Shown piece after piece: positions 1 to 64,000 of a stretch of 64,000 bases of DNA. The position numbers were made by a program, and so were the translations under genes. The DNA comes from Strigamia acuminata (lineage: Eukaryota > Arthropoda > Chilopoda > Geophilomorpha > Linotaeniidae): contig OX442320.1 of the NCBI GenBank assembly GCA_949358305.1, forward strand, positions 7,022,259-7,086,258, given 5' to 3'. The notes under the pieces were generated by a model. It did no database searches. It was not told where the DNA came from and worked only from the letters and a program-made list of their open reading frames with translations. Positions within the stretch are counted from its first letter, which is position 1, and every line of letters starts with the position of its first letter.

Positions 1-1142
1 TTGAGGGAAAGAGAACGAGAAAGTTCACCAACCAATGAATTGCCGCCCGTTGGAGTGTCGGCCTTAACGAACACGAGCAGCGCTCTCAATTTACTGGACG
101 TACGGACCGATTCCCCGCCGGACTACACCGATGTTCACATGCAAGCACCGCAAGAAAAAGCGAACGAACGGGATAACAATTTACCAACTTACGACGAAGT
201 GGAAAAGCAACCCGAGGTAGAGCTGTAACAAAAAAAAACAATGTGAACAATAGAAAACAATGCTTTGATTTTTGTCTATTTCCAGTGGAATTCGCAGCCC
301 GTGTTTGACATCACACCGCATTCGTCAGGGGAAGAGCCAGGACCGCAGTAAGCAAACCAAAATTCTCATTTACGCCACCTCAGAAAACAAAAAATACATG
401 ACACTCAGTATCAGCTATTTTTTGTTTTCTTTCAAGTACACTTCATTGAAGCAAGACATTTTTTTTTGCCCAAAAAAAATGGCGTTTGCACCAAAGTATG
501 AAGAAAAACGTGGAATTTATACAAAAAAAAAATGGAAAAAAATAGAATTTTATGGCCACAAAATCGGGGATGCAAGGGGTGCACGGCACTCGGACGACAG
601 GACCGATGGGACGGCATGGGCCTTGGGTGCGGCAGACTCTTGAGGGCGGCAGGTAGGGTGCAAAGTGTCATGAGCCATCCTTTGGACCCGGGCGTCAGAA
701 AAGCCAGAAACACCCCTGCTTAAAAAACCAAGCATCCAATTTGACACACGACACGCGTCTGACATCATTAAAATATCATTATTGGGTCCTCACGAACGAA
801 GCGACACCGTTCCGACAAATTCAACCATTCTAATGTTTTCACTTTTCTTTTCTGTAACATAGCGGCTCGTTCGGCGCGACCAGAGCTTTCGCCCCTTCCG
901 CCTCCGCCAAATCGCCGCCCTGGGAAGAGCGGGACTCATCGTTGACTTTAAGAACCGATGACCATCAATCGCAAAATCACGGCTACCACGTCGATTCTTC
1001 TGAAAGCGATGGACATACAAATTATGATTACCATTCCTTCGATTGTTCTAATAGCGATGGACATACAAATCATGATTATCATTCCTGCGATTCTTCTGCA
1101 AGCGATGGACATACAAATCATGATTATCATTCCTGCGATTAA
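1..1142 (+). CDS. G1: 3' part of a PPxY-tailed membrane protein (type A tail)
   Basis: Partial gene whose 5' exons lie outside the window. Exons read as <1-216, 286-347 and 863-1142; all joins are in frame. The first piece is the cytoplasmic tail with LPPV, PPDY and LPTYDEV, the last two being class I WW-domain ligand motifs. Exon 286-347 begins WNSQPVFDITPHSSG and ends at the donor CA|GTAAGC. The last exon (acceptor ATAG) carries SPPWEERDSSLTLRTDDHQ and then three tandem copies of a ~15-residue unit containing SDGHTNxDYHS before the stop. This C-terminal expansion is not shared by neighbours. AATAAA signals follow near 1250. The family is not recognised from any named protein. Domain reading is by eye and exon borders are inferred from GT-AG sites and paralogues. 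Confidence 0.75.
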
Positions 1143-1526
1143 TGATCATAATGTAAGAAGGGATTGGGAGAGATCAATACATATTTTCAAAATAATACAA
1201 ATAATATTTTCAACCAAGTTTTGTCGCAAATATCAGTCGCTCTAAAAAGTCAACAAATAAATAATAAATATGAAAATAATAAAATTAAAATTTTAAACAA
1301 ATACTTCATGTGAACTTTGACAACACGATCACAATCATCTTTCCATGATTTTGACATTTAATTTACTCAAAACTTAATTGTAATAAACGAGTCTTTCCTG
1401 CGACTAGAAAATAAACCAACATCTGAATGATTGCTAATGTTGTTTCTATGAATAAACTGCACAAAGATTACTCTTCATAACTCATTGATTGATTTGTTTC
1501 GCCATTCATTTGGTTGGCTAACTTTG

Positions 1527-1555
1527 CTTATCACAGATTAGCTATCAACTTGTTA
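1527..1555 (+). promoter_or_regulatory. Conserved GATA-type promoter block of G2
   Basis: CTTATCACAGATTAGCTATC followed by AACTTGTTAC. It is homologous to the block upstream of every array gene. The second TTATCT site is degraded here to TTACAT. Role inferred from position and conservation. Confidence 0.5.
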
Positions 1556-1618
1556 CATCAACACATTTCAAATTCAATACACCAGTAAGAAAAATACCTG
1601 TTTCTCCACAACAGAACA

Positions 1619-3104
1619 ATGGTACAGGCACTGGCACTCATCTTCATCATCGTCTTGGGTTGCCAGCCAACTTCAGCCAGTTCAGAAAGACGGAATATCA
1701 CAACCGGTCAACATAAATCGAGCCGAGAAGACTCCAACTCGCTTTCCCGCAATCGTCCTGAAGAATGGCCGCTCACAGCTGGAAACACTAAAATAGATAA
1801 ATCAGAAATTAAACAGCAATCAACACTACAACGCTACAAGAGCGTCGATGATATTTGCCAGACATGTTTAGGAATTGAAGACTGCCGATCAAAAAGGAGC
1901 AAATTTTGCAGTTCGCCATCTGCGAATTGTCCTTTATTTGTTAAAGATTTCGAGAGACACTGTATACATTACAGTAAGTGTCAATTCCCAATTTTTCAAC
2001 ACGTCATACATCATGTTCATTTATTTACTACATCACAGGGTGCACAATGACTTTGATTGCCAGGTTACGTGGAAAAACACGATGTGTAGTGTGAACAAAT
2101 GTTACTGCCAATGGAATTTCTTTTATAATTTTGATGCCAACAAGTGCAACTCTATAATTTGTAATATAAGTGTATCTGTTCAATCTTTTATACCAACTTT
2201 TCTCTATTTTTGTATTTTAGATGAACCCGAACAGACAACTTCACAAACAACTAGAACATATGATACATCGAACGTAAAGAAAATTTGAAAAAAAAATTAT
2301 AAATCATCACCTAATTTTCATCACTCAGTTGGCAATAGAGGCGTTTTCGGCGACCAGTGTGACACCGAGTACGATTGCAGTACGGTAGTTGGGCAAACTT
2401 GGTGTGTGTATCGAGTCAATGCGTTTGTCCAAACAATACGCAGCCAGATTACTCTTCTAAATTCTGCCGAAAAAATTGTAAGTACACATTAATACACGGC
2501 ATATGCTAGTGAATTAATTTTTTATCCAAACATGTATAACTTAGATGTCACTAATAACACCATCGTAGGGGTCGCAGCTTCCTGCCTTTTACTATTACTT
2601 TGCGTGGCGGTTTGCATTTCTGAGTGCAGGAGAAGGTAACTTGGGCCTTGGATACTTTCCTTTCTGTTATTGACATATTTGCTAGTTTAAGAATGTCCGG
2701 TCGATTTTCAAACGGCGATTCACGACCTGTTGGAACATCGGCCTTAACGGGCACGAGCAGCACTCTGGATTTAATGGGCGGACTAGCCGATTTGCCGCCG
2801 GAATACTCCGACGTTAACATGATAGCACCGCAAGGAAGAGCTGGCGAACTAAATAACAAATTACCAACTTACGATGAAGCGGTGGGGCAATCCGAGGTAG
2901 AGTAAATTCCGATTTTCTCGCAAACATTTCCAATTTCTTTCAATCCTTCTGCAGCCATTGTTTGTCATCACAGCGCACTCTTCGGGTGAAGAGCGGAACC
3001 CAGCGCTGACATTAAGAACCATTGACTCTCAACCGCAAAACCTCGTCGAGATTTCTGGAAGCAATGGACACTTAAATCATGGTTATGATACCTTCACCTT
3101 ATGA
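1619..3104 (+). pseudogene. G2: long-ectodomain, type B member with frameshifts
   Basis: Pieces homologous to G8-G10: 1619-1973, 2039-2160, 2221-2273, 2329-2477, 2545-2635, 2692-2896, 2955-3104. Exon 1 gives a signal peptide and reads straight through the region that is intron 1 in all paralogues (the GT donor is gone), then the first Cys module (CQTC...CIHY). The second Cys exon appears to lack one base just after its acceptor, because its cysteine frame (DFDCQ, YCQWNFFYNFD) no longer joins exon 1. The EB exon has another phase break near 2390-2400. The membrane exon and the PPEY/LPTYDEA tail are intact. The last exon has lost the usual TTCCAG acceptor and can use TGCAG at 2951-2954, in frame. 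The furin-like site is also lost (RNRPEEW). Best read as a recent pseudogene; assembly errors could mimic the frameshifts. Confidence 0.6.
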
Positions 3105-3552
3105 TCACAGTGTAAGAAGGGATTGATCAAGTAAATTAAAATCAAACAATCCGTTTTAACGAACAATGATTAACATTTACATAAACAAACTTGTGCGTAC
3201 ATTGCAATACCACCTAAAGTTTCTAGTTCGTCACGATTGTCGGGAGATGCAACACGTATTAAGTTTTCCACAAAATACAGCCAAATTATGGTAGTATTTA
3301 ATACTTCTTAAGCAATAAAAAATGTAAAAAAAAGTTTATACTGTAACTAGCAAATAAACCGACACATTTTAATGGCGGCGAATGTTGTTTTGTTTTTACT
3401 TACAAGTAAATCAATTAATAACCTTCGAATCAAGTTCACAATGCATTAATTCAAACATCCCGTCAATCTTCAGACATGCAGTGAATAAATCTTTCTAACT
3501 GATTAATTGATTTGTTTCGTCATTTATTCCACCCACCTTGCTTTTAGTTATT

Positions 3553-3584
3553 ACTTATCAGTGATTAGCTATCAACTTGTTATC
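3553..3584 (+). promoter_or_regulatory. Conserved GATA-type promoter block of G3
   Basis: CTTATCAGTGATTAGCTATC then AACTTGTTATCT, about 50-80 bp before the start codon. TTATCA and TTATCT read as TGATAA and AGATAA on the other strand, both matching WGATAR. Nearly identical in G4, G7, G8, G9 and G10. Confidence 0.6.
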
Positions 3585-3634
3585 TAAACAAATCCAATAC
3601 ATTTGTTGAGAAAAATATCTGTTTCCACAACGCA

Positions 3635-5295
3635 ATGGCACTAGCACTGGCACTCACCTTCATCCTCGTCCTGGGTGGCCAGTCAGCTTCAGCCAGTTCA
3701 ATCAGACAGAGTATCTCAAACGGGCAACAGAAATCGAGCAGAGAAGACCACAACTCTCTTTCCCGCAATCGCCGTGAAACGTGGTGGTGGGTGACCACGG
3801 TAGAATCAACTAAAATAGATAAATCTGATATCACACACAAGAAAATTAATTCTTCTTTTAATTTGACAGAAAGCAACAATAGATAAACGGAACGGTTACG
3901 GCAGATCATGTTACATCACGAGTGAGTGCCGTTGGTCAGGCATGGTGTGTGAATCGAGACAGTGCGTTTGTCCAGTCCTTAAGCAGCCAAATTACTACAC
4001 AAAAAAGTGCGATTACAAAGGTAAGTACACATTAATACACGGCGTGCGAGTGAATGCATTTTTGATCCGAATATGTACAACTCGTACAAAGACGGCGGAG
4101 AAGACCCCCTCTTAGAAATCAAAATAACAGGCATCTTTGTGGGAATATTCTTACTTCTTGTCGGGTTATGTCGGCTATCATTGTACGCTAGCAATTATCG
4201 GTAACTTGCGTCTTGGTTACTTTCCTTTCTTTATTTACATAATTGCGCGTTTTAGTCGTTCCGATCGGGACGATCTATCCCCACAGGAAGTTTTACGACC
4301 TTATAGAGAAGCGGAAGCTAGGGGTTCATCAACCATTGATTTGCCACCCGTTGGAGTGTCGGCCTTAACGAACGCGAGCAGCACTCTCGATTTACTGGAC
4401 GTACAGGACGATTTCCCGCCGGACTACACTGATGTTTACATGCAAGCACCGCAAGAAAAAGCGGACGAACTGGATAACGGATTACCAACTTACGGTGAAG
4501 TGGTGGAGCGACCCGAGGTAGAGTTGTGACAAGAAAAACAATGTGAACAATAGAAAACAATGCTTTGACGAGTTCAAGTTTTTATTTTTTTTTATTTTTG
4601 TCTATTTCCAGTGGAATTCGCAGCCCGTGTTTGTCATCACACCACATTCGTCAGCGGAAAAGCCATGGCCGCAGTAAGCAAATCGGGCGCCAGGACCAAA
4701 ATTCTAATTTCCGCCACCTCAGAAAACAAAAAAAAAACATTTGTTTTCTTTCAAGTCCACTTCCATAGGAGCAAGAGATTTGTTTGTTCATAAAATGGCT
4801 TTTGCAACAAAATATGAAAAAAAAGGTGGATTTTATACCAAAAAAAAATTTGAAAAAAATAGAATTTGGGTGCGGCAGGGTCTTGTAGTCGTCAGGTAGG
4901 GTGCAAAATCTCGAGTGCATTCGGGCGTCAGGGAACCCAGAAACACCCCTGCTCAGTTGTTAAGAAATCTTACAAAACCAAGCATGACACGAGTCTGTAT
5001 CACTAAAATATCATTGTTGGGTTCTCAAACACGAACGAAGCGACACCGTTCCGACAAAGTAATACAAATTTCACCATTCTCATGTTTTCGCTTTCCTTTT
5101 CTGTTAAATTACAGGTCGTTCGACGCGGCCGGAGCCTTCGCCCCTTCCGCCCCCGTCATATCGCCGCCCTGGGACGAGCGGGACTCATCATTAACTTTAA
5201 GAACCGATGACCATAAATCGCAAAATTACGGCTACCAGGTCGATTCTTCTGAAAGCGATGGACGTACAAATCATGTTTATGGTACCTTCGATTAA
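3635..5295 (+). CDS. G3: short-ectodomain PPxY membrane protein, type A
   Basis: Six exons: 3635-3799, 3870-4020, 4092-4200, 4256-4517, 4612-4673, 5115-5295. They sum to 930 nt (309 aa) with every phase consistent. Start MALALALTFILVLGGQSASA is a clear signal peptide. The pro-region ends NSLSRNRRETWWW, and RNRR fits a furin site. Exon 2 holds one EB-like module (SCYITSECRW...VCESRQCVCP...KKCDY). Exon 3 encodes the membrane helix (GIFVGIFLLLVGL). Exon 4 encodes the tail with PPDYTDV and LPTYGEV. Exons 5-6 give WNSQPVFVI and SPPWDERDSSLTL, ending YGTFD. Intron 1 is only 70 nt. The ancestral membrane-exon acceptor (TAG in G5) is mutated to TAC, and the next in-frame AG (ACAAAG) is usable. A cell-surface receptor or adaptor recruiting WW proteins such as NEDD4-family ligases is inference. 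Confidence 0.8.
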
Positions 5296-5710
5296 TCATC
5301 ATAGTGTAAGAAGGGATTGGGAGAGATCAGTACATATTTTCAAAATAATAAAAATAAAAATTTCAATCAAGTTTTGTCGCAAAAATCAATCGCTCTAAAA
5401 AGTCAACAAATAAATAATAAATATGAAAAAAACAAAATTTAAAATTTAAAACAAATACTTCCTGTGAACTTTGACAACACGATCACAATCATCTTTCCAT
5501 GATTTTGACATTTAATTTGCTCAAAACCGACACCTCTGAATGGCGGGTAATGTTGTTTCTATTTAGTATTTACAAGTTGAAATAAATCAATTAATAACGG
5601 TTAAATCTACTCCATAATATATTAATTCAATCCTAGGCTCAAATGTCATTCGTGCAATGAATAAATTGCATAAACTTTTATTTATTTAACTCACCCTGCT
5701 TTTAGTTATC

Positions 5711-5742
5711 AGTTATCAGTGATTAGCTATCAATTTGTTATC
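5711..5742 (+). promoter_or_regulatory. Conserved GATA-type promoter block of G4
   Basis: GTTATCAGTGATTAGCTATC then AATTTGTTATCT, 35-66 bp before the start codon. Confidence 0.55.
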
Positions 5743-5776
5743 TCAACACTTATCAAATACCTGTTTCCACAACGCA

Positions 5777-7291
5777 ATGGCACTAGCACCGGCATTCATT
5801 TTCATCCTTTTGCTGTGTTGCCAGCCAGCTTCGGCCAGTTCAGCAAGACGGAATACCGCAAACGGTCAACAAAAATGGAGTCGAGAAGACTACAACTCGC
5901 TTTCCCGCAATCGTCGTGATACGTGGTGGTGGCTGACAACAGTAGGAACAACTGAAATAAATAAATCTGATATAAAACCCAAAAAAAACATAATTCTGGT
6001 TTAAATTTGATAGAAACCATCAATAAGACAAGAAAGCCTGAACAGCTTCAGTAAAATTTGCCAGACATGCACAGAAAGGGGCGCATGCCTAAGAAGAATG
6101 GCAGAATTTTGTCGAGATGTGCCATGTCCTTTATTTCGTCTAAATAACGGAACATGTACACTTTACAGTAAGTGTCAAATTCAATTTTAAACAGATCATA
6201 CATTATCTTTATTTATTTATTATTACATCATAGTGTGCGACTATGACCGTAATTGCTCGGCTAAATGGAACTACTTGGAGTGTCATTTAAACCGATGTTA
6301 CTGCAAAAAACCTTCCGACCTTCACGTTTACGACCAGAAGTGTAAAATCGAGCGTATTTATCACCACACTCTTTTGTCATAAAACACCCCAAAATAAAAA
6401 TAATTCCGCACCCCTTTTCCCTCTATTTTTAATCAATTCCCACCCTAATTCCAGCTAAGTCTACCAATAAATTTTTTTTCTGGCTAAATATATCCAAAAA
6501 TTGACTGTTTTGGTCCAAAATTGACTGTTTTGGTCTAAAATTGACTGTTTTGGTCCAAAATTGACTGTTTTGGTCCAAAATTGAGTGTTTTGGTCCAAAA
6601 TTGACTGTTTTGGTCCAAAATTGGATATTGTGGACTAAAAATGAATTATTTGGGCCTAGATTTGAATTTTTAGTCCAATAAGCATTCAATTTTTGTGAGC
6701 GAATATATTAAATCAAAAACGCTGAGAACACATCTCGAGTGAATAAACAAAATTTGATAAAATATTACTAAATCATCTAATTTTCATCACTTAGTTCTCA
6801 GAGACTATTACCGCTACCGATGTGACACCAAAGATGATTGCCGCCATTGGAAAAGTATAGAATGTGTATCGGGAAAATGCGTTTGTCCAAAAAATTATCA
6901 GCCAAATCACGACACTAAAATCTGCGAATGTAAGTACACATTAATACACAGCGTAAGAGTGAATGAATTTTTCATTGAAATATGTGTAAATTAGATAAAC
7001 CTGACAACTCCCACGGCTTATTACTTGTCGTGGTAAGATTCATATTAGTTTGCGCGGTGGTTTACGCTTGTGTGGAGCTGAGGTCGAGGTAACTTGGATC
7101 TTGGCTACTTTCCTTATGTTATTTACATATATGCGTGTTTAATGTGTTCCAATCGTCACAGTTCATCAACCAATGATTTTCCGCCCGTTGCAATGTCGGC
7201 CTTAACGAACACGAGCAGCACTCGCGATTTACTGGACGGACAGGCCGATATCCCGCCGGACTACACCGATGTTTACATGAAAGCACCTTAA
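5777..7291 (+). CDS. G4: long-ectodomain member truncated in its cytoplasmic tail
   Basis: Exons 5777-5941, 6014-6167, 6234-6353, 6795-6929, 6995-7088 and 7162-7291 join in frame to 265 aa. There is a signal peptide, SRNRRDTWWWLTT, two Cys modules (CQTCTERGAC..., MCDYDRNCSA...), and an EB module (RCDTKDDCRHW...CVCP). The membrane segment is short and carries an internal Arg (LLLVVVRFILVCAVV). The Thr-rich linker exon of the other long forms is absent, and a 20-bp minisatellite occupies that intron. The tail exon has lost its usual acceptor (TTTAAT) and can start at CACAG 7154-7161. It keeps PPDYTDVYMKAP and then stops at TAA where paralogues have CAA, so LPTY is lost. Downstream tail sequence is further deleted and overrun by simple repeats. 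Possibly still translated as a short-tailed receptor, or an early pseudogene. Confidence 0.55.
6492..6640. repeat. 20-bp minisatellite in a G4 intron
   Basis: About seven copies of TTGACTGTTTTGGTCCAAAA with few changes. A degraded continuation reaches ~6680. Confidence 0.85.
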
Positions 7292-7339
7292 GGAAAAGCG
7301 GACAAACAGGAAAACGAATTACCAACTTACGAGGTAGAG

Positions 7340-7495
7340 TTGTGACAAGACAAACAATGTGAACAATAGAAAACAATGTGAACAATAGAAAACAATGCGA
7401 ACAATAGAAAACAATGTGAACAATAGAAAACAATGCGAACAATAGAAAACAATGTGAACAATAGAAAACAATGTGAACAATAGAAAACAGTTCAT
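7340..7495. repeat. 19-bp tandem repeat after the G4 tail
   Basis: About eight copies of ACAATGTGAACAATAGAAA. The unit is amplified from the single copy that follows the tail exon in G1 and G3. It is followed to ~7660 by GCGGTATTT-rich simple sequence that replaces the rest of the gene's 3' end. Confidence 0.85.
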
Positions 7496-8015
7496 GCTTT
7501 GATTTTTGTCTATTGCCAGTGGAATTCGCAGAATATGCGGTATTTGCGGTATGGTGCGGTATTTGCGGTATTGCGGTATACCGTTTGGCGGTATTTTTGG
7601 GAATACCGCGGTATTGCCTCGTGATAAAAATACTGCGGTACGATATACCGCTACCGCACACAAGGCTAGTAAGAAGGGATTAGTCGAGTAAATTAAAATT
7701 AAACAATCCATTTTAACAAACAATGATTAGCATTTGTATAAACAAACTTGTGCGTACATTGCAATGCCACCTTAAGTTTCTAGTTCGTCACGATTGTCGG
7801 GAGATGGCGAAAAAATCAATGCAACATGTTTTCTATAACTAGCAAATAAACCGTCACATCTGAATGGCAGCGAATGTTGTTTTGCTTTTACCTACAAGTT
7901 AAAACATATCATTTAATAACCTTTGAATCAAGCTCAAAATACATTAATTCAAACATCCAGTCAATCTTCAGATTTGTTTCGTCATTTATTCCACCTACGT
8001 TGCTTTTAGTTATTA

Positions 8016-8047
8016 CTTATCAGTGTTTCGTTATCAACTTGTTATCT
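8016..8047 (+). promoter_or_regulatory. Conserved GATA-type promoter block of G5
   Basis: CTTATCAGTGTTTCGTTATC then AACTTGTTATCT. The central GATTAGC is diverged, and the outer TTATCA and TTATCT are kept. Confidence 0.5.
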
Positions 8048-8096
8048 AAACGAATCCTTTACATCCGTTGAGAAAAATAGCTGGTTCCACAACGCA

Positions 8097-9384
8097 ATGG
8101 CACTAGCACTGGCACTCACATTCATCCTCGTCCTGGCTGGCCAGTCAGCTTCAGCCAGTTCAATCAGACAGAGTACCTCAAACGGTCAACAGAAATCGAT
8201 CCGAGAAGACCACAACTCGCTGTCCCGCAATCGTCGTGATATATGGTGGTGGGAGTGGGAGTGGGGGACGACAACGGTAGGATCAACTAAAATAGATAAA
8301 TCTGATATCACACACAAAAAAATTAACTCTTCTTTTAATTTTACAGAAAGCAACAATAGTTGGCGGTTACGGCAAGTCGTGTTACATCACGAATGATTGC
8401 AGCAGTTGGTTATGGTCAGGCTTGGAGTGTGAATCGAGAAAGTGCGTTTGTCCAATCTATAAGAAGCCAAATTACATCACACAAAGCTGCGAATACAAAA
8501 GTAAGTACACATTAATACACGGCGTACGAGCGAATGAATATTTGATCCGAATATGTAGAACTCTCTGACAACTCGAACAAAGACGACAGTAAAAGTAAAA
8601 GCCCCCTTACAGCCTTGGAATTGGGATTCGTCGTCGTGGTACCGTCCATTGTTTTTGTCGCGCTTCTTTGCGCAATATTGAGATATATCAAATATAGGTG
8701 ACTTGGATCTTGGCTACTTTCCTTTCGTTATTTACATATTTGCGTGTTTCAGATGTATCAATCGTAACGTTCGTTCCAATCAATCCCAAGAGGAGTTTAT
8801 GCGACGTTATATCGCAGCGAGGGTTATAATACGTATGATGGAGGAAAGGGCGGCCGAACGACAACGTTCATCAACCAATGATTTGACGCACGTTGGAGTG
8901 TCGGTCTTAACGATCAGGAGCAGCACTCCCGATTTGCCGCCGGACTACACCGATGTTTGCATGAGAGCATCGCAAGGAAGAGCAGACGAACAGGATAACG
9001 GATTACCAACTTACGGTGAAGTGGTGGAGCGACCCGAGGTAGAGTTGTGACAAGAAAAACAATGTGAACAATTGAAAACAACACTAAACTCTATTCCAAA
9101 AAGTAATTGAAATACTCCCATTGGATGATTGGTGCTCTAGTTCAGTTGTGTATAGAATATGATGCTGTTTTCAGATTCCAGTAGACTTGTGCGAAGATTT
9201 TCAATGCATTTATACTGGTGTTATGAATCTCCCAACCAATGGGAGTATTTCAATTACTTTTTGGAATAGAGTTTAGTTCATGCTTTGGCGAGTTCAAGTT
9301 TTGATTTTCTATTTCCAGTTGAATTCGCAGCCCGTGTTTGTCATCACACCGCATTCGTCAGGGGAAGAGCCAGGACCGCAGTAA
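8097..9384 (+). CDS. G5: short-ectodomain member with deleted 3' end
   Basis: Exons 8097-8276, 8347-8500, 8559-8697, 8753-9038 and 9319-9384; in frame to 274 aa if the last intron is retained (CAG TAA). Signal peptide, SRNRRDIWWWEWEWG (an acidic/Trp expansion after the furin-like site), one EB module (SCYITNDCSS...CVCP), and a membrane helix (LGFVVVVPSIVFVALLC). The tail is longer, with an inserted RMMEERAAERQRSS helix-like stretch, PPDYTDV and LPTYGEV. This copy keeps the ancestral TAG acceptor before the membrane exon. About 0.5 kb is missing between intron sequence at ~9720 and the last-exon remnant (CGTACAAATCATG), so the final acceptor and SPPW exon are gone. Two MITEs sit in the 3' part. 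Confidence 0.6.
9087..9273. mobile_element. MITE with ~40-bp TIRs and TA duplication, in a G5 intron
   Basis: Ends AACTCTATTCCAAAAAGTAA and its inverse, flanked by TA on both sides. The empty site is visible in G6 (AACACTAGTTCATGC). 187 bp. Tc1/mariner-type target choice. Confidence 0.85.
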
Positions 9385-9759
9385 GCAAATCGGGCGCCCG
9401 GACCAAAATTCTCATTTTCGCCACCTCGGAAAAGAAAAAATACATGACACTCACTCGTCAGTCTCAGCTATTTTTTCTTTTCTTTCAAGTCCACTTCATT
9501 AAAGCAAGACATTTTTTTTTGCTCAAAAAAATGGCTTTTGCAACAAAATATGAAAAAAAGGTGGATTTTGTACCAAAAAAAAATTGGAAAAACATTAGTC
9601 TCAGTTACAGGGGCATTTTAAACGGGGGTGCAAGGGGTGCACGGCACTCAGACGACAGGACTGACGGGGCGTCAAGAGCCTTGGGTGCGGCAGGGTCTTG
9701 GGGGCGATAGGTAGGGTGCAACGTACAAATCATGATTATGGTACCTTCGATAAATGATC

Positions 9760-10029
9760 GGGGCGTGTCATCTAGCGCGAAGAAATCTCACCGCGACACA
9801 ATCTACCGCGACACAATCTACCGCGACACAATCTACCGCGACTACGTATATTCTAGGTCTAATTCCTAAGAAGGGCTAACAAGGGGGGGCTGCGCCCCCC
9901 CTTGACCCCCCGCGAACCTAACCTTACTGGTTTTTTGATAAAAAACCATTTTTTTTGGAACATATTGTATCGTATTGTTGCGGTAGATGCGTGTCGCGGT
10001 AGATTGTGTAGCTCTAGATGTGGGGCCCC
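9760..10029. mobile_element. 270-bp inverted-repeat element with 8-bp duplication
   Basis: Flanked by AAATGATC on both sides, with imperfect termini GGGGC...CATCTAG and its inverse. Inside are CCGCGACACAATCTA repeats and a C-rich stretch that recurs at ~31.88-31.96 kb (CCTAAGAAGGGCTAACAAGG). The 8-bp duplication suggests a hAT-like origin. Confidence 0.7.
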
Positions 10030-10426
10030 AAATGATCATCGTGTAAGAAGGGATTGGTCGAGTAAATTAAAATCAAACAAACCATTAAAACGAATAATTG
10101 ATTAACATTTATAGAAACTAACTTGTATAGTTTATTTAGTTCTTAATCAATAAAGTGTAAAAAAAAAGTATTGTACTGCGACTAGCAAATAAACCGACAC
10201 ATCTGAATGGCGGCTAATGTTGTTTTGTTTTTACTTCAAGTTAAAACAAATCAATTAACAACCTTTGAATCAAGCTCACAATGCATTAATTCAAACACCC
10301 AGTCTATCTTCAGACATGCAGTGAATAAATTGCACAAAGTTTAATCTTTCTAACTGATTAATTAATTTATTTCGTCATTTATTCCACCCACCACCTTGCT
10401 TTTAGTTACTCCGTATTACTTATCAG

Positions 10427-10997
10427 TTACCATGTTTACATGTACCCAGTTATCTGGATAAGTGAAAATGCGAATTTTACTTTCTGGAAAACTGATCATG
10501 TAAACAAATCAGTTTTCTAGAAAAGACAGACTTATCTGGAAAACTGAATTCCAGTTGTACGAGCTAGATTTTGGGCGTTTTGCGCATTGAAAACTGCATG
10601 TAAACAACCGTGCATGCGAAAATTCAAAAAATTGGATCGAGGTATCGTCGGATCGTTGTAGTAAAAATACGTTAGGCCTACGTACCAACGACATTTGGTA
10701 CCGAAATCAAAGTGAAATCAGCTAAAACCACCATTTTTGGGATCAGAATTTGCATATTAAGCACCATTGCAAAAATTCGAGCAAAAACCTCTTTCCTAAC
10801 CACCATTTCATTTGTTTGGCTGAAATGGATCAACAGCCATTTTGTTGTTCCAGATAATCAAAGGGCAGTATGGGTAATTCTCGTATGACGTCACGTTTAC
10901 CAGAAAACTAACGTCATGTAAACGCAAACGGTTATCCAGATAAATAAAATCAGAATATTCACTTATCTGGAAAACTGTGACCACGTAAACATGGTAA
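10427..10997. mobile_element. 571-bp MITE splitting the G6 promoter block
   Basis: Terminal inverted repeat TTACCATGTTTAC / GTAAACATGGTAA with further inner inverted matches (CACTTATCTGGAAAACTG type). It lies exactly between TTATCAG and TGATTAG of the conserved promoter block. The element itself contains TTATCTGGATAA motifs near both ends. Confidence 0.8.
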
Positions 10998-11022
10998 TTG
11001 ATTAGTTATCAACTTGTTATCT
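10998..11022 (+). promoter_or_regulatory. Proximal half of the split G6 promoter block
   Basis: TTGATTAGTTATCAACTTGT then TATCT. The distal half (CTTATCAG) is at 10419-10426, beyond the MITE. Confidence 0.5.
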
Positions 11023-11071
11023 AAACGAATCCTTTACATCCGTTGAGAAAAATACCTGGTTCCACAACGCA

Positions 11072-12010
11072 ATGGGACCGGCACTGGCACTCATCTTCAC
11101 GCTCGTCCTGGCTGGCCAGTCAGCTTCAGCCAGTTCAATAAGACAGAGTATCTCAAACGGTCAACAGAAATCGAGCCGAGAAGACCACAACTCGCTGTCC
11201 CGCAATCGTCGTGATACGTGGTGGTGGGCGACAACGGTAGGATCAACTAAAATAGATAAATCTGATATCACGCAGAAAAAAATTAACTCTTCTTTTAATT
11301 TTACAGAAAGGAACAATAGTTGATCGTGACAGTTACGGCACGTCGTGTTACATCACGAATGATTGCAGATTGTTATGGTCAGGCCTGGTGTGTGAATCGA
11401 GAAAGTGCGTTTGTCCAATCTATATGAAGCCAAGTTACATCACACAAAGCTGCGAATACAAAAGTAAGTACACATTAATACACGGCGTGCGAGTGAATGA
11501 ATATTTGATCCGAATATGTACAACTCTCTGACAACTCGTACAAAGACGACAGAAAAATCCCCCTTACAGCCTTGGAATTGGGATTCGTCGTCGTGGTAAC
11601 GTCCATATGTTTTGTCGCGCTTCTTTGGGTAATATTGAGATATATCAAATATAGGTGACTTGGATCTTGGGTACTTTCCTTTTGTTATTTACATATTTGC
11701 GTGTTTCAGATGTATCGATCATAACGTTCGTTTCAATCAATCCCCAGAGGAGTTTACGCGACGTTGTAGAGAAGCGAGGGCTATAATACGTATGATGGAG
11801 GAAAAGTCGGCCGAACGACAACGTTCATCAACCAATGATTTGACGCCCGTTGGAGTGTCGGTCTTAACGATCACGAGCAGGACTCTCGATTTACCGCCGG
11901 ACTACACCGATGTTTGCATGGAAGCATCGCGAGGAAGAGAGGACGAACAGGATAACGAATTACCAACTTACGATGAAGTGAAAAAGCAAGCCGAGGTATA
12001 CTCTGTCTGA
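11072..12010 (+). CDS. G6: short-ectodomain member interrupted by a MITE
   Basis: Exons 11072-11236, 11307-11463, 11546-11654 and 11710-11995, reading into the MITE to a stop at 12008-12010 (243 aa, ending AEVYSV). Signal peptide, SRNRRDTWWWATT, EB module (SCYITNDCRL...CVCP), membrane helix, PPDYTDV and LPTYDEV. Intron 1 and the EB exon are almost identical to G5. The membrane-exon acceptor is TAC instead of TAG, and the next in-frame AG is ACAAAG. If GAG|GTATAC is still used as a donor, the next exon must skip the broken acceptor TTCCGG and use TCGCAG before 12723, ending at 12776. The final type A exon is a fragment at ~12880-12997 without an acceptor. Confidence 0.6.
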
Positions 12011-12620
12011 CCTTAAGAGTAAAGAAAAACCCCCCATTCTTTGAGGCCTTTTCACTGGTGTAGTGATACCAAAAAGTAGAGCAATACACCAGGTTTTAAT
12101 AAAACCTTAGGTTTTATTAAGCCTAATAATCTTAAAATAAAGTAAATAAACAATGGTATTTTGATATGGCATTTTGGTATGGTACTATGGTACTTTGGTA
12201 TTGTGGTATGGTACTATGGTACTTTGGTATTGTGGTATGGTACTATGGTACTTTGGTATTGTGGTATGGTATTTTGGTATTTATTAAATACCAAAAATAT
12301 CAAAAATACCAAAAATACCAAAAATACCAAAAATATTAAAAATATTAAAAATACCAAAAATACCAAAAATACCAAAAATATTAAAAATATTAAAAATACC
12401 AAAAATACCAAAAATACCAAAAATACCAAAAATACCAAAAATACCAAAAATACCAAAATATCAAAATACCGTACCAAAATACCAAAATACCATTGTTTAT
12501 TTACTTTATTTTAAAATTATTAGGCTTAATAAAACCTGAGGTTTTTTTGGTATCACTACACCAGTGAAAAGGCCTCAAAAAAAGGGGGATTTTTCTTTAC
12601 TCTTAAGGTCAGACAGAGTA
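11999..12620. mobile_element. 622-bp mariner-like MITE with an amplified AATACCAAA core
   Basis: Long terminal inverted repeats starting TACTCTGTCTGACCTTAAGA, flanked by TA duplications (11997-11998, 12621-12622), inserted in GAGGTA^GAGTTG of G6. The centre is a large hairpin of TATGGTACTTTGGTAT against AAATACCAAA arrays. Subterminal CACTGGTGTAGTGATACC is shared with the element at 29,478-29,887, so both belong to one family. Confidence 0.9.
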
Positions 12621-13311
12621 TAGAGTTGTGACAAGAAAAACAATGTGAACAATAGAAAACAACACTAGTTCATGCTTTGGCGAGTTCAAGTTTTGATTTT
12701 CTATTTCCGGTTGAATTCGCAGCCCGTGTTTGTCATCACATCGCATTCGTCAGGGGAAGAGCCAGAGCCGCAGTAAGCAAATCGGGCGCCTGGACCAAAA
12801 TTCTCATTTTCGCCACCTCGGAAAAGAAAAAATACATGACACTCACTTGTCAGTCACTCAGTATCAGCTATTTTTTCTTCCGTTGACTCATCGTTGACTT
12901 TAAAAACCGATGACAATCAATCGCAAAATCACGTCTACCACGTCGATCGTTCTGAAAGCGATGGACATACAAATCATGATTATGGAGCCTTCGATTAATG
13001 ATCATAGTGTAAATTAAAATCAAAGAATCCATTATAACGCACAATTGATTAACATTTATAAAAACCAACTTGTATGTACAGTTCTTGTTAAAAAACCAAG
13101 CTGTGGAACCTCTTGTATTTAATTCTTAATCACTACAAATTAAATGGTAGCTTATAGTCGTTTCTCTTTCGATACAACTTCATAACACATTAATTCAAAC
13201 ATTGAGTCAATTTTCAGACATGCAGTGAATAAATTGCACAAAGTTTAATCTTTCTAACTGATTGATTGATTTGTTTCGTCATTTATTCCACCCACCTTGC
13301 TTTTAGTTAAT

Positions 13312-13343
13312 ACTTATCAGTGATTAGTTATCTACTTGTTATC
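13312..13343 (+). promoter_or_regulatory. Conserved GATA-type promoter block of G7
   Basis: CTTATCAGTGATTAGTTATC then TACTTGTTATCT, 50-80 bp before the start codon. Confidence 0.55.
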
Positions 13344-13393
13344 TAAACAAATCCTTTACATCCGTTGAGAAAACTACCTGTTCCCACAAGGCC

Positions 13394-15254
13394 ATGGCAC
13401 TAGCACTGGCACTCATCTTCATCCTCGTGCTGGCTGGCCAGTCAGCTTCAGCCAGTTCAATAAGACAGAGTGTCTCAAACGGTCAACACAAATCGAGCCG
13501 AGATGACTCTAACTCGCTTTCCCGCAATCGCCGTGAAACGTGGTGGTGGGTGACAACGGTAGGATCAACTGAAATAGATAAATCTGATACCACGCACAAG
13601 AAAATTAATTCTTCTTTAAATTTGACAGAAAGCAACAAAAGTTGAACTTTATGGTTACGACAAGTCGTGTTATACCGATAGTGATTGCAGTTGGTTATGG
13701 TCAGGCCTGGTGTGTGAATCGAGACGGTGCGTTTGTCCAGTCCATAAGCGGCCAAATTACATGACAGAAAACTGCGATTACGAAAGTAAGTACACATTAA
13801 TACACGGCGTGCGAATGAATGAATTTTTAATCCGAATATGTACAACTCTCTGACAACTCCTATAAGACGACAAAAAAAAACCCCTCGGAAACTTCGAAAT
13901 AGGACTCATCGTCGTGATATCGATCGGAGCGATTGTCGGGATTGGTTGGCATTTTGTGGGCTATATCAAAGATAGGTAACTTGGATCTTAGCTACTTTCC
14001 TTCCGTTATTTACATAATTGCGTGTTTTAGTTGTTCCGATCGATCCCCAGAGGTAGTTTTACGACCTTATAGAGAAGCGGAGGCTAGGTTGCAGCAAAGG
14101 TGGTTCGAACAAGAAAGTTCATCAACCAATGGTTTGCCGCCCGTTGCAATGTCGGCCTTAACGAACACAGGCAGCACTCTTGATGTACTGGACGGACAGG
14201 CCAATTTCCCGCCGAACTTCACTGATGTTTACATGACAGCACCGCAAGAAAAAGCGGACGAACGGGATAACGGATTACCAACTTACGATGAAGTGGTAAA
14301 GCGACCCGAGGTAAAGTTGTGACAAGAAGAACAATGTGAATAATAGAAAACAATACAAGCTAAAGCTTTGACGAGTTCAAGTTTTGATTTTCTTTGATTT
14401 TTCTCTATTTCCAGTGGAATTCGCAGCCCGTGTTTGTCATCAGACCGCATTCGTCAGGGGATCGGCCAAGACCGCAGTAAGCAAATCGGGCGCCCGGACC
14501 AAAATTCTCATTTCCGCAACCTCAGAAAACAAAAAATACATGACACTCAGTCTCAAGTATTTTTTGTTTTCTTTCAAGTCCGCTTCATTGTAGCAAGATA
14601 TTTTTTTAGCTCAAAAAATGGCTTTTGCACCAAAATATGAAGAAAAAGGTGGATTTTATACCAAACAAAAATTGCAAAGGGTGCACGGCACTCAGACGAC
14701 GGGACCGATGGGGCGGTGAGGGCCTTGGGTGCGGCAGGGTCTTAGGGGCGGCAGATTGTGTGCAAAGTCTCATGTGGCACTCTTCGCACCCGGGCGTCAG
14801 AGAAGACAGAAACACCCCTGACCAGTTGTTAAGAAATCCTACAAAACCAAGCATCCAATTTGACACATGACACGCGTCTGACATCACTAAAATATCATTA
14901 TTGGCTCCTCAAACATGAACGAAGCGACACCGTTCCGACAAAGTAAAACGAATTCCACCATTCTAAAGTTTTCGCTTTTCTTTTCTGTTAAATTACAGGT
15001 CGTTCGGCGCGGCCGGAGCCTTCGCCCCTTCCGCCCCCGCCATATCGCCGCCCTGGGAAGAGCGGGACTCATCGTCGACTTTAAGAACCGATGACCATCA
15101 ATCGCAAAATCACGACTACCACGTCGATTCTTCTGCAAGCGATGGATATACAAGTTATGATTATAGCACCAATGATTATAGCACCAATGATTATAGCACC
15201 AATGATTATAGCACCAATGATTATAGCACCAATGATTATAGCACCTACGATTAA
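13394..15254 (+). CDS. G7: short-ectodomain PPxY-family protein, type A with NDYST repeats
   Basis: Exons 13394-13558, 13629-13785, 13867-13975, 14031-14310, 14415-14476 and 14999-15254; 1029 nt, 342 aa, phases consistent. Signal peptide, SRNRRETWWWVTT, EB module (SCYTDSDCSW...CVCP), membrane helix (GLIVVISIGAIVGIGW), tail with LRPYREAEARLQQRW. The first PPxY has become PPNF, so it should no longer bind a WW domain; LPTYDEV is kept. The last exon has SPPWEERDSS and ends in tandem NDYST units (five NDYST plus flanking YDYST and TYD), encoded by a 15-bp repeat at ~15156-15250. The only type A gene besides G3 with an intact 3' end and start in the window. Confidence 0.8.
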
Positions 15255-15587
15255 TGATCATAGTGTCAGAAGGGATTTGCCGAGTAAATTAAAATCAAAC
15301 AGTCCATTATAACGTACAACTGATTAATATTTATAGAAACCAACTTGTATGTCCAGTTCTATCTTGTTAAAAAACCAAACTGTGGTACCTCTTGTATATA
15401 ATTCTTAATTAACACAAATTAAATGGTGACTTATAGTTGTTTCTCTTTCGGTACAACTTTATACCACATTAATTCAAACATTAAGTCAATCTTCAGACAT
15501 GCAGTGAATAAATTGCACAAACTTCACTCTTTTTAACTGATTAATTGATTTGTTTTGACATTTTTTGGCTCACCTTGCTAGTTATTT

Positions 15588-15619
15588 GTTATCAGTGATT
15601 AGCTATCAACTTCTTATCT
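15588..15619 (+). promoter_or_regulatory. Conserved GATA-type promoter block of G8
   Basis: GTTATCAGTGATTAGCTATC then AACTTCTTATCT, 57-88 bp before the start codon. Confidence 0.6.
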
Positions 15620-15675
15620 CAAAACGTTTCAAATTCAATATACCTATTAAGAAAAAAACCCGTTGCTACAAAGCA

Positions 15676-17260
15676 ATGGCACTCGCACTGTCCCTCATTT
15701 TCATCCTTTTCCTCTGTTGCCAGCCACCTTCATCCAGTTCAGCAAGACGGAGCATCACAAACGGTCAACATCAATCGAGCCGAGATGACTACAACTCGCT
15801 GTCCCGCAATCGTCGTGATACGTGGTGGTGGCTGACAACGGTAGGTTCAACTAAAATAGATAAATCTGATATTAAACACATAGAAAAAATTTCTGTTTCA
15901 AATTTGACAGAAACCACCAAGACAATCCTTCGACGGCTACAAACACATTTGCCAGACATGCAAAGGAAATGCAAATTGCCTATTAGAACTGCGCACATTT
16001 TGCAGTTCACCATCTGCGAAATGTCCTTCATTTTTTCAAGATTTGAACGGATACTGTACATATGTCAGTAAGTGTCAATTTAATCAGGCTAAAATACATT
16101 TTATTTATTTATTTCTTACATTACATCATAGTTTGTAGCTCAGACGATTTTTGCCAGCCGTTTTATAAGTGGCGAAAATCGGAGTGTATTGGCGATTGTG
16201 CCTGTGAACTGGTTATCTTTAATAATTTTGATGACCAGACGTGTGAAGCCCTAAGTAATGCAAGTGTACCTATTTCATACTCTTATAGTTTCCACTATAC
16301 TTTTGTATTTTAGTTGAAATTGAAAACGAAAAGCCAACTTCAGCACCCACAACCACAACAACAACGACAACATACATCAAACGTGAATAAAATTTGAAGA
16401 AAAAAAAAATAATAAATTACCTAATTTTCATCATTTAGTTGACAACGAAGGCGGTTTCGGCGACAAATGTTTCACCAAGTACGATTGCCGTCGTTGGACC
16501 AACTTGGTGTGTGAATCGAGACAATGCGTTTGTCCTTACAATACGCGGCCTAATTTCATTGCTAATTTCTGCGAAAAAATTTGTAAGTATACATTAATAC
16601 ACGAGTGAATGATTTTTTTATCTAAATATGTTTAAATTAGATGTCATTAACAACTCGTACACACAGAGTGACATCAACTACATCGTAGGACTCGCCATCA
16701 CGGGCACGCTCATATTCGTTTGCGTGTTGATTTGCATTTGTATTAACAAGAGGAGGTAAATTATTTGATCTTGGCTACTTTCATTTCTGTTATTGACATA
16801 TTTGCGTGTTTAAGAAGGTCCGATCAATCCTCAAATGGCGATTCACGACCTGTCGGAACGTCGGCCTTAACGGGCACGAGCAGCACTCTGGAATTGATGG
16901 GCGGACTGGCCGATTTGCCGCCGGAATACTCCGAAGTTTACATGATAGCACCGCAAGGAAGAGCTAGCGAACTAAATTACAAATTACCCACTTACGACGA
17001 AGTGGTGGGGCAACGGCAACCCGAGGTAGAGTTCTGACGTTTAAATTTTCATTTAACTTACTTTGATTTTTGTCCTTTTCCAGTGGAATTCGCAGCCATT
17101 GTTTGTCGTTGCAGCGCATTCTTCGGGGGAAGAGCGGAACTCACCATTAACATTAAGACCCAACGACGCTCAACCGCAAAATCACGACCACCGTGCCGAG
17201 ACTTCTGAAAGCGATGGACAAATAAATCATGGTTACGTTAATGTTACCTTCACCTTGTGA
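15676..17260 (+). CDS. G8: long-ectodomain PPxY membrane protein, type B
   Basis: Eight exons: 15676-15840, 15911-16067, 16132-16254, 16314-16382, 16439-16582, 16641-16755, 16815-17025, 17084-17260; 1161 nt, 386 aa, all phases consistent. Order: signal peptide MALALSLIFILFLCC, SRNRRDTWWWLTT, Cys module 1 (CQTCKGNANC...), Cys module 2 (CSSDDFCQPF...CAC...), a Thr-rich stalk exon (TSAPTTTTTTTTY), EB module (CFTKYDCRRW...CVCPYN), membrane helix (IVGLAITGTLIFVCVLICIC), tail with PPEYSEV and LPTYDEV, and WNSQPLFVVAAHSSGEERNS ending TFTL. The tail-exon acceptor has a tandem TAAGAAG, so two in-frame 3' sites one codon apart are possible. The last part is one exon, without the type A intron. Confidence 0.85.
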
Positions 17261-17594
17261 TCACAGTGTAGGGAAGAAGGGTTTGATCAAATAAATTAAA
17301 ATCAAACAATCCATTATAACGCACAATTGATTAACATTTATAGAAACCAACTTGTATGTACAGTTTTTTCTTGTTAAAAAAACAAAACTGTGGTACCTCT
17401 TGTATATAATTCTTAATTAATACAAATTAAATGCTAACTTATAGTTGTTTCTCTTCAGTACAACTTTATACCACATTAATTCAAACATTGAGTCAATCTT
17501 CAGATATGCAGTGAATAAATTGCACAAACTTCACTCTTTTTAACTGATTAATTGATTTGTTTTGACATTTTTTGGCTCACCTTGCTAGTTATTT

Positions 17595-17627
17595 GTTATC
17601 AGTGATTAGCTATCAACTTCTTATCTC
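17595..17627 (+). promoter_or_regulatory. Conserved GATA-type promoter block of G9
   Basis: Same sequence as the G8 block, including TTATCA and TTATCT. It lies in an upstream segment nearly identical to that of G8. Confidence 0.6.
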
Positions 17628-17682
17628 AAAACGTTTCAAATTCAATATACCTATTAAGAAAAAAACCCGTTGCTACAAAGCA

Positions 17683-19676
17683 ATGGCACTCGCACTGTCC
17701 CTCATTTTCATCCTTGTCGTATGTTGCCAGCCACCTTCAGCCAGTTCAGCAAGACGGAGCTTCACAAACGGCCAACATCAATCGAGCCGAGAAGACTCCA
17801 ACTCGCTTATCCGCGATTCTCCTCATAATTTCTGGCCGATCACAACAGGAAAAGTATGATCAACTAAAATAGATAAATCTGATATTAAACACAAAGAAAT
17901 GCTTTTTCAAATTTGACAGAAACTACTAGAACAAACCTTCGACGGCTACAAATATAAACACACTTGCCAGACATGCAAAGGAAATGTAAATTGCCTATTA
18001 GAACTGCGCACATTTTGTAGTTCACCATCTGCGAAATGTCCTTCATTTTTTCAAGATTTGAACGGATACTGTACATATGTCAGTAAGTGTCAATTTCAAC
18101 AGGCTAAAATACATTATATTTATTTATTTCTTACATTACATCTTAGTTTGTGTCTCAGACGATCGTTGCCACTTTTATAAGTGGCGAAAATCGGTGTGTA
18201 TTGGCGCTTGTGCCTGTAAACTGGTTATCTTTAATAATTTTGATGACCAGACGTGTGAAGCCCTAAGTAATGCAAGTGTACCTATTTCATTCTTTTATAT
18301 AGTTTCCACTACTTTTGTATTTTAGTTGAAATTGAAAACGAAGAGTCAACTTCAGCACTCACAACCACAACACAAACAACAACAACATACATCAAACGTG
18401 AATAAAATTTGAAAAAATAAAAATAATAAATTACCTAATTTTCCTCATTTAGCCGAACAACCAACTTCAGTACCCAGAACACGAACAACTAGTACACAAA
18501 TTGAACGTAAACAAATTGATGGATTCATAAATCACCTCATTTTCATCATTTAGTTGACAACGAAGGCGGTTTCGGCGACACGTGTGACACCAAGTACGAT
18601 TGCCGTCTTTGGACAAACTTGGTGTGTGAATCTGGACGATGCCGTTGTCCTTATAATACGCGGCCTAATCACTTTTCTAAATTCTGCGAAAAAATTTGTA
18701 AGTATGCATTAATACACGAGTGAATGAATTTTTTTATCGAAATATTTTTAAATTAGACGTCATTAACTACTCGTACACACACATCAACTTCGTCGCAGGA
18801 CTCGCCATCTCGGGCACGATTATCGCTTGCGTGTTGATTTGCATTTGTGTGGGCAGGAGGAGGTAAATTATTTGATCTTGGCTACTTTCTTTTCTGTTAT
18901 TGACATATTTGAGTGTTTAAGAAGGTCCGGTCGATCTTCAAATGGCGATTCACGACCTGTCAGAACGTCGGCCTTAACGGGAACGAGCACCACTCTGGAA
19001 TTGATGGGCGGACTGGCCGATTTGCCGCCGGAATACTCCGATGTTTACATGATAGCACCTCAAGGAAGAGCTAGCGAACTAAGGGGCCGTCCATAAATTA
19101 CGTAACGCCAATTTTGGGCATTTTAGACCCCCTCCCCCCCTCTGTAACAAGGCCGTAACAAATTCCCAAACCCCCACCCCCCTAATTACGTAATAAAACT
19201 GAAATCACCCCCCGAAAAATTTTCAAAAATCAGTCTCAAAACTGCAATATTTTAAATTTTAAAACATTAAAAAAAATTTTTTCAAGGACCGTAACATTAT
19301 TGAGAACCCCCCCTCTCCCTCACTAATGACCTGTAACAAAATCTGAAACCCCCTCCCCCCCCTTGGAGCGTTACGTAATTTACGGACGGCCCCTAAATTA
19401 CAAATTACCCACTTACGACGAAGTAGTGGGGCAACGGCAACCCGAGGTAGAATTGTGACGTTTAAATTCAAATTTTCTTTGATTTTTGTCCTTTTCCAGT
19501 GGAATTCGCAGCCATTGTTTGTCGTTGCAGCGCATTCTTCGGGGGAAGAGCGGAACTCACCATTAACATTAAGAACCAATGACGCTCAACCGCAAAATCA
19601 CGACCACCGTGTCGAGAGTTCTGAAAGCGGTGGACAAATAAATCATGGTTACGTTAATGTTACCTTCACCTTGTGA
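17683..19676 (+). CDS. G9: long-ectodomain type B member with a MITE in the tail exon
   Basis: Exons 17683-17853, 17920-18082, 18147-18266, 18326-18397, 18453-18506, 18554-18697, 18757-18862, 18922-19446 (interrupted) and 19500-19676. The pro-region has lost RNRR/WWW (LIRDSPHNFWPITTGK). Two Cys modules are followed by two consecutive Thr-rich linker exons (the second, PEQPTSVPRTRTTSTQIE, is unique in the array), then the EB module (RCRCPYN variant), membrane helix and PPEYSDV. A 311-bp MITE at 19083-19393 then introduces the stop ...ASELRGRP, removing LPTYDEV unless spliced out. The last exon downstream remains intact, which points to a recent insertion. Confidence 0.65.
19083..19393. mobile_element. 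311-bp MITE in the G9 PPxY exon, TAA duplication
   Basis: Inverted termini GGGGCCGTCCATAAATTACG / CGTAATTTACGGACGGCCCC, flanked by TAA (19080-19082 and 19394-19396). The empty site is seen in G8 and G10. A 3-bp TAA duplication suggests a PIF/Harbinger-type source. Confidence 0.88.
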
Positions 19677-20010
19677 TCAGAGTATAATGACAAAGGGTTT
19701 CATCAAGTAAATTAAAATCAAACAATCCATTATAACGCACAATTGATTAACATTTATAGAAACCAACTTGTATGTACAGTTTTTTCTTGTTAAAAAAACC
19801 AAACTGTGGTACCTCTTGTATATAATTCTTAATTAATACAAATTAAATGCTAACTTATAGTTGTTTCTCTTCAGTACAACTTTATACCACATTAATTCAA
19901 ACATTGAGTTAATCTTCAGACATGCAGTGAATAAATTGCACAAACTTCACTCTTTTCAACTGATTAATTAATTTGTTTTGCCACTGTTTGGCTCACCTTG
20001 CTAGTTATTT

Positions 20011-20043
20011 GTTATCAGTGATTAGCTATCAACTTCTTATCTC
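20011..20043 (+). promoter_or_regulatory. Conserved GATA-type promoter block of G10
   Basis: GTTATCAGTGATTAGCTATC then AACTTCTTATCTC, 55-87 bp before the start codon. Confidence 0.6.
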
Positions 20044-20097
20044 ACACTTTTCAAATTCAATATACCTATTTAGAAAAAAACCCGTTGCCACAACGCA

Positions 20098-21671
20098 ATG
20101 GCACTCGCACTGTCCCTCATTTTCATCCTTTTCCTCTGTTGCCAGCCACCTTCAGCCAGTTCAGTAAGACGGAGCATCTCAAACGGCCAACATCAATCGA
20201 GCCGAGAAGACTCCAACTCGCTTATCCGCGATTCTCCTCTTAATTTCTGGCCGATCCCAACAAGAACAGTAAGATCAACTAAAATAGATAAATCTGATAT
20301 TAAACACAAAGAAAAAATTCTGTTTTAAATTTGACAGAAACCACCACGACAATTCAGCTACAAAGACATTTGCCAGACATGCAATGGACATGCAAATTGC
20401 CTATTACAACTGCGCACATTTTGCAGTTCACCATTTGCGAATTGTCCTATATTTCTTCTAGATTCGAAGGGATACTGTACATATATCAGTAAAGTATCAA
20501 TTCTCAATTTTTCAACAGGCTAAAATACATTATATTTATTTATTTCTTATAGTTTGTGTTCCAGACGATTATTGCCAGTTGTCGTGGCGAAACTCGGTGT
20601 GTAGTGGAAGCGAATGTCACTGTAAACAGGATTTCTTTTATAATTTTGATGCCCAGACGTGTGAATCCCAAAGTAATGCAAGTGTTCCTATTTCATTCTT
20701 TTATACAAACTTTCCACTACTTTTGTATTTTAGTTGAAATTGAAAACAAAGAGCCAACTTCAGCACCCACAACGACAACATACATCAAACGTGAATAAAC
20801 TTTGAAAAAAAAATAATAATAAATTACCTAATCATTTAGTTGACAACGAAGGCGGTTTCGGCGACACGTGTGACACCAAGTACGATTGCCGTCTTTGGAC
20901 AAACTTGGTGTGTGAATCGAGACAATGCGTTTGTCCTTACAATACGCGGCCTAATTTCATTTCTAGATTCTGCGAAAAAATTTGTAAGTATACATTAATA
21001 CACGAGTGAATGAATATTTTATCTAAATATGTTAAATTAGATGTCATTAACAACTCGTACACACACAATAACATCAACTTCATCGTAGGACTCGCCATCT
21101 CGGCCACGCTCATATTAGTTTGCGTGTTGATTTGCATTTGTGTGGGCAGGAGGAGGTAATTTTTTGGATCTTGGCTATTTTCCTTTCTGTTATTGACATA
21201 CTTGCGTGTTTAAGAAGGTCCGATCAATCCTCAAATGGCGATTCACGACCTGTTGGAACGTCGGCCTTAACGGGCACGAGCAGCACTCTGGAATTGATGG
21301 GCGGACTGGCCGATTTGCCGCCGGAATACTCCGATGTTTACATGATAGCACCGCAAGGAAGAGCTAGCGAACTAAATTACAAATTACCCACTTACGACGA
21401 AGTAGTGGGGCAACGGCAACCCGAGGTAGAATTGTGACGAGTTGTATAAAACACGTTTAAATTTAAATTTTCTTTGATTTTTGTCCTTTTCCAGTGGAAT
21501 TCGCAGCCATTGTTTGGCGTTGCAGCGCATTCTTCGGGGGAAGAGCGGAACTCACCATTAACATTAAGAACCAATGACGCTCAACCGCAAAATCACGACC
21601 ACCGTGTCGAAAGTTCTGAAAGCGACGGACAAATAAATCACGGTTATGTTAATGTTACCTTCACCTTGTGA
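20098..21671 (+). CDS. G10: long-ectodomain PPxY membrane protein, type B, end of the array
   Basis: Exons 20098-20268, 20338-20488, 20553-20672, 20734-20790, 20840-20983, 21041-21155, 21215-21425 and 21495-21671; 1146 nt, 381 aa, all phases consistent. The pro-region is SLIRDSPLNFWPIPTRT, without the furin-like site. Cys modules 1 and 2 (CQTCNGHANC..., CVPDDYCQLSWRNSVC...), a short Thr linker, an EB module, and a membrane helix (FIVGLAISATLILVCVLICIC) followed by GRRRR-type stop-transfer residues. Tail with PPEYSDV and LPTYDEV. Tail and EB exons are nearly identical to G8, which suggests recent duplication or gene conversion. Confidence 0.85.
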
Positions 21672-21679
21672 TCACAGTG

Positions 21680-22560
21680 TAATGAAGAAGGGTTTCATCA
21701 AGTAAACTAAAATCAAAACAATCCATTTATATAAACCAAATGTATAATTTTTTTTTTTAGATTTTTTTATATCCAAAATTAAAAATATAAACATTTAATT
21801 TCATAAACTCAATTCTATTGTATTTTTAAAATGTAATTCAAGCCAACTTAGTGGGCGCGGGCTTAATTCAATCATGCGTTTATTCCTTTCTTTTTCTCCA
21901 CGCTTCACTTTCGACCTTCAGATATCCATAACATTCCCAACAAGACACTTTTTCTTTTCCTCCAAAACTCATCAAACCCTATCAAATTACACCATAACAA
22001 CCCAAAAAAAAATCAAACACAAAAAATAAATAAATACAAATAAATAATTACACATTAAACTGCAGTATTAATTTTTTTTATACATATATATATTTAATAT
22101 AATATCCATCGTCATATATCAGCGAGATTTTCATTTCATCCAACATTTCCTGCGCACCTGCTGCTGGTTGCTATTCAAACAATTTTATCACCCGATACAG
22201 CAAACATTGATCTACATACACCACAGATAAAGGGTTTTTCAACACAAAAATCAAGCTGTCTATACAAAACTTTAACGTGGCCATGACCTAAAGGAGAACT
22301 GACCTCAAAATGCTCGTCTAAACACGTACCAGGTATGGACAACTTTTTTTTCTCTCTCTCACTTTAATCAATTCCAAACAAAACAAAAAAATAAAAACAA
22401 AAAAATAAAAATAAAAAAATTTTATCTTAATCTTATCACTAATTCATTATCTAGTGACGCGTGAAATTGTTTATTTATCTAATCACTCATTTTCTTTTCC
22501 TTCGTCTTGGTTTTAGCTGAGAAAAGTGAAAAGTGCCAGGCACTAACCGGAAGGAATTGT
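21680..22560. other. Gene-free AT-rich spacer after the array
   Basis: About 0.9 kb of AT-rich sequence with A-runs. No coding potential or family repeat seen. It separates the tandem array from the diverged relative downstream. Confidence 0.6.
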
Positions 22561-22586
22561 GCGATTGCGTTGCGTAGGTGGCCGGG

Positions 22587-25500
22587 ATGGCAACTCCTCA
22601 CCTGGCGCCTCACCTGACTGGCACTGGCATCGAGTGGCGTCGTTTTCGTTCCCAGGCGCACCTGCTACTAGTTGCCATGGCTTTTATTCTCTCCATGGCA
22701 CAGTCCTTGGAATTAGAGGGTAAGTCGACTCGAATTTTTCACACCACTTTGTACGAATCGTTATCAAATCCGTCCCTTCATTCCTACCCTTCGTTTTCAC
22801 CCCAAAACTCACTGCTCTTCTAATTGTTTTTGTTGCCAAGGACACACCCACATGGAAAACCCGTTTATATTTAAACTACGTTTAAATTTCGCCATTTTCG
22901 ACCCAATCCCTTTAAAAACTCGATGAAATACATCGATTTTTTTTTCTCCTTTCCAACTTTCTCACGTGATTTGGAAACGAAAGTGTGTTCGTCGCCGTCC
23001 ACGACGATTAAGAGATTAATTTTATAAGAGCCTTGGAAGTGATAAATATTTAATTAAAAACGAGTGTCTGGTTGTTGTTGTGACTGAAAATTTAAACCAT
23101 CTCGTCACAATGGTGGATATTTCCTCGTTAAGCAATCACGCATCATTAGTTGCATCATCGTTTTCTCACCATAAAATTGTTTACATCCTTTTATGTTAAA
23201 TTTTTTTTACGAAATTTCACCTGGATTTATATTTAATGTAGATAAAATTCAAATAATCGTTTCTCAATATCCTGTCATATTTTCCCGGATATTTTCCACT
23301 TGAAAAGCGATAAAATCCAGTCGAAAAGTGATCGCATTTTGGACTTTGCGCCACCTGTCAGTAACGCGTGACCTTAAATTTCCTTCCACGACTTGCAAAT
23401 CGAATATTAAACGCGTTTTCAACAGGAAATCGCAAATTGGAGCAACATGTGGTTTGCGCGCATGCATGTCGTCATTCTCGAATGCAAACAAGCAATAATA
23501 GTCGTCCGACACAATATCAGATGACTAATTGAGGACACTGAACTGGTATTCAACGTAAAATAAACATATACGTTTTCATTTTCTCGTTTCCCCATGGGAA
23601 AATCGACGTCCTAAATATATAATATTAAATGCAGCGACGTTGCCAAGTATAGAAAACTAGCTTGTCATCGATTTCCCAAGGTAGCATGCTGCAAGGTTGC
23701 GTTGCCTAGCAACCGACGTATACAAATGCCATTTTATTATTATAAAACAGGAAACCAGATTTGCATGAGTTGCCAATAAAAATTAATTAACCTTAACTAA
23801 CGATTTTTTTTTCTCTCTTTTTCAAGAGCGAAAATGCAATCACACGAGCCAATGTAACGTCATTATAGGAGAATCATGTCACGAGGACAAAGTATGTCGT
23901 TGCGAGCCCCCTTCGTGCACTCGAAGTAAGTATCCCCATCCCCACAATGGCGCTTTAGTCTAAGACCTTGTCAACACCAAAGTCTCAAGGTGGAATCCTT
24001 GAAAGGCGATCCGCTTCCGGTACCGCGAAGGTCAACAAGTACAGCTTTTAAACAAAACACTGCAATTTAAAACTATTAAACGCCAATTGAGTGCACATGT
24101 GTGCGAATCAATTTGCCCAACCAGCCGCTTCTTTTTGTGTTATTTAATATTTTTATATAAAATTTTAAGTGTTTTGTTTCGCACTCGCTTTTCGTTGATT
24201 TTCATGTTTTTATTATTTTTTTTCACCTCAGTGTTGACTTTACCCGTCAAATGTACAGAAGATGTAGATTGTGGTCAGATCATTTCTTTCAGTCACTGCA
24301 TGCATCACTCTTGTGTTTGTCTCCCTGGATATAGACCACTTGCTTTTGGTAGTGCATGTGAACTCATTACCATACCAGGTACTTATCCCAAAAGAAAATT
24401 TTGCTTCACAAATCTCTTCTCTTCTCTTGGACCTGTGGTGTATGCACAAACTTAAGCCCAATCGTCGACTGACCATATCGTCAACGGTGTCTGAAAGTTT
24501 CTATATAGTTACAAAACCACGTGAAAAACCCAATAAAATAATTTTAATCCATATCCCATGGTCGGTTTGAGAGAAACGCACTCTTCGACAGGGCTGGACT
24601 GGGAACAAATTTATTGACGGGAAATCTGGGTGTCCGGGCCACAATTAATGAAGTCTGGACAGGCCACAGCGGCCACGGGCCACCGGGAAACACCCGGTAG
24701 CCCGCCGGGCCAGTTCAGCACTGCTCTTCGAACAGTTGGTGCAGTTTTGACATCAACTTGGAAGTCCATATCTCGAAATCCGTCGCTCGGATTATGATAA
24801 AACTTTGTCCTACCGTGGTTTCTTGACATTTTCCAAACTTTCAGGATGTTTTTTTCTTAACAAGGTGGGGGTTGACCCTCCAATAACCTAACCTTAACCA
24901 GTTATACTTAATCAGAACACTAGAACAGCTCCGCCCACTACTGAAAATGTATGGTCAACGATATGGCCAGTCAATGATTTGTCTGTAGCCCGTTTGCACA
25001 CGCAAACGCGATTGATTTTTGTTCTTTCTTAAAAATAACTTTTTTCCAGAGCCGACCAGTCCGACTTCCTTGTGGCCTGGCAGACCGAACCCGCCTTTCA
25101 GGTCGGCAGGAGAGACCGATTACTCCGGCGTGGTCAAAATGGCACTCGGAGCGGCCATTGTAATGTTAGCCGGCGTCATTCTCGCGCTAGTCTGGAACTT
25201 GTACAGGTGAATTGATATTGGACAAGCCAAGAGTTAACAACATTTATTTGCAAATATTTAAAACGAGCAGAGAAAGAAGAAGAGCGAGAAGAGCTCTCGC
25301 GGGACAAAACATGACACGGAACAGAAGACCGCCTCGAACATCACGCAGACCACTTCGAATGCGTGGGTGCAACGATAGACCCGACAATCCACCCGGATAT
25401 GATGATGTTTTCTTTATTACCACATCAGAACCGGGTCGCAGGCACGAAAAACCACCCTCATACGAAGAAGCTCTCAGAGACCAACAAGTTTGTTGATATA

Positions 25501-27344
25501 CCATAGACACCGAGTGTTTCCAATTCGTACTAGGAGAAGCCGCTTACTCTTTTCTTACTGCCATGAAAGTGACTTAATGGGGTATTAGTGATATGTCAGG
25601 CAAACTAGACAAATACAATGGAGGTTGACTTAATGGAGATACCAAGCCATCATATTGGCTCCAGTGGCAACCCTACAGTTCACGTCCGGTATCTTGATGC
25701 CAAATTCATTCTGCGCATCCGAAGTAATATTTGGCAGTGTTAAAGGCTAGTTCACAATGCTGCAAGTAGAAGGACACAATATGCTGTGCAGAAAATTGGT
25801 CACAGCATTGTGAACTAGCCTTTACGCTTAATAATGCTAAAATAAAGTAAATAAACAACAATAAACTCTTTAACAAAAGTAATTTACAACATGCTTTATA
25901 TCTTTTGTGTGCAACAGCTTGAATGTGTGTGAAGAATGTGATGTGCAGTTTGAATTTGGCATCAAGGTACCGACTGAAAACTCTTGGCTCTTGGAATTTG
26001 GGAGGTTACATACTGATTGGGAGACAAAGAGAAGCAGATGCCCCTGGGAGGAAATTTTAGCGGACTGGTAAAAAATCCTAGGGTCACCACTGGTTAGCTG
26101 CATGTTACTGCATACCGTTATATACATTCCTCACATGTCATACTTTACATGGCCTAAATGCCTGTGACTTATGAATGGCAGCAATCAGAAGAACTGAGCA
26201 TGCACAATCTTGAGTCCTCAATCAATACATTTTTGTTTCCGAACACTGAATGCCTTGGTGTAAACCAACACAAACACTGCAAAAGTCACTTCTTCATGAC
26301 AGAAAAGAAAGTCTGCAGTGACTTATTTTGTACTGCCACAAACCAAGGATAACATAGTCACGTATCCACATGTTCAGTACGTTTTGCCACCAATGGAGCC
26401 ACATAATATATAGCTGCACTGTATTCTGGGATGACAACAGGTAAGTTGGCAAGCAATGCATGACACGTGATTCCTGTCATCCAATCAGCGCACAGAACAA
26501 CGAATCAATACGAAATAGCACACGGATCTGTGTCCACGTTATCCTCGGTTCATGGTTTTTCCTAGTTTTCATCTCTTAAACTTAAACCGTCCTAAAGGAC
26601 ACTCTAGGTGCATTCAAAAACTCTAAAACGTATGCAAAACTCGTTTCGTGTTTGTACGTGACATCATTCCCATTGAATAACATTCCCATGTTTGAATGCA
26701 CCTTTTATCAGAATTGAAGGCGCTTATTGAATAGCCATCACAGATTTATTGATAAATTTCCTTTCCAGATCCCAATAGTCACGCCTCCAGCCTACCTCAA
26801 CTTAGGCTTCAACAGCGACGTTCCATGCGCTGCCGGCTACTACCAACCGGTAGCGACAAGTGCAGAAAACCCGGCGCACACTGCCAATTCCAACGGGCCA
26901 ACACAAGCGAGGGCGAGCACGCACATTCTAAACGTAGCCAGCATAATAAATAGGCTCAAACTCAATAGACAGCAAACCAGTGCTGCTAACAATTCGAGTG
27001 ATAGTGCTACAGTCGAGGACGAGTCTCCCGCGCCAACGTGCACTTTGCGAAGAACCAAATCTGGCCGCGCTCCAGATGACATTTGCCCGGTACAATGCGA
27101 AAGCCTTGTTGACCAAGTTTCATTGCGCCGAAGTAATTCCAATCCCATTGCGACGGCGTCTATCGATCAATCGGCCAGCCAGAGCCAGCCGCTCGATACT
27201 GCTCATGTGATCGGTGACACTTCTATCAATAACGACAGCTCCCTCAGCGACTCCCCCGACTCCGAATTAACCCCAGTCGCCGCTCATTACAAGGATGATG
27301 AACCAAGTGCGGATCTGTCTGTCGTTATCGACCGCCAGAGTTGA
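22587..27344 (+). CDS. Diverged single-copy relative of the array with up to three PPxY motifs
   Basis: Exons 22587-22719, 23827-23925, 24232-24378, 25050-25206, 25271-25487 and 26769-27344 give 442 aa in frame. An internal signal-anchor-like stretch (HLLLVAMAFILSMAQS), two Cys modules (KCNHTSQCNVIIGESC..CRC; KCTEDVDCGQ...CVCLPGY, the second EB/EGF-like), one membrane helix (ALGAAIVMLAGVILALVW), a very basic stop-transfer region, then NPPGYDDV and KPPSYEEAL, and in the last exon TPPAY followed by a Ser-rich tail. Exon phases match the array genes (1,1,1,2,0). The fifth donor (CAA|GTTTGT) is weak. Without it translation ends at 25496 (253 aa) and PPAY is lost. Longer introns and no tandem copy suggest a founder or sister locus. 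Polyadenylation signal AATAAA near 27,473. Confidence 0.75.
24589..24723. mobile_element. 135-bp hAT-type MITE
   Basis: Termini CAGGGCTGGACTGG and (inverse) CAGTGCTGAACTGG, flanked by a perfect 8-bp CTCTTCGA duplication. Lies in an intron. Confidence 0.88.
25741..25824. mobile_element. 84-bp near-perfect hairpin element
   Basis: TAAAGGCTAGTTCACAATGC plus TG, and its exact inverse at 25803-25824 (22-bp arms). Probably a minimal MITE. Confidence 0.75.
26606..26703. mobile_element. Short MITE of the GCATTCAAA family
   Basis: AGGTGCATTCAAA / TTTGAATGCACCT ends. The interior is ~80% like the copy at 33,645-33,806 (CTCTAAAACGTATGCAAAAC). Confidence 0.7.
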
Positions 27345-27499
27345 GATCTCAATCATCAAGTGCCTAGAATTAATGACCAGATTCAAATTCCGTCATCGAG
27401 GATGTGATTTTTTTTTTCTTCTTTCTCTTTTTAAATTTAAATTAATGACTGAATAATAAGTTATTCAAGTTTAATAAAAGTTTTCAAGTGTTTTTAACC

Positions 27500-29080
27500 C
27501 TTTTATTTATTACAAAGTGCCTTGAATAGACGGAGGGATGGTTAAAGCTGAATTTATTGACACAAGCTGCCAGTAAGCATAATAATTTTGCAATTACGTG
27601 TAATTATTATTAAACAGGCCGGTTTTTGCGCAATAAGTATACGGTTCAGGCTTGATGCTAATAGAATTTGTGTTTATCAAAGATCCTGTGATTTATTTAG
27701 TTGAAATAAAAGTGCTAAAGTGAATTATTTTGCACTTTTGGATTTGGATCTAATTGCACTGCTTTTGTACAGGTGATTAACGAATTAAAAACATTTTCCG
27801 ACTATGTTGTTTTTATATACAATAAATTCCATTTCGTACACATTTGTTTTATTATTCTTATATTCCGAGACTGGACTTTATATATTTATATAAATATCTA
27901 TATTATGTAGAACTAAAAACTGGTTATTATACAAGTGAAACATCTGACATAACTACATTGACTTGTAGGCACGGTTAATTTTTATACCTTAGTTTGATAT
28001 GATTATTCCTTGATTTACAATATAAATGAACACCAGATTACTACGGACAAAATTCATCTTGATTAATTACACTTTCAACCGGAAGATGGCGACGTGTTCG
28101 CAAAATGGAATCATTCTATCATTTGGTAGATTTAAGCTTAGCTTAGCACACAAAAAAACTTCAATTCATTGATGCAATAAGCTTTTTTCCAGCTTTTTAA
28201 TCCCTTTTTTTTTCTTTTTTAATACCCAATCTATCAAATAAATGTTGACACAAATTCCAGTACACTCATTCGTCGTTTCTACTATTTTTATAACCGTTAC
28301 CTTACATGAAGGAACGCAGTGAATACCTAAAATCCCCTTTTCAATAAAAACAACAAAAAACCAAGTCACTTTTCTATTGTCAAAAATTTCCTTCTTGTGG
28401 CCGGAAAAACATGGATGGTTGTAATCTTGTTTAAACGTTACCTAACCCACAAAATTTTCCACTTAATGCACGATATAAACCTAGAAATTCACTACAAATA
28501 ACATGATATTTTAGCAAAAAAAGAAGAAAAACAATTATATATTCAAAAATACAATAATATATTTGATGTATTTCAAAATAACAGCCATTTTTAAACAACG
28601 CCATAAAATTCAAATGCCAACTTAACCCGTCAAGCCATAAATTCAAACCAACGACCAATATATTCCCTTCCACACATAACACCGGCCCGAAACGCAAAAA
28701 AACGATATTTTTCAAGCAAAGTAAACAAACAGACAAAAAAATGTAGAAAACTTCAAGCAAAAGCACAAGCAGAACAATTTTTTAATCAGCCACAGCCCAC
28801 AGATAGAGAAACGAGACAAAATAAGCCAAAGTTAAAGAGATAAATAATTACCGCCCCAAAGCAACTGTAAACTGCCACCACAAGCTAGAGTGCAGCATCG
28901 CACATCGTTTTTCATCCAATCTACAATATTAGCTACTTTTTAGGCAGCAAATACCGACTACAAATCACTTTAAGCCGCCGTCATTAAACGGAAAAAGTTT
29001 TTTAGATTTTTTTTTTTTAAGTTTAACTTTTTATATAGTTTTATACAACGCAAGCAAATTGTATTCCCAGCTCCGATATA
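27500..29080. other. Convergent intergenic and 3' region without a clear gene
   Basis: AT-rich sequence between the + gene ending near 27.4 kb and the minus gene whose stop is at 29,088. It probably includes the latter's 3' UTR. A 111-codon minus-strand open frame at 28,431-28,766 lacks homology and codon structure and is not called. Confidence 0.5.
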
Positions 29081-29087
29081 TATATTT

Positions 29088-32000
29088 TTAATCAAACTTG
29101 GTTTTTCCAAATATGAAGTTCCCTGCTGATTTTGGATCATCAGACATAAAGTATTCCTTCCACAGTTTTCGAAAATAATCCTTCGTCACTTTGACAGTGT
29201 TGTTCTGAAACACAATAAATAAAAACAAAAAAGAACATTTTAAAAACGTTTCCAAACGTCATCGAGTGAATTAGAATCAATTAAAAACCCATTTAAATCA
29301 ATTTAACCCATTAACGTGTAGCAAAATGAGTAATTAAGCATTAAATCAAGTCACTTGTACAATTCAACTACACCAATCACACAAATCCCTTAATTGATTA
29401 CGAAAAGAGATGCGTAGATGAAGAAAAATTTCTTTTTCTTCGCAGTGATGTATGTGTCTTGAAATGACTTGTGACTATACTCTGGCTCATCGTAAGAGGG
29501 AGACCAGTTCCTATTGGCCGAGCCATTTCACTGGTGTAGGTATACATAAAAGTAGACCAAAATACGTGTTTAGTGCTTGCCAGACAAAACAATCAATCAT
29601 AAAATTCAAAAATTGTTTGCTTTCCTGACAAAGCAACCAATAAACTGAACGAACTGAACAAACATGTATTTTGAAAAAAATAACAGCATAAAGGATTGCT
29701 TTAAGATTTTTTAAAACATTTTATTATTAAATAAAAGTCAATTAACATCATTTCAACCATTACAATAATCAAACAAATTAAAAACACAACAAAACTAGAT
29801 TTCCTGGTGGTAGTATAAAGGCAACAGTTAGGAGTAAACAGGCTCGGCGAATAGGAACTGGTCCCCCTCTTACGATGAGCCAGAGTATACGTGACGGGAA
29901 ACATATACCGTATTACCCCGCTTATTGCCGCATGTCGTTATAGTGCGAGTATTACCGGCATGCCAATAAACCCCGTTTTTAACGGCATTTTTTTAAATTT
30001 TGAGCCCAAAACATGCTTAAAACGCATACTTAGATGTCCAAGATGTAGGAAATTGGCCTAGTCTAGTGTATTTATAGGTCTGTTGTAAGCTTATAACATA
30101 GACAAGTAACTCAGCCAGAGAGCACATTAGATATAGTTAGAATCGAGTTATATATGTAGCACATTTATGAAGACTTTTCATAGTCCTGTAGCCCTTTAGC
30201 CCTGGCTGCCACAACTACAGGGCCACCATTTTGTGTGAAACACTTTCATCAATTTGCCCACGTTTTCTCTTCGTTTATATATCACGGTCAGCAAATATGA
30301 CATGTATGCCACATCGGCACAATTCCAGCCTCGGTCCCTTGTCACTGCCAACTGCATAATAATCTTGGCACTCACTTATAATGGAAAAATGATCCAAATA
30401 AAAATGAAAATAAAAATCCCCATTCACCCATTTCATTTCACATTTCATCTAGGGTCAATCCCTTTTTTTCCCTTCTTCTCATTTTAGTGAACATTCCATC
30501 ACAGAACAAAATTGCCTGTTCAAATCCACCCACAGGAAAGAAGGTAAAGTTGAATTTAATCAAGTTACCAACCCGCCAAACCGTTCCTTCATCAATGTAC
30601 AAAATTCGCACCTGGCCTCATTAATCACGTGCACGAACAAAGAAACAGCTATCAAAAAATATAAGCTCCTTCATTCCTGATCCAAAAAGTAATTAGCCAT
30701 CGCTTTCGTGAGACATTATCTCAAATTCGGTTCAAGAATTAAAACCAGGTCTTCAAATGATAACATTTAGCTGTTTTCCAGGTCTATTTCCCATTAGAAC
30801 AGGCAGAAAAATTTGAAGGAGGTTAACTGAAATTAAAACAAAACATGCTAACCGAAGTTTAAGAAGGGAAACACCGTAGTAAAATAACGGCTTTAAGCCT
30901 AAAAAGGGTTGCTTTTCTGTTTTCTCACATTAAAAGGCATCTAGTTACTACCCAAGTAACACAATGAACGATTTAATTTCGCATTTAATATTGTATCTTC
31001 ACAGAAGCGATGTTAAATCGATCATCCGTGCTACTAGGGTGCGGTAAGTTGCCAAAAAGAAGTTGTCATGGATAACTATCCACCAACTTGAGTTTTACAC
31101 CATGTTATTGGTTTCATAAAATGTCCTGGATAAAGCTAAGTACACATGACCTGATTCCGTGCACGGAATGGTCACTTTCCGTGAGCAGCCAGAAGTTTTG
31201 GTCGACATGGTACACATAGTTCCGCTTACCACACACGGAAACTTTCTGGCGACCGGAATTCTATTCTTTCTGGCAGTTCAAATAGTTTCCGTGCACAAAC
31301 AAATTCTATGTACCCAGAATGCATTGTGGTAATGCGATCAATCGTGGCTGGCCGTACATAAGACGGAGGTGGATACTGAATACAAAGACAGACAATACTA
31401 AAAATATTTGATTAATTTATTTTATAATTTATTATTAATCATTAATTTAAAAATACTGTAATCCATTGATTTTGCACAATCAAACTACAATATTTTGTAA
31501 AAGTGGTCACCATTTGCAATTACAACACATGCATGAATTGTGTGTACCAAACAATTTCCGCACACGGAAACACACAGCCAAACACAGGCGAAATCATTTC
31601 GTTTGCGGCGTGACAACCTGAAAATTAAAACTCTGAATATTCAGAGTTCGAAAGTCTTGTGTGTACTTAGCTTAAGCAAGCACCTCCATTAAAACAGGAC
31701 TTCTTACACTTTGTTCACTCGCAACACTCAGTTACACGACCCCATATACAGTAGGTCTAAGAAGGGATGTACTACATTTTAGCGATTTCATTTTAGCGAT
31801 TTCATTTTAGCGATTTCATTTTAGCGACACACCGTTTTATCGAACGTGTCATTTTAGCGACACAAAACAGCACTAATACTAACACTAATTCCTAAGAAGG
31901 GCTAACAAGGGGGCTGTGCCCCCCCTTGACCCCCGCGAACCTAACCTTGCTGGTTTTTTGATGCAAACCATGTTATTGAGCCGGCTTGTCGCGGTAAATC

Positions 32001-35000
32001 GTGTCGCTAAAACGTGATCGCTAAAATGGGACTTTTTTGGTAAAAATCGCTAAAATGAGCGTTGCTAAAATGAGCGTTGCTAAAATGACTATAACCGCTA
32101 AGAAGCCCTGCATTACAACAAACAAGTTAAGCCGCAGTACTGAAAACCCGGTCGTTTCCCTATAAAAATGAATTCTTTTGACTGCTACATTTGTGGCTGC
32201 CGCCATTTCCGCTGGCCAAAAGATAAATCAAGCCCAAAAAAGAAGAAAAATTTATTTTTGCAGGTGCAGATAGAATGCGCCTACTGTTTCTACGGCAAGA
32301 ACATCTGGCCCCCACCCCCAAATGGCTTTTCTATGCTTCCCCTACTTCAAATGCAAAGTTGTGTACTTACCCACCAAAAACGTCGAACAACGCACTAACC
32401 GAGGGTCACAAGACCGCGATATTAAATCACTCATCTTTTGCACTTACTTGGGAGAAAATCCGAAAAGCTTGTCGACATTCATCAGCGGGTATTTCGTAAT
32501 GCGTATACACAGAAATAAATTCGTTCTCGTCGATTATACCATCACCTGCAATCACAATCGATAAGGTTAAAACGCTTTTCTTTGCCAATTTTTCAACGTC
32601 GACTCATCAACCACCACGAAAAGAATAGAAATCGAATTCCTTTCATTAGCCACACCTGACACCTGTCCACATCCTTTTATATGCTAATCATTTTTTATCT
32701 CTCGGGTTATGTGCCCGTATTAATCGACTGCTGGCAAATAACGTCTTGCTTTAAACAAAATCAATAACAACTAAAATTTATATATGCTGTTTCAAACCAA
32801 CTTGGCAGTCCTCAAAAAAGAAACTGTTGCTATGACAACCTGCGATTTTCATCTATTGATTGCCTCCATTTTTATTTTATTTTAAACGAATTGCAGGTAG
32901 AAACAAAAATTTCTTTATCGATCGACTAATTTGATCAATCAAATATGTCACTTTTAGTGCAACTAAAAGAAAAAAAAACTATTTTTTTTCTTTCTCTTTT
33001 TTTCTTCTTCGTATACCTGAAGTGTCCTCGAGTTGGAACATGAAATCCATGTACTTGGTCTGCCAGTCTTCTTCTTCGTCGCTGTCTTTGGACCACATTT
33101 CATACCATTCGTCAGTTGTCACTTTATCATCGTTGTCGGTATCGGCTTTCGTGCGAAGGATCTCCCAGATGTGCATTAAATTATCGTACGTCTCCCGATA
33201 CTTGGCATGTTTTTCATCCCATCCGCGCATTCTGCATGTTTTCTACGCAAACGAAAACACATGAAAAATTCATTACAAATTTCAACTATACACTTTTCAT
33301 GCAAAACACGTCCAAAAACCCAGTTTAATTACTCCACTTTTAATTCTTACTACCGGAATTCAAATGACTAATGACTAAAACGCTCGGCACTGTGTCTTCG
33401 TCCGTACACCGCCCACCGATTTAACTAAACAAAGTCGAACGCCCGAAACAGATGCAGCCATGTAAAACTCGAGAGCAACCGCTTTACTGAATACTAATCA
33501 AAATCAACTCAAAAACATGCGCTTTAGTGCATTAAAAACTGGAGAAAAACTATAAAAAATCCAACATTATATAAAAACGATTCTTAAACCGTTTTTGGTG
33601 ATGTTTTTCGGCTGTTTTTGATATGATTCCATTCATAAAAACAGTAGCTGCATTCAAAAACTCTAAAACGTATGCAAAACTCGTTTCATGTTTGTACGTG
33701 ACGTCATTCCCATTGAATAACAGAATGTGCATTAGAAAAAGTTTCAGCAAAATTATCTTTAGCCAAAAGGCGATTATATTCGTCAAAAAGTTTTTGAATG
33801 CAGCTAGTAAAAACCGTAAAAGCCGAAACTTTGAACACGCCTATTAATTTACCCCCATGTTAATTCATCAAATTAAAATAAGTACTCAATCCCATTAATT
33901 AACTAGACAACATGACACATTTCAAACAAGAAAAAAAAATATTTTTTTAAAAATTTTTTTTAAACTCAATCTTCTTCTCAACGTATTTTCTCCGTTCCTT
34001 CCGACTCGAGTTTATTCAATTAACACATGGTTTCACCAAAGTAAAACCCATTCAATTCGCAAACGCCTTTTACAAACGTGAACTGCATAATTATGTGAAA
34101 TGTTTCCGACTTTCTTTTCTCCAGCTTAAGTATTGTGGAAACGCTTTTAAAATTCCAAAATCACCTCGATAAAAAAAATTGAAATTGAAAACTGCCTATG
34201 ATCAATAAGCACAAAACGGTTGGGAAATGAAAATTATTTAATTAATAATACATTTCATGCTCAAACTGCCTTTTAATCTTACAGCTACGCGCAATTTCAT
34301 TTTGGTCGCATATCATATTTTAATACCGGAGCTTTAGCAAACATTTTCACAGACTTACTCCCTAAATTATTCAACAACTCGACAGTTCCGTTGGGCATGA
34401 CACATAATTTCGATGGTTAAAAATTAAACAAAATGCAAAAACATTCCCAAGCTAAGAAAACATTCGAGAAAATGAAAATATTCAACAAAAAGTTAATCAT
34501 CCGTAAATCCAACGCATTTAAAGGAGATCTCACATACCTCAACTGCTAATTCGAAATCTCTGCCCTCTATTGTACCACTTTGATTGGTATCTAAAAAAAA
34601 AAAATTAAATTAAACTTTCGACGTATCAGGGTAAAATACAGGGTGTTCACAAAGTCTTCAAACAAAAGTAAATAATAATTTTTTTCTAATTAGTTATACA
34701 TTTCTATATTGGCCCTATTCGTTGCCCGGACGATATCTAAACGATATCAATTGTATAACATCAACAAATAAATGATGTTATTTATGAGAGAGTAACATCA
34801 TTTATTTGTTATTCATACAATTTATATTTTACGTCATATCTTCGTAAAATTTGCAATTTCTGTTCACGTCCTCTTTAACATAGCTTCATCGATGGCGGCC
34901 GTTATGTTTGCTTAATTTTTATAAGAAAAAAGACATCTCCGCAAACTAATGCGGACATGCCTTTTTTCTTATAAAACTTAGCTCGTATGATCTTAGTGTT

Positions 35001-35316
35001 ATAACCTTATGGGGTTACAAACTTGGTTGCGACAAGTATCCTTATAACCTATGTTATGTTCTTAAAGTTGCGAGGTGGAAAAAAAATTGTTGGCAGCTAT
35101 TTTGAGAAATCATAAGATTGGCTGCCTTATTTTATAAGGTACTCTCATAAAAATCCATTTTCCTTACGCTTACAGTCCATCTTTATGTTTATGACGCCAT
35201 AAGGATGGTCATTTATAAGTAAAAAAGCAAGTCCGCAAACGTTAGCGTGTATAAAAGGCTTTGTGTCCACCCTTCGTTTTCGCCAAGTCCTAAGTTAAAG
35301 TGCCGTTTATTTTGTA

Positions 35317-35347
<31 letters not shown>

Positions 35348-35422
35348 AGTTATTTTTTACTCACCAAAAAATACATTAAAAACATGGAGTAATTTCTTTT
35401 TTCTAAATTCCGAAATGGACAT
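29088..35422 (-). CDS. Calexcitin-like EF-hand calcium-binding protein
   Basis: Five coding exons on the minus strand: 35365-35422 (exon to 35431), 34538-34590, 33017-33242, 32448-32545, 29088-29204; 552 nt, 183 aa, phases consistent. It begins MSISEFRKKKLLHVFNVFFD. EF-hand 1 is DTNQSGTIEGRDFE, spanning an exon join. EF-hand 2 is DTDNDDKVTTDEW, and EF-hand 3 is DTSGDGIIDENEF, also across a join. The C-terminal half-hand (NNTVKVTKDYFRKLWKEYF) is degenerate. Length, four-hand layout and the WEILR/WYEMW aromatic residues fit the calexcitin / sarcoplasmic calcium-binding family, cytosolic Ca2+ buffers or sensors. A 5' UTR exon is implied because an acceptor lies 9 nt before the ATG; I could not place it. 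Introns carry several MITEs. Confidence 0.88.
29478..29887. mobile_element. 410-bp mariner-like MITE, second copy of the TACTCTG family
   Basis: Ends TACTCTGGCTCATCGTAAGA / inverse, TA duplications on both sides. Shares subterminal TTTCACTGGTGTAG with the copy in G6. Confidence 0.85.
29918..30060. repeat. Dispersed repeat, copy 1
   Basis: Contains GTATTACCGGCATGCC and GGAAATTGGCCTA. It matches 45,697-45,806 over ~110 bp with substitutions. Confidence 0.6.
31134..31673. mobile_element. 540-bp inverted-repeat element in a calexcitin intron
   Basis: AAGCTAAGTACACA and its inverse TGTGTACTTAGCTT at the ends. The interior has repeated CCGTGCACGGAA and CACACGGAAAC motifs in both directions. Confidence 0.72.
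31760..32110. mobile_element. TTTTAGCGA-repeat element related to the one at 9760
   Basis: Tandem CATTTTAGCGATTT at the left, inverse CTAAAATGAGCGTTG repeats at the right, and a middle that matches 9,860-9,950 (CGCGAACCTAACCTT). Boundaries approximate. Confidence 0.6.
33645..33806. mobile_element. 162-bp MITE of the GCATTCAAA family
   Basis: Perfect termini TAGCTGCATTCAAAAAC / GTTTTTGAATGCAGCTA. Another terminus-like piece is at ~48,160. Confidence 0.8.
34641..35273. mobile_element. ~630-bp element with AGGGTGNNCACAAAG termini
   Basis: Left end CAGGGTGTTCACAAAGTCTT and right end inverse of AGGGTGGACACAAAGCCTTT. A further terminus of this family is at 48,575-48,595. Lies in a calexcitin intron. 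Confidence 0.65.
35318..35350. repeat. AAAT microsatellite
   Basis: Eight AAAT-type units in a row, close to the first coding exon of the calexcitin-like gene. Confidence 0.85.
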
Positions 35423-35431
35423 AGTGCTTTC

Positions 35432-37283
35432 CTGCAAAGAAAAGAAAAATAAATTGAAAATCTAACAAAACTCATTAAAATATTTATAAATACCAAAGTT
35501 TAGAATGACAAATTACAAATCCACCTTAAAGGCTTACTGTTTTCTCTTCTTTAATATTACATTACAACAAAAGGAAGATCACAAAATCACTCATGTTTTT
35601 CTCCTCTTCTCTGCTGTCTCCTTCATTTCTCTTTCCAAGAACTGACGTACACTCCCCAACACAAGCTTGCTTACAGCTTACCCTTATCCCATAAGCACAA
35701 GCTAGCTTCCAGACGGGAAAAGGAAGATAAATGGAAAGCGAAATTTACAATTCATAAAATAAAAAACACAAGTTCCATGCAAAGTATATACAAAAATATT
35801 GCTTCAACTAAGTAAAACTGTCCAGTACACAATAATAAAAACACCGAAACACCCGAGCCATCAATCACGCGTGATGAATCGCTCGCAAACCTTTTTTAAG
35901 ACCTCGACCGGAACTCACTCATCAACGCACCTGAGTAAATTTAATGGAAAAAAAATGATCAATTTTACTTTATCACGACACTTATTAAAGCAAAATCCTC
36001 AAAAACATGCCCGGATTGTGTCATATAACCATCAAAACGACTAAACTAATCTCTTCTTATCCATTACACCGAATAAATTAAACATTTGTATTTAATTTTT
36101 CGCAATTTAATGAATAAATCGAGCAAAAAAAAACACTTGAAAGAGCTCACTTGAGCAGTTTATTGTTTCGCCCACATGTTAAGCTTCCAGGATTCCCCTT
36201 CCATCTAGTTTAATTAAAAACAACAAAAACAAACATTGTGACATACAGTACGTGCCCTATACACATAAACGTTTCCACGTGCTATATCGACTCTAAAAGC
36301 AGCACAACAGCCTCAAAAACAGCGAAAAAGATGAAATAAATTTCAAATACCCCAACCCATGCATCAGCAGCTAAAGGAAAACATTTAACTGGCATTTGCT
36401 CACCCTCACCTTAGCATCTCTTGCTCTTTTGGAGCATCGGCGCCATTTGTCAGCCATTCAACTTAATCACTATTGAATTAAAAGCAACACCAACTGAAAG
36501 GAAAAAAAAAACAAACAACAAAATGATAAACCAAGCAAAATGTAAATAAATCCACAACTATATAATAATAAAATAAAAATATTTTTTTTTTTTTTAAATA
36601 ATCATTTTCCGCCATTTTGGAAACAAAAGTTTTCCTTTCCCCAATTTTCTTGCTGCAATTAAATTTCCTTCGCTTCACGTAATGTTAAACTAAATTCTTT
36701 TTCTCTTCCCACTCTTCCGTATTATCCGACTAATTTTATCGGAGCGCTTTTATTGCTTTACTTAGACACTCAATAAATTTTCCGTGATTCCTTTGTGCGC
36801 CCACCATCTACACCTACAGTTCTGCGCACAACATCTTTAATTACATCCTTAAAACAGGGAGAGACAGCGAGATTTAGTTGGGACAATTTTCTCTCAAAAA
36901 AAATCAATACCAACTTCAACGCTACAAAAACATCCCGTTTTTTAAATGTTATTTCAAGAGAAATCTCTCAAAGTCTTTCTGGAAAAAAAAACTATTTACA
37001 CAGGTCACGTGATGCAGAGCCTGCAAAACAAGAACGCAAAGCTTTTTTTTTTGTTATATGTTTTTCCCTCTCCAAGATCCAAGAAAACAATCAAATTAAC
37101 AATGTTATTTCAGGCCCGCCGTGAGCGGCCGATGCTAATTTCATCACTGGTCAACATTCTGCATCACGTGACACACATTCATCCGGCAGAAAATGTCGGA
37201 AAAAAAAATTCACATTTTTTTTTTTATTCAAAAAAATTTATTTATTTATTTTGACTTGTCACGACACTAAAAAAAAATTATAT
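35432..37283. other. Likely 5' flank of the calexcitin-like gene
   Basis: No convincing coding exon on either strand. It should hold the unplaced 5' UTR exon and promoter. Long A/T runs dominate. Confidence 0.4.
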
Positions 37284-37287
37284 ACGT
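37284..37287. repeat. Target-site duplication ACGT (left)
   Basis: ACGT directly before the LTR end TGTAATG. It is repeated at 44260-44263 after the other LTR end CACTACA. Confidence 0.85.
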
Positions 37288-38447
37288 TGTAATGAGCTCA
37301 AATTTCACTATAAAATAATAGTGAAATTTCTTTCTCATTGGTGCCGCATCGGGACTTATCAAAATTCTACTAAAACTCAACTCTAAAATCTTAACTGACT
37401 AATCAAAGAAGAAATAATCACTAATTAGTTCTTAAATAAAGGAAAAAGATTTATTCTTGGCTTGAATAAACTAATAGTAAAATACAATTAAATAATAGGA
37501 ATTAAAGGTAAAAGTAATAATAATTGAAGGTGAAATGGCGAAAATAATACAAAATAGCGGCGATGGCTTGTCGCTCGCTCTCGAATTTCGTTCTTCACTC
37601 GACGCTCGCTCTCGAACCTCGTTCTTCACTCGACGCTCGCTCTCGGACCTCGATACTCGCTCTCGGACCTCAATGCCCGCTCCAAACCTCAAAACGGCGT
37701 CCAAACTTCACTCTTTACTCACGATGTTCATTCCTGGTTAAACCGGACAAATTTCCGAATTCTTGGTGACTTGAACTCGGACACAATTCCGTTTCTTCTC
37801 TCTCAAAACTCGCAACAGATTCGGACACAATTCCGACTCTTCTTCCTTGATGACTCCGTGGTTGCGGCAAATTCCGCTTTATGTTGACTGGGACAAATTT
37901 CCCAATGAGGATTTCTCATCCAAACAATGGCTGCTTGGCAAGAATGATGATCTCTCCAAACAATGGCTGCTTGGCAAGATGAAAATCCCACTGATGAATA
38001 TGCTCAATCAGCAAGATAAATTTCCCACTACTGGATGTACACAGTAGCAAGAACTCCCACAATAACTTTATGTTATTGTAAGAAATGAGTCTCAATACTC
38101 AAGAACATCTCAAAACTGCTTTAGCAATTTGCAAGAAGGAGTCTAAATACTCAGGCAATCTTTCACCAAATCCACTTGAAGAATTGTATTTTCCCAGGGT
38201 AGATTTTGTGACTTGTTGCTCTCAAAGTTGATTTTTGACTGAAGATTTTTCCTCATTCTCTGCAGGAAGCATTTCCTGTTACAGGAAGCTTATGGGCTGG
38301 TTGCCCTGGCAACCACCCTCATGTCTTCAAGTTATGCCAGACTTCCTGTTCAGGCATAAAAAATAAACTCAAATAAAAATATGAAATATATAAAATATTT
38401 CCAGACACATTTCTGTTCTTCATCTAGTGACCACTAGGGTCACTACA
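37288..38447 (-). repeat. 3' LTR (relative to the element)
   Basis: 1160 bp. Offset to its twin is exactly 5812 bp throughout. A 12-bp-arm hairpin (AAATTTCACTAT / ATAGTGAAATTT) lies at 37300-37329. About three ~30-bp CTCGACGCTCGCTCTCG repeats lie at ~37.57-37.67 kb. Short open frames inside are identical in both LTRs and not considered genes. Confidence 0.93.
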
Positions 38448-38464
38448 CTTCCCCCCTTTTTGGG
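38448..38464 (-). other. Polypurine tract
   Basis: Read on the minus strand: CCCAAAAAGGGGGGAAG directly before the LTR. Site of plus-strand priming in LTR elements. Confidence 0.8.
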
Positions 38465-38483
38465 TAGTTAGTTCCTAACTTCT

Positions 38484-41400
38484 CTAAATCTCATCATCGA
38501 TCCTCGAGGCGAAGTCCTTGATGGGGATTTCAGATTCGGAGACCGAAAACTTCAGTTTGTCTTGGGATTTCGTTGAATCATTCCTTGTCGTAACCGATTG
38601 ATTCTGTCCAGCAATTGCAGATGGTGTCCCGCTCCCAGGACTGAAATCCTGCCATCCGCTTCTTCCGGCAGCTTCCTTCAAGTGACCGGTCCAGTTGGCT
38701 CGAACAGGCAATTGATTTTCAGTTGTGTGTTCAAATGATCTGAAACAGGCATCTTGCAAAACTTTGCCTGAGTCATCTTGGTCATTCTGAGTTGCAAGAT
38801 TCATCACTTGTGTTGTCACTGCTGATTGTTGTTGCACCGCTGATGCATTTGTGGCTTCAAAATTAAATGGCTTTTGGCTTTCGATTGTTGTGGTTTCATT
38901 CACTGCAATTTTCTCAATTCCGAGCCTTTGCTTCTGGATTTCCGGTTGACTGTTCGGCAAATCTTCATGTTGAATTCTGAACTCCTCCAATAAAAAACTT
39001 GCAACTGGCTGTTTTCCTTCAGATGTACTCTTAATTGTAACTGTAGTGGGCACTGTAGCTCTGCTGTCTGAATTGCTACAATCAGATTTTTTAACAGTAT
39101 CTGAAAAATTAATCTTGGACTTATTTCCAATTGCAACTGCACTGACAATATGTTTCTGTAGGTCAGTTGATTCAGTGTAGTTTGCGTGACTAAGCTTCAT
39201 TGCAGTTTTAACTTCACTGGACTCCATGAAGTGTTGATCAACTTGGATTATTTGATTTGGTTGCTTTTCCAATAAATTAATTTTTGAAATGTTTTCAGTT
39301 GTGATTGAGCTGGCAGCAAATTTTGGTAACTCAATTGATTGAGTGTTGTGTTGCTTCAAGTCAATTCTCTGCAAAGTTTTTTCCAAAATTCTGTTTTCTT
39401 TTTCTGTTGGTCGTGGACCTTGTTTTTCAATTTGACCAATTGATGTTAATACTTGGCAATCTTGATTTTCTGGTCGTTCTTTCAATCCTGTATTTGTATG
39501 CTGTTTACTGCAAAGCATCTTGTAATCATCTGTTTGTAGAGGTTTTTCATTTTCATGTTCACTCCTTGTATCTCCAGATGTTTGGATTGTTTCTACCAGT
39601 TTAACTTCAGACCTTTCCTCTAATTGAATCAATTGCTGTTTAGCTTGGATTCTTTTCTTTGGCAGCTTCTCCACTTTTTCTTTGGTGTCTTGAGTTTCAT
39701 TTGCCAAATCCAGTCGCTGATAACAATTTTTGATCAAAATTTTCACTTCCTGTAGGTCCTCAGAAGTTATATTTTCCAGTATGTTCTTCAGAGCCACGAT
39801 GAAATATTTGGAGGGCCACTCTGAATTCTGCCGACATAATTTCGGTGAAAACGTGGAATCTTGTAACATTGCATTATCTGTCAGTCGTTTGATCACTTTT
39901 CGAAGTTGTTTTCGAACAATTTTCGTTTCTCGAACCAGACATTTATTTTCTGATTTTCTAGGATTCCTGGATGAATTTTGATTCTTTTTCTCTTTTTCCA
40001 TCACTCTTCCCCCCTTTTTTGGAAATGGTTGAACTTGTTCATCAGTTTCAAAATCTACACTTTTTGGAAAAAGCAATGGATTTTCTTCTAAGTTTTCAAA
40101 AATCAAATTTTCTGTGTCCGATTCGATAATTTTTTCTGCAATCTGTGCATCATCTTGGTTCTTCTTATCATCAGAATTTTGTGTATCCTGTAGAGGTTGC
40201 GCATTTTTGTGAGCTTGCATTTTGTCCGATTTGGACGCACTTTGTGTAATTCCTGTATTTTCAACAACCTGTGTGTCTTCTGCACGTTGTGTGTCGTCTG
40301 TACTGTGCACACTTTTTTCTTCTTGTTGTCTACCATCTATGGCTGTTTTTTGATCACTCAAATTTTCAAAAGCAATTGCTCTTTGATGGTGACGATCATT
40401 TTCGTTTGGCCAGCCTTCCCTGCATGTGTCAACTTGTGTTTGATCAATTTCTCTGTTCGTTTTGGACACTCTGATGTCATCTGGTTCTAGAATGGTGTCA
40501 CTTGTTGCAGGTTGATCATGACCCAATTGAACTTGATTGTTCGACTCACGTTGGAGGTTCTGCTGGTCCATGACATCAAATAACTTTTTCTTTGGCGACG
40601 TTACTGTTCGTTTATGTTTTCTACGATTTTCTGCATCGTCATTCCCTCGCTTTACTGAATTTCCTGCCGAATCTGCAGTTGTCTGTTCAACTTTCGACTG
40701 ATGCATGACACTTGCTGTATTCCTAACTGGTGGACACTGTGACTGTGTCATGAACCGCAGCTCTTGTGAATATTGTTTTGCCTTTTTTGCGTCTTCCTGA
40801 GCTGGTGGAGATGCTTTACGACAAAATTCGTTATTAACATGCAATGATGATTCCATTGTCTTCTCTTCTACGACGAGTGCTTGGTTAATGCTGTCAGTCT
40901 TTTCCATTTTTTCAGAAGGTGTTTTTTTTGCAAAATTAATCGAAAATGTTTTCATTTCTAGAATTAAGCTTTTCCTCGATTCAGACATTGTTTCTGTTTC
41001 TTCACCAGATGTAGATAACCTTTTTAATGCCTTCTTGACTGCATCCATTGCTACTGGCAATGACAATTTTTTGGCAACTTCAGAAAATCTTAAGTCCACT
41101 GGTGAGTTGTGTCTTTTCCTTGTGGTTACCTCAGCACTGGTCCCATATTTTAAAATTTTCTGGTCATCTCTGGATTGACGTTTCGTCTCTGCAGGACTGT
41201 CTCTAGTTTCGGTCTGTAAACGGCGACGTACTTCTTGTAATTTAAGTCGGGTTGGCGAGCGTACTGCTGATAATGCCGTGCTGTCAACTGATTTTCTGGT
41301 CGAAGTCTTCTTATCCGCCTTTATTAAACAACCTCTTTCTTCGGTTATTTCGATTGGTTCTTCGAACAACAATTTCGTGAGATCGCTTTTGCTTCGTGGA

Positions 41401-42836
41401 ATGGATTTTGCATTTTCAGATAATGAACGTACTGGAGATGTGGTGCGCGATACGTAATGTCTTCGTGATTGTACTTTGTTGGCTTCGAATTTATTTTGTG
41501 TTTCGCGTATTTCAAGCTCCATTCTTATTTGCGCGAGTTTATTGTCCAATTTGGTTTCACGTTCCTTGCGCTCTTCCACAAGTAATTGTTCCTGTAGTTT
41601 TTGCTCTTCTAATCTGTAACATTCCCTCCGCTGATCTCGATCATTCGCCGCAGCTATCCATGCAGCATATTCCTCGTGGGACATTGGTTCATTTATGTGG
41701 CAATAACATGCTTCATGCGTAATGTCTAGCATCCGGTCTTGTACTTCTCGCAGCTTGAGACGTGTTGGCGAAATTATTCTTTTCAACTGTGTCAAGTCGG
41801 TCCTGCAACTGGGTGAGAATCTTGCGCGATTTAGCAATAAACACTTTTGACATGTGGCACGTGGTACGCATTGTTTTGGTGATTGCACTGTTTGCATTGT
41901 TAAATCCACTGATTCCTGGGAACTCGAGGGAGATTTTGCTAGACTTTCATCCGTTTGTTTCAAGACGAATTCTTGTTCTTTTATTGCGTTTGCTGGTGAA
42001 CCCAAGTTATACGACTCATTTCGATAAGAGTAACCATACTCGTTTTGCTGACACGCTTTGTCTTTGAAATGTGATTCACTTTTCTGGCGGGCTTCGTCCT
42101 GATAACGCGACTCATTTCGCTGATTTGAGTCCTCGTTTGGACGTGAGTTGTTCTTAAAACGTGATTCACTTCTGTGGCAAATTTCGTCATGATAATGCGA
42201 CTCATTTCGCGGATCTGAATTTTCGCGTTGACGTGATTCGCAACAATAACGCGACTCGTTTCGCGAATGTGAGTCCTCTTGTTGACACTCTTTGTCACGG
42301 TAGTGCGACTCATTTCGCGACTGGAAGTCCTCGTATTGGCGGAAATCGTCTTTGAGCGAACGTTCTCGTGACGTAGAAGGACCATGTTCTTCTTTTCTTT
42401 GATTAACTTCGCTTCGACTATCAAGTCCCGAATCATTTCGGTTATCATATCGAATGTCGTATTTTGGTATATCCTGATCTCGTTGATCGCATCTTCTTTG
42501 ATAGTTCTGTGGTGAAGAAGAATGACGCATTTCATTTTTATCTCTTGATTGCCGTGTCTTATGGATTGTTAATGTACCACTTCTACTCTGGCTGGCTTGT
42601 AGTTGGTGGTCAGCCATCTTGATTGTAAAATCTTGGAAAAAATTTTCTTGATCCCGTTGAACAATCTTGGAATGTTTTCTGTCATCTGTGTTCTTAATGG
42701 CAATCGGAGACGACATATCTTCTGTGTGGTGTAACAATCCCAAATGTGGTGGCAAACTATATCTTTTCAATCGCAATGATGATTGTTGAACTTCCATGGT
42801 TGGTCTTTGTACTTGTTTCTTATGATGATCAGACAT
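38484..42836 (-). CDS. 1450-aa ORF of unknown function inside the LTR element
   Basis: Uninterrupted frame from ATG at 42836 to stop at 38484, filling almost the whole internal region. Very hydrophilic, rich in Gln, Glu, Lys, Ser and Asp. Residues ~170-275 are imperfect ~20-residue repeats around RNESHYRD / RNESRY. A three-fold motif SPTRLKLREVQDRM (~355), SPTRLKLQEVRRRL (~525), SPVDLRFSEVAKKL (~577) looks like a repeated short helix. Residues ~440-490 (RLEEQKLQEQLLVEERKERE) are coiled-coil-like. CQKCLLLNRARF near 335 is Cys-containing but not a CCHC knuckle. ~945-1050 are basic and helical (KQLRKVIKRLTDN). No catalytic motif of retroelement polymerase, integrase or protease is visible. It could be a highly diverged gag or a captured host gene. 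The intact frame suggests selection or youth. Confidence 0.85.
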   Translation of the reverse strand: MSDHHKKQVQRPTMEVQQSSLRLKRYSLPPHLGLLHHTEDMSSPIAIKNTDDRKHSKIVQRDQENFFQDFTIKMADHQLQASQSRSGTLTIHKTRQSRDKNEMRHSSSPQNYQRRCDQRDQDIPKYDIRYDNRNDSGLDSRSEVNQRKEEHGPSTSRERSLKDDFRQYEDFQSRNESHYRDKECQQEDSHSRNESRYCCESRQRENSDPRNESHYHDEICHRSESRFKNNSRPNEDSNQRNESRYQDEARQKSESHFKDKACQQNEYGYSYRNESYNLGSPANAIKEQEFVLKQTDESLAKSPSSSQESVDLTMQTVQSPKQCVPRATCQKCLLLNRARFSPSCRTDLTQLKRIISPTRLKLREVQDRMLDITHEACYCHINEPMSHEEYAAWIAAANDRDQRRECYRLEEQKLQEQLLVEERKERETKLDNKLAQIRMELEIRETQNKFEANKVQSRRHYVSRTTSPVRSLSENAKSIPRSKSDLTKLLFEEPIEITEERGCLIKADKKTSTRKSVDSTALSAVRSPTRLKLQEVRRRLQTETRDSPAETKRQSRDDQKILKYGTSAEVTTRKRHNSPVDLRFSEVAKKLSLPVAMDAVKKALKRLSTSGEETETMSESRKSLILEMKTFSINFAKKTPSEKMEKTDSINQALVVEEKTMESSLHVNNEFCRKASPPAQEDAKKAKQYSQELRFMTQSQCPPVRNTASVMHQSKVEQTTADSAGNSVKRGNDDAENRRKHKRTVTSPKKKLFDVMDQQNLQRESNNQVQLGHDQPATSDTILEPDDIRVSKTNREIDQTQVDTCREGWPNENDRHHQRAIAFENLSDQKTAIDGRQQEEKSVHSTDDTQRAEDTQVVENTGITQSASKSDKMQAHKNAQPLQDTQNSDDKKNQDDAQIAEKIIESDTENLIFENLEENPLLFPKSVDFETDEQVQPFPKKGGRVMEKEKKNQNSSRNPRKSENKCLVRETKIVRKQLRKVIKRLTDNAMLQDSTFSPKLCRQNSEWPSKYFIVALKNILENITSEDLQEVKILIKNCYQRLDLANETQDTKEKVEKLPKKRIQAKQQLIQLEERSEVKLVETIQTSGDTRSEHENEKPLQTDDYKMLCSKQHTNTGLKERPENQDCQVLTSIGQIEKQGPRPTEKENRILEKTLQRIDLKQHNTQSIELPKFAASSITTENISKINLLEKQPNQIIQVDQHFMESSEVKTAMKLSHANYTESTDLQKHIVSAVAIGNKSKINFSDTVKKSDCSNSDSRATVPTTVTIKSTSEGKQPVASFLLEEFRIQHEDLPNSQPEIQKQRLGIEKIAVNETTTIESQKPFNFEATNASAVQQQSAVTTQVMNLATQNDQDDSGKVLQDACFRSFEHTTENQLPVRANWTGHLKEAAGRSGWQDFSPGSGTPSAIAGQNQSVTTRNDSTKSQDKLKFSVSESEIPIKDFASRIDDEI
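40006..40022 (-). other. Internal (central) polypurine-tract-like site
   Basis: CTTCCCCCCTTTTTTGG on +, sharing CTTCCCCCCTTTTT with the terminal tract. It lies inside the ORF (residue ~940, FPKKGGRVM). A weaker third tract, TTTTCCCCCTTTTTT, is at 42917-42931 near the primer site. Confidence 0.6.
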
Positions 42837-43085
42837 GATGTTAATTTTTAGTAGATAGGATAATGAAGAAAGAAATAGTTTAACTTAGAAAAATATCTTC
42901 TAAACTCTGTTAACCATTTTCCCCCTTTTTTGTTTGAGAACCAAAAAAAAAAAAATTCACACCTATTCTTACTACAAATCAAAAAATAGAAGTTCCTCAA
43001 TCTAATTAACCTATCAAAAAACAATTTTCCAAACAAATTAGGTCCCTCAACTAAATAAAAGTTGTTAAGGTTCAAATCTTTCAGG

Positions 43086-43099
43086 CCCAGGCCCCCAAG
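43086..43099 (-). other. Primer-binding-site candidate
   Basis: Minus-strand reading after the LTR end ...CATTACA: CT then TGGGGGCCTGGGCC. TGG start and 2-nt offset fit a tRNA 3' CCA match; the tRNA is not identified. Confidence 0.6.
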
Positions 43100-44259
43100 T
43101 GTAATGAGCTCAAATTTCACTATAAAATAATAGTGAAATTTCTTTCTCATTGGTGCCGCATCGGGACTTATCAAAATTCTACTAAAACTCAACTCTAAAA
43201 TCTTAACTGACTAATCAAAGAAGAAATAATCACTAATTAGTTCTTAAATAAAGGAAAAAGATTTATTCTTGGCTTGAATAAACTAATAGTAAAATACAAT
43301 TAAATAATAGGAATTAAAGGTAAAAGTAATAATAATTGAAGGTGAAATGGCGAAAATAATACAAAATAGCGGCGATGGCTTGTCGCTCGCTCTCGAATTT
43401 CGTTCTTCACTCGACGCTCGCTCTCGAACCTCGTTCTTCACTCGACGCTCGCTCTCGGACCTCGATACTCGCTCTCGGACCTCAATGCCCGCTCCAAACC
43501 TCAAAACGGCGTCCAAACTTCACTCTTTACTCACGATGTTCATTCCTGGTTAAACCGGACAAATTTCCGAATTCTTGGTGACTTGAACTCGGACACAATT
43601 CCGTTTCTTCTCTCTCAAAACTCGCAACAGATTCGGACACAATTCCGACTCTTCTTCCTTGATGACTCCGTGGTTGCGGCAAATTCCGCTTTATGTTGAC
43701 TGGGACAAATTTCCCAATGAGGATTTCTCATCCAAACAATGGCTGCTTGGCAAGAATGATGATCTCTCCAAACAATGGCTGCTTGGCAAGATGAAAATCC
43801 CACTGATGAATATGCTCAATCAGCAAGATAAATTTCCCACTACTGGATGTACACAGTAGCAAGAACTCCCACAATAACTTTATGTTATTGTAAGAAATGA
43901 GTCTCAATACTCAAGAACATCTCAAAACTGCTTTAGCAATTTGCAAGAAGGAGTCTAAATACTCAGGCAATCTTTCACCAAATCCACTTGAAGAATTGTA
44001 TTTTCCCAGGGTAGATTTTGTGACTTGTTGCTCTCAAAGTTGATTTTTGACTGAAGATTTTTCCTCATTCTCTGCAGGAAGCATTTCCTGTTACAGGAAG
44101 CTTATGGGCTGGTTGCCCTGGCAACCACCCTCATGTCTTCAAGTTATGCCAGACTTCCTGTTCAGGCATAAAAAATAAACTCAAATAAAAATATGAAATA
44201 TATAAAATATTTCCAGACACATTTCTGTTCTTCATCTAGTGACCACTAGGGTCACTACA
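43100..44259 (-). repeat. 5' LTR (relative to the element)
   Basis: 1160 bp, TGTAATG...CACTACA, apparently identical to 37288-38447. Confidence 0.93.
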
Positions 44260-44263
44260 ACGT
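44260..44263. repeat. Target-site duplication ACGT (right)
   Basis: Matches 37284-37287. Confidence 0.85.
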
Positions 44264-45784
44264 GAAATATTTATGGGACGTCTCACGCTCACTCTGTGGA
44301 AAACTGATTTTGCTATCAAGCGCCATGATTCAATAAACACCCACTTCACATTCCGCACGACTGTGAGAAACATCAAATAAAACCCCACCGATTGTAGATT
44401 CTTCATAAAAAAAAATTTAAAAACAATAATCAATAAAAATAAATAAATAAATAAACAAAAGCCACGTTGGTTGCAATGCATTTGATGCGGGCATTTACTT
44501 GTGAGTTTGGCGCGCGATTCTCCCACTGGGAAGTCAATTGGCAAAGCATAATCTAGTAGTGAAGTGCAATTCGCAAACCACACTACGAAAACGTGAGCGG
44601 CAGCGAGTCAAAGTGGAAGACAAGCGACATGAATTGGCGCCTGGCCAGAATAACTATAGTGAATACTTTGTGCCAGATAAGCACAACTTCTTGACGCGAA
44701 CAATTCAATCTTAATCGATAAAAATCAAAATCTGTCACTATCAAACTTCCCTGACAGATCAAACTTTATCTCCAACAGCCCCGCGCATTACAAAACTCCC
44801 GAATATCGTGTAACTTATAGAGATAACTAAATTGACCGCCTCGCGTCGACTTCGCTGCACGGCACTCATGCTGCGCAGTCAAGCATTTGCACACGCTAAT
44901 TGCTGAATGCGCAGTTATTAGCGACTAAGTTTACGTTAAACTAATATCAAACAACTGATTTTTCTTCCAAATAAGCATGAATAATCTGCTCAAATCCACC
45001 AGCGCGTGTTTATTGCGAATTTATTATCGCAGAAAACAAATTAAGTCCGAACGCATCATGCCGAAAACTTGATAAGAGACTCAACTTATTAATCACGAAC
45101 GACATTTACAAAATATTTCATACTAAACAGACATGCATCATAATTTTTAAAAAAAAAATTAATAATCATCTTAGAGCGTTCGTGCGTTTCAATTCGTGTC
45201 TCCATTCATACGCGAAATCCCAATTGAATTTAACGACCAAGAACTTTGTATTTTTTTCACCCACCAAAAAAAACAACAAAATTTGTGTCAAAACACACAA
45301 AAAATAAAACTAAAACTCATTTTCTTCACTTCGTGACTCCATTCATCCACGAACAAGAGGATAAAAAGCATGTAATAGATGCAATTTAAAAGTGAAACAC
45401 TAAAACGAGCAAATACCAAGCTTAATTCTGACCTTATCCCACTAATAACCCGGTTAGGTTGATGGTAGCATGTGCAGGACTCTCTCCCTCATAAAACCAC
45501 TCTTCAATCTCCCCTCCCCTTCGCACTTAATAACAGGGTTGTTCTCACTAAGCTTGCATGAAATCATGCACCTCTTAGTAATGGCTTTGTATATAGATTT
45601 ACAACACATGCAATAGAAAAATTTAACAAAAAAAATTTTTTCTCGATATAAAAATCTATATATACTGAATTCTCTACGGACAGTGATCGTCTGAACAAGT
45701 TAAGCCGCATGCCGGTTTAGTGTGAGTCTTACCGGCATGCCGGTAAACAGACTAAACAAGCATAAAAAGCATTTTTAGATGTCC
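44264..45784. other. Gene-free region
   Basis: No supported exon. 45,697-45,806 is the second copy of the dispersed repeat seen at 29,918-30,060 (TACCGGCATGCCGGTAAAC). Confidence 0.5.
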
Positions 45785-46940
45785 AAAATGAAGGAAATTG
45801 GCCTAAATTTCTATAAATTTACTAAAATTTTAGTAATAATCTTCAGAAAATTAAGAAAACCTCAAATTTCAATATAATTATTCATCCGGGCTTTTTTAAA
45901 TAAATATTAGCCGCGGCTTGTAATCGAGGGTGACGTTAATTCGAAGAAAACCGATATATCACAAAGTGGCCACTTAAAGAGATGAGAAAATAAAGAATCA
46001 GTGATCCTTTTGTGTGTAGAGGTGTCAAAGAAGTTAAAGGTCGAGCTGCGAGTGGTTTAAGGGAATTGTTGTTGTCGTTCCCTCATTGCAGCCAGTTCCA
46101 ATTAAACACCCTATTTGTGAGCGCGCCCTCTTCCATCGAGATTTCAGTGGCATTTCAATTCCTGAAGGACCTTCATTCAAAGCTAAAGATACTTGAGGGA
46201 GCAGGCAAAGTGGGGAAACTAAAAAGCACTCGAAACTCTCTTTTCAAACAGCAAAAACTGATCGATTCATAAACAAATGATAATATAAACACAAGCAATT
46301 CCATTCGGCGGCCTCGTTGCAATCAAATGACGAGTTTAAATTTCAAATTTCTCATATTCTGCAAAATGAAGGAAATTGGCCTAAATTTCTATAAATTTAC
46401 TAAAATTTTAGTAATAATCTTCAGAAAATTAAGAAAACCTCAAATTTCAATATAATTATTCATCCGGGCTTTTTTAAATAAATATTAGCCGCGGCTTGTA
46501 ATCGAGGGTGACGTTAATTCGAAGAAAACCGATATATCACAAAGTGGCCACTTAAAGAGATGAGAAAATAAAGAATCAGTGATCCTTTTGTGTGTAGAGG
46601 TGTCAAAGAAGTTAAAGGTCGAGCTGCGAGTGGTTTAAGGGAATTGTTGTTGTCGTTCCCTCATTGCAGCCAGTTCCAATTAAACACCCTATTTGTGAGC
46701 GCGCCCTCTTCCATCGAGATTTCAGTGGCATTTCAATTCCTGAAGGACCTTCATTCAAAGCTAAAGATACTTGAGGGAGCAGGCAAAGTGGGGAAACTAA
46801 AAAGCACTCGAAACTCTCTTTTCAAACAGCAAAAACTGATCGATTCATAAACAAATGATAATATAAACACAAGCAATTCCATTCGGCGGCCTCGTTGCAA
46901 TCAAATGACGAGTTTAAATTTCAAATTTCTCATATTCTGC
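45785..46940. repeat. 578-bp perfect tandem duplication
   Basis: Two adjacent copies, 45785-46362 and 46363-46940, beginning AAAATGAAGGAAATTGGCC and ending CATATTCTGC, with no difference noticed. Each carries an 86-codon open stretch (46012-46272, 46590-46850) that starts GTG, not ATG (VCRGVKEVKG...), so it is an unproven gene. The unit's left edge lies inside the dispersed repeat. Confidence 0.9.
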
Positions 46941-49900
46941 AACGTTTTTGCATTAAAATGATTAAATAAATTAAAGGGGGGGGATGGAATAATGGATGGA
47001 TATACAAGGCTTGGTTTCGTCTGGAAATGGATCGTAATAACAATTCGCAATTTGTCAGAATCGCAACACACAAAGATGGATGATGTGATCGATATTCTTT
47101 TATTCCAACATTCCATCGACGATATAATCATCGTAAGGCATTCAATCACCGTCTATTGCCAAATTTCGTGCTTTCAATAGCACAAAGTATCAAAACTTTA
47201 TCATCAACCAACAATGCGTTATTCGTTGGCTCATTAAACAGCATTTTCAACATTTTCAACTCATTTATTTCATCAAATTCAGCATAGAAATGCCCCTGAG
47301 CGTTCTATTTCATTCAATTTCGAGGAACCAAACTATGGATGGAAGTCTGCGTTCGCAGCTGGAGCTAAAAGGAGTAAAAACAAACATTGGAGAACAATTT
47401 CTGCAAGTTTTGACATTAAAATAACACTAAAACATTGGTGTTTAACATATTTTTGCTTAGAAAAACACGTCCTAGACCTACGGCGTTTATTTTGTCAAAA
47501 TTAATAAAAAAATAATCCAGAAATTTTCCCTTATGTTGCCAAAACCTCAGCTTTTTTTATATATTAAAACTTGCTGAGATTATCTGTTTAATTCGTGAAA
47601 CCTGTTGTAGAGATTCCCCTTGTTTTTTTTCTTTTTTTCTTTTTACTTTTTTTTAATTCTTCCTTTACTTAAAAAACTGCCAACAGGTGTCAATTATCTA
47701 GTTCAGCCAGATGGAAAAAATCAATTACTTTTTATCTAATTTTTTTTTCCTCGTCACGACAGAAAAAAAAGACGAGTTGTCATAATGGGGAAGTGGAATC
47801 TTTTCCCCCTTATGTCACATAATTAAATTTGCCATCCAAAAAAAAAAGAAAAAAATTAATTTTACATTTTAACTCGACTAAATGGAGACGCAACATCAGT
47901 CAATAGAAAATGTGAAAATAAAGCGATTAACCCACATGGTTCAAAAATATATTTGACAATATATTGCTTTACATTATAAATGCATTCCAAAATGTACAGC
48001 GTTTCGCAAAATTAAGTATATTATTTGTACATTCAAAAATAAAAATACTTGTGTTTTAACAATTTTAGTTTAAGTGCATTTTAAGGAAATGATGGAAATG
48101 ATGGAAATAATGTCATTTTTGTTTTAAAATTAAAGTAAAACACAAAATATTTTAGTTTTTGAATGCAGCTACTTATTCTTTGCGTAAGGTCATTTAATCC
48201 CTTACTTTTGTACGGTACACAATATCTATCATATAACCCCACAAAACAAAAGAAAGTTTGCGGGATGCATTTTTCCCTTATTTTGCTCCACGATACACTA
48301 TTTTAGTGCCATATCTGTATAGGCATAATAATGGAATTTTATGCAGAAATTTGCACATTTACGCTCCCAAATTGAATTTTTAGGCCCAAAATTACTAACT
48401 GTCAGTAGTTGGCTGAAATAGTGTAGTGATAAGGAAAATGTGCAGCCCGCAAAAACTTAATTTATCATTTTCCCTTACACTATTTTTATACCGTATAGTC
48501 TTTAACTGTAATGGAAAAATGCATTCCGCAAACTCTCTAATGTCCACGGGTGTAACGACAGTTTAAAATTGTCTAAAGACTTTGTGAACACCCTGTACAT
48601 CAATGTATTTTTAGACCATATGCGAAACCATTTCAATGACATGTCCATATAACTCAAATGAATGTCCACGTCAACTTTAATTTTGACTAGTTAAATTGGA
48701 AGAAAGGATTAAGAAGTTTCTTGGAAAAGATCCACTTACGTTCTGGACGTTCCAAAATTTCGTGATGTCAAAGTTAATTATGTTTATGGCAGGTATTTCA
48801 GAGAAATTTGAACTTACTCGTCACAAAATTTGAATTATCGACCATCAATTTCAATTAGAACTTCATTTGATGCAGCTATTTTGCCGAAGTTTGTTTGTTT
48901 GTTCGTGGCACTCTTTTGTACAAATTTAGGTATAGAAAAATATATATTTATCTGGAATTAAATTTGTGCATTACTGTAATTGTATGGGGATCAGCCTTCG
49001 ATTGAGAAGGTTCAGGTGCGCCTTAGGTAACAGTGTCAAAGGTTCATCCTTTCTACAGTTGCAGCAGTTGAATTTCACACGAATTATACTGAATTTCAAT
49101 CGAAAAGTAAAACGTATTCAACTTTCAATTTTATTCAAGTTTTTTCTTTTAGAAATTTTATTTTCATTTCTAGAAAAAATGAAAATGACAAAAAATAAAT
49201 TTAGAAAAAAAGTATTAATAGCATAAAACCAGTTTAAAAAAATGCCTAAAAAAGCAAAGTGTGTAAAACCAATTTAAAAAATGCATAGAAAAGCATTAAA
49301 AATGTAAAACCAGTGATAAAAAGCCTAAAATAAAGCCTATTAAAATCTTTAAAAAAGCCCAAAGTGTCTAAATCAGCATAAAAATGCCTAAAAAGAGCCT
49401 AAAATGACATAAAAATGCCTAAAAAGAGCCTAAAATGGCATAAAAATGCCTAAAGAGAGCCTAAAAAGGCATAAAAATGCCTACGAAGGCATAAAAAATG
49501 CCTAAGGCAGCATAAAAAATGCCTAAGAAGGCATAAAAAATTGCCTAAGAAGGCATAAAAAATGCTTAAAAAGCAAAGAAAGTGTTTAAAAAAGCATAAA
49601 CCTTGCGAAATATGCCTAAAAAAAGCATAAAACGTCTAAAAAATAACGATAATAAAATAAATAATTCTAAATTTTGAAATAAAATAACCGTAAACATGAT
49701 CCAAAAAATTTATTTCCTCTTTTTTTGTCATTTAACGTCTCTCTTTGTATCCTCAAACAGCTCCTATCTGTCACGATAGAATAATGTTTCTGAAACCATC
49801 TTAAAGCAACCATCTCTGCTTGTTTTACGGTCGCTTAGTCATTTCCTGTCCCCTACACAACCTATCGAACATGACATTTCAGTTCACTTCCCCTCCCGCG

Positions 49901-50430
49901 TCCCCCTTCACCTAATACTTGAATATCAACCGACGCTGCACGAAATAATTCCACAATAACAAGTCACATGTAAATAGATTCCAGTTAATAAAAAAAAATT
50001 AAAAAAAAAAAAACTTCTACAAACACTTTGCATAAAATATCAACCTCGGTGTTCCATTCCAATCGATCGTCGAGAAAAAAACAACATTATCGATCTGTAC
50101 ACTCAGCATTTGAGCGAGCTCAAACTTAAAAAATAGATTCAACAACACACACGGACCCAATTGAATAACTCAAAAACACTTAAAAGCATCAGTGCGATGC
50201 ACTCGTGTGCACCGCTCTGGGGCTAGCAGATATCGCGAGAATTTCAAACATTCCCTCAATTCCGATGAGCCTTTAAACAAAACTTCATTTGCTTTCAAAA
50301 CAAAAACACCACCATAAACGTGATCCGACTTGATGGACGAGCTGGAGTTCCCCGAAACCCATTACATAACGTTCAAAAAAGACGTTCCTGACAGCTCCTT
50401 TTCCATACACGAGTCAAAGTTTCTGCTTAC
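46941..50430. other. Gene-poor, AT-rich region
   Basis: No supported gene. 48,575-48,595 is a terminus of the AGGGTGTTCACAAAG family (inverted). 48,463-48,520 (CCCTTACACTATTTTTATAC) is the inverse of 54,781-54,838. Confidence 0.5.
49240..49630. repeat. Degenerate ~20-bp minisatellite
   Basis: Repeated GCATAAAAATGCCTAAAAAG-type units with substitutions. Confidence 0.75.
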
Positions 50431-50631
50431 CGTATTTTACCGATTAAGAGTCGCCCGCGAATTGTAGCCGCGGCTGAGACACCAAGAATACCGTTGTGAG
50501 ACGAAATTAGCGAGACGATGTGGTTTGGTTGAGAAAATCAAGTAGAATGTTCTTTATTCGAATAAAACAATAGAACAAGGTAAAGGTCAAACACGGGGTT
50601 GCTCGAGAAGTCCACGGGCAGTGACCAAAGG

Positions 50632-50830
50632 TCACTTGCACGTGGCGCCGAAAGTCACCAGTGGACAGAAAGGGTTACAACCGTATTTTTGCGAAAGTAC
50701 GGTATTGTTTCCGTATTTAACCTCATAAACGATGAACGAAGAATAGGTTTCCGTGTAATCTTCGCCAAAACGTTGCGTGAAGCCTTTGGCCACCAGTCTT
50801 GCTTTGTATCGCTCGACCATGCCATCAGCG
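50632..50830 (-). pseudogene. Ty1/copia reverse-transcriptase relic
   Basis: Minus-strand reading ERYKARLVAKGFTQRFGEDY followed by TETYSS matches the start of the copia-type reverse transcriptase domain (YKARLVAKG, then DYxETxSP). The SP and the rest are lost within ~30 codons. No LTRs recognised around it. Confidence 0.75.
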
Positions 50831-51780
50831 TGTCTCTTAGTACGCTTCGTTCGTGACGTTCAGACGTCGTTTGATACATTAAACAAATGTAACTAACGAA
50901 AAACCGAAATTGTAATTGCTGACAAAAATGGCAGTTCTTAATCGATAAAATACGGTATATGCTTTTTGGTGTTTCAATAAACAGCTCAACCGGAAGACAC
51001 ACCGTGTTTCTTCAATTAAAAGTCGCAGCTTATAATTGCAAACGTAATTTTTATTTTATTATATTTATATACCGCTTAAATACCTGTGAAACAAGACTTG
51101 TCAGGTTAAAGTCAAAGTTCCGAATGCTTAATTCTCTGATTCATACAAAATGGATAATTCTATAATTGGCACCACGACCACATAAGCCCAACTTCCTGTC
51201 TCTCTGGTGAGTGGTGACCCTTGCCCTCTTCGAATATTAGCCACGGCTTTTAATACAGTGTATACAGTGCGTTAATTGGTTTCCTGATAGTTTCCAAACT
51301 TTCAGACATCTAGCTCTTGCAGTTTTTCAGCTATGCCAATTTTAACGTACACAAAGTCCATATCTAGAAATCCTTTGCTCGGAATTGGATTAAACTTGGT
51401 TTGGGGGTTCGTAATTATAAGGTAAACGAATACTGCCGCAAAGTCTTAGGTGAAAAAACCAGATGAGATTTTGTTGTTGACTTGATTCTGTTTCATTTTG
51501 TACTCTGTATTGAGGTGATGGTTGTTGGGTAAGATCAAGCTTGGGTATCAGCAGAATTCACCTCTTGGAAGCTTGCGTGATGCTATGAGAGTCCTTAGGT
51601 GAGTCTCAGCGGGCTTTGTTGCTAAATTGAATCGTAATTATAGAACCTGCCTTAATTCTTGACCATTTCTAGAGCCCTCTATGATCAATACTCATGGGAA
51701 TTAATTATTAATTCTATGGAAAACCATATTTGTATCACTAGGCGCATTCATAAAGTAATTTAGACTAAACAGCATTTTAA

Positions 51781-52333
51781 ACTAAGCGCATTCAATAACT
51801 TTTCGTGTAAATTTTCGTCTCGCACGAATTTTTACACGAAAAGCCTCGTTTCTGAATGTAATAGTTTATTTAGCAAATAAACGATTGTTTAACCACATTG
51901 TTTAACCAACTGCCAAACTTGACCTGGGATTCCAGATCAAGATCTACCGTAGGTCGTAATTCCCGCTACATGTCGCATACGGGTATTTCGTTTCAAGATT
52001 TTTCTTTCCTCGCATTTTTATTTTGTTTCAAGCCCTAATTATAACTGTAATGATGATTATTACCATCATTCACTATAAAAAAATAATAACTGCTGCAAAA
52101 TTGTGCTTATATCTCCAATTGTCGCGATCGATCTAACGGACATCCAAAATGGCGGTCAAAATGTGCAATTTGAACGAGAAAACTCGTTACACGGAGATTT
52201 AAACAACCTAAAAAGGTCGTTTATTTTCAGCTCGTTTAAACCCATTTAAACGAGCTTTTAAACGAGAATCTCGTTTAAAAGTTCGTGGAAACGAGTTTAA
52301 ACGACCGTTTATCAGTTATTGAATGCGCTTAGT
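51781..52333. mobile_element. 553-bp MITE with 20-bp perfect termini
   Basis: ACTAAGCGCATTCAATAACT and its exact inverse at 52314-52333. The interior is full of GTTTAAACGAG motifs in both directions. It is nested beside a related left end, GGCGCATTCATAAAGTAATT, at 51742. Confidence 0.85.
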
Positions 52334-52983
52334 GTTTTTTAACCCGTTTTGGTATAAGGCATTACGCGTTTAAGGACAATCTTCAAGTCTATTGGTTAAA
52401 GCACCATTTAGTTTGTTTTTAGTTCGCAACTAATTTTATAGAGGGCGCAACACCTCAACAAAAAAAAACACTACCGGTAAAAGCCAAAAGCTGTTAGCTG
52501 AAGTTCGTTACAAATGCAGCAAAGCCAGCTTAAAAGTTATGCTGGAGCTATAAGGGGCAAAAAAAAAACAGAAAAAAAATTCCTATTGAAGAAACTGCTT
52601 GTCCCTAAACGCATATAGACTTATGCCTCCAGTTCAAAAATGGCGACCGATTTAGTCCGTTGAGAGCTGAAATGTTTGCGATGGTTGGACATCAAAACTG
52701 TTGATCAAGACTCAAGAGTCAATATTTAGAAGAAAAAAAACAAGCAGGTCGTGGGTGATATTGCAACACTAGCAAATCATCATTTTGTTTTGTGTTTGGC
52801 AAGTCTCAAAATTGCAAAAACTACCTTTGGCTTGATCTTGTGATTTTGCAATTTCCCTCCTTTGTTCTTTTCGCAATTTTACACGTGATTGGTGAAACTG
52901 ATCTCACATGATGAATCCAAAAGTGCAAAATTGTTAAAATTGCAAAATTACAAAATTGCCGCTATCAATGAAACTTCCCCTTA

Positions 52984-53348
52984 TGTTGGGTGCCCACACA
53001 CCGCGATTTCGCGTCGCGTTGCGATTTCGGAAGCAAATCGCCCTGTGAATAACGCGCAATGCTACACACATGTAGCTATTCCAGCTGTGCAATTTCAATG
53101 TTATGATGTCATTCCTTATCCGAAAAATGGCTTCTACTGAATTGCGAAAAATGTTGATGAAATGACGTCATTTCACACAGCTCACGGATTGGCTGAGACA
53201 TGAATCGCGAGCGAAATAGTACTTGTCCCAAGTACTAATTTCAAAAGTAGATTTCCAATCGACGCAAAGGAAATGACGTCATCTGCGCATGAGCAATAGC
53301 AACATGATTGTGCCGCGATGCGAAATCGCAATATGTGTGCGCCCAGCA
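52984..53348. mobile_element. ~365-bp MITE with ~28-bp imperfect termini
   Basis: TGTTGGGTGCCCACACACCG at the left and, inverted, TGCTGGGCGCACACATATTG at the right, both followed by GCGATTTCGC. Confidence 0.75.
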
Positions 53349-53965
53349 TTATAGAGCATACTCACAAACCTATTCCCTCTTGGCAGTATTTAATGCCTTC
53401 TGAAGAGTTCTTCAAAATGTTCCGCTACTGCCTCGAATTAACGCCGGGTTCCAATATGGGCCAAGGCCCCTTTAACCGCAAGGGGTCAGCGGCGCTTTAA
53501 TCAATTAGCACCGGCCCCGATTAAGCGCCTAGTCCAACTAGTCGCCGGGGTGTATATTGATGCACATTTGAATGTATACTGTCGAGAGAACTTGCGTTAC
53601 ATTTTCAAATTAAAAATTGATGCAGAAACTTGACAACCCGTGTGCGCCCGCGTGCAATTTTAATTTTGTGCCCTCCTTCCCCCCCCCCTCACCTGTCTGT
53701 TATAAATTTTGCAAATTGAAAGCTATTTAGATGATCAATTTACAAATTTTATTCACTCTGAAAATTGACTCGCTTTCCTCGTTTCATAAAGAAAGCGACG
53801 GCGTTTCAAAAATAAATGCTCCAGCGCTGCTCCTAATATTGCAACGTCAGTGTTTTCTGCACAACACTTGAAACAAGTCGTATAGTCAATACTTCACATC
53901 TGTTGACAACCAAAAACAGTTGGGAACCCCTGCTTCAGTGTTGTACACAAATCGTACGTTGACGC

Positions 53966-54126
53966 TAGACGCATTCATAAAGTAATTTAGCCCAAACAGC
54001 ATTTTAAACTGCATGTCTCTATCTAACTTAAAAAATGGCAGCCGATTTAATCGTTTTCAGTCGGGGGCGTCCGCACAACATTTAAACAACAAAAGATTTT
54101 TAACTGCAAGAGATGAATGCGCCTAT
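53966..54126. mobile_element. Short MITE of the CGCATTCAT family
   Basis: TAGACGCATTCATAAAGTAA at the left and GATGAATGCGCCTA at the right. The interior matches the fragment at 51,742-51,780 (AAACAGCATTTTAAACT). Confidence 0.65.
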
Positions 54127-54265
54127 TATGCTAGGTTCCCACTCGACTGAGACAGAGCAGAAAATCCAGTTTTCTGCCCAGTATATTTTCTGCTATGACG
54201 TCATTTCCTCTTATTTGGGCCGAAAATAAAGAATATGAAAATTGTCTGCGCAGAAACCTAGCATT
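54127..54265. mobile_element. ~140-bp MITE adjacent to the previous one
   Basis: ATGCTAGGTTCCC at the left and CAGAAACCTAGCAT at the right form imperfect inverted ends. Confidence 0.6.
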
Positions 54266-54780
54266 AACGTATTTTTCGAACGATAAGACGCAATTTTATT
54301 CTTACAAAAAATTCTTAAATTTTATTTTTAATTATTATTTTCATAATTCGCTGATTTATTTTCATGGAAATCCCTGAATTAATTTCATGGGATTTTCTGA
54401 TTTGCTCTATGTATCACACACAAGTTCGGACCATAAGACGCACTTTGGACCATACGACGCACCCTAATTTTAATCGAGTTTTCAAAGTAAAAAAGTGTAT
54501 CTTATGGTTTGCAAAATACGGTAACCTTCGTGTGACGATGACTGCCCGGGATAGGAATTTATGTCAATTAGATCAAGTGAATCTGCAGAGTGTGTAAAAG
54601 TGCTGATATTTCTGTTTGCATTCAAGAAGAAATTATAAGCGCAAAGTGCAGAAAAGGTAAGCATATTCAGGAGCAAAAATAAAGAAGTAATACGCATGTT
54701 AGGGTTAAACTAAATCTCGCGTCAATTTAATACTATCTTGTATAATGCCAATTTGTGTTAATTTTCCTTTTCTCTTACAG

Positions 54781-54838
54781 TTTAAGACTATACGGTAAAA
54801 AAATAGTGTAAGGGAAAAATGATAAAATAAGTTTTTGC
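54781..54838. repeat. Dispersed repeat fragment
   Basis: AAGACTATACGGTAAAAAAA onward is the inverse of 48,463-48,520 with a few substitutions. Confidence 0.7.
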
Positions 54839-55635
54839 GATGTAAAATGTAATTATTGCTCCGTAGTTAATTTCCACATTTTAACAAGTAATGTTAATTT
54901 CCGTGTTATGTTAATTCTTTGAATCGCCTAGTGTTCAAATAAAAAGGCAATTATTTCCAATCTGCACGTCCTTCTCCTGTATGTAGAATAGATGATAGAA
55001 TTTCTTTCTGGACACTATGGGATCAAGCAAGCGAGCAAATACGACGAGAGGAAATGTCACACAAGCGAGTACAGATTGGATTCCACATCAAACATTTTTC
55101 AATCAACGGATAAAATGGCTTTTTCTGGCAACATTAATCTTCCTTTTCTGTATCACATTTTGCATACTGCTCGATGCTCGCGGGTGTTCCGACAAACAAA
55201 AGCAGCCAATTATCTCGACTCATTATGCCGTGGATTTAAGCAGCTTCAGGAATCTCCAACTTAATTCTATTTTTATTATTTATCGCTGGTTTAAGTCACT
55301 CACGAGTCGCGGGTGCCATTTTTTTTAATCGTTCCCATTTGCATGATTATAGAAATGCAGATTTGCTTTCATTTATGTGTGAGTCAAGCAGTTATGTTAA
55401 TCGAAGAAAAATTTCAAGATTTAAATTTTTTTTTTTTTTAAATTGAATAATAATTGAAAAAATTAATTAGTTAATTTTTTTTTTTTTTAATTTTTTTCGA
55501 TTTTTTTTTCAATTTTGTTAAAAATTGAAGTGGAATAAAGATAAATGACTGACCTTTAGTTGGAGTTGTGTATCTAAGCTGCGGAACGACGAGTTATTCC
55601 TCCGAGAAAAAATTGGCCAAATCTCGGGTTAAGTT

Positions 55636-55818
55636 TTAAGATGCAACGGTGAGCAGACGCTTGGAGATGCCCGTGTACCTGATGCGTTCGCGAGCCGAGT
55701 AATAAGCAGCCAGCGGCATGATCAATGCTTTTGTAACGCGGCCTTTGCGGTTCAACCAATGAGCGATAGCTGAATCGGAATGTGTCCAACAGGCAGTCAA
55801 ATAGTGGCAGTCAAAAAG
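55636..55818 (-). CDS. Candidate terminal exon of an unidentified minus-strand gene
   Basis: Acceptor CCCAG followed by one open frame, LFDCHYLTACWTHSDSAIAH, ... AYYSARERIRYTGISKRLL, then stop TAA. GC content and amino-acid composition stand out from the AT-rich surroundings. It looks conserved, but the family is not recognised. The only upstream candidate (59,059-59,111) ends in phase 1 and does not join this frame directly, so at least one exon is missing or they are unrelated. Confidence 0.4.
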   Translation of the reverse strand, partial: LFDCHYLTACWTHSDSAIAHWLNRKGRVTKALIMPLAAYYSARERIRYTGISKRLLTVAS

Positions 55819-55911
55819 CTGGGAAAATGAACAATTATTAAATAAATATTTCCGTTTATAAAAATTAATAAAAAATTAAAATAATAAATAAAATTAAAAA
55901 ATAAAATATCT

Positions 55912-56640
55912 TTAAAATTTCTAAAAATTTCTTTAAAATTTCTAAAATTTCTTTAAAATTTCTAAAATTTCTTTAAAATTTCTAAAATTTCTTTAAAATT
56001 TCTAAAATTTCTTTAAAATTTCTAAAATTTCTTTAAAATTTCTAAAATTTCTTTAAAATTTCTAAAATTTCTTTAAAATTTCTAAAATTTCTTTAAAATT
56101 TCTAAAATTTCTTTAAAATTTCTAAAATTTCTTTAAAATTTCTAAAATTTCTTTAAAATTTCTAAAATTTCTTTAAAATTTCTAAAATTTCTTTAAAATT
56201 TCTAAAATTTCTTTAAAATTTCTAAAATTTCTTTAAAATTTCTAAAATTTCTTTAAAATTTCTAAAATTTCTTTAAAATTTCTAAAATTTCTTTAAAATT
56301 TCTAAAATTTCTTTAAAATTTCTAAAATTTCTTTAAAATTTCTAAAATTTCTTTAAAATTTCTAAAATTTCTTTAAAATTTCTAAAAATTTCTTTAAAAT
56401 TTCTTTAAAATTTCTAAACATCTCTTTAAAATTTCATAAAATTTCTTTAAAATTTCACTAAATTTCATAAATTTCGTAAAATTTCATTAATTTCATAAAT
56501 TTCATAAATTTCGTAAAATTTCATAAATTTCTTAAAATTTCATAAAATTTCTTAAAATTTCATAAAATTTCATAAAATTTCATAAAATTTCTTTAAAATT
56601 TCATAAAATTTCTTTAAAATATCTTAAAATGTCTTTAATT
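55912..56640. repeat. 20-bp satellite-like array TTTCTTTAAAATTTCTAAAA
   Basis: About 23 virtually identical 20-bp units to ~56,400, followed by a degenerate AATTTCATAA-type tail. Within a possible intron of the minus-strand gene. Confidence 0.92.
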
Positions 56641-58189
56641 TTTGTGTTTTCTTTCTAAATTCAAATTTATTCTAAATAAAAAAAATCCAATTACCAAAAT
56701 AAAAAAATTTAATTTCTAAATAGAAAATTAATTCTTAAAAAAAAATCAATGACGTATGTACATACAATTAAAATCCCCAAATACGAAAAAAAAATTTAAA
56801 AAACAATAAAAATGACATAATTCTTGAGTCATTTCTTTTATTTCAGCCTCAACACTTCATTAACGAACCCCAAATTACTTTCCTTGAAACACACCTCATT
56901 TTAAAACGTCAACAAGTCAAACTAAAACACGGAAAAACCAATCGATATTTATTTACAGCAACAAAAACCAAAAACATTTAATTAAAAAAAAGAAAACAAA
57001 AAAAACCCTCAAAAACCTAATTTCCATTTTCCAAAAAATCAAAGCTTCGCCAACAAAAAAAAACACTCTTTAAAAGCAAACATTCAATCCACGCAAAATT
57101 CCATAGAAACTTGTGACGCAATGTTTGTCTCTTAATTTTTAATATGTTGACCAACTCCACTGACGTCTTCCCACTTTTCCACGACACGATGTCGCAACAA
57201 AAACCTCCAACATTTTATTACGGCCCAACAATAGCATTAACAACAAAAAAATCAAAGTCAAGCCGTAAAAAAAAAACATTCCAATCTTTATCCACATTGC
57301 AACAACACCGAGCCGCCATTGCACCAATTGAACAAAATTTTATAATCGATAAAAACCCAAAAAAAAATAAAAATACTAAATAATTAACACAAAAAAATAT
57401 TAAATTTTTAAAAATGAATAATTAAATTTATTTCCGCCATGAATAAATAAAACATCGAAAACACGGCCTAATCAACAGGTGCATCAATGTAAACGTGCAG
57501 CGAAATCAATAGACGCGTTGCTAATATTTTATGAGAAAATATCGCGAGCAACCGAGCAAGTAATTGCTAAAAATACGTGCTAACTAAATCCATCATAAAA
57601 CGCAATATTTCTCGCAAATAAACTCTTCTGTGCTGAGAAAGAAAAGAGAAAAAATGAAGCGTGACAAGTCGAACTTATTTCCTTTCTTTTTTTCCTTCCT
57701 CTTGCTCTTTTTTTTTAATTTCAGACTCCTCAAGTCAGTCTGGCTGAACCACACGTCACACGCGTGGCAAGCGATATTCCATGGAAAACAATTCTCTCTT
57801 CTTTTTCCAATATCAAGTTCAAATATCGGAAAAATACACTCACACGAAGAGACATTAACCTCTTTTTTTCTTTTTTTCTCACGCTCACATATAAACCAAC
57901 ACTTAATGCAGTGAACCGTGTATTCAAATACCATCATTGCAGATTCTATTTACCTTTTACACGCTTCGACTAAAATCTCTTTTGTATTTTATATCTTTTT
58001 GTTCCATTCATGTAACACAATACCGTAACAGTGACAAATGAGAGAAAGTTGGACCCGCTTGGCAATTAAGTTGTCACTTTTAGATTCAAAACCACTTGGT
58101 TTTTTTGAGTAGGGGAAGTGCATTTTGGGTAGAAATTGTATTTTGCACGAAAATGAAGAAACAAAAATGAGTTTTTCGTCAAGAAAGTT

Positions 58190-58530
58190 CATTATTTGTA
58201 CAGAAAATTGTTAAAAACTTAATTTTTCTTGCAGAAAGTACATTTTTCCTGCAAAATCTTTCATTTTTCCTGCAAAATCTTCATTTTTCGTACAAAATCT
58301 TTCATTTTTCCTACAAAATCTTCATTTTTCGAACACAATCTTTCATTTTTCCTATAAAAACTTTCATTTTTCTGCAAAATCTTTCATTTTTCCTACAAAA
58401 TCTTACATTTTTCCTACAAAATCTTACATTTTTCCTACAAAATCTTACATTTTTTCTACAAAATCTTACATTTTTCCTACAAAATCTTCATTTTATCTGC
58501 AAAATCTTCATTTTATCTGCAAAAACTGCA
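58190..58530. repeat. ~21-bp minisatellite (TTTTTCCTACAAAATCTTACA)
   Basis: Fifteen or so imperfect copies, alternating 20-22 bp spacing. Confidence 0.85.
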
Positions 58531-59058
58531 TGTTTGCAACTAATTTCTACACATTTTTGCCTTGCAACCAAAAATCTGACATTAAAACCTTGCAAAATTC
58601 ATTTATGCACGTGGATTTGCACCTCTGAATTAATTTGTACTCTAGTTTGAAGAATAGATAGGTTAAAGCTAACGCGAGAATGATCTGCGGCTTGCAACAA
58701 ACCGCAAATGAATTATGTCCAAATCCCCAGACCCTCGCCCCAGCTGTCACCTTCGCCATTTGCTCATCCCCAAAAGTAAAATCTTTGATGACGGACGGAA
58801 GTCAGACGCATTAAGACAATATAATATACCTTTGTTTCATACAAGTTCAAACTCGATGACATCCTAATTCCGTTGCCAGTGGCAACCTCACTGCATCGAT
58901 TTGTCGTCTTTCTCTACGTCCAAATACCTCAATTTCGCATTCATCTATTTATAATCAAGCAAATATCAACAAACAATTTTAAAACAAGATAAACACACTC
59001 TGGTCAAGATCAACTAATATATAATTAATATTTTTCCCAATGCCAATCTCGGCCTTAC

Positions 59059-59111
59059 CTGCGACTGCGAATGACACGTTGTAAGAGTCACGGAAATTGG
59101 CAATTTTCATC
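59059..59111 (-). CDS. Candidate small coding exon
   Basis: Acceptor TTTTTTCAG, donor CAG|GTAAGG, 53 nt, only one open frame: MKIANFRDSYNVSFAVAG. GC-richer than its surroundings. It could be the first coding exon of the gene ending at 55,636; not recognised. Confidence 0.35.
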
Positions 59112-59119
59112 CTGAAAAA

Positions 59120-59195
59120 ATAAAAATTAATAAATAAATAAATAAATAAACAAATAAATAAACAAATAAATAAATAAATAAACAAATAAATAATG
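59120..59195. repeat. AAAT/AAAC microsatellite
   Basis: Run of AAATAAATAAACAAATAAAT units. Confidence 0.85.
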
Positions 59196-60181
59196 TTATT
59201 AAATTTCCATCAAGCTGTTAATACCAAAGATGATGCCATAAAAACCCATTAGATGGTTAGCGTTAGTGATTTTAAGCGAAGCTAAATAAGTTATTCACAC
59301 CAAACTCAATAAATATTCACTTATTAGAGAGAAGGGCAAAGGTGTCCATTTTTTTTTATTATCTCTTCCGTACTAAAAGGATGGGTCGATAAAGAGGGAT
59401 AAAGTCATAAAATGAGGTTGTAAAAACTTTTTTTTTTTTTATATATATATATATGTACCTTATAAGAGACAGGAAATTGTTTTCTTTATTATGTGAACGT
59501 GACAGAAAAAAATGTTTTATCGTAATTCAATTTGTGCTCGTCTTTCCGAAACAACTTGACAGATTCCCATGTTTGTAGATTTAAGAATCCGATCGTGGTT
59601 CTGATTTCTCCATTAATCAATCACGTGACTTGAGGTAAACAAAGGGAAGAAATTTTTACTCGGTTTTTTTTAGAGATTTTGATCGTTCTGAACCTGGTAT
59701 TATTGTTTGCAAACATTTGTTTAGAGTGTTTGATTCCAATATATTGAATTTGACAATAAATAACTAAATAAATGATACTGATTTCTTCAATTTTTTCCCC
59801 CTTCGATCGACGTGGTTCGATCTGAAAATCGCCGCCCTGTTGCGCCGTTGTAAATGTGTTTCCATCTGTAGGCAGAAATCAGAAACAAATCAACAAACTA
59901 CATAAGTAGATGCGGATTCGCGTAAGGTGGCGCTATCCGTATATTTATAATTTTTTTTTAATTTTACTTCATAAATTAAAAAAAAATGTCGAGAAACCTA
60001 TAAAAATTAAAAAATAAAAATGTCGTATTTCTCATAGCGCCATCTTTAGAAACCGAAATGAACCGGTATTTATAGAGGCGCTTATGTCTGTTTACAGTTA
60101 TTGCGAAACATTCATTCTCCGTAGCTTGATTATGCTATTTTTACTTTCGTGATCGAAAATGCCGTGAAGATCTAATGAAAA

Positions 60182-61685
60182 ATGATTAACCGCCGAGCAA
60201 AATGCATTTTCTCTCTTCTTACTGTGTTTTTCCTGTGTGTAGGTAAATAAATAAATACAAAAACCAAAAATCCAAATCCCAAAACTGCACTAACGATTTT
60301 GATTCCATTTCGTTTCCCTACAGGAGGAAATAGTCCCGAATGCGATTCATGGAGCAACATACAAACGATTATCGAAAATCATTTCAAGAATGTAATCAAA
60401 TGTAACGTGCGAGACGATTGCAACGGACTCGACTGCGATGGAAAATATCGCGTAAAGAACCTAAATTTCCCAATTTCGGGACAAATAATTAACGTTTTTC
60501 AATATTTAGAGTTATAATTTCAAAGTTGCTGCCGAAATTGATCCGTGTAAGAAACCCCCCGTCATCGACATGATTCTGGACGTTCCGAATACTAAAATCC
60601 GGAACGTGACGCACTCGTTAAAAGACGGTGATCAATATAAATTACCAGGCAATAATTAATTATTTATATTTTTGAGCAATTTAATCATTGTGGATTTTTT
60701 TTTAGATGTTAACGCTTTTATTTCTTTGGGGATATTTGTCGATGTTTCGCTAAAAGAAATACCGGGACGTAAATTAAACGTAGAACTTAAAGTTAAGGCG
60801 GATAAGATGGCGATGAAGCCCGTAACGATTCTTTCAAACTGCACAATTGTTCGCGCTCAATGTGTTACCTCAAAAGTTGTGTCGAAGCATGCTAAACAGC
60901 ACGCCGTGTCTGCAATACCGAGTAATTTAACGAGAATTACGAGATTTTTCAGTTTGTTTGACCGTAATTTGCATTGAATTTACAGCGCCGCAAATAATAA
61001 CGACTAAAAAGTGCAAAAGTTGCAACGAAACGGAGGAATGTATTCAAATGGCAAACGGGGATAGTGTTTGCGAGTGTAAAAAGGGTTACACGCGTGATGA
61101 ATTTAACGTTTGTAACGAAGGTAATATTTTAAAATAAAAAAATTTTAATGTAAAAATTGAATAAAATCATTTATTTTTACAGTTATGCTGGATAAACCTG
61201 GACGAATATGCAGCATGATGGATTTAAAAGGATGTGACGTGAATGAAATATGTAAAGCCGATTACATTCATTCAACCAATGGAACATGCATCTGTTTACC
61301 TGAATTTCACGAGGATGAGCAAAATCATTGCGTCGAAGGTTAAAAATTGTAATAAAAATAAAAAAAATGATTATTAAACTTTATTTTTCACTTTTCTAGG
61401 CGTCCCCGCACCCAAACCTGAACCTGAATCTCGTGGTAATGTCTAAAACCCGGTCGTGTGCATCAGTTTGTTTATATTTTTTTTTATTGATTATTTTTAG
61501 TGTCTTTGGTTTTGTACATTGTGATCCCAGTCTGTTTCCTATTATTAATCGCCGCTTGTGTGTTCGTAATGATCAAGCAGAAAGTTGTCCAACGTTTACG
61601 CGATCGTTTCACGAGCGTCACGCGCTACGAAATCGTTTCAATAGGCAACGACGACGAGGACGACGAACCTCTAGTGGTCTCGTGA
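60182..61685 (+). CDS. Type I membrane protein with cysteine-rich, EGF-like modules
   Basis: Eight exons: 60182-60242, 60324-60451, 60510-60648, 60706-60921, 60986-61120, 61183-61338, 61400-61435, 61501-61685; 1056 nt, 351 aa, phases consistent. Signal peptide (CIFSLLTVFFLCVG). An N-terminal domain with CDSWSNIQ...CNVRDDCNGLDC and a beta-rich stretch (SLGIFVDVSLKE). Two EGF/EB-like modules (KCKSCNETEECIQ...CECKKGY; ICSMMDLKGCDVNEIC...CICLPEF). A Pro-rich stalk, helix LVLYIVIPVCFLLLIAACVF, a basic segment and an acidic tail (YEIVSIGNDDEDDEPLVVS). The intron after 60648 begins GC, a GC-AG intron. YEIV and the acidic dileucine-like end suggest endocytic sorting. No PPxY. Family not identified; a loose parallel to the array proteins in plan only. 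Confidence 0.82.
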
Positions 61686-61689
61686 GAAG

Positions 61690-62300
61690 TGCCTTAGCTG
61701 ATAAACTCCGATGATCTTAGACTTAATCCAATCTCATTGTTTTTTTTATATTATTATTATTATTTTAAACGTTAATTAAGTAATTTGCATGTCGAATCAT
61801 CAGTTTTTCTTACATATATCGGTATTTACTTTCCCCATACGTTTTTATTGCATGTGACATTCCAGATCATTTGTTCGTTGATCGAGTAAAACAATTTTTC
61901 AGTTGTTGCGTAAGGCATTGTGAATGCGTGCTGTGATAATTATTGTTTATTGTTGGCATTGGTTTGATGGAACCCGTTTTTTTATTTTATTTTTATCTTT
62001 TTTGTTGATTTGCACCACATCCTTTAATAATCACTCTTGATCCAATATTTTTCTACCCGAATCCGGACGATTTTTCATTTGCGCGCCGTAATATCAAATA
62101 TTTTTGCATCATCCACACAAATCAATGCATTGAAAGGAATTAATGAAAATACACGTTTTATTTCTTACAACTAAAAAATTGAGAAAGTCTATGTCACATC
62201 TTAAATTAGGAAATAATAAATATATGATTCTGTCCGAACAGTTTATCGTTATTAATCAAAATCGCTAGGATTATTAGCACTACAAATAATGAGAGAATAA
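61690..62300. other. Convergent 3' UTR region
   Basis: AT-rich, no exon seen. Stops of two convergent genes lie at 61,685 (+) and 62,311 (-). Confidence 0.6.
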
Positions 62301-62310
62301 AATTAAAAAT

Positions 62311-64000
62311 CTAGTTGTTGTCGGGTGGCGATGGACTCTGGTTCGTGGTCCCCGCAGTAATATCTAAAACGCTATCGCTGCTATCGGAAAATTGCCTCAT
62401 CCTAGAGAGGAATTCCAGCGCCATAGCGTTGGGCGACGACGGACCACTGGTTGATACGAATGAAGGTGGATCACTCCAAGGACCTGCACAAAAAATTCGA
62501 CATTAAATGATTTATTGGTATATTTTTTTTGTACGTACAGCTTGATGGAGGCGTAATGGGTACGGGTACGGATACACTTTTGTGCGAGCGTGATTGAGTT
62601 GGCGTCGTCGGGGTTTTTGGGGGTGTGGAGATTGGTGTTCGGTAGCTAATCGACGTGGCGTGTTCGAGGAATATATCTAATTGCTTCATGTACAGAGCGT
62701 TGTGAAGAGTTTCTAATGGTCGAATGGGAGGAACACCGCCACACGCTTGAAAACCTTTTTTAAAAAAAAATAATAATTAATAAAAATATTTTTTTTTCGC
62801 TGAAAAATCTTAAAACCTGTGACTGAACTCGTTGTACACTCTACCATATCTTTAAGTTCGGGTGCACTGGATGAGCCGCTGATAATGGCAGTACTAAACA
62901 AAGTACCTGACGAACCCAGGAAAGATGGAAGCATGGATTTGCCTTAATAAAAATTAGAATAAATAATAAAAAAAATTAATTTTTGATTTTAAGTAAAAGT
63001 TAAATTTGTTTGATATTTTTTTTAGTAGTTTAGCGTGTAATTTGGGGTAAGAAAAATTGAAATTTACCTTTAAATTCGGCCCATGGAGAGCACATTTTAA
63101 CGTATGGTGAAGTGTGGCTGCCTATGGAGTGACGATGATGGAGGATGGATTCTACGGATTTAATAGCGGATTTAATACCGACAAAGCGGGAATAGTGTAC
63201 TAAGAAATAAAAAAAGCACATGTTTAACGCCGTACCTTCAGAATCTTGACCACGAACACTTTCCAGGCTTTGCGTTAAAGATGTTCCTAACATGCGCAAA
63301 GGACAAACAATCATTTAGCCATGCAAATCATTTTGTAAAAGCTTTTTAAATGTCTATTAGCGGCGAGAATAATTACGATTTTAGTTCAATTAATTACAAC
63401 GCGAATATATCAAGTTATTAAATTAAATAATTTTTTTTTTTGTAAAAATATTTTACCTTTATCCACTTTAATTGAATCATCAGTAACTTTCTCATTTTCA
63501 AGGCTCCTCGGTCGGCCATTGTATGACATAGTCCGAGAATGTGTTTGTGGTTGACTCCGTGGTTTATCTGCAATTGATTTTTTTAGGCTTATTTTTTTCC
63601 CGCCGATTAATGTTTGGCGTTTACCATCAGTGTAGTCCGAAGTGGATGAAGTTGAGGAAACGATAGGGATTGGATCTGAGGCTATTCTACTGTTTTGGCT
63701 TTGATTTGTTTCTTCAATGTCCGGTTGGAATTCCTCCGTTTGTAGGCTGTGCGAATCGTTGTGCGTTGCCAACAGATCATCCAAAATGGCCGACTCCTTG
63801 AAAAAAAAAATGGCGATTTTTAGATCGCTTTGGTTTTGGCCGTGTTTTTATTTTTCGTCTTACAACTTTTGGAGTTTCCACGTCATCTTTATCCAACTCG
63901 TCGTGAAATGGCAACTCTTCATCTTCCTCGTCTATGCAATTCGCCGTTCTGTATTTACGCGATACATCGTCCAGATTTATCTGCTTGTGTTTGTGAAATG
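62311..64000 (-). CDS. 3' part of a multi-exon gene for a Ser/Pro-rich, probably intracellular protein
   Basis: Minus-strand exons 64000(>)-63864, 63796-63457, 63286-63236, 63199-63068, 62942-62817, 62745-62539, 62483-62311; all joins in frame (343 codons from the second exon). The N-terminal visible part is acidic (CIDEEDEELPFHDELDKDD), then Ser/Thr-rich with KKISLKKS. A conserved-looking core follows: HYSRFVGIKSAIKSVESILH ... YVKMCSPWAEFKG ... SGTLFSTAIISGSSSAPELK ... RPLETLHNALYMKQLDIFLE. The C-terminus is TPPKTPTTP-rich and ends QSPSPPDNN. No signal peptide or membrane helix in the visible part. Family not assigned. The strong exon structure makes it a real gene. Confidence 0.8.

Follow-up and report, generated by a model that had tools for sequence, protein, structure and literature searches.

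The window, a stretch of 64,000 nucleotides from chromosome 7 of the centipede Strigamia acuminata, holds part of a tandem gene array: nine whole head-to-tail units and, at 1-216, the tail of a tenth. Beyond the window start the array continues upstream for 20 kb; its first exons number 18 that are complete and one fragment, from -19,655 to 21,671 in window coordinates (C9:7,002,603-7,043,929). A further 30 kb read upstream gave no family match by tblastn, and tail, first-exon and ectodomain probes did not find the array in the rest of the genome. The ten head-to-tail paralogues of an earlier note are ten if the fragment at 1-216 is counted, but the array is about twice that length. Its parts in the window, with a single-copy relative (G11) beyond the range of the earlier reader, are as follows:

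1-216, + strand: G1, PPxY/LPxY tail exon (tblastn); first exon at -624, upstream of the window
1619-2905, +: G2, long class, broken, with the EB exon split over two frames (tblastn)
3635-4678, +: G3, short class, open frame, GT-AG introns, phases 0,1,2,0; exons 3635-3799, 3870-4020, 4116-4200, 4256-4517, 4612-4678
5777-7350 (end approximate), +: G4, ectodomain of the long class, tail of the short type, TAA between PPDY and LPTY
8097-9385, +: G5, short class; exons 8097-8276, 8347-8500, 8613-8697, 8753-9038, 9319-9385
11072-12010, +: G6, short class; exons 11072-11236, 11307-11463, 11570-11654, 11710-11995 (or through to 12010)
13394-14481, +: G7, short class; exons 13394-13558, 13629-13785, 13903-13975, 14031-14310, 14415-14481
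15676-17260, +: G8, long class, exon-joined model of eight exons: 15676-15840 (signal and pro-region with RNRR), 15911-16067 (CQTC module), 16132-16254 (EB-like), 16314-16382 (Thr linker), 16439-16582 (EB), 16641-16755 (TM), 16815-17025 (PPEY/LPTY), 17084-17260 (C-terminal exon)
17683-19676, +: G9, long class, with an insert that breaks up the tail
19083-19393, +: MITE-like insert of 311 bp in G9, ends read by eye
20098-21671, +: G10, long class, without a furin site, exon-joined model; exons 20098-20268, 20338-20488, 20553-20672, 20734-20790, 20840-20983, 21041-21155, 21215-21425, 21495-21671
22587-25496, +: G11, from exon model, Pfam and hydropathy; exons 22587-22719, 23827-23925, 24232-24378, 25050-25206, 25271-25496

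Ten of the 18 units read through without interruption as exon-joined models with GT-AG introns and consistent phases, a count that includes G1 and u-8751, whose splice sites were chosen to keep the frame (G1 is open only with a shifted acceptor). Another four, out of 14 judged, are broken (G2, G4, G9 and u-2767), and the remaining four are modelled in part. In G2, EB matches at 2334 and 2390 lie in different frames, marking a frameshift, and the tail exon itself is open; the G4 tail match at 7163 carries one stop (TAA) and is 77% identical to tailS and 56% to tailL; the insert in G9 has terminal inverted repeats of ~27 bp and a TAA target duplication where G10 has a single TAA. No tail is recognised by tblastn in u-17272, and in two copies the tail piece is open but lacks the PPxY part; these two look like the product of one event. 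Copy u-11814 is a mosaic of the long and short classes, at least one such mosaic being present in the array, and exon-level recombination is seen in the sequence. An additional spliced exon, e.g. 21,495-21,671, may extend the tail from a donor GAG|GTAGAG or similar.

The predicted protein is of type I and single-pass: a signal peptide, a pro-region and an EB-type ectodomain are followed by a membrane helix and by a tail in which PPxY precedes LPxY; the exon-joined models bear out a signal-like N-terminus and the EB module, single helix and two-motif tail that had been proposed from the letters alone. By Kyte-Doolittle hydropathy, nine of the ten uninterrupted models and G11 have an N-terminal hydrophobic stretch, and nine of ten and G11 have an internal helix at a threshold of >= 1.6, which no helix of u-5345 exceeds. 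The array products are very probably surface membrane proteins; venom or other secreted peptides were considered and rejected, as the helix and PY tail argue against them. The furin-like pro-region, claimed for all ten copies, survives in part: an RNRR site stands in seven of the ten and is absent from the others, and across the array it is found in eight of 18 copies.

A single shared ectodomain plan, also proposed, gives way to two classes. Members of the short class carry a single EB module, those of the long class a six-Cys 'CQTC' module, an EB-like module and an EB module. All 17 EB exons analysed (18 exist; G2 was left out) keep six Cys, spaced C-x5-C-x6-9-C-x4-C-x-C-x12-C, and the structure model of the G8 EB exon reaches a mean pLDDT of 86.1. 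The EB identity of this main module is upheld: it aligns with EB-pattern exons of other genes of the same genome at an hhalign probability of 92.9 (E 3.8e-7), and Pfam EB (PF01683) is listed for eight of eight different proteins scanned, all below its curated cut-off of 24.3 bits (best scores 23.4 in G11, 21.0, 18.4 and 17.0). For the 'CQTC' module hhalign gives no match to EB (probability 1.0). A conserved read-through after the EB exon, beginning KYTLIH, was considered as coding and rejected; a good donor stands at its start, and no shared frame leads from it into the TM. Five 10-kb regions around the genome's seven Pfam EB matches were searched for open frames (>=50 aa) that carry PPxY or an EB pattern, and none combines EB, helix and PY tail; this search may overlook further weak EB genes, since those seven matches do not include the EB exons of the array itself.

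G11 follows the plan of the array, with a signal peptide, two EB-type modules, a TM helix and a tail carrying PPGYDDV and PPSYEEAL; its Pfam EB match has E 6.5e-5, and its tail probe matches itself alone in the genome. Array and G11 also share promoter features. Fifteen three-site GATA clusters occur in 114 kb, and 14 lie in family promoters, namely those of 13 of the 18 array copies (the other five are without one) and of G11, a count over paralogous promoters, which are not independent samples. Those in the window are:

20012-20042, +: WGATAR cluster upstream of a start codon, as an example
3555, 5706, 8017, 10963, 13314, 15589 and 17596, +: starts of the other WGATAR clusters
22422-22480, +: four WGATAR sites upstream of G11

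The description of the family as new is borne out as far as tested. Through a protein search that works by shared 5-residue words, the array alignment found no relative at E 1e-3 among the 8,000 candidates that were scored, though Thr-run words from its linker may have swamped the list; for G11 there was none at E 1e-2 among 2,368 candidates, all scored. An actin control shows that the database contains arthropods, which makes the G11 negative informative and the array negative less so. None of the papers listed by a literature search describes such a family, and the best reading is that it is restricted to its lineage.

The tail combination, by contrast, is not the new logic that had been supposed, as Commissureless, PRRG, Rcr, CYYR1 and Shisa are precedents in the part of PMC5578492 available to us. 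With their single TM helix and pair of PY motifs, the predicted array products fit the class of single-TM L/PPxY adaptors. Drosophila Commissureless (Comm; PF15957) is likewise a short single-TM protein with PPxY then LPxY in its tail, and the core of its GLPSYDEAL is identical to the LPSYDEAL in the tail of u-8751 (PMC5578492, in part). The two Comm motifs (220-223 and 229-232) are 5 residues apart, against 18 in G8 and G10, and Comm recruits Nedd4 and routes Robo1 to lysosomes (PMC12101832, in part); whether it needs Nedd4 binding to act on Robo is answered no in the available portion of PMC5578492 and yes in that of PMC12101832. Pfam Comm was matched by G5 alone among the eight proteins scanned (E 0.12, 13 of 27 bits). 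The vertebrate transmembrane Gla proteins (PRRG), as described in the source text at hand, also combine an extracellular module, one TM and an LPxY and PPxY tail, but the module is a Gla domain instead of EB, and LPxY precedes PPxY; Pfam found no Gla family at E <= 1 in the eight proteins. PRRG4 is described as a functional homologue of comm that induces midline crossing in a sensitised background, and Shisa-like/STMC6, CYYR1 and WBP1/VOPP1 as having a Cys-rich (mostly six-Cys) ectodomain, one TM and a PY tail (both PMC5578492, in part), where the C*C*CC*CC arrangement given for Shisa-like/STMC6 is not found in the array EB exons.

The best Pfam lead is to the fungal family RCR (PF12273) of yeast Rcr1/Rcr2, in which a TM is followed by a PY tail: G8 TM plus tail scores 23.0 bits (E 1.4e-4), and four of the eight proteins scanned score 23.0, 20.2, 19.6 and 13.3, each below the cut-off of 27.8. 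Rcr1/Rcr2 are not known to have an EB ectodomain. Rcr1 binds Rsp5 (PMC5578492, in part).

These likenesses bear on two readings. Our main one, at about even chances, is of tandem small type I surface receptors or adaptors whose PY tail would remove bound ligand via NEDD4 ligases. The other, which we consider unlikely, takes the products as trafficking adaptors, with TM and ectodomain holding a host membrane protein, the PY tail bringing NEDD4, and the array serving dosage or changing cargo. It draws on weak TM-plus-tail Pfam matches (RCR in two of five entries, Comm in one of five, with part of G11 as the fifth entry). Cargo adaptors are usually few and conserved, whereas here there are 18 fast-changing copies in two ectodomain classes. 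The layout is that of Comm, PRRG4 and Rcr, and the other PY motif of Comm also precedes LPSY (PMC5578492, PMC12101832, both in part), but Comm, as far as the available text of PMC5578492 goes, has no signal sequence and no extracellular Cys, in contrast to the N-terminal hydrophobic stretch and EB Cys of the array.

In the 13 tails analysed (15 were found), L, P and Y of LPxY and both P of PPxY are kept in 13 and the Y of PPxY in 12; nine of ten array models have two PY motifs, the exception being G7, with PPNF in place of PPxY and LPTY retained. Estimated between paralogues with visible recombination rather than orthologues, dN/dS is 0.48 (0.22-1.05) for the motifs, 0.98 (0.67-1.50) for the tail outside them, 1.20 (0.78-1.86) for non-Cys positions of the 17 EB exons and 1.46 (0.90-2.55) for short-class EB. 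From these values only the cysteines and PY motifs look constrained. The 'conserved tails' of the earlier note are conserved in their PY motifs, while the rest of the tail changes about as fast as the remainder of the protein; its variable ectodomain has a separate dN/dS near or above 1, but adaptive diversification is suggested only, because every interval includes 1. For the same reason, and since this holds for the motif interval too, the array may be under relaxed constraint. An array of recent tandem duplicates in decay, of which only a few (G8, G10 and G11, perhaps) are functional, would account for a dN/dS near 1 across most of the protein, the four broken units and the transposon-like insert in G9; we hold it to be quite unlikely against ten models that read through, GATA clusters retained in 13 of 18 copies, and six Cys and LPxY kept throughout with dN/dS about 1 elsewhere. 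The retention of motifs and Cys is not chance.

That the PY motifs are WW ligands, as first proposed, agrees with their apparent constraint and with at least three loci (C3:24.32, C5:5.67 and C6:4.59 Mb) where WW and HECT exons occur together as possible readers, and the tail probably recruits the NEDD4 family. LPxY and PPxY are general WW ligands, whose partners include WW proteins that are not NEDD4 ligases, and only some of the 25 WW matches in the genome adjoin HECT exons. Output through a non-ligase WW protein of Yorkie/YAP or WWOX type, by which an outside ligand would control transcription and not turnover, is very improbable, given that a pair of PY motifs in which acidic and hydrophobic residues come after LPxY better fits the Comm/NEDD4 type (PMC5578492, in part).

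On the main reading of ligand removal by NEDD4 ligases, we propose the following sequence: (i) the tail motifs would bind WW domains of NEDD4-family HECT ligases, after the logic of Commissureless, PRRG and Rcr; (ii) the protein and whatever its ectodomain holds would be ubiquitinated and delivered to endosomes and lysosomes, a route reported for Commissureless and Robo1; (iii) each varied ectodomain would have its own partner, or a changing one, on a surface under GATA regulation, such as that of blood cells, fat body or gut; and (iv) copies that lack PPxY would act as decoys, which bind but do not trigger removal.

A recognition or immune role is what we infer for the array; that its ligands are changing ones (microbial or parasite) rather than a fixed host partner is conceivable, at somewhat less than even chances. 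The fullest version, rather unlikely as a whole, is a centipede-specific recognition system of GATA-driven EB-knot receptors with NEDD4-ligase removal as shared output and PPxY-less decoys, diversifying by point change, module gain and loss and exon-level recombination, with G11, outside the array, as a conserved founder. The short membrane adaptors with PY tails known so far tune host receptors and are encoded singly or in small families; if this system exists, a diversified receptor family, built on another type of ectodomain and including tail-less copies and mosaics, would have recruitment of a ubiquitin ligase as its common output, by a logic comparable to that of arrays sharing an immune signalling tail, and in myriapods, whose receptors are little studied. 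The Dscam paralogues of Strigamia maritima are Ig/FNIII proteins unrelated to the array, and whether all of them act in immunity is left undecided in the available part of PMC4244043; the likeness is that there, too, surface receptor genes of a centipede have multiplied, in place of splice variants.

The tandem family runs head to tail from -19,655 to 21,671 (negative positions are bases upstream of the window), and a tblastn search with nine exon probes, covering the window and the 50 kb before it (114 kb in all), places all first exons and tail exons within these limits. It yields 18 complete first exons, a further fragment at -12,831, and 15 tail exons of PPxY type. In the genome of 237,517,015 bases and 157 contigs, the tail, first-exon, and ectodomain probes give at least 21, 16, and 31 matches, respectively, all in the array stretch of C9 (chromosome 7, on which the window occupies 7,022,259-7,086,258), with none of the matches listed at E 0.01, 0.1, and 0.1 lying beyond it. 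TTAGG-type repeats, as expected of an arthropod, occur at one end of contig C1 and close to an end of C9. Two features extend the picture:

-19,655 to 0 (C9:7,002,603-7,022,258; loci L008 and L009): upstream part of the array, with nine complete first exons, counting that of G1, and a fragment
22,587-25,496: neighbour gene G11, outside the range of the earlier note, with a signal-like stretch, two EB-type modules, a transmembrane (TM) helix, PPGYDDV, and PPSYEEAL

The upstream part includes two copies without PPxY and one mosaic; its units are named here by the position of their first exon (e.g., u-8751).

G8 and G10, which represent the long class, have eight exons each, joined by GT-AG introns of 49-70 bases whose phases preserve one frame. 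The exons encode, in order, a signal peptide with a pro-region (the furin consensus is R-x-[KR]-R), a six-cysteine module containing CQTC (the CQTC module), an EB-like module, a Thr-rich linker, an EB module, the TM helix, the PPEY...LPTY tail, and the C-terminus. The short-class genes G3, G5, G6, and G7 are built without exons 2 to 4, and their introns are at most 117 bases, except for a 280-base intron in G5. Because the final donor sits within 'EVEL', the apparent C-terminus, either of two C-termini may be used. Ten of the 18 units are uninterrupted; u-6824 and u-5345 read through as modelled, and G1 and u-8751 do so only with shifted splice sites. Four units are broken (G2, G4, G9, and u-2767, which has a stop immediately after the TM), and u-19655, u-17272, u-14352, and u-11814, outside the full modelling, are counted neither as intact nor as broken. 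The G9 tail exon carries a MITE-like insertion with a TAA duplication (19083-19393), a type of duplication that is assigned to a class of transposons. Kyte-Doolittle hydropathy (19 residues, threshold 1.6) finds an internal hydrophobic helix in nine of the ten array models and G11 (u-5345 falls below threshold) and an N-terminal helix in nine of the ten and G11 (u-6824 falls below).

Pfam names EB in all eight different proteins scanned, with every score below the 24.3-bit cut-off. As a second test, 12 EB-pattern exons taken from three further genes in the genome, whose source regions carry Pfam EB matches above the cut-off, were aligned as a profile. Against it, the array EB exons score a probability of 92.9 (E 3.8e-7) and the CQTC module one of 1.0. 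The array proteins' last module is therefore of EB type, and the CQTC module is a distinct one without a recognised family. AlphaFold2 models the EB exon well (mean pLDDT 86.1, eight sequences) and gives the CQTC module no confident fold (pLDDT 68.3). In three long-class proteins scanned, the CQTC module (15911-16067 and homologous exons) matches no Pfam family at E <= 1.

The array has diversified by exchange and by loss. The best matches of u-11814 are long-class units (89-100%) until about -11,020 and short-class units (80-99%) beyond it, apart from two windows best matched by G4; this puts the switch at the EB exon or immediately past it. Since G4 joins a short-type tail to a long-class ectodomain, it may be another mosaic. 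No PPxY-type tail exon is found by tblastn in u-19655, u-17272, or u-14352. In u-19655 and u-14352, the frame passes from the TM exon directly into terminal-exon sequence (only this piece was joined); as the two are very similar by eye, their loss of the PPxY part was probably one event.

dN/dS was computed on paralogues (NG86 with codon bootstrap), and the interval includes 1 in every partition. The EB module gives 1.04 (0.68-1.64; 17 of 18 units, G2 left out), with 1.46 (0.90-2.55) for the short class, 1.08 (0.64-2.07) for the long class, and 1.20 (0.78-1.86) once cysteines are removed. CQTC gives 1.36 (0.74-2.81; 10 sequences), with subsets at 1.88 (0.46-5.61) and 0.87 (0.25-3.96). Thirteen of the 15 tails, a set that omits G4 and G9 but retains G2 and u-2767, whose breaks lie elsewhere, give 0.86 (0.61-1.33), which splits into 0.48 (0.22-1.05) for the motifs versus 0.98 (0.67-1.50) for the rest. 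Looser sets in an earlier pass gave 0.77 for the first exon, 0.80-0.90 for EB with EB-like, 0.80-0.85 for the tail, and 1.5-1.6 for CQTC. The firm signal is a contrast: cysteines and almost every PY codon persist, whereas their neighbourhood changes freely. PPNF in G7 is the sole PY loss among the 13 tails.

PPxY and LPxY are general ligands of WW domains. Exons for WW and HECT domains occur together at no fewer than three places in this genome (C3 24.322-24.325, C5 5.671-5.674, and C6 4.587-4.592 Mb) and 12 kb apart at C1 32.30-32.31 Mb, as expected for putative NEDD4-family ligases. RCR is the best Pfam lead for the array TM plus tail, with a score below cut-off. The layout of the array proteins fits the short TM proteins with L/PPxY motifs (Commissureless (Comm), yeast Rcr, PRRG, CYYR, and Shisa) that are grouped together in PMC5578492. 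Comm's two PY motifs are reported in PMC12101832 to recruit Nedd4 and to deliver Robo1 to late endosomes and lysosomes, but PMC5578492 disagrees and holds that Nedd4 is not required for this delivery. From the shared layout, the RCR lead, and the WW/HECT loci, we propose a chain in which (i) the array tail would recruit a ligase, (ii) the receptor and its bound partner would then be removed, and (iii) as the weakest step, the ectodomain would vary because the partner varies.

The output logic of the PY tail is already known; the novelty lies in the EB ectodomain, in the multiplication, and in members that are mosaic or lack the tail. In literature searches that took in few subscription papers, EB module with transmembrane and PPxY returned no paper, and EB module with transmembrane and tandem, or with hemocyte, returned unrelated work only. 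Strigamia maritima is known to multiply its Dscam genes (PMC4244043), which shows that surface proteins are diversified through paralogues in centipedes.

G11, single-copy as judged by its tail, shares the long-class intron phases around the EB, TM, and tail exons (1, 1, 2), and its second module weakly matches the array EB profile (probability 49.5, E 1.7e-4). It is likely the founder or a sister gene of the array and offers the best handle on orthologues.

Blood-cell, fat-body, and gut genes of arthropods are under the control of GATA factors. Fifteen places in the 114 kb hold at least three WGATAR sites inside 60 bp, and 14 of them lie directly upstream of a family start codon, belonging to 13 of the 18 array copies and to G11 (four sites). 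The 173 bp upstream of array copies average 3.06 sites versus 0.34 in 242 windows covering the remaining sequence, G11's promoter among them, and 0.78 in base-shuffled upstream sequence; all 18 upstream stretches have at least two. Because the array copies are paralogous to one another, independent support comes down to the array plus G11.

Elsewhere in the window, identical direct repeats at 37288-38047 and 43100-43859, 5,812 bp apart, flank a minus-strand open frame of 1,466 codons, for the last 1,450 of which Pfam offers no family at E 0.1. With 40 of 119 candidates scored, a 490-bp stretch of the repeat gives at least 41 genome matches, 36 of them full-length and 99-100% identical; many of the matches listed are paired about 5.75-5.8 kb apart. 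Repeats and open frame together make a young, LTR-like element without recognised gag/pol. Short tandem repeats at 6480-6650, 12280-12510, and 58215-58650 make long open frames that are probably spurious, and an open frame at 32979-33242 (minus strand) matches EF-hand weakly, at E 0.0076 and under the cut-off. Conventional actins are accompanied in the genome by a divergent actin gene, L051 (C8:9457322-9459222).
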